From positions 3,988 through 38,679 of the forward strand of contig MU646849.1 in NCBI GenBank assembly GCA_026770585.1: DNA of 34,692 nucleotides, given 5' to 3'. A program made the position numbers and the translations under genes. How positions within the stretch are numbered: position 1 is the stretch's first letter; every line of letters begins with the position of its first letter. Source of the stretch: Baffinella frigidus (lineage: Eukaryota > Cryptophyceae > Cryptomonadales > Baffinellaceae). Under the pieces are notes generated by a model, which saw nothing but the letters and a program-made list of their open reading frames with translations, had not been told where the DNA came from and did no database searches. This document shows, in pieces, positions 1 through 34,692 of this stretch.

Positions 1-92
1 GGTTTGGGGTTTGGGGTTTGGGGTTTGGGGTTTGGGGTTTGGGGTTTGGAGTCTGGAGTTTGGAGTTTGTGGTTTAGGGTTTAGGGTGACAC

Positions 93-156
93 CAGGAGAG
101 GAGCGAGCGCTTGCGAACGACTTTTCCGATCGCGTATCCTCCTCCACTTCCGCCTC
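93..156 (-). CDS. Gene A exon A17 (last seen in window)
   Basis: Acceptor ccctag, 21 codons from EAEVEEDTRSEK to SARSSP plus one base, donor CCTG|gtgtca. Acidic then Ser/Arg-rich. An upstream copy (321-380, acceptor ccccag) reads EEEVEEDTRPEK and lacks a donor. Gene A continues beyond position 1. Confidence 0.55.
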
Positions 157-3100
157 CTAGGGTTTAAGGTTTGGGGTTTAGGGTCCGGGGTTGAAGTTCG
201 GGTCTGTGGTTGAAGTTTAGTATTCAGGTTTCAGTGTCTAGTGTTCAGCATTTAGTGATTAGTGTTAAAGTTTTGGGTCTTGGGTTCAAGTTTTGGGTCT
301 TGGGTTAAAGTTTTGGGTTCTGAGGAGCGAGCGCTTGCGAACGACTTTTCCGGTCGCGTATCCTCCTCCACTTCCTCCTCCTGGGGTTCAGGGTTCAGGG
401 TTCTTGGTTTAGGGTTTAGGGTTTGGGGTTCAGGGTTTAGGGCTTAGGGTTCAGGGTTCAGGGTTTAGGGTGTGGGGTTTAGTGTTTAGTGTTTAGTGTT
501 TAGTGTTTAGTGTTTTGTGTTTAGTGACTAGTGTTTAAGTTTGGGGTTTCGGGTTTCGGGTATAGGGCGTAAAGTTAGGGTTCAGGGTTTAGGGTTCACC
601 CCCTCCTCTTCCTCCTCTTCCTCCCCTTCTTCCACCTGATTCAAGGTTTGGGGTTAAGGTTTGGGGTTTAGGGCTTATGGTGAAGGGTTTAGGGCTTAGG
701 GTTTAGGGTTGATGGTTCAGGGTGAAGGGGTTAGGGCATGAGTTATTGAGTTATTGGGATTAGGGTTATTTGGTTTAGGATTTAGGGTTTAGGGTTTAGG
801 GTTTAGGGTTTAGGGATCAAGGTTTAGGGTTCAGGGTTCAGAGTTCAGGATTTAGTGTTCAGGGTTTGAGGTTCAGGTTTTCGGGTTTCGGGTTTCGACT
901 TTTGGTTGTAGGGTTCAAGGGTTCGGGTTTTGGGGTGTACATCCTCCTCCACGGCATCGTGGAAGCGCATAAACCTGGTTTCGGGTTTAAGGTTCAGGGT
1001 TCAGGGTTCACGGTTACCGGTTCCGAATTTCGGGGTTCGACTTTCAGGTTTCGGGTTTCAGGTTTCTGTTTTCGCCTTTCATTTTTCGTTTTTCGTTTCT
1101 CATTTTTCAGTTTCCGCGTTTTCTGGGTCTGGTGTTCGGTTGTCGGGGTTGGGGGGGGGTACGGGTCGGGCGTGAGGAGGATGCGTCGGAGGACGCGATC
1201 TCCCATGCACCCCTCCAACACGAATGTGTCTTCTAGCGCCTGCGGTTTGGGGTTTAGGGTTTAGGTTTTGGGGTTTAGGGTTTAGGGTTTAGGGTTTAGG
1301 GTTTAGGGTTTAGGGTTTAGGGTTTAGGAGAGAAGGGTTTAGGGTTCAGCACCCCTCCAACACGTATTTGTCGTCCAGCGCCTGTGGTGTGCGGTTTGGA
1401 GTTTGGGGTGTGGGGTTTAGGTGTGGAGTTCAGGGTTGGGTTTGGGGTTTAGGGGATGTTTGGGTTTTGTGGTTGGGGGTTGGGTTTTTTGTTTTTGGGA
1501 TAGGGTTTCGGGGTTTAGGGTCCATGGTTCAGGGTTTAGGGCTTGGGGTTGAGGGGTTACCTCAAACATTGCAGGCATGCTGGGTTTGGTGTTCGGTGTT
1601 TGGGGTATATGATTGAGCGTTCAGCGTTTAGGGTGTACGGCTCACTGAAGCTCGTTGGTCTCACTAAACTCTCAACCCCGCCAACCCCACACCATAATCC
1701 CTGAACCCTGAACGCTGAACCCTGAATCCTGAACCCTGCTACCTCGAGCATTGCAGGCATCCCCGCGACGGGCCATCCCCGCTACCGCACGTCCCACACG
1801 TCCCACACCTACTTAACCCCTATCCCCTTCCCCCTGTTTTTAAATGCCCGGGGACTGGACCTGCCGGCTAGAATTTGCAGAAATTCCAGTGATTTCCGCC
1901 AATTTCCACAGAATCTTCGCCGTCATGTCCAGTTTTCGAGTGTCTAATTTAAATACTCGGCGGGATGAGATCTCTGAGGGAGTGTACCTCGAGCATGGCT
2001 GGCATGCCCGCGACCACCCGCTGACGCCGCACCTCCCGCACGTCCCATACGTACGCCTGCATTCCGTGTTTCGGGTTTGGTGAGTAGGGTTTGGTGTTTG
2101 TTGTTGAGGGATTGGGGATTGGGGTTTGGGGTTTGGTGTTTGGGGTTTGGGGTGTGAGGTTTGGGGTTCAGGAATTGGGGTTAGGGGTCTGTGGTTTGGG
2201 GTTTGGCGTTCAGGGTTCAGGGTTCAGGGGGTCGGGTTCAGGGTGCCCGCGACAACTTGCTGACGCCGCACCTCCCTCACGTCCCATACGTACGCCTGCA
2301 TGTCGTGTTTCGGGTTTGGTGAGTGGGGTTTGGGGTTTATGGATTGAGGTTTGGGGTGTGGGGTGTGGGGTGTGGGGTGTGGGGTGTGGGGTTTGGGGTT
2401 TGGGGTTTGGGGTTTGGGGTTTGGAGTTCAATGTTTAGGGTTCAGGGGGTTGGGTTCAGGGCCTCGAGGTGTAGGGTTTCGGGTTCAAGGGTGGTTTTGG
2501 GTTTCGGATTGACGAACCTGGTACGCGGAGGCGCATGGGGGCTTGAGCTTCTTGAGCCAGTGCAACGCGCAAACCCCGAAACCGCAACCCCTGAACCTTG
2601 AACTCTGAACCCGAAACCTGCAGCCCGAACCCCGGAAACCTGAACCCGAAACCCGAAACCACTGGCTCAAGAACCACACGAGGATGCTAGAGGGGCCTAT
2701 TTAAAACCGATGTACTTTTAAAAGAGGGCATTTGTGTAGTAACTTTCGTTGAATGGTCACGTGACTCTGCTCAAATTGCACAGCCAGGAGGTTACTTTAC
2801 CTTATCCTGGTACAAATATTTACAACCCCACATGTAAATAGGCCCCTCTAGCATTCTCGAGTGGAAGCGCGGTGCCGGTACCGCGTGTTTCGTCTGTCGT
2901 TTTCCGTATTCATGGGTTCGGGTTTCTGTTTTCTGTATTCAGTGGTTCTGTATTCAGGGTCTCTGCATTCAGGGGTTCGGGTTTCTGTTTTCTCGTTGTC
3001 CGTATTCAGGGGTTCGTATTCAGGGGTTCGGGTTTCTGTTTTCCGTATTCAGGGCTTCGTGTTTCGTGTTTCTGTTTTCTCTTGACGGTTTCCCCCTGAA

Positions 3101-6100
3101 CCTGAAACCCAAAGGAACCTGGTCCGCGGAGGCGCAGAGGGACTTGAGTTTCTTGAGCCAGTGTGCGTGCCCTGCCACCAGGTATCGCAGCGTCCGGCAC
3201 GCCTGCACACCAAATCCACTTTAAATGTGTTTTTCGCCTCTCTAAATTTATTGTTAAGTACGTCGTGGTACTGTTTTACAATGTAAATGTGCGCGCCCGT
3301 ACGAAACGGCTCCAACGCCCAGGGCAGATTTGGGCGCGTGCCCCGCCACCAGGTACCGCAGCGTCCGGCACGCCTACACACCAAATCCACTTTAAATGTG
3401 TTTTTCTCCTCTTTAAATGTGTTTTTGAAGTACGTCGTGGTACGTTTTTTACAACGTAAAAGTACGCGCCCGTACGAAACGGCTCCAACGCCCAGGGCAG
3501 ATTTGGGCGCGGACCCGCCACTAAATACTGCGGTACGACACTAGCTCAGAGACTATTCACAAGAGCCACAGACCACACGATAAAACAAGAGGACTATATT
3601 TTGCGTCCGGCTGAAGAGCGTTGACAAATATGAAAACTGGACAGGGAGGATAATCATGCTACTGGAAAGCCGTACCCCGCCCTATCCAGTAACCGATCTT
3701 GGATTCCAAGACCGACGGCTCCAATTCCCACAACTTTAGGGGGAATTAAATTAATTTTAGACACAAAGTTGACACTTTTAAGCAAAAGCTGACTATTAAA
3801 CCCAAATTCATTTTAAAATATTTAGATGGACAGGGCGGGGTGAAGCTTTCCAGTAGTGGATCCACACGATCTGGATCGAGTGCCACGACGGCTCTCCACA
3901 CAGGGCGCTACGTGAGGGTATTCCAGGGTCGCCCTTTGAGCCATTGGGTCGCCCTTGGAGCCGTTTTCTTCTCAAAATTGACTTTTGAATACTGGTTTCC
4001 CTCAAAAAATGACTTTGAAATACCATCCCCTCCAGCCCTGCGTGGTACCTCTCCACTCGAGAATGCTGGAACACCCTATTTACATGTGGGGCTATTACAA
4101 AAAGTAACAGGATAACGTAACCAATCTCGTGACTGGTCTAACTTGGATCAGTTACGTGGCCAATGTCACGAAATTTGCTACACAAATAACCACTTGTAAA
4201 AGCCTCTTGGTGTAAAATATAGTCCTCTTGATTTATCGTGTGGTCTGTGGCTCTTGTAAATAGTCTCTGAGCTTGTGCACTGCGAATCCGGAGATTTTGT
4301 AAAAGTCAACACCCTCACAAATCTGTCAACTTTAGAAACGAGATACACCATTGGTGTACTTCGATTTTCGATTTTCGCCTTGAGTTGACTGATACAAAAA
4401 CTTCGCCCTGGCAGTGTAGTGTCTCTGGACAGCCTCAACCTTTCCTCAGGGTAATTTAATTTCGGACCAAGACAGAATCTGTCCCGCTATCTTAGGCTCC
4501 CCACGCGGAAGGTAAGGGTGTATATGTTATTTTAGGCATCAAATGATGCTATCTTACGCCTTTTCATCAGGACAGATTCTGGTATGGTCCGAGATGAAAT
4601 TACAGTAATGATACCTGCCACTCGAGAATGCTAGACGGGCCTTTTTAAAACCGAACATATAAAGTCTTTACTACACAAATGCTCAAATTTGTACCAGGAT
4701 AAGATAAAAGCAACCTCGCGCCTGGCATAAATTCTGCCAGACACGAGGTTACTTTACCTTATCCTGGTACACATATTTACAACTTTTTTTTTCACATATA
4801 AATAGGCCCGCCCGCGCGCGGATGTGTACCAGGACGAGCCCTAAAACGGGCGTATCCAGTACCAGGAAACCGCTGAATACCCTCTAAGCAGGGGCAGCCT
4901 AAACCGTTCCTCGGTATGATTACAAATATTTATGTTCAAATAATTATACTGAGCATACCTGAGCCTGCACGCCCGCGTGCGGCGAGACGCACAGGGGGAT
5001 GAGCGCGACCAGCGCCCCTGCGTCCATGATCCCTGACCGCGCCTGGGACAGGGTTAGGGGTTGGGGTTCAGCGGGTTGGGTTTTAGGGTTCAGCGGGTTG
5101 GGTTTAAGGGTTTAGCGGGTTAGGTTTCATAGGGCTTAGGGTGTGGGGTGAGGGGTTAGGGGTTTGGGGTGTGGGGATTGGGGATTGGGGTGAGGGGTTA
5201 GGGGTGAGGGGTTGGAGGTTAGGGTGCAGGGTGCAGGCGTTCGGGTGTAGGTGTATGTGTGTGTTGGGGGGGGGGTTATGGGCTTCGGGCTGAGGGGTCA
5301 GGGGGATGAGCGCGACAAGCGCCCCTGCGTCCATGATCACCGAACGCGCCTAGGATAGGTTGTGGGGTTAGTGCGAAATGGCTCCACCGCCAAGACAAAA
5401 ATCTGAGATAGAATCTGATCGGTGGCGGGAATAATTTGGTGTTTGGTGTTTGGTGTTTTGGGTTAGGGTTTAGGGGTTGGGGGTTAGGGTTCAAGGTTCC
5501 GGGTGTAGGGGTGTTTGTGTCATACTTCGTGTGACAGGGGTTTAGGGCTTCGTGTTTCGTGTTCTGGGGTTAGGGAATAAGGGTTTGGATTTCGGGGTTA
5601 GGGGGTGAAGGGTTTGAGGAGACGCATAGGGGGATCAGCGCGACGCGCGCCCCTGCGTCTATGATACCTGATCGCGCCTGGGATAGGGTTCGCGTTTGGG
5701 GTTTAGCGGGTTGGGTTTGAGGGTCTAGCGGGTTAGGTTTCATAGGGCTTAGGGTTTAGGGTGTGTGGATTGGGGTTTGGGGTTTGGGGTTTGGGGTTTA
5801 GGGTGCGGTGTTTGGGGTTTGGGGTTTGGGGTTAGGGGTTCGGGGTTGGGGTTCAGGCTTTGAGGCTAAGGGTTTGGTCTGTAGTAAGAGAGCAGAAGGG
5901 GGTACCTCGGGGCCCGAGGCGAGCGCGGCGAGGATGGAGGTCCCGCACAGCTGCATCCTCACGTCAGCCGAACGCGCGAGCGCAATCACCTGCGACCCCA
6001 GATGCAATTTCAAACACAGTCGAGAGAGACTCTAGAGGGCTCTAGAAGGCTCTTTGCTACACGCAAGGCTCTAGACGGCTCTAGGAGCGCGGCGAGGATG

Positions 6101-9100
6101 GAGGTCCCGCACAGCTACAGCCTCACATCTGCCGAGCGCGCAAGTGCAATCACCTGCCCCGGCGGGCACCCGCACTTGAAACGCTATGCATGTAGATATA
6201 CGCACTTTTAACGATGACTTAAGGCGACCACAAAGTGACTTTAAACCCCGCCAATCGGTTTATAGAGCAAGGCGTTTTTGTACCAGGAAGGGCGTGTATA
6301 ATGCATGTGCGGAGTATAATACATGTGTGGAGCGTATATGTACATGGCTGGCGCGTGGTTAGGGCAGGCGGTTTCGGGTTTCGGGTTTCGGATTTCGGGT
6401 TCAGGGTGTAGGGTTTCGGGTTCAGGGCTTCGGGTTTCGGGTTTCGGGTTTCGGGTTCAGGTTCTAGGGTGTAGGGCTCAGGGTTCAGGGTTTAGGGGTT
6501 AGGGTTCAGGGTTTAGGGGTTAGGGTTTGGGGTTTAGGATTTGGGGTTTAGGGTTTAGGGTTTAGGGTTTAGGGTTTAGGGTTTAGGGTTTAGGGTTTAG
6601 GGTTTAGAGTTTAGGGTTAGGGTTTAGGTACCGAACGGAGGAGCATGAGTTTGAGGAGGTGCCGGCGGTTTTCGGCACACTGCACCTGGTTTCGGGTTTC
6701 GGGTTTGGGTCTTAGTGTTTAGGGCTTGGGGTTCAGGATACATGGGGTAGGGTTTAGGGCTTAGAGAGAATGGGGGTACGGTTCTACCAACCCTCCACCT
6801 CTCTCTAAATCCCTTAACGCTTGGGAGTGTTGTTTTTCAGCAAACACAACAAGGTGTTTAGATCGAGTAGGGAGTAGGGAGTAGGGTTGTACCAGCTGGG
6901 CGAGGGCGAGGGCTGCGGCGACGAGCAGTTTGGTGTCGCGCGAGCCCTGCTTGTAGTCGATGATGCTTCCCAGAACCTGCGGGGGCTCGGTTTAGGGTTC
7001 AAGGTTTGGGGTTTGGGGTTTGGGGTTTGGGGTTTGGGGTTTGGGGTTTGGGGTTTAGGGTTTGGGGTTGAGGGATTAAAATAGTCCCTCTTCCAGCCTC
7101 GAGTGGATCGAGACGCCCGCTGTGGTTCTCTCGCTTGGGGTTGGGGGTCATGCTGTTGAGTAGAGGGTTTCTCGTTCATGGTTTCTGGTGTAGGGTGTTA
7201 AAATTAGGGTGTAGAGTTTAGAGATTGGGGTTTAGGGTGTTGGGATTAGGGATTATGGTTTATATGGTTTGGGATGTGCGGTTTGCCTGCACGGCGCCGA
7301 GCAACACGGTTTAGGGTTTAGGGTTCAGGTTTCAGGGTTTAGGTTTCAGGGCGTAGGGTTTAGGGTTTAGGGTTTAGGGTCTAGGGTTTAGGGTTTAGGG
7401 ATTAGGGGTCAGGGGTTATGGGCTAGTGGTTATGGGCTAGGAGTTAGGGTTTAGGGTTTAGGGTGTAAAGGTTGCCTGGACGGCGCCGAGCGACACGGCC
7501 TGCAGCGCCAGGTTTCTGTTCTTGGCTATCGCGCCCAGCGCCAGCACCTGGGGTTTCGGTTTCGGGTTAAGGGTTTGGAGTTCAGGGTTTCGGATGTCGG
7601 GTTCAGGGCTTGGAGGTTTAGGGATTGGGGTTTAGGGATGGTGGATTGGGGTTTAATTAGGGTGTAGTTAGGGTTTAGGGTACAGGGATCAGGGTTGAGA
7701 TAGGATTTAGATAGGGTTCAGTTAGGGTCTAGTTGGGGTCTAGTGTGTTTAGGGGTTTGATAGGGGATAGTTAGGATTTAGGGACTAGGGACTAGGGATT
7801 ATTTGGGGTTTTGGGTTTGGGGTTTGGGGTTTGGGGTTTAGGGTTTGGGGGTTGAGACCGCGTGGAACTCCTTGAGCTTGGAGGCGGCCCACCGTTAGGG
7901 TTTAGTTAGGGTTTAGCTTTCAGGGGTTTGGGTGTATCGAGGGCGCAGTTATCGGTTGGTTGGGGTTCAGGGTTTAGAACGTAGGGTTCAGTTAGGGTTT
8001 CGGGGTTGGGATTAGGGATTAGTTGGGGATTGGGGATTGGGGATTGGGGTTTGGGGTTTGGGGGTAGGGACCGCGTGGAACTGCTTGAGCTTGGAAGCTG
8101 CCCGCCCCCCCGCCACGATGGTCTTCACCTGCGTTACCGTTCTGGGGTTACCGTTTACGCTTTTCATTTGTATGGTTTAGGGTTTTAGGGTTTTAATTTG
8201 TAGGGTGTAGTGTTTTAGGCTGTTAATTTGTAGGGTTTAGGCTTTTAATTCGTAGGGTTTAGGTGTTTAGGCCTCTAATTTGTAGGGTTTAGGCTATCAA
8301 TTTGTAGGGCTTAGGCTTTTAATTCGTGGGGTTTAGGGGTTCAGGGTTTAGGGGTTTAGGGTTCGGGGTTTAGGGTTCGGGGGTTAGGGTGTAGGGTGTA
8401 GGGGAGCTTGGAAGCTGCCCGGCCCCCCCGCCACCATCGTCTTCACCTGTGTAATCAGAAAATGGTACTATTCATAGTGACTTTACAAAATCCCGGGATG
8501 GGATTTTGTAAAGTCACTATTAATAGTACCATTTTCTGATCTCTCAGGGTTTCGCTTCAGGGGTTACCGTTCAGGCTGTTAATTGGTAGGGTTGAGGGGT
8601 TAGCGTTTAGGCTTTTAATTTATAGGGTTTAGGGGTTCAGGGTCTAGGGGTTTAGGGTTCGGGGGTTAGGGTGTAGGGTGTAGGGTGTGGGGGTTCACGG
8701 TGTACGGGTTCACGGTGTAGGGTGTAGGGTGTAGGGTGAAAGGTTTAGGGTGTAGGGGTTCACGGTGTAGGGTGTAGGGTGTAGGGTGTAGGGGTTCACG
8801 GTTTAGGGTGCAGGGTGTAGGGTGGTACGCTGTTGGGCACGAGGGCCAGGCGCTCATGGTTCGTCGGTGATTGCGCCAGTGTTCAGGGTTTATAGTTTAG
8901 GGTCCAGGATTTCGGGGCCAGGATTCAGGGTTCTACACGAAACACTAAAACCTACATCCTTGACGGGCGTGTATAATACATGTGTGGAGCGTATAAGGCC
9001 CTGTACCCTTAACCCTAAATGTAGGGTATGGGGGGGGTACGCTGTTGGGCACCAGGGCCAACCGCTCGCGGTTCGTCGGTGGTTGCGCCAGGATCGCCTC

Positions 9101-12100
9101 AGTGTAGGGTGTAGGGTGTGGTGTGTAGGGGTTCACGGTGTAGGGTGTAGGGTGTAGGGGGGTACGCTGTTGGGCACGAGGGCCAGGCGCTCTCGGTTCG
9201 TCGGGGATTGCGCCAGAATCGCCACCTGGGGTTGGCATTTCGGGGTTAGGGGTTAGGGTCCTGGGTTTAGGGTTTGGGGGTTGGTGTCGCGTTTCGGGTT
9301 TAGGGTTAGGAAACCGCGACTTGGATTGAGTATTTTTAAAAATTTGTTTATAGTGTTTAAGGTTCAGGGTTTAGGGTTCAAGGACTATGGTTTATAGTGT
9401 AGGCCACTTCGTGTAAGCTGTCGAGGGCGAGCCACTCTCGGTTCGTCGGGTATTGCGCCAGGATCGCCACCTGGGGTTGGCGTTTAGGGGTTAGGGTTTT
9501 GGGGGTTAGCGTTCAGGGGTTAAGGTTTTGGGGGTTATCGTTTCGGGGTTAGGGTTTTGGGGGTTGGGGTTGAGGGGTTAGGGTTGAGGGGTTAGGGAAG
9601 CGCAACTTGGGTTTAGTGTTTAGTGTTCAGTGCTTAGTGTTTGGTGATGAGTGTTGAGTGTTGAGTATTTAGGGTTCATGGTGTAGGGTTCATGGGCTAT
9701 GGTTCAGGGTCTACCCCACTTGGTGTCAGCTGTTGGTAGAGGGCGGGCGCAGCCCCCCCCCTCCACCGGCTCACTGTAACCTCACGGTAACCCCTATCCC
9801 CCTAACCCTAAACCCCCTAACCCCTCAACCCCTCAACCCCTCAACCCTAACCTCCTAAACCATACACCCCTAAACAATAAACCCTCTAAACCCCTAAATA
9901 AAAAACCCTCACCAGTAAACCGTAAACTCTCTAGAGGGGTAGTGACGATGAGGAGGATGGATGCGCTGGGCGACAGGCGGCGAGGGTGCCACCGACCACA
10001 GCAACAATGCACCCTCAAGTATAAATCCTGAAGTCTGTAGGGGGTTAGGTACCATAAGGACAGACTTCAGGATTTATACTTGAGGTGGTGCCACAGTAGC
10101 ACCACCTGCATGTCCTGCACGGCAACCCCTATCTCCCTAACCCGCTAACCCGCTAACCCCTCAACCCCTCAACCATAAACCCCTAAACCATAAACCCCAC
10201 ACTCTCTAGGGGGTTGGTGTCACTCGACTGAGAAGCTCGGAAGATAACGGCACCGTACTGTTACCATGATGAGGATGCGCTGCGCGACGGGCGGTGAGGG
10301 CGCCACCGACCACAGCAACAATAAACCCTCGAGGGTTCACGGTGTAGGGTGTAGGGTGTAGGGTGTAGGGTGTAGGGGGTCACGGTGTAGGGTGCAGGGT
10401 GTAGGGTGTAGGGGGTCACGGAAGCAAAAATCCTGAAGTCTGTAGGGGGTTAGGTACCATAAGGAGGATGCGCTGGGCGACGGGCTTAGGGTTTTAGGGG
10501 TCCCTGCACCGGTTTAGGGTTTTCGGGCTGAGGGATGGATAAAGACCATGAGGAGGATGCGCTGCGCGACGGGCGGCGATGGCGCCACCGACCACAGCAG
10601 CACCAGCTGCATGTCCTGGTGTGGGGGTTGGGGTTAGGGTGTGGGGTTCGGAGTTTTGGGTTCAGGGTTAGGGATTCGCGTTAGGGGTTGGAGAGAGAGC
10701 AAGATGTTTAGAGTCCAAGGTTTAGGGTTTAAGGTGAAGGGTATAGGGTTTAGGGTTTAGGGTTTAGGGTTTAGGGTTTAGGGTTTAGGGTTGGGCGGCG
10801 AGGGTGCCACCGACCACAGCAGCACTAGCTGCATGTCCTGCGGGGGTAGGGTATAGGGTTTGGGATTTGGGGTTTGGGATTTGGGGTTTGGGGTTTGGGG
10901 TTTGGGGTTTGGGGTTTGGGGTTTGGGGTTTGGGGTTTGGGGTTTGGAGTTTAGGGATTAGGATTTAGGGTTTAGGGTTTAGGTTACGGATTGAGAGAGA
11001 CAGAGAGATGTTCTGATCGTCTAGACAAAGCGCCAGGTCCACCCTTCTTGATCTGAGAATCTCATCTCGGAACATACGGCACATACAAGAATATGTCCTG
11101 ATTTATGCTATTTTGAGGCTTCTTTTTACGCCTAAAATAGCATATCTACCCATATCTTCGGCGTTAGAAGCCTTAAGAAGCGGGACAGATTCTGTCTTGT
11201 TCCGAGATTGAATCGAGGAGCCATCAGAAGGCGTGTCACACGGCTGCGGATGCCTCCTCGATTCACCACGCAGGGCTGGAGGGGGGGGTATTCATAAGTC
11301 AATTTTCAAGAGAAAATTGGATTCAAAAGTCATTTTAGAGAGAAAACGGCTCCAAGGCGCCCCAATCGCTCAGAGGGCGCCCCTGGAATACCCCCACGTA
11401 GCGCCCTGTGTAGCACACGGGCTGGGCCAGTTCGACAGGAGTACACCCTAAACCCTAACCCTAAACCCTGAACCCTGGCAGCAGTGACCCCTAAACCCTA
11501 CCCACTGAACCCTACCCCTACCCACTCACCCCTGTCCCCTGACCCCCGACCCCTCAACCCTAAACACACCCTAACCTCAAACACACCAGCGGGAAACACT
11601 CAACCCCAACCCCCAGCCCTCTCACCCCTCGCCCGTAAACCCTGACCCCTAAACCCAAACACACCTGGGGGATGGCAGCAGGCACGCGCTGCGCCACCAT
11701 CTCGGAAACCAGCGCAAGTGCCGAAACCGACGCTGTTTGCGTGACACCCTAACCCTAAACCCAAACCGTAAACCCTACTCCCCAACCCATACACCCTACA
11801 CCCTTCACAAACCCTCAACCCCAACCCCAGCCCCTACCCCTTAACCATAAACTCTGAACCCCAAACACACCTGGGGGATGACAGCAGGGACGCGCTGCGC
11901 CACCATCTCCGAGACAAGCGCGAGCGCCGAGACCGACGCTGTTTGCGTGTACCTACGTTTGGGGCTTCATGGTTAGGGGTTCAGGTGTCGGGGTTCAGGT
12001 TCCCAGGTGCACGTGTTTGCGTGTACCTGGGAAGAAGCGTTGGGTAAGAAGAGGTTCAGGATTCATGGTCAGTAGGGCTTACGGTTCAGGGTTTGGGGGC

Positions 12101-14772
12101 TGGGGTTTGAGGTCGGGGGTTTCGGGTTTATAGGGTTTACAGGTTTATAAGTATGGAGAAGGGGTTTAGGGGTTAGGGACGCGCTGCGCCACCATTTCCG
12201 AGACCAGCGCGGGCGCCGAGACCGACGCTGTTTGCGTGTAGTGGTGAGCAGGCTCATACGCCCTACGGTAGGGCCCTAGGATCCTACGGTATGGCCCTAG
12301 GACCTGCCTAGGGCGAGTTTGGGGCTGCATGGTTCGGCATGTCTCGAGCATCGCAGGGGTTAGGGATTTCGGGATTCGGGGTTTAGAGTATAGGGATTAG
12401 GGTGAGGGCTTCAGGTTAAGGCTTTCAGGTTGAGGGTTTCAGGGTCAGGGTTTCAGGCTCAGGGTTCAGGGGTTAGTTGGGGTTAGGGTTCAGGATGTAG
12501 GAGAGGGGTGAGACATGTCGCTGGATCCAGCGAGGCGCTGCAGCGCGCGTGCTGACAGACTATTCTCAAGTTGACATCTGGGGTGTGCGGTACAAACCCG
12601 TCAACTTTGGCGCGAAAAAAATCCCGGGCGCACCACATTGGCGAGCCCGAATAGACTGAGACTGAGCCAGGGTGGTCACATGTGGGGGTTGAAGCATGAG
12701 GGTTAAGGGTTTACAGTTCAGCGTCTAGGGTATATCCATTTTAGGGTCTCGGGCTTGAGGTGAGGGGGGTGACATGTCAGAGGCGCTGCAGCGCGCCGAG
12801 ATTTAACGTCTAGGGGTTAGTGTTTAGTGCTTGGGGTCTAGGGAGCCGGTAGGGTTGTGAGGGGTTGAGGGGTTAGGAGTATTTCGATGAGGGTTTAAGC
12901 ATGAGGGTTAAGGGTTTAGGGTTCAGCGTCTAGGGTATATTCATTTGAGGGTCTCGGGTTTCAGGTTTCAGGTTTCAGGTTTCAGGTTTCAGGTTTCAGG
13001 TTTCAGGGTGAGGGTTCAGGGTTCGGGGTTAGAGGCGTGACATGTCAGAGGAGGCGGCGAGGCGCTGCAGCGCGCCGAGGCGCGTCTCTTTCCGGAGCAG
13101 CGGCCTTCGCCCCGGACGCCGCCCTGGGGTTTAGCGTTTGTTTAGGGATTGGAGTTTGGAGTGCAGGGTTTAGGGTTTAGGGTTTAGGGTTCAGAGCCCG
13201 GGCGGCGCCCTGGGGTTTAGGGTTTAGGGGTGAGGCGCGTTTCTTTCCGGAGGAGGGGGCGGCGCCCGGGGCGTCGTCCTAGGGTTTGGGGTTTGGGGGT
13301 GAGGGGTGAGGGTTTGGATTTTGTTTGGGGTTGAGGTTTCGGAGACGCGTATCTTTCCGGAGCAGGGGGCGGCGCCCTGGGGTTTGGGGTTAGGGGGTGA
13401 GGGGTGAGGGTTTGGAGTTTAGGGGTTGGGGTTTAGGGTTTAGGGTTTGGGCGTCTCTTTCCGGAGGAGGGGGCGGCGCCCGGGGCGGCGCCTTGGGGTT
13501 TGGGGTTAGGGGGTGAGGGGTGAGGGTTTGGAGTTTAGGGGTTGGGGTTTATGATTTAGGGTTTAGGGTTCAGGGTTTAGGGTTTAGGATTGAGTGTTTA
13601 GTGTTTAGGGTTTAGGGTTTAGGGTTTAGGGCTTCGGACTTCGTGTTCAGTGCCTCGGGGTTCCGGTTTCAGGTTTCGAGTTCCGTGTTCCGTGTGTCAG
13701 GTTTCGGATTTCAGGTTTCGGCTTTCGGCTTTCGGCTTTCGGGTTTCAGATTTCAGGTTTCGGGTTTCAGGTTTCGGGTTTCAGGTTTCGGATTTCGGAT
13801 TTCGGGTTTCGGGTTTCGGGTATACCCCCCGAGTAGAGGTGGCCATGGAAGTTCGCGAGCAGGCTCCAGGGCCGCGCGAGCCGCCTTGCCTGCCGGAGGG
13901 GTTTAAGGTTTAGGGTCTAGGGTCTAGGGGGAGATAAATTTAGTTTGATTTGGTTCGTGGCAATGAAAAGTACTGCACGGAAGGACGATGCTGATAATTG
14001 TAAGGCAGGTGTGTAGCAATTTTCGTAGCCATAAACCGGCTGTGAGTGATCCCCTCGAGTAGAGGTAGCCATGCAAGTTCGCGAAGAGGCTCCAGGGCCG
14101 CGCGAGCCTCCTTGCCTGCCGGGTTTGGGGGTTTCGGGGTTAGGGTTTACGGTTTAGGGTTTGAGGGAGAATCGGTCGGTAATTTTCGGAGTAGGAAGCG
14201 GAGTCCTACCGGAATAGCTTGGAAGGCGAGAATCACACGAGGAATCGTGCAATTGCTGTACTAGGCAACTGAGACCTCTCAGTAGTCTTTAGGGTGTTGG
14301 GTTGAAGATTTGGGGGTTTGGGTTTAGGGATTATGGGAGGGTTTATGACTCCCGGAGAGGTCAGTTGCGAGGATCAGCATTCCTTATCTGGGTGGCGGGG
14401 AGGAGGTGCAGCCAGAACCGGGAGCGTGGGGTTTGTTCGGAGCATGAGCGTGTTGGTGCAGGTTCCTCGGTTTTAAGGTTTTGGGTTTAGGGTGTAGGGA
14501 TCAGGGCTTATGGTCTGGGCATGATTGGTGCTGATCGCTCTTACCTTCAGCTCCTCCTTCTGGCGGCGCTTCACGCGGCTCGGGGAGGAGTAGCTCGAGT
14601 ACACAATGAACAGGACGAGGAGCGCCAGCGTCGCGTAGATGATGAGCGCGAAGCGGTCCCCGGGATTCAGATCCTCCGAGCCAATCATTCGCTGCACTGC
14701 GCCAACCGACAGGAAATCCTCCATCTTGAGCCCCAGCTGCCGCGGCGATCCTCGCGACCGGTCGCGCGCCAT
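93..14772 (-). CDS. Gene A (partial, 17 exons placed): membrane-anchored ARM-type solenoid protein
   Basis: Exon chain read leftward from ATG at 14772; it leaves the window at the left edge with an open phase. Exons are 34-228 bp islands of GC-rich, non-repeat DNA, each bounded by AG on the 5' side and GT (sometimes GC) on the 3' side. From A4 (11938) to A17 (93) all 14 junctions keep phase. One junction, A3 to A4, does not, so an exon or boundary is wrong there. Order in the protein: signal-anchor-like helix, Arg-rich segment, alpha-helical repeats of which A10-A11 match the ARM consensus (QLCGTSILAALASGPE then GIMDAGALVALIPL), then an acidic stretch. ARM solenoids are protein-binding scaffolds; the partner is unknown. 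Possible relatives are ARM proteins of the SPAG6/PF16 or vacuole/ER-anchored types, but I cannot choose. Exon structure is inferred without transcripts. Confidence 0.68.
600..635 (-). CDS. Gene A exon A16 (acidic mini-exon)
   Basis: 36 bp: acceptor aatcag, VEEGEEEEEEEG, donor GGG|gtgaac, phase 0. Pure Glu/Gly. Low complexity weakens it as evidence, but its non-heptamer composition inside heptamer DNA and its in-phase splice sites support it. Confidence 0.5.
941..974 (-). CDS. Gene A exon A15 (mini-exon)
   Basis: 34 bp: acceptor accag, one base finishing Pro, then FMRFHDAVEED, donor GAT|gtacac. Phases fit both neighbours. Starts the acidic part of the protein. Confidence 0.5.
1163..1239 (-). 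CDS. Gene A exon A14
   Basis: Acceptor ccgcag, 25 codons from ALEDTFVLEGCMGD to RRILLTPD plus CC, donor gtaccc. The split codon CC|G gives Pro with A15, a phase match. The 5' half recurs at 1348-1381 as ALDDKYVLEGC then a stop. Confidence 0.55.
1988..2056 (-). CDS. Gene A exon A13
   Basis: Acceptor atgcag, 23 codons from AYVWDVREVRRQRV to GMPAMLE, donor GAG|gtacac, phase 0. Copies: 2245-2295 (CGG/AGG and GTG/GTT synonymous, one R to Q), 1743-1806 (in-frame stop) and 1561-1578 (3' end only). Confidence 0.65.
2091..2470 (+). repeat. TTTGGGG/TGTGGGG heptamer tract
   Basis: Homogeneous TTTGGGG and TGTGGGG units at 2340-2425. Reads of such tracts as protein (GFGVWGL) are periodic artefacts, 3 heptamers per 7 codons. 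Confidence 0.8.
2674..2864. mobile_element. MITE-like element, CCACTCGAG terminus
   Basis: 191 bp. Ends CCACACGAGGATGCTAGAGG and CTAGCATTCTCGAGTGG are inverted repeats of about 30 bp. Interior AT-richer with GGTTACTTTACCTTATCCTG. Relatives at 4052 (one end) and 4618-4819. Confidence 0.7.
2860..3105 (+). repeat. TTCAGGGGTTCGGGTTTCTG repeat
   Basis: Longer-period mixed units of CGTATTCAGGGGTTCGGG and TTTCTGTTTTC, apparently derived from TTTCGGG/TTCAGGG heptamers. Confidence 0.6.
3119..3202 (-). CDS. Gene A exon A12
   Basis: Acceptor gtgcag, 28 codons from ACRTLRYLVAGHAHWLKKL to CASADQ, donor CAG|gttcct, phase 0. Its 3' half recurs at 2518-2566 and its 5' half at 3340-3373. Possibly the final helices of the solenoid. 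Confidence 0.65.
3705..3840 (+). repeat. Dispersed repeat shared with 20336-20478
   Basis: CACAACTTTAGGG at one end and GATGGACAGGGCGGG at the other; the same ends occur in inverse orientation at 20336-20478. Confidence 0.6.
3862..4045 (+). repeat. Dispersed repeat shared with 11263-11418
   Basis: Shares AGGGCGCTACGTGAGGGTAT, GGAGCCGTTTTCTC, TGACTTTTGAAT and CCAGCCCTGCGTGG elements with 11263-11418 in opposite orientation. Confidence 0.65.
4452..4602. mobile_element. MITE-like element, TCATCTCGGA family
   Basis: 151 bp with imperfect TIR TAATTTAATTTCGGACCA / TGGTCCGAGATGAAATTA and inner GACAGAATCTGTCC. Related to 11054-11212 and 16603-16755. Confidence 0.7.
4618..4819. mobile_element. MITE-like element, CCACTCGAG terminus, second copy
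   Basis: Left end CCACTCGAGAATGCTAGACG; inner inverted repeats GTACCAGGATAAGATAAAAG and CTTTACCTTATCCTGGTAC at 4690-4770; right end degraded to GC-rich sequence. Confidence 0.6.
4965..5042 (-). CDS. Gene A exon A11, ARM repeat
   Basis: Acceptor cccag, 26 codons from ARSGIMDAGALVALIPL to SPHAGVQ, donor CAG|gctcag (GC type). Joined to A10 it gives SGPEARSGIMDAGALVALIP, a textbook ARM junction (xIVDAGALxxLVxLL). Two upstream copies (5299-5349, 5617-5677) keep the frame with mostly synonymous differences. The 3' end is less certain than the core. Confidence 0.7.
5047..5880 (+). repeat. Mixed G-rich heptamer introns
   Basis: GGGGTTAG, TTTGGGG and GGGTTAGGTTTCATAGGGCTT blocks; the last occurs twice (5108-5145 and 5718-5757), each left of an A11 copy, so a roughly 600-bp unit was duplicated with its exon. 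Confidence 0.6.
5299..6153 (-). pseudogene. Copies of exons A11 and A10
   Basis: A11 copies at 5299-5349 (ARSVIMDAGALVALIPL) and 5617-5677 (ARSGIIDAGARVALIPL) keep acceptor and frame. The A10 copy at 6086-6153 reads VIALARSADVRL, then TAG, with five synonymous changes before it, and breaks off at a ggctctaga tandem repeat (6020-6084). The A10 exon lies within this span. Confidence 0.55.
5906..5989 (-). CDS. Gene A exon A10, ARM repeat
   Basis: Acceptor gcag, 28 codons from VIALARSADVRMQ to ALASGPE, donor GAG|gtaccc. QLCGTSILAALASGPE matches the ARM helix-3 consensus (AAxALxNLASGxPE) well. Exactly 84 bp, as are A9 and A12. The copy at 6086-6153 keeps the frame with many synonymous changes but has a stop. 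Confidence 0.75.
6293..6350 (+). repeat. Dispersed GGGCGTGTATAATACATG repeat
   Basis: GGGCGTGTATAATGCATGTG and GGAGCGTATA, found again at 8960-8995. Confidence 0.6.
6364..7460 (+). repeat. TTTCGGG, TTTAGGG and TTTGGGG arrays
   Basis: TTTCGGG at 6368-6460, TTTAGGG at 6545-6625, TTTGGGG at 7008-7065, TTTAGGG at 7310-7400. Interrupted by A9 (6893-6976) and a unique patch at 6630-6700. Confidence 0.8.
6893..6976 (-). CDS. Gene A exon A9, ARM-like
   Basis: Acceptor cctgcag? resolved as gcag|GTT; 28 codons from VLGSIIDYKQ to ALALAQL, donor CTG|gtacaa, phase 0. Ala/Leu-rich helix LLVAAALALAQL fits the third helix of an ARM repeat. No tandem copy seen, unlike most of its neighbours. Confidence 0.7.
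7476..7547 (-). CDS. Gene A exon A8, ARM-like helices
   Basis: Acceptor ccccag, 24 codons from VLALGAIAKN to AVSLGAVQ. The donor is CAG|gcaacc, a GC donor; the partial copy at 7287-7309 also ends CAG|gcaaac. ALGAIAKN matches the ALxNLA helix of ARM repeats and LGAVQ the start of the next repeat. Confidence 0.65.
7859..8448 (-). pseudogene. Partial copies of exon A7
   Basis: 7859-7891 keeps the 3' half (AASKLKEFHA and donor gtctca). 8402-8448 keeps acceptor and 5' half (VKTMVAGG), then a one-base insertion shifts the frame; a perfect-arm hairpin (8454-8540) abuts it. A7 itself lies between them. Confidence 0.5.
8072..8128 (-). CDS. Gene A exon A7
   Basis: Acceptor acgcag, 19 codons VKTIVAGGRAASKLKQFHA, donor GCG|gtccct, phase 0. 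Partial copies at 7859-7891 (3' half with donor) and 8402-8448 (5' half with a one-base insertion). The G-rich GGGGGG codon run may be slippage-prone. Confidence 0.6.
8454..8540. mobile_element. 87-bp near-perfect hairpin
   Basis: ATCAGAAAATGGTACTATT arms continue to a CCCGGGATGGG centre with one mismatch. It abuts the A7 partial copy. Confidence 0.75.
8829..9470 (-). pseudogene. Tandem copies of exon A6
   Basis: Copies at 9412-9470, 9041-9100 and 8829-8879 flank the chosen A6. 9041-9100 and 8829-8879 share the donor AGC|gtacc but lack a clean acceptor; 9412-9470 has a clean acceptor but its 3' end diverged. The copies look like recombinants in which one half of the exon stays intact. Confidence 0.55.
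9166..9225 (-). CDS. Gene A exon A6
   Basis: Acceptor ccccag, 20 codons VAILAQSPTNRERLALVPNS, donor AGC|gtaccc, phase 0. Four further copies surround it (8829-8879, 9041-9100, 9412-9470, trace at 9722-9760). Against 9041-9100 five of seven codon differences are synonymous. Confidence 0.65.
9775..9930 (-). repeat. Polarity-reversed heptamer tract in gene A
   Basis: C-rich on + (CCCCTCAACCCCTCAACCCC, CCCTAAACCC), opposite to the rest of gene A. Followed by another short one at 10135-10205. Both flank A5 copies. Confidence 0.7.
10013..10085. mobile_element. 73-bp palindrome splitting an A5 copy
   Basis: 26-bp perfect arms (CCTCAAGTATAAATCCTGAA..). The loop contains an A5 3' end with its donor (minus strand CTTATG|gtacct), also found outside at 10427-10470. 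Confidence 0.75.
10330..10995 (+). repeat. TGTAGGG, TTTAGGG and TTTGGGG arrays
   Basis: TGTAGGG at 10337-10420, TTTAGGG at 10745-10790, TTTGGGG at 10858-10950. Each is internally homogeneous and starts near an A5 copy. Confidence 0.8.
10547..10615 (-). CDS. Gene A exon A5
   Basis: Acceptor caccag, 23 codons from DMQLVLLWSVAPSPP to VAQRILLM, donor ATG|gtcttt, phase 0 both sides. The ATG|gt donor recurs in copies at 10265 (gtaaca) and 10458 (gtacct). A 5' copy at 10794-10837 differs only by synonymous changes (CTG/CTA, GCG/GCA, CCA/CCC). Function unknown; helical. Confidence 0.6.
11054..11212. mobile_element. MITE-like element, TCATCTCGGA family
   Basis: Left AATCTCATCTCGGAACA, right TGTTCCGAGATTGAATC; right half GGACAGATTCTGTCTTG matches 4452-4602. 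Confidence 0.65.
11263..11418 (-). repeat. Second copy of the 3862-4045 repeat
   Basis: Begins CCACGCAGGGCTGGAGG and ends GTAGCGCCCTGTGT; reverse orientation relative to 3862-4045, diverged with small indels. Confidence 0.65.
11440..11870 (-). repeat. Polarity-reversed tract around the A4 exon pair
   Basis: C-rich on + (CCCTAAACCCTAACCC, ACCCCTCACCCC) on both sides of A4' while the surroundings are G-rich on +. The exons themselves are not inverted. Confidence 0.65.
11665..11732 (-). CDS. Gene A exon A4' (alternative copy of A4)
   Basis: Same length (68 bp), same acceptor and same donor (CCCCAG|gtgtgt) as 11871-11938. It encodes the same peptide except Val to Ala near the end. Both copies look splice-competent. 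They may be mutually exclusive exons, or one may be unused. Confidence 0.55.
11871..11938 (-). CDS. Gene A exon A4 (copy 1 of a near-identical exon pair)
   Basis: Acceptor gcaaacag, two bases, then 22 codons SVSALALVSEMVAQRVPAVI-PQ, donor CCCCAG|gtgtgt. Eight bases differ from the neighbouring copy at 11665-11732; seven are synonymous in this frame, which strongly supports it. The exon is 68 bp, so including both copies would shift the frame. Helix-rich, ARM/HEAT-like. Confidence 0.65.
12240..12312. repeat. CCTACGGTAGGGCCCTAGG nested hairpins
   Basis: CCTACGGTAGGGCCCTAGGA followed by CCTACGGTATGGCCCTAGGA. The motif recurs in hairpins at 16197, 26752, 30079 and 32206. Confidence 0.6.
12556..12658. 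mobile_element. Element with CAGACTATTC ends
   Basis: Left CAGACTATTCTCAAG, right GAATAGACTGAGACTG; a diverged relative (GACTATCCTCAAC to AAATAGACAGAGAC) lies at 15878-15950. Confidence 0.5.
13042..13123 (-). CDS. Gene A exon A3
   Basis: Acceptor ccccag; two bases complete a Gly with A2, then 26 codons from RRPGRRPLLRKETR to LQRLAASSD, then AT|gtcacg. The ETRLGALQRLAASSD part looks like an amphipathic helix of an ARM/HEAT repeat. Several truncated copies of this exon follow at 13450-13492, 13340-13380, 13222-13275, 12770-12810 and 12520-12550. The exit phase (2) does not match A4, so something is missing between them. Confidence 0.5.
13826..13889 (-). CDS. Gene A exon A2
   Basis: Acceptor ccggcag, 21 codons plus one base, donor GGGGG|gtatac. 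Reads ARRLARPWSLLANFHGHLYS. The frame was chosen because it continues A1 in phase 0, joins A3 in phase, and makes differences from the copy at 14052-14115 mostly synonymous or conservative (AGG/CGG, CTC/CTG). Function unknown. Confidence 0.5.
14052..14115 (-). pseudogene. Copy of exon A2 without donor
   Basis: Same acceptor (ccggcag) and same frame as 13826-13889, but the donor position reads GAGGGGATC with no GT. Probably an unspliced duplicate; if used, the exon would run on. Confidence 0.5.
14333..14468 (-). other. Non-repeat GC-rich block in gene A intron 1
   Basis: Unique sequence between heptamer tracts, resembling exon islands elsewhere. The minus strand is open from about 14468 to a stop near 14366, but no convincing acceptor/donor pair was found. 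Could be an extra exon or regulatory DNA. Confidence 0.25.
14545..14772 (-). CDS. Gene A exon A1: start codon and transmembrane segment
   Basis: 76 codons, from MARDRSRGSPRQ to QKEELK, ending AAG|gtaag, a strong donor. An in-frame TAA lies three codons upstream of the ATG, so this ATG is the first available in frame. Residues about 41-59 (FALIIYATLALLVLFIVYS) form one hydrophobic helix. It is preceded by an acidic/polar stretch and followed by a basic one (RVKRRQK), suggesting a single-pass anchor with the basic side cytosolic. It is the longest exon of gene A. Phase 0 out. Confidence 0.75.
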
Positions 14773-15094
14773 CGCGCCTGCTTACAGGCGGCTCTTCGCC
14801 AAGCGGCACACAACCTCCCCACCCCGCTCGCTCTGCCCCAACGCCCCTTCCCCGCTCGTTGGCCCGTCGGGGGTTATCCCCCTGAAGTAGATCGAAATGA
14901 GGCTGGAGATGAAGCCGATTTCTTCGGCCAAAGCTCAAATTTCACATGTCTGGCTACGGAAAAGCGACATGCTTCAGATTTTGGGGACTTTAAGGTTATG
15001 AGCGATTTGAGAACTCAGCCTCCCGGTGCCGGGGATTCATTCAAGGACACACAGCGTTTCTTTCGGCCCAGCTGAGCCACGGAGAAGGGCCAGG
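14773..15094. promoter_or_regulatory. Divergent intergenic region (putative bidirectional promoter)
   Basis: 322 bp between the two start codons, free of heptamers and inverted elements, with a C-rich half (14800-14870) and an AT-richer half (14920-15010). No TATA box or known motif is evident. AG dinucleotides lie just before each ATG (agcag|gcgcgATG for A, ggccag|gATG for B), which could serve as trans-splice acceptors if the organism uses a spliced leader; this is speculation. The G/C strand polarity of all flanking introns reverses across this interval. Confidence 0.5.
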
Positions 15095-15142
15095 ATGGGT
15101 GCGAGTGAAGGAGACGAGCAGGATGACCACACGGAGGAAGAG
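15095..15142 (+). CDS. Gene B exon B1: start
   Basis: MGASEGDEQDDHTEEE, 16 codons, ATG in good eukaryotic context (ccaggATGG), donor GAG|gtgcgc. No earlier ATG occurs in this frame. Strongly acidic. Confidence 0.65.
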
Positions 15143-18100
15143 GTGCGCGCTCCCTTGGTGTCAATCAAAATTAACCTCCAAAACACACCCGCGACCTCCT
15201 CTGTTGACGGGTTCCCCTGATCGCTGCAGATTGCCCGGCGTACATCCCCGGGCGGGGAAGCCGAGGAACACCCGCCCGAGAAGCCCCCGCCCCCTGGCCG
15301 CAAGCCGCAAGCCCGCCCGGTACAGCCCTCCTGCTCCCACTCCTGCTCCCAATATTTGAAAACAGCACCGGCGATGTTCACACCCACTTCTCGCAGCGAT
15401 GCTGCCACTGCTCTCTACCATGCTGACGCACAAGGAACCCTAAACCCTAAACCCTAAACCCTAAACCCCAAACTCCAAACCGTAAACCCTCATCCCTCAT
15501 CCCTCATCCCTCATCCCTCCTCCCTCCTCCCTCATCCCTCATCCCTAAACCCTAAACCCGCACAGGTGGTGTGCTCCAACGTGGACGCGGTGAAGTCAGC
15601 CGCGTCCCGAATGGAGTATCCGCTGTCGTTCCGCATCAAGGGGGGCATCGATAGGCGGGGGAAGGCCCAGCTGGACTTGGTAGGCCCCTACCCACTAAAC
15701 TCTAAACCCTAACCCTAAACCCTAAGCCCCAACCCCCCGAAACCCAACCCCTGAATCCGAAGCCCCTAGTCTCCAACCTCTGATCTCTAGACCCCACCGA
15801 CAACCCCCTCCCTCCACAGTCTTCTCGTTGTATTAGTTGCTTTACACCAACGTCCATCTCTGCCTCAGTCGGGTTGACCGACTATCCTCAACATTTCAGC
15901 GGAAACGAGCCCGGGCTCAGCAAATTGGTGGGCCCAAATAGACAGAGACAGGGCTATAACGTCTTCTCTCTTGCTCACCTTTAGTTTTTATAAAGCGACT
16001 GATGAAGAGCAGGAGGCGAGTTGCTGAAGTGGCGCCGGGGAAAGAAGCCACACAGCGGGCTACATAGGCATTTCGTGAATAACCCACGAGTGAAGAACAA
16101 ACGCCCCCTGTCGCAGGTCAGAACAATCTGGACGGAGGTCGAAGTCGGGGGCGTGGCTGAGGCGATGTTTCGGAACCAACGCCTCCTTCCTTCATTCCTA
16201 GGACCCTACCGTAGAAAATCCCTAGGGACCTAGGAATATCCTATGGGAGGTCGGGACGTGAAGTCGAGAGATTCCTCCGATGTAGGTGAAACTTACTACA
16301 GGAGCAAACACCGATTTGAGCCGCTACGGGTTGATGGTGGCAGGTGCGGACAATCTGGGCAGAGGTCGAAGTTGGGGGCGTGGCTGAGGCGATGTTTCGG
16401 AATCATCGCCTCCTCGAGATGCTCCGCCAGCGGAGGCAACCCCGAAACCCTCGCCCTAGTACTGGCGCGTCCTGGGTTAGTACGAGCGCGTCCTGAGGGA
16501 ACACACAGGTTAGCACGGGCGCGTCCTGAAGGGACACTCAGAAGTGAAGAGCATTCTGGAACCACCGCCTCCTCCAGAAGCTCCGGCAGCGGAGGTACAC
16601 CGAGATTTCATCTCGAAAGATAACTGAATCAGTTCCCTAATTAGCGTTTTCATTTAATTAGGAGGCCTAATTGAATTTACTATGCCCTAACTAATTTCTT
16701 CTATACAACCTCCTATAGAAAAGGAACTGATTCAGTTATCTTCCGAGATGAGATTGGATGCACCATGAGCAACACAAACCGAACCTGATTTAACAGAAGG
16801 AAGTCATCTTTGCTGTACAGATGTGAGATTTGAACCCGAAGCCCGGAACCCGAAATCGAGGCAATGTTCCGGCACCACCGCCTCATCCAGAACCTCCGCC
16901 AGCGGAGGTTTACCTAACACCGAAACCCGAAAACCGATACCAGAAAACCGAAAACCGAAAACCGAAACCCAGAAACCGAAACACGGAACACGGAACACCA
17001 AGCCCGAAGCCTGAAACACGCAGCACAGAAGCCCGGAACCTGAAGCCCGACACCCGAAACACCAAACACCAAACCCCAAACTCCAAACACGCAACCCGAA
17101 ACCCGAAACCCGAAACCCGAAACACGCAACCCAAAACCCGAAACCCAAAACCAGGCTCAAGTACAACCTGGAAAGGGAGGCTGCGCTCCTCCAAGCAAAG
17201 GTCCCCCTTCTTCCCTCTACCATTAACCCGAACCCCGAAATCCGATACCCGAAATCCGAAACCCGAAACCCGAAATCCGAAACCCTAAACCCTACACCCC
17301 AAACCCTAAACCCCAAACCCTCAACCCTCAACCCCTAACACTGTTAAGGTTAACGAAGTGGAACGGGAGAATGAGGGGCAGGGTCCGGCGGAGGAGCTCG
17401 CAATTGTAAAGCGCAATATCACCGAGAGCGGTTGACTAATCTGATGACCCCCTGGTACAAATCCTGCTCGGATTACTGATCGCTCTACAAAACTCTCCTA
17501 TTTAGTCAACTGCCCATCTTTTCGGACACCCCCTGAACCCTCAACCCTCAACCCTCATCCCTCAACCCGAAACCCGAAACCTTAGGTTAAGGAAGTGGAG
17601 CGGGAGAAGGATTCCGCGTTTGGAGCGAGGCGGGAAGGGCAGGGTCTGGTGGAGGAGCTCGCGAGTGTCACGCGCGATATCTCCACTGCTCACTCCCACC
17701 TCTCTACAGGTTTGGGGGATAGGGGATGGGGCGTAGGGGACAGGGAATATGGGACAGGGGTGTAGGGCGTAGGGCGTAGGGGTGTAGTGTGTAGCGTGTA
17801 GTGAGTTAGTTGCAGGGTGTAGGGTTTGGAGTGCAGGGTCCTGGCGGAGGATTTCGCGAGTGTCAAGCGCGATATCTCCTCGGCTCACTCGCACCTCTTT
17901 ACAGGTCCTGGTTAGGGGTTTGGTGTCGGCGTTTAGGGTGAAGGGTGTCTACGGGTTGGTGGGGTTAGGGGCTAGGGGTTAGGGGTTAGTGGCGTGGGGT
18001 TTGGGTGATTCGGGTTGAAGGTGCAAGGTGTAGGGTGTTGGGTTGAGGGTTTGGGGTAGAGGAGCTTGCGAGTGTCGAGCGCGATATCTTCACTGCTCAC

Positions 18101-21100
18101 TCCCACCTGTCTACAGGATTATGGTTTAGCGGATAGGGGATAGGAGATAGGGGATAGGGGATAGGGGGTAGGGGTGTAGGGTGTAGGATGAAGGGCATAG
18201 GTGTGTAGGGTGCAGGGTGCAGGGATATGTGTCATGGGTTTAGAGTTTGGGAGCGTGCGAGTGTGAAGCGCGATATCTCCACTCGGGTCTCGCATCTCTC
18301 TAAAGGTTATGAGCCCAGACGCTGACTCCTAAACCCTAAACCTTGCACCCAAAGCCTTGCACCCTAAACTTTGCATCCGAAATCATACACCGTCAACCCT
18401 CACCCCTAAACCCTAACCCATAAACCCTAACTCCCACACCGTAGATCGTAGACTCTAAACTCTAAACTCTAAACCCTAAACCCTAACCGCAGGCGGACCG
18501 TCGCCCGAAATTATCGTGGCGGAGGCACGGGGCGTCAAGGTCGACCCGAAACCCTAAACCCTAAACCCCAAACCAAAACCCCTAAACCCTAAGCCCTTAA
18601 CCTTAAACCCTTAACCCCCCACCCTAACACCTAAACCCTGACCCCTAAACCCTAAACCCTGATCCCTCAAGCCTTAACCCTCCACCATAAACCCTGAACC
18701 CTGAACCCTAAACGCAAACCCTTGACCCAAACCCTAAACCCTGATCCCTAAACCGTAACCCTTAAACCCTAAAACCTAAACCGTGAACCCTAGACCCCAA
18801 GCCCCAAACCCCAAACCCTAACCCCCAAATCCTAACCGCTAAACCCTAAACCAGGTCGGGATTCAGCACGAAGGGCACCCTCTATGGGACCCCACGCTCC
18901 AGCAGGCAAGTCCCAAACCCTCAACCCTGAACCCTAAACCCCGACCCCTCATAAACCCCAAACCCCACACCCCAAACCCTCAACCTTCAACCCCAAACCC
19001 TCAACCCCAGACCCTAAATCCTAAACCCCAAACCCTAAACCCTCAACCCTAAACCCTCAGTCTAAACCCCAAACTCGAAACCCGAAACCCGAAACCCGAT
19101 AGGGAAAGGGTCCCGTCCCCGCACGAGCCATCGAGCCCAGCCTCAGTGTATCTCGCCTCCCGGGCACACACATTTCCATGATTTTGCTGGCGCGTTTGCT
19201 AACCTGAAACCCGGAGGCAGGAGGGGGGGTTGCTGACGGCGTGCGGCGCGATGATGGTGCTGCTTCTGTCTGCGTGCGAGCGTTGACCAAACCCGTCTCA
19301 TCATGGCGCCAACGTCCACACACAAGCCCGCAGTTGACTACAGTCATGTTTTATTCGCGGAGGAGTTGACTAAACGCTCTTGATCGCAGGAGGGGGGTGC
19401 GCTGATGGCGTGTTCGGACTGCCTCGATTAACACACCCTCCGCCCTGAACCCCACACCCTGAAGATCAAACGGTAAGGTCTTGAGCAGGACTCATCCGGG
19501 GACATGTTCAATTCAAAAGAATATGGCCTATCACACCGGGTTCTGGTCCTAATTAAATTTACCTCAGGCCCTAATTAACCTTCATCCAACTCCTATGAAC
19601 AAATAGGGATCTGTTTTCGTTTAAATTAAACATGTCCCCGGATTAGGACGGGGGGGCGCTGATGGCGTGCGACGCGAGGATGATGGTGCTGCGCGCCGCG
19701 TACCGGGGCGACGCCAATGCCATCCACAAGGTCCAAATCCCATATTCAGTATACAATTTACGTATATGTACATAGTATACAGCATACAATATACGTATAT
19801 ATATGTAGTATACAGTATATAATGTACGTAAATAAGTATACGTATATTGTATGCCATGTATATTGTATGCTATATATACTATAGTAGATGTCTGTATGAC
19901 GATGGTGATGGTGCTGCGCGCCGCGAACCAATGCGATCCACAAGGTCCAAATCCCCTAAACCCTGAATACGTGTATATTGTCATTTAGCATACAATATAC
20001 GTGTGTGTATGTAGTATACAGTATACAATATGCGTGTTCATGCATAGTATTCACTAGAAAATATACGTGTGTATATATATATATATCATAATATATGGTA
20101 TATATACATAACTACATAGGGGGGAGGGGGGATGGAGTGGGACGCGATGAGGATTGTGCTGTGCCGCGTTGCCGGGGACGCTCACGCCTTCCACAAGATC
20201 ACACCCCATACTTAGTATACAATTTACGGGACGCGATGAGGATGATGCTGCGCGCACCATTGCTGGGGACGCTGACGCCATCCATAACGTGCCATCCCCG
20301 AACATACGGTGCTGCAAACTACTGCAAACCCTTGGCCCGCCCTGTCCATCTAATCGTTTTAAAACGAACTTGGGTTTAAAAGGAAGTTTTGGTACTAAAA
20401 AGATATAAAACATTTTAAAGCGGCAATTTCGGCTTTCAAATGTGGCCAGCCACAACTTTAGGGATGGGAATTGGAGCCGTTTTGGGACGGATTTTGTCCC
20501 CCGGGGGGCTGTGGGTTTTCAGTTGAAGGTTTGTACCAGGAGGGCGATTTACAATACATGTACACACTGTGCAACCTCATAAACAGCCACACATGTAACC
20601 ACATATGCAACCACATATACTGTACATGTATGATATGTATGATATGTATGATACACAGCCTGGTACAAGACGTGTCCCTGCCGGACGTGACCAAAAACCG
20701 GACCGACTTATCCATCATCACAATTCAAGCACTTCATTTTTATTTATAAAACTCAAAAACAATATCATTATTAACACTTTCAGAACCCGGTTTGCAGGTG
20801 GGGGTAGCCGAGGAGATGGAGGAGGGGTACCAAGAGGCGCTGGCCGCGCCCGTATAGTTATGCATATAGTGATACATAAATATAAACATATATTTATATA
20901 CAGTTATACATATAGTTATACATGTAGTTATACACACAGTTATATCGGTTATACATATGGTTAACACGTACACGACGTGTTTTTGACGGACGCGACCACC
21001 ACCCGGGTTGCAGGTGGGGGTAGCCGAGGAGATGGAGGAGGAGTACCAAGAGGCGCTGGCGTTGCCCGCCGTCCTGCAGGTTCCGAGCCCCTCACACCCC

Positions 21101-24100
21101 ACACCCTGTTTACCGACCGACCCTACACCCTACACCCTACACCCTACACCCTACACCCTACACCCTACACCCTACACCCTACACCCTACACCCTACACCC
21201 TACACCCTACACCCNNNNNNNNNNNNNNNNNNNNNNNNNNNNNNNNNNNNNNNNNNNNNNNNNNNNNNNNNNNNNNNNNNNNNNNNNNNNNNNNNNNNNN
21301 NNNNNNNNNNNNNNNNNNNNNNNNNNNNNNNNNNNNNNNNNNNNNNNNNNNNNNNNNNNNNNNNNNNNNNNNNNNNNNNNNNNNNNNNNNNNNNNNNNNN
21401 NNNNNNNNNNNNNNNNNNNNNNNNNNNNNNNNNNNNNNNNNNNNNNNNNNNNNNNNNNNNNNNNNNNNNNNNNNNNNNNNNNNNNNNNNNNNNNNNNNNN
21501 NNNNNNNNNNNNNNNNNNNNNNNNNNNNNNNNNNNNNNNNNNNNNNNNNNNNNNNNNNNNNNNNNNNNNNNNNNNNNNNNNNNNNNNNNNNNNNNNNNNN
21601 NNNNNNNNNNNNNNNNNNNNNNNNNNNNNNNNNNNNNNNNNNNNNNNNNNNNNNNNNNNNNNNNNNNNNNNNNNNNNNNNNNNNNNNNNNNNNNNNNNNN
21701 NNNNNNNNNNNNNNNNNNNNNNNNNNNNNNNNNNNNNNNNNNNNNNNNNNNNNNNNNNNNNNNNNNNNNNNNNNNNNNNNNGAGAGGCGCTGGCGAGCGT
21801 GATCTCAAGTGCCCCTCAGAACCCAAACACTTCCCTCAATCCCAAACCCTGAACCGTCAACCCCAAGACCTGAACCCCAAACCGCCTGCTCCCCTGCAGG
21901 TTGCGAGCCCCCCCCCCCGACCTAGCCGAAACACCTAAACCCTGAACCCTGAGTCCCACACTCCAAATCGCAAACCTCGGAACATACACACCAACCCTCG
22001 CGCTGCTGGTTGCGAGGCTCCCATCGACACCCAGAGAGAGATAGAGAGAGAGAGAGCGAGACAGAGACAGATAAGGAGAGAGAGACATGGAGAGAGAGAG
22101 ATATATAGAGAGCGAGAGAGACATGGAGAGAGAGAAGAAGAGAGCGAGAGAGGGAGAGAGCGAGAGAGAGAGAGAGAGGGAGAGAGAGGGAGAGAGGGGG
22201 GGAGAGAGAGAGAGGGAGAGGGAGAGAGAGAAATGTGATGATTACGGATCGAAACCAACATGGCCACCATGTAATCCCTTTCGTGAAGGCCTTGTAACAC
22301 TAGGGCCTAACCTCCAAAGGGCCTAACCTCCAGGCCTAGCCGCTAGGGCCTAACCTCCAGGCCTAGCCGCCAAACAACTCAGCCCACGCTGCCAAACCCA
22401 AACCCGAAACCTAAACACTAAACCCTAAACACCAAACACCAAACACCAAACTCCAAACCCAAACCCTAAACTCTAAACCCTGAACCCCAAACCCAAAACC
22501 CAAAACACGAGACACTCAACAGGAGAAGTTGGAGAGCCAGAGGAAGCAGCTGGAGACATTCCAACCCCTAAACACTAAACACTAAACACTAAACACCAAA
22601 CACCAAACACCAAACACGAATCAGGAGAAGTTGGAGAGCCAGCGGAAGCAGCCGGAGACATTCCAACCCCTAAACACTAAACACCAACCCCTAAACACCA
22701 AACACTAAACACCAAACACCAAACACCAAACACCAAACACGAATTAGGAGAAGTTGGAGAGCCAGAGGAAGCAGCTGGAGACCTTCCTCGCCAACGACGG
22801 CTCCGCGGTCCCCAACCCCAAACCCTATTGTCGAAATGGGCTCCGCGCGGAAAAAAATGAGGTCAGGTCAGCAATTTTTTTATTTGTTTGCCTTTTTGTG
22901 TCATCTTATGGGTGGGAGATGCTATTTTGAGATTAAAGTCATGCCTAAGATAGCATAAAAGTCTATTTTTAGATTTTTTCCTGATTTCCTGACCTGACCT
23001 CGATTCCGCGCGAAGCCCATTTCGACAATAAACCCTAAACCCTAAACCGTATCGTACTCCGCCCGATTCTTTTTTATTATTTTATTTTTCCCAGGCCAAC
23101 TAAGCCCTACACCCCGTTTCCGTGGATGACTTGAATGTGAACGGATGATACTTGAACCATCCTGTAAACGGACGATACTTGAATATCATCCTGTGAACGG
23201 ATGATACTTGAACATACAATTTGCTTTCCCCCGGGTCAACACACTTTTAATGAAACCGTGAAACCCCCACACGCTAAACCCTGTTGCCGTGGATGAAATC
23301 GACGTTCACGAAAGCGTCGTTCCCTGAACTCCAAACCCCAAACCCCAAACCCCAAACCCTCAATGTTGGCGCGAGCAGGAGCGGATCGCTGAGACGACGG
23401 AAAACGTCCGCATGCTCGAATGGGTGCCCCCCCCCTCCTAAACCCTATACCCTAAACCCTAAACCCTAAACCCTAAACCCTAAACCCTACACCCAACACC
23501 CTCGGATCTTCGTCAACCCTAAACCAAAGTAGGAACACGCAAGGCAGTCACGACCGACCGTCTGGCTTCGGCGTCCGCGTGACCGGTCACGTGGGCGTTC
23601 ACGAGCCTGCCGGCGGGGCAACACCCTCGGATCTTCGTCAACCCTAAACCAAAGTCTCCACGTTCAGGTTTTTTTAACCCTGAACGTGGAGACGAAACAC
23701 AACGTCCGCAACCTCGAATGGGGTTCCCCTAAAACCTCAAACCTAAACCCTAAACCCTAAACCTGAAACCCTAAACCCTGAGCCATAAACCCTAGATTCT
23801 GAGCCATAAACCCTAAATTCTGAGCCATACGCCCTAAACCCTAACCCTAATGCCTGGTGTACATAATGGTTCAGACATTCAACCCTAAACCGAACCCTAA
23901 ACCCTGAACCCGCTTCTCCCGCCACCTTCCGTCCGGTACGAATTTCGCCACCCCTAAACCCCAAACCCCAAACCCCAAACCTCATCCGTAAAACCATTTG
24001 ATCAAATGAATTTGTGACCGAATCTTCGAAGGATATCGTGACCCCTAAACCCGAAACGGTAAGGATCGAAGGATGTCGCAACCCCTGAAGCGCAAACGGT

Positions 24101-27100
24101 CTCCAGGATATGGTGCAAACGAACACGGAAAAATATTTGATCAAATGAAATTGTGGCCGAACCTTCGAAGGATTTCGTAACTTCTATCCGCCAAAACTCC
24201 GCACCCAGAGGACATGGTGCAAGCGAAGACGGACGCGATTCGCTGGGACGAGGAGATGGCCCAGTTTGTGACCGAATCTCCGAAGGATGTCGTAACCCCT
24301 AAACCCGAAACGGTAAGGATCGAAGGATGTCGTAACCCCTAACCCCCTAAACCCTACACCGACAGGACATGGTGGAAGCGATTTGCTGGGACGAGGAGAT
24401 GGCCCAGAAAAAAATACGAATGAAGTTTGGGGTGTGGGGGGTGGGGATTGAGGGGTTGCGATGAATCTGTGACCGAATATTCGAAGGATGTCGTAACCCC
24501 TGGACCCCAAAACCCCAAACTCCCACAGGATATGGTGCAAGCCAAGACAGGCGCGATTCGCTGGAACGAGGAGATGGCCAAGCGCGCAGACCGCATCGGT
24601 CACTCCAAACCCCAAACCCCAAACCCCAAACCCTAAACCCTACTCACCACTCCCCAAACCTCAAACCTCGAACCCCAAACCCCAACCCCGAAACGCGAAA
24701 CCCGAAACGCGAAAGCTCAAATCCGAAACCCGAAATTCGGAAACCGGGAACTCCTGCGGCGGGCCCAGCGCGAAGAACGCGTCCGTTGACCCCTAACCCC
24801 AAACCCTACCCCCTACCCCCCACACCCTGCTTAACCTGATCCCCTGAAACTCACTACATGATCTACTCAACCCTAAACCCTATACCCTAAACCCTAAATT
24901 CTAAATCCTAAACCCTAAACCCTAAACCCTAAACCCTTAACCCTAAATCCTAAACCCTAAACCCCAAAACAGAAAATCTCGCCAACGCGGGCGGCCGCTC
25001 TACCGCCATGTCTGCAAAGTAACACCCTGACCCCTAAACCCTAAACCCTAAACCCTAAACCCTAAATCCATAAAACCCATAAAACCTCAACGATAAACCC
25101 CACACCCCAAATCACGCACGCCCAAACTCTAAACGATAAACCCGAAGCCCGAAACCCTAAATCATCAGGCGCCGCCCCACCCAAACCCCTAAACCATAAA
25201 CCCAAACCTCAAAATCCTAAAACCCACAACCCAACCCCCACACCTCAAACCCCACACACCCCACACCCCAAACCCGAATTCTTAAACCCAAACCCTAAAC
25301 CCCACCCCCCAACCCTAACAGGAGCAGTGGCGACCCGGCGCCAGAACCCCCCCCGTACCTCGCGCCAAAAGAGTCATTCGCGCCGCCGGGTTAAGCCCTA
25401 CACCCTAACCCCTAAACCCCAAACCCCAAACCCCAAAACCTAAACCCCAAACCCCAAACCCCAAACCCCAACCCTTAACCCCTAAACCCTGAACCCTGAC
25501 CCCTAGATCCTGAACCCTAAACCCGGAACGCTATCCCAGGGGCGGGGGTGAACGCGAATGCCGGGACGACGACGGAGGGCATGCGCCGCGTCGCCGCTCT
25601 CAAAGAGGCAATACACCTTAACCAACTGCCACCCAAGATTGCAGGGCTCGACATTTCGAGCCCCTACACCCTACACCCCATTTGTTTGTGTTGTTACAAA
25701 TTCCGTGTGAACTGAGTACCGCGCAACTAATACAGAAAACATATCAACCAACACGGAAAACATATCAACCAACACGGAAAATATAGCAACTAATACAGAA
25801 AACATAGCAACCAACACGGAAAATGTCGCAGCCCTGAAAGAGGTCCAACCCCTGAATGCACAAGAACCACATCAATAAACCGTAACCGTCCTGGAGTTGA
25901 CAGTTTAGTAGAGCGTTTGCGGTAATTGTTGTCCATTTTGGACGTACGGTTTTCCGGTTTCCCGGTTTTCATTTGTACCAGAAGTGTCCATTTAAAATGT
26001 TTGACGGCCTTAACAACATTCAGAAAAACCGGAAAACCGGAAAACCGCACGTCCAAAACGGACCACAATTACCGCAAACGCTCTACTGGTATTGTCACCT
26101 TTTGGCGTAAATGCAAGCCCTGGAGAGAAGACTGAGGGCATGCGCCGCGTCGTCGCCCTGAAAGAGGTCCAGCCCTGAATAAACCCTTACCGTAAGGGTT
26201 TATTCACCCTGCCGGCACCAGCTACTTGTCAAACCCCTAAACCCTAAACCCTAAGCAGTAAACCCGAAATCCTGACAGCTATACCAGAAACCAGAAATCA
26301 GAAACCAGAAACCGGAAACCAGACACCCCAGACCCTAACCCCTAACCTCTTAATCCAACCCTGCACCACACTTAACCCCTAACCCTAACTCCCAAACCCC
26401 AAACCCCAAACTCAGGGGAGGCTGACAGTGGATGCATCGGACGCGGCAGCGCACCCTGACCCCTCACCCTAGCCCCATAACCCCTAACCCCCTAACCACT
26501 AACCACTAACCACTAACCCCTCACCCCTCACCCCGAACCCGGAGCCCCTCAACCCTCATATTTAATCCCCTAACCCCGAAACAAACCCGGAACCCCCCTC
26601 AACCCTCAGCCCCAAACCACGGGGCAACCAATAACACGTTACGAAGCCCTGCGGGCGGCAAGGAAGCAGGACCTACCACCGGGGTGCAACGGCCAACCCC
26701 CAATCTCATACGCTAACGGCCTGAAAATGGGGCAGTTAGGCATACGGCATTGCCTAGGACCTCCTACCGTAGGCCGAGGGATCCTAGGACCAAAAAGTCT
26801 CGGCCTACGGTAGGAGGTCCTAGGCAATGCCGTAGGCCTAACTACCCCATTTTCAGGCCGTTACCCTATTAAATCCCGAAACGCAGGAAAGGCGTACCAC
26901 ACACATAATGATCATGCTAGGAATAGTAAAGCACCCGTGTTGAAATATTCATTGCCCGAAATCAGTGGAATTGAGCATGTCCCCGGATGAATCCCAGGGG
27001 AGGCAGTGGACGCATCAGACGCGGCAACGCACCCTACCCCCTAACCCGAAACCCTAACCACCAACCCCTAACCCCTAACCTCTAACCTCTAACCCTTAAC

Positions 27101-28746
27101 CCCTCACCCCAATTGAACATGTCCCTGGACGAACCCGAAACGAATTGAACATGTCCCTGGACGAACCCGAAACGAATTGAACATGTCCCTGGATGAACCC
27201 GAAACGAATTGAACATGTCCCCGGATGAATCGCAGGAGAGGATGGCAGTGGATGCATCGGACGCGGCCGCGCACCCGTGCCGTGCCGCCCCAACGGAACA
27301 CCAGGTACCTCTATAGAGCGGTTTTCGCATCTGTCGGCCACCAACCGATATGAAATTTATTAACAAGGGCTCCAATTCCGGCCACTTTTGGCATTTTTAT
27401 CACAAAATAAAACTCTAAAACTTCAGAATCACGCCAAAAGTTGCCGGAATTGGAGCCCTTGTTCATATTTTCATGTCGGTGAGTGGCCGACAGATGAGAA
27501 AACCGCTCTACCCTAAAACTCATACCCTCAACCCTAAACCCGAAACCCCGTGCCGCGCCGCCCCGACTGAGCACCGGGTATAAAACCTACCCAAATAAAG
27601 TGTCGTGCCGCTCCGACTGGGCACCAGATACCCCTATACCCCAAAAACTCATACCCTCAACCCTCAACCCGAAACCCTGAACCCTGAACCCTAGACCCTG
27701 GACGCTGCACACTGAACCCTGAACCCTAAATCATCAAGTCCAAACCGAGCCGCGCCACCCCCCCCGGAACACCAGGTGACACATTCCCTATTCCCCATGC
27801 CCGAACCCCTACACCCGAAACCCGAAACACTGAACCGTGAACAGTCGTGCCGCTCCGACTGAGCCCCAGGTGTCCCTACACCCTACTCACACCCTAAATC
27901 CTGAACCCTCAGCCCTCAACCCCAACACCTAAACCCTAAACCCCAACCCTCGAACCCCTAACCTCAACCCCCGAACCCCCGACCCGAAACCCGAAACCCG
28001 AAACCCCAAAGGTGAACCAGAGTAACAACCTGCACGCGCGGTGGGTGGCGCTCTCGCTCGCCGCTGCAGAGGACGTGCCTGACGTGGTACGCACCACACC
28101 CTAACCCCGACATCCTAAACCCGAAACCTGGGATCCGAAACCCCGAAACCCGAAACCCGAAACCCGAAACCCGAAACCCGAAACCCTGCTCGATCATCTA
28201 CCTTACCCCTTAAACCCTCAACACAACACGCAAATTCCTACCCCCCAAACCCCACACCCGACACGAGGTGCACCTCCTGATCGACATGGGCGAAAGGCCC
28301 ATCTCACACGTCCGAAACCCGAAACTTTGCACGAACCCCCCCCGATAGGCTCGGCTTACACACTTATAGCCGGCTCACACGCTAATGGTCGTTTCACACA
28401 CTAATGGTCGGCTTACACACCAATGTTCGGCTTAAACACTAAAATCCGGCTCACACAGTAATGGTCGGCTCACACAATAATGGCCGGCTTACACGATAAT
28501 GGCCAGGTACACCACCTGATCGACATGGGCGCGAAGCTCATCTCACACGCCCGCGATTCCCGAAACTTTGCACCGTCTCACACAATCATTGTCGGCTCAC
28601 ACAATAATTACCGGCTTACACAATAATGACCAGGTGCACCACTTGATCGACATGGGCGCGCGCGTCGCGACCGAGAAGCTCATCTCACACGCCCACGATT
28701 CCCGCGCCCACCTCCGCGAACTCCAGGTGTGTGTGTGTGTGTGTGC

Positions 28747-28782
<36 letters not shown>

Positions 28783-28814
28783 CTCGCTCTCGCTCTCTCT
28801 CTCTCTCGCTCCCG

Positions 28815-28845
<31 letters not shown>

Positions 28846-31800
28846 CCCGAAAATCGAAAACCGAAACCCGAAGCGCGTCGCGACCGAGAAGCTGGTTTCG
28901 CACGCGCACGATTCTCGCGCCCACCTCAGTCATGCAAAAAGCTTTCGCCAGCGAACCCCTTATTTGGACGCGACTCCGTACAAAATTTATAATGGAAAAC
29001 AATTTAGGATTTTAAAAGTCCTGAAATTGCTTTTAAAACTGTTTTAGAGCCTGTGACTCCCTCGCCAGCGGACCACCTAGGGGGTCCGCTGGCGGAAGCT
29101 TTTGGCATTATCAGAGAGCTCCAGGTCTCACCCCGAACCCCGGAACACGGAATCAGGAATCAGGAACCCGAAACCCGAAACCCGAAACTCGAAACCCGAA
29201 ACCCGAAACCTGGAATCAGGAACCTGAATCCCGAAACCCGAAAGCCGGAATCAGGAATCAGGAACCCGAATCCCGAAACCCGAAACCCGAAACCCGGAAC
29301 CTGGAACCAGGAACACGAATCCCGAAACCTGGAATCCGGAACCCGAAACCCGAAACCAGGAATCAGGAACCCGAATCCTGAAACCCGAAACCCGGAATCA
29401 GGAATCCGAATCCCGAAACCCGAAACCCGGAACCCGGAACCCGAACCCGGAATCAGAAATCAGGAACCCGAATCCCGAAACCCGAAACCCTAAAACCCTA
29501 TAACCCCTAAACCTCTCTCCACCTGGGGCTGGGCTCGCGGGTCCTAAACCCGGAACCCGGGATCAGTTGCCAAGAAAGGAAATGGGGCCGGACCTGGCCT
29601 AAACCCTAACCCCTGAGCCCGGAATCCGGATCCCGGAACCAGGAATCCGAAACCCGAAATCTGGAACCCGAAATCCGAAATCCGAAATCCGGGACCAGGT
29701 GCAACGGGAGGAGATGGGGCGGGATCTGGCGGACTCGAAGCATGTGGAGATTGATGAGGTTGCACGAAACATCGACGCGCTCGAGGTTCCCTAATCCGTG
29801 AACCTGAAACCCTGAACCCGAAGCCATAACTTAAAACCCGAACCCGTGAACTCTGAACCTGAACCCCGAAATCCGAAACCCGAAACATCGACGCCCTTGA
29901 GGTACCCTTTCTGACCCCTAAAACGGAAACACGAAATCCGAAACCTGGAACCCGAAACCCGAAACCCGAAACACGAAACACGAAACATCGACGTCTTTGA
30001 GGTTGCGAGCCCCCCGCCCTCCCCACACAGCGAAACTACGGAGGGGTTTCGCGAATAACACATTCGTGAAAGAGCCGTAGGACCCTACTGTAGATGATCC
30101 ATAGGGACATAGGGTTGCGCGAAACATCGACACCCTTTCTAAACCCTTATTGTAGATTTCGGGTCCGCGCGGATTTTCTCGAGGTCAGGTCGGGGTGTCG
30201 GGAAATGTAAATCTCGATAATTGGTGCGTCCATCTAAAGTTTTATGCTATCTTATGCATTGATATGATGACAAGATGCACCCCCCACCCATAATATGTCA
30301 CAAATACTAGAGCCCTTTTTTCGATTTTTTCGATTTTTCCTGACTTCCCGACCCCGACCCAAAATCCGCGCTGACCCGAAAAGTACAATAACTCCCTATT
30401 CCGCAACAGGAATAGGTGTTGCGGGTGTGTGATCCACGGTCGGCTCACACAATAATGGCCGGCTCACACAATAATGGTCGCCCAACAAACTAATAGCCGG
30501 TTCACACACTATTGGCCGGCTTGCACACTAATGGCCGGCTTACACACTAACAATTAAACCTACACTCAAAAACAGGAGGAGGTGATGCTGGTACGGAAGG
30601 CCCTCCACGAGCTCCCCCCAACAGGCTCCCAGCGCGAGAAAATTCGCCTCAACCAGGTTATCAGCCCCCCGAGAAAATCTGCCCCCACGCGACGATGGCC
30701 TGCGGATCAAATTGGCCTGTTTTCAAAGTCAACCCACCCACAAATCTGTCAACTTTGCGCGGATTCCGAACAAAAATACTTTTAGTAGTGCGGGAATAAT
30801 AGAAGGACGGATCGGATTTGGCACACAGGTTATCGTCGCGTGGCCCAGCCAGGTTCTGAGGCCCCCCGAAAGGCGGAATTGGAACCTGAACCATAAATCC
30901 TCGTGCACGAGCTCCCCCCCACAGGGTCGCAGCGCGAAAAAAATCGCCTCAGTCAGGTCATGAGGCGCACATTGCGATTTAAATACTTGAGCAGTTAAAT
31001 GCTAAAAGCTCGCTCCCATAGGACCTTTGCCAGTCCCAGTCAGAGAGTTGCACATGATAGAGCATTTGCACGAGCCCCCCCCCAACAGGCTTGCAGCGCG
31101 AGAAAATCCGTCTCAATCAGGTTATGTATGAGGCATCCCGTTGGGAAATTGGAGGGTAGTTCTGGGGGTAAGTGTGCTTCTGCTCTAGCCTTCCCCTGAA
31201 GAGTTCCCCTCAACTCTATCTCTCGCTTCTAGACCCTAAACCCTAAACCCTAAACCCTAAACCCTAAACCCTAAACCCTAAACCCTAAACCCTAAACCCT
31301 AAACCCCAAACCCTAAACCCTAAAACCTACACCCCGAACCCTAAACCCTGTACCCTCAACCCTCAACCCTATCAATACGCAACTCTTCCCCTCTCTAAAT
31401 GCTCAACCTTAACCGTTAACCTGAAACCTCAAAACCTAACAGGAATCGGCGACGGCGAACCGTTCTCTTCAGACTCTACGTCTGAAGAGGGTCGAGCTCT
31501 CTGATCCCTGAACCCCAAACGCTAAACCCCAAACCCTAAACCTTAAACTCTGAACCCTGAACCCTGCACCCTGCACCCTGCACCCAGGAGTCGGCGACGG
31601 CGAACCATTCTCTTTGGACCCTGCGGCTGAAGAGGGTCTCCAATTACCTGCAGAGAAACCTAAACCCTGAAACCTAAATCCCGAACCCTTAAAAACATGG
31701 TGGCCATGTTGGATTCGATGCGTAATACTCGCAGTTTTTCTTCTAAACCTCACACCCTTACAGGAATCGGCGACGGCGAACCGTTCGCTCCGGACCCTGC

Positions 31801-34692
31801 GGCTGAAGAGGGTCGAACTTCGCAACGAGATGGAGGAGATGGAGGCCAAGCTGGTACCGGAAACCCGAAACCTCGCACCCTAAACCCTACACCTCGCACC
31901 CTAAATCCTAAACCTCGCACCCTTAACCATAAACCTCGCACCCTAAACCATGTACCCCAAACCCTAACCCCCAACCCCGAAACACCAAACCCTCAACCCT
32001 GAATGTCACACCCCCAACCCCAACTCCTCAAACCCCAAACCCCAAACCCCAAACCCCAAACCCCAAACCCCAAACCCCAAACCCCAAACCCCAAGCCCCA
32101 AACACTACACCCCGCAACAGCGGGCGCTCGACTCGGACTTCCCCGCGTCGTGTGCACACCTTCATAGGCTAACGGACTAAAAATGGGGTAGTCAGGCCTA
32201 CGGAATTGCCTACCGTAGGCCGTAGGGCTCCTATGACCAAAACGTCCTGTGCGCACACCTCGAGACCCTCGGAGGGGCTCGAAGTCGCTCCAATCGCTCG
32301 AAATGGCTCCAATCGTTCGAAATCGCTCCGATCGCTACGGCTTTCTGGCGTGTTTTCCGGGGCAGAATTCTGGGAAGCAATTGACTTTGGGCGGATTCCC
32401 ACGTACGTGGGGGTCGTGACTTGGGATGGCCTAACCCCCACCCTGCAACAGCGGGCGCTGGACTCGGACATCCCCGCGTCGCGCGCACACCTCGAGACCC
32501 TCGAAGGAGCGCTGGGCGACCATGCGCGCAGCACGGCCCTGCACCGCGCGTGCCAGCTTCACCGCCCTGCCATGGTAGCCCCCCTCGTCGTTGGGAGCTG
32601 AGGGGTCAGGGCCATCGCCATGAAAGGCAGGGTGTATGGTGTAGGGTGTAGGGTGTAGGGTGTAGGGCATAGGGTGTAGGGTGTAGGGTGTAGGGTGTAG
32701 GGTGTAGGGTATAGGGTGTAGGGTGTAGGGTGTAGGGGACCACGCGCGGAGCACCGCGTGTGCCAGCTTGGCCCCGTGATGGTACAGTCCTGCGGTGGGG
32801 GGTTGGTGTTGAGGGCCATAGCCTACACCCTGCACCCTACACCCTACACCCTGCAACCCTACACCCCACACCCTACGACCTACACCCCACACCCTACACC
32901 CCACACCCTGCACCCCTAAGCCTAGGGTTTCAGGGTTGAGGTTGTGGGGTGGAGGGCGCTGAGCGACCATTCGGGAAGCACGGCCCTGCACCGCGCGTGC
33001 CAGCTTCACCGCCCCGCTATGGTAGCCCCCCTCGTCTTTGGGAGCTGAGGGGTCAGGGCCATAGCCATGAAAGGCAGGGTGTATGGTGTAGGGTGTAGGG
33101 TGTAGGGTGTAGGGTATAGGGTGTAGGGTGTAGGGTATAGGGTGTAGGGTGTAGGGTGTAGGGAACCACGCGCGGAGCACCGCGCGTGCCAGCTTCACCG
33201 CCCCACTATGGTAGCCCTGTGCTTTCGGGGGTTGATGGTCAGAGCCATAGCCGTAGAAGGCGTGGAGTGTGGGGGGTGGGGTGTAGGATTTAGGGTTCCG
33301 GACATGGTACAACTCTGCATCAGGGTTTTACAGCAAGTCTGAAAGGGTGGAATTTCCTTCCGTGGTCCCGTCCTAGCTTCACCACGGCGCAAAACCCATC
33401 CGTACCAAAGCACAATGGGCTTTGAGTTTACGATTTCCATGAGGGGTTGCTGCAGAAACAGGGTCCGTGTCAGCAGACCGGTCTGCCGACCGGTCCGACT
33501 GTCTTCTGACCGACTGTCTTGGAGCGCTGTGCAGAGACGTTGGCCACCGAAAAATGGGGAAATGGGGAAAAATTGGAGCCGTTGATGTCCACTTTTGAGA
33601 AATTCATGGTTCTAAATTTCTTAAAAGAAGACAAAATGGCTCCAATTTCTCGATTTCCCATTATTTCCCGTGGCCAACTTCTCTGCACAGCGCTCTACCA
33701 CGTGACGGCGCTGGCCGTCATACAATACATTTAGACCGGAAACGCCATTTCCAAAAAGCAGCTTTAATAAAGAGCCGTGTCACCCAAGCTCGTCAGGTGA
33801 CGGCCTTAATCGCGACCGGGCACGTGCCTGACCCCGAGGACGCGTCGGGCAACTCCCCGCTGCACTTCGCTCTCAGTCTCGTCCTAGCTCTACCTCGGCG
33901 CAAACTCTGGCCGGTGTTCTGACCGGTCTGCTGACCAGTCCGACTGTCTTCTGACCAGGTGACTGTCTTGTGACCAGGTGACGGCCTTAATCGCGGCCGG
34001 ACACATGCCGGACCCCGAAGATGCGTCCGGCAACTCCCCGCTGCACTTTGCGGCTGCGCACGCCAACGCCGCGTGCGTCGACGCTCTCGCTGACGCCCTC
34101 ATCGCACGAGGTCAGGACACACCAAAGTGGGGGGCTCAGTTAACCCGCCAAACCCCACGAAACTATGGGGTACATAGTTAGCTGCGTGGGGTTTGGCGGG
34201 TTAGCTCAGCGCTGCACTTTCGCACAGATCCGGGGCGGTCCGTGGCCTTTGTTTACATATCGGTTTGACGCTCGCGTCCAGGTTTGTACGAGAGCCGGTC
34301 ACGTTGCGCACGGTTGAGCGTTGGTAACGTGACCAACTCCCGTACAAAAGCTCTAAAAGAGGATTTACGCGCCCACGTGTAGGTTTTAAACAAAGGCCAC
34401 TCCCCGCCTCGAGTGGCAGATGCGGAGCATTTGCGCCGATCGCAACGCCGATGAATCGGCGCTTATGGGGCTTTTGACCATCATTTGACCATCAACTGGG
34501 GATTTTGACCATCAAATGATGGTCAAAAGCTCCAGTAAGTTGACTTGAGGACTTAATCAAGGGGCCCAAAACTGCCCCCTTTTCTAACGAAATTATGGTT
34601 CCCCGCACAGATGCGGAGCAGCTGCGATCGGCGCTGGAGAAGCAGAACGCGTTCGGGCAGCGCCCGATCGACCTTGTCTCCGAGCCTCTCAC
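15095..34692 (+). CDS. Gene B (partial, 25 exons placed): coiled-coil and ankyrin-repeat protein
   Basis: Exon chain from ATG 15095 to the right edge, where the last exon is still open. Phases agree at every junction except B5 to B6. Notable non-zero phase runs that fit are B6 to B7 (G|GC), B13 to B16 (1, 2, 1, 0) and B23 to B24 (G|AT). Protein order: acidic and Pro-rich N-terminus, a folded-looking segment (VVCSNVDAVK, FRIKGGIDRR), charged helical/coiled-coil exons, a Pro-rich linker, an ankyrin-like pair (B17-B18), more coiled coil (B19-B21), then ankyrin repeats (B22-B24). Ankyrin and coiled-coil parts bind proteins; no enzymatic motif is seen and no orthologue is recognised. Inferred without transcript data. 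Confidence 0.7.
15230..15319 (+). CDS. Gene B exon B2: Pro-rich
   Basis: Acceptor gctgcag, 30 codons from IARRTSPGGEAEEHPP to GRKPQARP, donor CCG|gtacag, phase 0. Pro/Glu/Lys-rich and probably disordered. Confidence 0.6.
15366..15434 (+). CDS. Gene B exon B3 (tentative, GA donor)
   Basis: Acceptor aaacag, 23 codons from HRRCSHPLLAAMLPLL to TMLTHK in phase 0. The heptamer intron begins immediately at AAG|gaaccc, which would be a GA donor. If not an exon, B2 joins B4 directly, also in phase. Confidence 0.35.
15435..15825 (-). repeat. C-rich heptamer introns of gene B, first tract
   Basis: CCCTAAA at 15438-15475, CATCCCT heptamers at 15487-15550, CCCTAAC after B4. First tract right of the divergent promoter; G-rich strand is now -. 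Confidence 0.8.
15566..15679 (+). CDS. Gene B exon B4
   Basis: Acceptor gcacag, 38 codons from VVCSNVDAVKSAAS to GKAQLDL, donor TTG|gtaggc, phase 0. Single copy. Contains YPLSFRIKGGIDRRGK, perhaps a beta-hairpin; family not recognised. Confidence 0.7.
15826..16116. other. Non-heptamer intron with a diverged CAGACTATTC element
   Basis: Holds the 15878-15950 relative of the 12556-12658 element; the rest looks unique and I see no gene in it. Confidence 0.4.
16344..16435 (+). CDS. Gene B exon B5
   Basis: Acceptor ggcag, 30 codons from VRTIWAEVEVGGVAEAMF to MLRQR plus AG; donor here is gcaacc, while copies at 16594 and 16907 have CGGAG|gt. Copy at 16117-16196 has the same acceptor and starts VRTIW with synonymous changes; the copy at 16858-16907 keeps the 3' frame (EAMFRHHRL). 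The exit phase does not match B6. Confidence 0.6.
16603..16755. mobile_element. MITE-like element, TCATCTCGGA family
   Basis: 153 bp. Arms GATTTCATCTCGAAAGATAA and ..TTCCGAGATGAGATT extend through CTGAATCAGTTCC (about 33 bp). AT-rich centre. Confidence 0.75.
17586..17709 (+). CDS. Gene B exon B6: coiled coil
   Basis: Acceptor ccttag, 41 codons from VKEVEREKDSAFGARR to HSHLST plus G, donor ACAG|gtttgg. VEELASVTRDIS is heptad-like. Five copies surround it. Third-position changes dominate between them (CTC/CTT, TCC/TCG, CTC/CTG), which fixes the frame. Confidence 0.65.
17710..18250 (+). repeat. Polarity-reversed tract between B6 copies
   Basis: G-rich on + (GGGGATAGGGGATAGGGG, GTGTAGGGCGTAGGG) inside gene B, confined to the spacers between B6 copies; returns to C-rich at 18310. 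Confidence 0.7.
18493..18539 (+). CDS. Gene B exon B7
   Basis: Acceptor ccgcag, GC completing Gly with B6, then GPSPEIIVAEARGVK, donor AAG|gtcgac. Phase match on both sides. Confidence 0.6.
18855..18905 (+). CDS. Gene B exon B8
   Basis: Acceptor aaccag, VGIQHEGHPLWDPTLQQ, donor CAG|gcaagt, a GC donor with the extended consensus usual for GC introns. Phase 0. Confidence 0.6.
19492..19644. mobile_element. Introner-like TIR element with AGGAC duplication
   Basis: TIR TCATCCGGGGACATGTT / AACATGTCCCCGGATT; flanked by AGGAC at 19487-19491 and 19645-19649. The right AGGAC supplies the AG acceptor and first codon (GAC) of exon B9. Confidence 0.7.
19647..19730 (+). CDS. Gene B exon B9
   Basis: Acceptor ggattag, 28 codons from DGGALMACDARMMVLR to GDANAIHK, donor AAG|gtccaa, phase 0. 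LRAAYRGDANAI resembles an ankyrin helix. Its acceptor AG lies in the target duplication flanking a TIR element (19492-19644). Copies lie at 19213, 19386, 19890, 20131 and 20226. Confidence 0.6.
19741..20110. repeat. TATAC-rich palindromic minisatellite
   Basis: Diverged units of AGTATACAGTATACAATATA and TACGTATAT, with B9 copies between blocks. Related ATACATATAGTTATACATGT units at 20865-20965 precede B10. Confidence 0.7.
20336..20478 (-). repeat. Second copy of the 3705-3840 repeat
   Basis: CCCGCCCTGTCCATCTAA to CACAACTTTAGGGATGGGAA. The following CCAATTCC/GGAATTGGAGCC motif recurs in several elements (27375, 33577). Confidence 0.55.
20798..20851 (+). pseudogene. Copy or alternative of exon B10
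   Basis: Acceptor tttgcag, VGVAEEMEEGYQEALAAP, then gtatag. Same phase as B10 and splice-competent on its face. A third fragment follows the gap (21782-21807, GAGGCGCTGGCGAGC). Confidence 0.45.
21014..21079 (+). CDS. Gene B exon B10
   Basis: Acceptor ggttgcag, 22 codons from VGVAEEMEEEYQEAL to LPAVLQ, donor CAG|gttccg, phase 0; charged helix. A shorter copy at 20798-20851 (VGVAEEMEEGYQEALAAP) ends at gtatag and may be an alternative. Confidence 0.6.
21118..21214 (-). repeat. TGTAGGG-type array (CCCTACA on +) running into the gap
   Basis: About 13 near-perfect CCCTACA heptamers up to the first N; the array probably caused the assembly break. Confidence 0.9.
21215..21781. other. Assembly gap (567 N)
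   Basis: Run of N. A B10 fragment resumes immediately after it, so the hidden DNA may hold more heptamers and further B10 copies. Confidence 0.99.
22030..22232 (+). repeat. (GA)n microsatellite
   Basis: About 200 bp of GAGAGA with GAGC/GGGAGA interruptions; purine-rich on the sense strand, unlike the usual C-rich introns. Confidence 0.9.
22284..22372 (+). repeat. GGGCCTAACCTCCAGGCCTA minisatellite
   Basis: Three diverged units of GGGCCTAACCTCCAGGCCTA followed by GCCGC. Confidence 0.7.
22748..22807 (+). CDS. Gene B exon B11: coiled coil
   Basis: Acceptor aattag, EKLESQRKQLETFLANDGSA, donor GCG|gtcccc, phase 0. Two upstream 5' copies (22523-22564, 22625-22666) share EKLESQRKQ and have synonymous AGG/CGG and ACC/ACA differences. 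Confidence 0.65.
22826..23030. mobile_element. 205-bp TIR element inserted at TA in a heptamer
   Basis: Ends TATTGTCGAAATGGGC and GCCCATTTCGACAATA; inner GAGGTCAGGTCAG / CTGACCTGACCTC. Flanks aaaccc-TA and TA-aaaccc show a TA duplication within CCCTAAA. Confidence 0.75.
23060..23322 (+). other. Unassigned non-heptamer block
   Basis: Contains three GAACGGATGATACTTGAA-like units (23130-23215) and an exon-like patch at 23285-23318 (VDEIDVHESV) without an AG acceptor. No firm gene. Confidence 0.25.
23379..23423 (+). CDS. Gene B exon B12: coiled coil
   Basis: Acceptor cgagcag, ERIAETTENVRMLEW, donor TGG|gtgccc, phase 0. A partial copy (23684-23721) reads VETKHNVRNLEW. Confidence 0.55.
23654..23693. 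repeat. 40-bp hairpin
   Basis: GTCTCCACGTTCAGG arm, T-rich loop, CCTGAACGTGGAGAC arm; abuts the B12 partial copy. Could act as a small foldback insertion. Confidence 0.7.
23720..24060 (-). repeat. CCCTAAA heptamer intron
   Basis: CCCTAAA with three ATTCTGAGCCATAAACCCTA units (23778-23838). Leads into the B13 copies. Confidence 0.75.
24106..24407 (+). pseudogene. Copies of exon B13
   Basis: Three acceptor-bearing copies (24106, 24211, 24366) in a unit that also repeats GTGACCGAATCTTCGAAGGA and GTCGTAACCCCT. None keeps the 3' part KRADRI or a donor. Confidence 0.5.
24529..24598 (+). CDS. Gene B exon B13
   Basis: Acceptor cccacag, 23 codons from DMVQAKTGAIRWNEEM to KRADRI plus G, donor ATCG|gtcact. 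Upstream copies at 24106-24127, 24211-24264 (DMVQAKTDAIRWDEEMAQ) and 24366-24407 lack a donor. Confidence 0.65.
24600..25320 (-). repeat. CCCTAAA/CCCCAAA introns around B14
   Basis: Long heptamer tracts; CCCTAAA best at 24880-24960 and 25035-25065. A charged patch at 24736-24776 (ELLRRAQREERV on +) resembles coiled coil but has no splice acceptor. Confidence 0.75.
24973..25018 (+). CDS. Gene B exon B14
   Basis: Acceptor aaacag, AA completing Glu, 14 codons NLANAGGRSTAMSA, then AA|gtaaca. Small/polar residues; fits phase with both neighbours. Confidence 0.55.
25322..25389 (+). CDS. Gene B exon B15: Pro-rich linker
   Basis: Acceptor taacag, one base completing Lys, then 22 codons from SSGDPAPEPPPYLAPK to ESFAPP, then G|gttaag. 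The phase dictated by B14 turns an otherwise Arg-rich reading into a plausible Pro-rich linker. Confidence 0.55.
25540..25607 (+). CDS. Gene B exon B16
   Basis: Acceptor tcccag, two bases, 22 codons from AGVNANAGTTTEGMRR to AALKE, donor GAG|gcaata (GC). Downstream copies end GAG|gtccaa (25842) and GAG|gtccag (26166), so one of those donors may be used instead. The copy at 26104-26166 (GVNASPGEKTEGMRRVVALKE, split here as GVNASPGEK and TEGMRRVVALKE) has synonymous differences. Confidence 0.6.
25715..25825 (+). repeat. 21-bp in-frame minisatellite (TNTENIA)
   Basis: Five diverged 21-bp units such as ACCAACACGGAAAACATATC. In the B16 frame each encodes seven residues TNTEN(I/V)(A/S), with no stop from 25715 to the donor at 25842. 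Confidence 0.75.
25909..26085. mobile_element. TAGAGCG-type TIR element
   Basis: TA-GAGCGTTTGCGGTAATTG to CGCAAACGCTC-TA, ~60-bp arms, TA target duplication. Confidence 0.75.
26178..26206. repeat. 29-bp perfect-arm palindrome
   Basis: GAATAAACCCTTAC followed by its complement GTAAGGGTTTATTC; contains CCCTTA, a heptamer-like core. Confidence 0.7.
26640..26690 (+). other. Exon-like block without clear splice sites
   Basis: Non-repeat patch reading EALRAARKQDLPPGCNG on + beside a long hairpin. Could be an exon remnant of gene B; no acceptor or donor is convincing. Confidence 0.2.
26714..26863. mobile_element. 150-bp hairpin element
   Basis: Arms of about 65-70 bp from TAACGGCCTGAAAATGGGG inward to CTACCGTAGGCCGAG. 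The related half at 32166-32240 sits inside a B23 copy. Confidence 0.75.
27111..27234 (+). repeat. 33-bp tandem repeat abutting the B17 acceptor
   Basis: Four units of AATTGAACATGTCCCTGGAT plus GAACCCGAAACG. The last unit (ACATGTCCCCGGATGA) leads straight into the acceptor tcgcag. Confidence 0.8.
27236..27304 (+). CDS. Gene B exon B17
   Basis: Acceptor tcgcag, 23 codons from ERMAVDASDAAAHPC to PTEHQ, donor CAG|gtacct, phase 0. Two 5' partial copies lie upstream (26415-26458, 26998-27035) and four 3' partial copies downstream (27548-27871). Confidence 0.65.
27314..27510. mobile_element. TAGAGCG-type TIR element
   Basis: TAGAGCGGTTTTCGCATCTG to CAGATGAGAAAACCGCTCTA, arms about 68 bp with GGCTCCAATTCCGGC, TA flanks; 10 bp after the B17 donor. 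Confidence 0.8.
27640..28011 (-). repeat. Heptamer intron with B17 3' fragments
   Basis: CCCTGAA/CCCGAAA units. Carries GTGCCGCTCCGACTGAGC-type B17 ends at 27602-27628, 27745-27772 and 27844-27871. Confidence 0.65.
28012..28086 (+). CDS. Gene B exon B18: ankyrin-like, first half
   Basis: Acceptor ccaaag, 25 codons from VNQSNNLHARWVALSLAA to DVPDV, donor GTG|gtacgc, phase 0. WVALSLAAAEDVPDV followed by VHHLIDMGA (next exon) fits the helix-turn-helix and loop of an ankyrin repeat. Confidence 0.65.
28350..28628 (+). repeat. GGCTCACACAATAATGG minisatellite, array 1
   Basis: About a dozen 19-20 bp units (GGCTTACACACTAATGG and variants), interrupted by a B19 copy. The same repeat recurs 1.8 kb away at 30432-30552. 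Confidence 0.8.
28634..28726 (+). CDS. Gene B exon B19: ankyrin-like, second half
   Basis: Acceptor gaccag, 31 codons from VHHLIDMGARVATEKL to AHLRELQ, donor CAG|gtgtgt, followed at once by (TG)n(CT)n. Copies at 28268-28310, 28507-28565 (15-bp in-frame deletion) and 28871-29125 (split by an element). Confidence 0.65.
28727..28843 (+). repeat. (TG)n(CT)n tract at a donor site
   Basis: TGTG then CT repeats with CTCG interruptions, beginning with the donor gt of B19 itself. Confidence 0.9.
28928..29113. mobile_element. TIR element inside a B19 copy
   Basis: GCAAAAAGCTTTCGCCAGCG / CGCTGGCGGAAGCTTTTGGC arms plus an inner CCAGCGGACC hairpin; flanked by TCAG on both sides. Confidence 0.7.
29130..29490 (-). 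repeat. CCCGAAA/GGAATCA array
   Basis: Compound units of AATCAGGAACCCGAATCCCG and CCCGAAA, roughly 350 bp. Encodes periodic NPKPETR readings on +, an artefact. Confidence 0.8.
29699..29785 (+). CDS. Gene B exon B20: coiled coil
   Basis: Acceptor gaccag, 29 codons from VQREEMGRDLADSKH to VARNIDALE, donor GAG|gttccc, phase 0. 5' fragment copy at 29565-29599; 3' fragment copies at 29881-29902 and 29984-30003, with a trace at 30119. Confidence 0.65.
30148..30390. mobile_element. 243-bp TIR element, relative of 22826-23030
   Basis: TTATTGTAGATTTCGGG / CCCGAAAAGTACAATAA ends, inner GGTCAGGTCGGGG / CCCGACCCCGACC, TA at both junctions, within ACCCT heptamer DNA. Confidence 0.7.
30432..30552 (+). 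repeat. GGCTCACACAATAATGG minisatellite, array 2
   Basis: Six units matching the array at 28350-28628, ending just before the B21 acceptor. Confidence 0.8.
30576..30656 (+). CDS. Gene B exon B21: helical
   Basis: Acceptor aaacag, 27 codons from EEVMLVRKALHELPPTG to KIRLNQ, donor CAG|gttatc, phase 0. Two 3' copies (30903-30956, 31062-31120) keep the donor. Confidence 0.65.
30685..30843. mobile_element. 159-bp element with 12-bp TIR
   Basis: CCACGCGACGAT / ATCGTCGCGTGG perfect ends just downstream of the B21 donor; interior has GTCAACTTTGCGCGGATTCC. Confidence 0.65.
31230..31440 (-). repeat. Near-perfect telomere-type CCCTAAA array
   Basis: About ten perfect CCCTAAA units at 31234-31303, the cleanest interstitial array in gene B, decaying afterwards. 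Confidence 0.9.
31764..31853 (+). CDS. Gene B exon B22: coiled coil
   Basis: Acceptor ttacag, 30 codons from ESATANRSLRTLRLK to EEMEAKL, donor CTG|gtaccg. Copies at 31443-31500 (seven of eight codon changes synonymous) and 31588-31640 keep acceptor and frame but lose the 3' part. Confidence 0.7.
31858..32115 (-). repeat. CCTCGCACCCTAAAC and CCCCAAA arrays
   Basis: Higher-order CCTCGCACCCTAAACC units at 31870-31955, then homogeneous CCCCAAA at 32028-32103. Confidence 0.8.
32163..32250. mobile_element. Hairpin-derived insertion in a B23 copy
   Basis: CATAGGCTAACGGACTAAAAATGGGG-type half-element (left half of 26714-26863) plus CTACCGTAGGCCGTAGG. The flanks repeat GTGCACACCT / GTGCGCACACCT, either a target duplication or overlapping exon copies. 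Confidence 0.6.
32452..32574 (+). CDS. Gene B exon B23: start of ankyrin repeats
   Basis: Acceptor caacag, 41 codons from RALDSDIPASRAHLET to CQLHRPAM, donor ATG|gtagcc. STALHRACQLHRPAM is the TALHxAC helix of an ankyrin repeat. A 5' copy split by an element lies at 32121-32280; 3' copies at 32741-32781, 32956-33021 and 33164-33210 keep the donor. Confidence 0.7.
32632..33290 (+). repeat. Polarity-reversed TGTAGGG arrays between B23 copies
   Basis: GGTGTAG heptamers on + at 32632-32735 and 33077-33163, with a C-rich TGTAGGG-type stretch (32820-32925) between. Each G-rich array starts with GGCAGGGTGTATGGTG, so a ~440-bp unit including a B23 3' end was duplicated. Confidence 0.75.
33522..33695. 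mobile_element. GAGCG-type TIR element
   Basis: GAGCGCTGTGCAGAGACGTT / ..CTCTGCACAGCGCTC, arms about 58 bp with GGCTCCAATT, right TA flank kept and left flank TG. Confidence 0.75.
33978..34110 (+). CDS. Gene B exon B24: ankyrin repeat
   Basis: Acceptor gaccag, 44 codons from VTALIAAGHMPDPEDAS to ALADALIAR plus G, donor gtcagg. GNSPLHFAAAHANAACVDAL is a canonical ankyrin repeat (GxTPLHxAAxxGxxxxVxxL). A 5' copy at 33797-33871 has nine codon differences, seven synonymous. Confidence 0.8.
34134..34209. mobile_element. 64-bp foldback with GCTCAG duplication
   Basis: Direct GCTCAG at 34134-34139 and 34204-34209 enclose arms TTAACCCGCCAAACCCCACG and CGTGGGGTTTGGCGGGTTA; 23 bp after the B24 donor. 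Confidence 0.75.
34242..34400. mobile_element. TIR element GTGGCCTTTGTTTA
   Basis: Outer GTGGCCTTTGTTTA / TTTAAACAAAGGCCAC; inner TTTGTACGAGAG / CTCCCGTACAAA and GGTCACGTT / AACGTGACC. Confidence 0.65.
34467..34533. repeat. TTTTGACCATCATTTGA hairpin
   Basis: GGCTTTTGACCATCATTTGA pairs with TCAAATGATGGTCAAAAGCT; 78 bp before the B25 acceptor. Confidence 0.65.
34611..34692 (+). CDS. Gene B exon B25: ankyrin repeat, cut by window end
   Basis: Acceptor cgcacag; AT completes Asp with B24, then AEQLRSALEKQNAFGQRPID and LVSEPL; open at the window end. NAFGQRPIDLVSE matches the next ankyrin unit (NxxGxTPLDLA). A 5' fragment copy lies at 34420-34449. Confidence 0.75.
   Translation, partial: MRSSCDRRWRSRTRSGSARSTLSPSLS

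Follow-up and report, generated by a model that had tools for sequence, protein, structure and literature searches.

The window, by which we mean the whole analysed stretch of 34692 bases (contig MU646849.1, 3,988-38,679; 567 of the bases are N), contains two divergent gene models whose introns are rich in variable heptamers resembling TTTAGGG/CCCTAAA. The gene models were generated with a simple semi-Markov exon model, which was seeded with hand-read exons. A heptamer block was defined as a 21-nt stretch, in any register, in which at least 15 of 21 positions agreed with (CCCTAAA)n. Blocks with the C-rich strand as the sense strand are called C-sense, and blocks of the opposite orientation G-sense or wrong-way. 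The method that led to each of the main features is given in brackets:

582-14772, minus strand: gene model with an ATG at 14772 and 25 model exons, some of which are partial copies made locally (exon model and Pfam)
14773-15094, no strand: gap between the divergent start codons, across which the heptamer polarity flips (gene models and change point)
15095-34692, plus strand: gene model with 29 model exons, which continues past the window end (exon model and Pfam)
1-14519, minus strand: region of the minus gene, with heptamer blocks mostly TTTAGGG-like on the plus strand, i.e. C-rich on the sense strand (block scan)
15428-32116, plus strand: C-rich-on-plus blocks in introns of the plus gene, with another one at 32816-32925 (block scan)

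By eye, exon 1 of the minus gene encodes a hydrophobic, transmembrane-like stretch, and the middle of the plus gene product looks coiled-coil-like. The minus gene yielded an Armadillo repeat match (PF00514, 28.5 bits, cut-off 20.6) that crosses from exon 4959-5042 into exon 3119-3202, and the plus gene yielded ankyrin repeats near its 3' end (PF12796, 32.3 bits, cut-off 27.3). The proteins scanned against Pfam were joined model exons; where an exon had several copies, one was picked by hand. In an earlier Pfam scan with a hand-read left protein, the ARM match was below threshold (15.4 bits, cut-off 33), and when ankyrin exons were scanned singly, one was under its cut-offs and another matched no family. 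RNA families and tRNAs were not found in the window.

The sense readings of the two genes scored 161 and 215 and the antisense readings 19 and 45, the model having been trained on the sense reading. When the model was trained on one gene and applied to the other, with splice sites set neutral and a background symmetric between strands, the scores were 88 versus 26 for the right gene and 67 versus 22 for the left gene. Masking of the heptamers, again with splice sites set neutral, gave 129 versus 28 and 78 versus 12, respectively. In addition, the differences in 61 mutually non-independent pairs of exon copies were distributed 89/69/180 over codon positions 1/2/3. The predicted strands of both genes are thus backed by the cross-validated exon model, the Pfam matches and the third-position excess. 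The two models leave between them the same gap, 14773-15094, from which the genes had been claimed to diverge in a previous, sequence-only reading of the window.

The 52 model introns had 47 GT and 5 GC donors, and 41 CAG, 8 TAG and 3 other acceptors, whereby the model favours CAG. Some of the short model exons are probably decoys, i.e. partial copies of real exons. Also in the region 582-34692, 43 of the 52 model introns were in phase 0 and six model exons were exactly 84 nt long; the third-position excess among the exon copies indicates that these may have been, or may still be, coding.

The polarity of the heptamer DNA was quantified on both sides of the gap. At positions 1-14500 the block scan detected 6383 nt that were G-rich and 816 nt that were C-rich on the plus strand, whereas at positions 15431-34692 C-rich DNA (5550 nt) outweighed G-rich DNA (724 nt) on the plus strand, i.e. 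polarities of 89% and 88%. In numbers of blocks, the ratio of G-rich to C-rich was 45:10 on the left and 10:54 on the right (119 blocks; Fisher P 1.4e-13). A single change point fits best between blocks 14465-14519 and 15428-15567, and both start codons sit inside this gap (14519-15428). These results confirm that the polarity is real, though not absolute. The claimed flip, with the G-rich strand on plus left of 14.5 kb and the opposite right of 15.43 kb, holds. That it occurs exactly at the promoter is true for the change point, but not for all of the DNA, because about 11% is wrong-way on each side.

Neighbouring blocks are related by duplication and are not independent, and therefore coarser units were also tried. 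When the 23 same-orientation runs were used as units, 10.7% of the draws from a random-orientation null scored at least as high as the real change point; when same-orientation neighbours were merged at 200, 500 or 1000 bp, the values were 0.4, 2.0 and 9.4%. With these coarser units, the window alone provides modest evidence for an orientation switch.

In both halves, exact TTTAGGG/CCCTAAA is the most frequent unit of the main orientation, and the array units are variable heptamers without a fixed element. Outside of the heptamer DNA (15-bp pad) the GC skew was just +0.026 on the left and -0.021 on the right, so that the skew is limited to heptamer DNA and a general GC skew was rejected as the cause of the polarity. 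These values also bear on the explanation that the C-rich sense strands were made by strand-biased mutation or by the direction of replication. The main polarity changes only once, at the divergent promoter, which would be in line with it. However, the near-zero skew in the remainder of these genes makes a general strand-asymmetric mutation unlikely, and we disfavour this explanation as very improbable.

Intron make-up, local duplication and wrong-way blocks

Heptamer DNA accounted for 12929 of 30184 nt (43%) in model introns, but for only 116 of 3605 nt (3%) in model exons. The net polarity was C-sense in 40 of the 52 model introns and G-sense in 7, while 5 were devoid of heptamer DNA. These numbers agree with the earlier claim that, on the sense strand, the introns of both genes are CCCTAAA-like and hence rich in C and poor in G. 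Introns between non-copy exons were distributed similarly, with 12 C-sense, 2 G-sense and 1 without heptamer DNA in the left gene (n=15), and 20, 4 and 1 in the right gene (n=25).

For 42 of the 54 model exons a non-self match was found within the window. The matches, some of which may be chance in the case of heptamer-like exons, numbered 97; 91 were in the same orientation and 83 of these were less than 1 kb away. None of the 61 pairs of exon copies were farther apart than 779 nt, and at distances above 1.2 kb model exons were not recognisably similar to each other (best BLOSUM62 scores 29 and 31). The introns look like chains of array, exon fragment and array, which would have been formed by local tandem duplication. 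Introns are also enlarged through local duplication, so that the arrays are not fully independent, and an orientation can be carried along within a gene without any selection.

Long inverted repeats were also observed within the gene models, mostly in introns, at 26703-26874, 25907-26087, 8446-8548, 27314-27510 and 34124-34220. They have arms of 42-76 nt that are 83-94% complementary, a spacing of 5-113 nt, and the look of MITE-type elements.

The block scan revealed the following wrong-way features:

1681-1740, minus strand: block in the middle of intron 1382-1987, with C-sense blocks toward the acceptor
2570-2664, minus strand: block in the middle of intron 2296-3118, with C-sense blocks toward the acceptor
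8932-9022, minus strand: block within intron 8447-9177, with C-sense blocks on either side
9787-10208, minus strand: blocks 9787-9933 and 10147-10208 amid copies of exon 10547-10615
10147-10208, minus strand: the second of these blocks, which adjoins the acceptor of a 15-nt model exon and is one of two acceptor-side exceptions
11436-11870, minus strand: blocks next to a duplicated exon (copies 11867-11938 and 11665-11732)
11740-11870, minus strand: block that adjoins the acceptor of the second exon copy (11665-11732), the other acceptor-side exception
17709-18252, plus strand: blocks alternating with exon copies on the donor side of intron 17665-18492, the acceptor side of which is C-sense
32626-33167, plus strand: GTGTAGGG arrays 3' of ankyrin exon copies

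When the nearest block within 200 nt was scored in the full model, the ratio of C-sense to G-sense was 38:2 at acceptors and 31:10 at donors (Fisher P 0.026). The contrast was weaker with splice-neutral acceptors (31:4 versus 25:11, P 0.08); with neutral acceptors and neutral donors the counts were 29:4 and 25:9, with no test applied. Both acceptor-side exceptions adjoin exon copies or very short model exons, and several wrong-way blocks are located mid-intron and separated from the acceptor by C-sense DNA. Where an intron had 20 nt or more of each kind, the mean position of G-sense DNA was donor-ward in 7/7, 7/7, 6/6 and 6/7 cases for four model variants, which overlap heavily and are not independent (the last two have splice-neutral acceptors). 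Three introns that have G-sense arrays on the donor side and C-sense arrays on the acceptor side folded better than shuffled sequences (z -10.3, -10.7 and -5.6). This is expected because the arrays are complementary, and is therefore no proof of function. The first GTGTAGGG array in 32626-33167, for example, can pair with the C-sense array at 32816-32925, ahead of the next model acceptor.

Neither gene had a wrong-way block in its first 2.6 kb, a result based on few blocks. This would fit a promoter-proximal hazard, as implied by the idea, in part already voiced in the sequence-only reading, that C-sense arrays spare the nascent RNA and the DNA G-quadruplexes and R-loops, and thereby guard transcription and genome stability. 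G-sense arrays would yield GGG-rich RNA every 7 nt, and the depletion of G-sense DNA is also in accord with this idea. However, beyond 2.6 kb the wrong-way blocks are scattered (about 3 to 13 kb from the start codon in the left gene, about 3 and about 18 kb in the right gene), and the order of G-sense followed by C-sense DNA within introns is not predicted. We regard avoidance of G-rich transcripts as an unlikely explanation.

Array orientation at other loci

The assembly has 382,457,362 bases in 1364 contigs. The exact 21-mer (CCCTAAA)3 occurred 27288 times in the forward and 25832 times in the reverse orientation (overlaps counted), compared to 14 and 13 occurrences of the reversed control; the places among the matches listed (first 100) were all on C1. 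A search for relatives in viral contigs gave no result with tblastn and no exact pattern match.

The kinesin motor domain (PF00225) had 45 matches in the assembly, and these were used for genes with a strand assignment from homology only. Fifteen were sampled: first 11 genes in which a gap separates two matched exons, then 4 more places. From each, 1-2 kb of DNA between or beside the matched exons was chosen without prior sight of the letters. Twelve of the 13 informative genes were C-sense (P 0.003), namely 5/5 on the minus and 7/8 on the plus strand, and over all 15 the C-sense DNA amounted to 4332 nt versus 298 nt of G-sense DNA. The two non-informative cases were L045, without a block, and L036, a near tie (21:23). 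The single exception, L037, rests on one 23-nt block.

Twenty random loci were also chosen, of which nine consisted entirely of N and L026 almost entirely, while L015, L020 and L025 were more than 80% N. Six were inspected for exons. Proteins from L028, L009, L014 and L019 were scanned, and L012, L013 and L023 were left out. Pfam matches over the cut-off were obtained for L028 (myosin, 63 bits) and L009 (CLU protein, 86.6 bits), and the whole-locus ratios of C-sense to G-sense DNA were 4234:137 nt and 739:0 nt, respectively. L014, with a sub-threshold match of 20.3 bits (cut-off 22.7), was C-sense, and the L019 proteins had no Pfam match. In L028, the fuller version of a myosin motor exon (2842-2959) is preceded by a partial one (2461-2532), the same pattern of exon fragments as in the window. 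L019 has a predicted N-terminal peptide at 2511-2636 on the plus strand, which resembles a plastid-targeting presequence of secondary algae.

A cruder test used composition-based strand calls on the random 10-kb stretches, some of which have predicted exons on both strands. Agreement of array orientation and called strand was found for 4 of the 7 informative loci (of 20), which is inconclusive and adds no support. Four of five further loci were all N, and the fifth yielded no usable strand call. In our view this test should be weighed less than the kinesin result, though it is not in favour. The comparison of skew and gene strand at other loci, which the sequence-only reading had put forward with RNA-seq as the source of the strand, thus gave a positive answer for the kinesins, with homology in the place of RNA-seq, but not for the random loci. 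Taken together, the kinesins, the myosin and CLU loci and the two window genes show, for a small sample, that array orientation and gene strand are correlated over independent genes, and the polarity seen in the window extends to other genes.

These data are also informative about two other explanations. First, the arrays might be assembly artefacts or subtelomeric DNA instead of intron bodies, as the long N runs in the assembly could indicate. However, the exact 21-mer is abundant in both orientations, and arrays separate matched exons within individual kinesin genes and also occur in the Arm, ankyrin and myosin genes, which makes this extremely improbable. Second, the polarity could have been inherited neutrally, if few arrays per gene, in one orientation, had been copied through the gene by tandem duplication of array and exon fragments. 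The many nearby same-orientation exon matches and the weak run-level statistics within the window are what would be expected in this case. However, copies reach no farther than 779 nt and exons more than 1.2 kb apart are dissimilar, so that most introns would need a seed of their own. Furthermore, neutral inheritance predicts random orientation across genes, whereas the kinesins, with one exception, the window genes and the myosin and CLU loci are C-sense; this small sample suggests a ratio far from 50:50. We therefore regard neutral inheritance as distinctly unlikely.

Splice-site content and the origin of the polarity

The dinucleotide content of the sense strand differed considerably between the two array orientations. 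GT accounted for 0.8-0.9% of dinucleotides in C-sense arrays and 13.8-17.2% in G-sense arrays, and AG for 1.5-1.7% and 10.1-11.1%, compared to 4.8-5.9% for GT and AG in other window DNA. Acceptor-like YAGG was found 0.25 times per 100 nt in C-sense and 6.23 times in G-sense arrays, an approximately 25-fold difference, and GGT 0.16 and 9.35 times, respectively. Conversely, CTRA occurred 4.58 times per 100 nt in C-sense arrays (548 sites) and was absent from G-sense arrays. C-sense arrays are thus almost devoid of splice sites. This shortage of GT and AG is a stronger reason for the polarity than the supply of polypyrimidine tracts that the sequence-only reading had suggested. The latter is a weak reason, because CCCTAAA yields just 4-nt pyrimidine runs that are interrupted by AAA.

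Two further counts were discarded. The numbers of A5G (33), A6G (3) and A7G (6) variants, only the last two of which create AG, were dropped as a proof of AG avoidance because they are confounded by TTCAGGG, which is named as a high-frequency variant of Arabidopsis chromosome ends (PMC11406999). The median distances from the acceptor to the nearest upstream dinucleotide (AG 39, GT 32, CT 16, AC 7) mirror the make-up of the arrays and are not separate evidence.

The best explanation, which we consider slightly more probable than not, is that array orientation is held by selection for clean splicing, while the repeats were seeded and multiplied for other reasons. The arrays would be degenerate telomeric repeats of the TTTAGGG type, which became seeded within introns, probably where the DNA had broken, and then grew via local tandem duplication. 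A sense CCCTAAA unit has no GT or AG and might offer a loose branch-point-like CTRA in each repeat; since the array lacks AG, the first AG before the exon would be the true acceptor. In contrast, each sense TTTAGGG unit could provide an acceptor, TTTAG|G, and a donor, GG|GT, so that sense TTTAGGG would be purged, seemingly most strictly beside the acceptor. Several observations speak against selection, i.e. the weaker acceptor/donor contrast with neutral splice sites, the mid-intron wrong-way blocks, the kinesin exception L037, and the result of the crude test at random loci.

A more far-reaching version, which we propose only tentatively and think rather unlikely, is that telomere-type repeats serve as intron-building material. 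They would be seeded at breaks, multiplied with neighbouring exon fragments, and retained only in the orientation with a C-rich sense strand, since no splice sites are present in this orientation alone. In mixed introns, donor-side G-rich and acceptor-side C-rich arrays may pair and thereby bring the splice sites close to each other.

Relation to known systems and significance

Orientation-biased repeats in introns have been described before. According to one study, mammalian intronic transposable elements have an antisense bias that is stronger near exons, fewer of them lie near acceptors than near donors, and the authors think that purifying selection is the probable cause (PMC3088655). The likeness is the orientation bias of intronic repeats, whereas the repeat described here is a 7-nt telomere-type satellite that makes up 43% of the model intron sequence and has a polarity of about 88% across entire genes.

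Mammalian interstitial telomeric sequences are likewise internal telomere-type repeats, some of them in introns, and are held to have been inserted during the repair of double-strand breaks (PMC7215372). In that work, a few horse loci have a direct duplication of the flanking sequence, and 31% of the human sequences, which are short stretches, are intronic, a value that the authors call compatible with random insertion. In contrast, the arrays described here occupy a large share of the introns and follow the gene strand. As putative interstitial telomeric sequences, they are internal to genes, and exact TTTAGGG/CCCTAAA is the commonest unit of their main orientation.

Heptamer arrays of chromosome ends share with these arrays the head-to-tail variant heptamers, the local homogenisation and the higher-order repeats, but the arrays found here are intragenic and occur in either chromosomal orientation, according to the gene strand. 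Introner elements are mobile introns, in which dispersed and nearly identical copies have common ends and give rise to new introns; the arrays described here consist of variable heptamers rather than of such a fixed element. Oriented telomere-type arrays as intron bodies were not reported in the titles and abstract beginnings of the open literature among the matches listed.

In summary, the introns of the examined genes are rich in decayed telomere-type repeats, and the C-rich strand is nearly always the coding strand, probably due to the false splice sites that the opposite orientation would introduce. If true, this would bear on the question of whether intronic telomeric repeats affect splicing, which is left open for mammals in the above study (PMC7215372). 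A simple tandem repeat could then fill many introns and be tolerated in genes, and its orientation would decide whether it is nearly invisible or ruinous for the spliceosome. Repeat polarity would also hint at the gene strand from DNA alone in such genomes, which may occur in algae.
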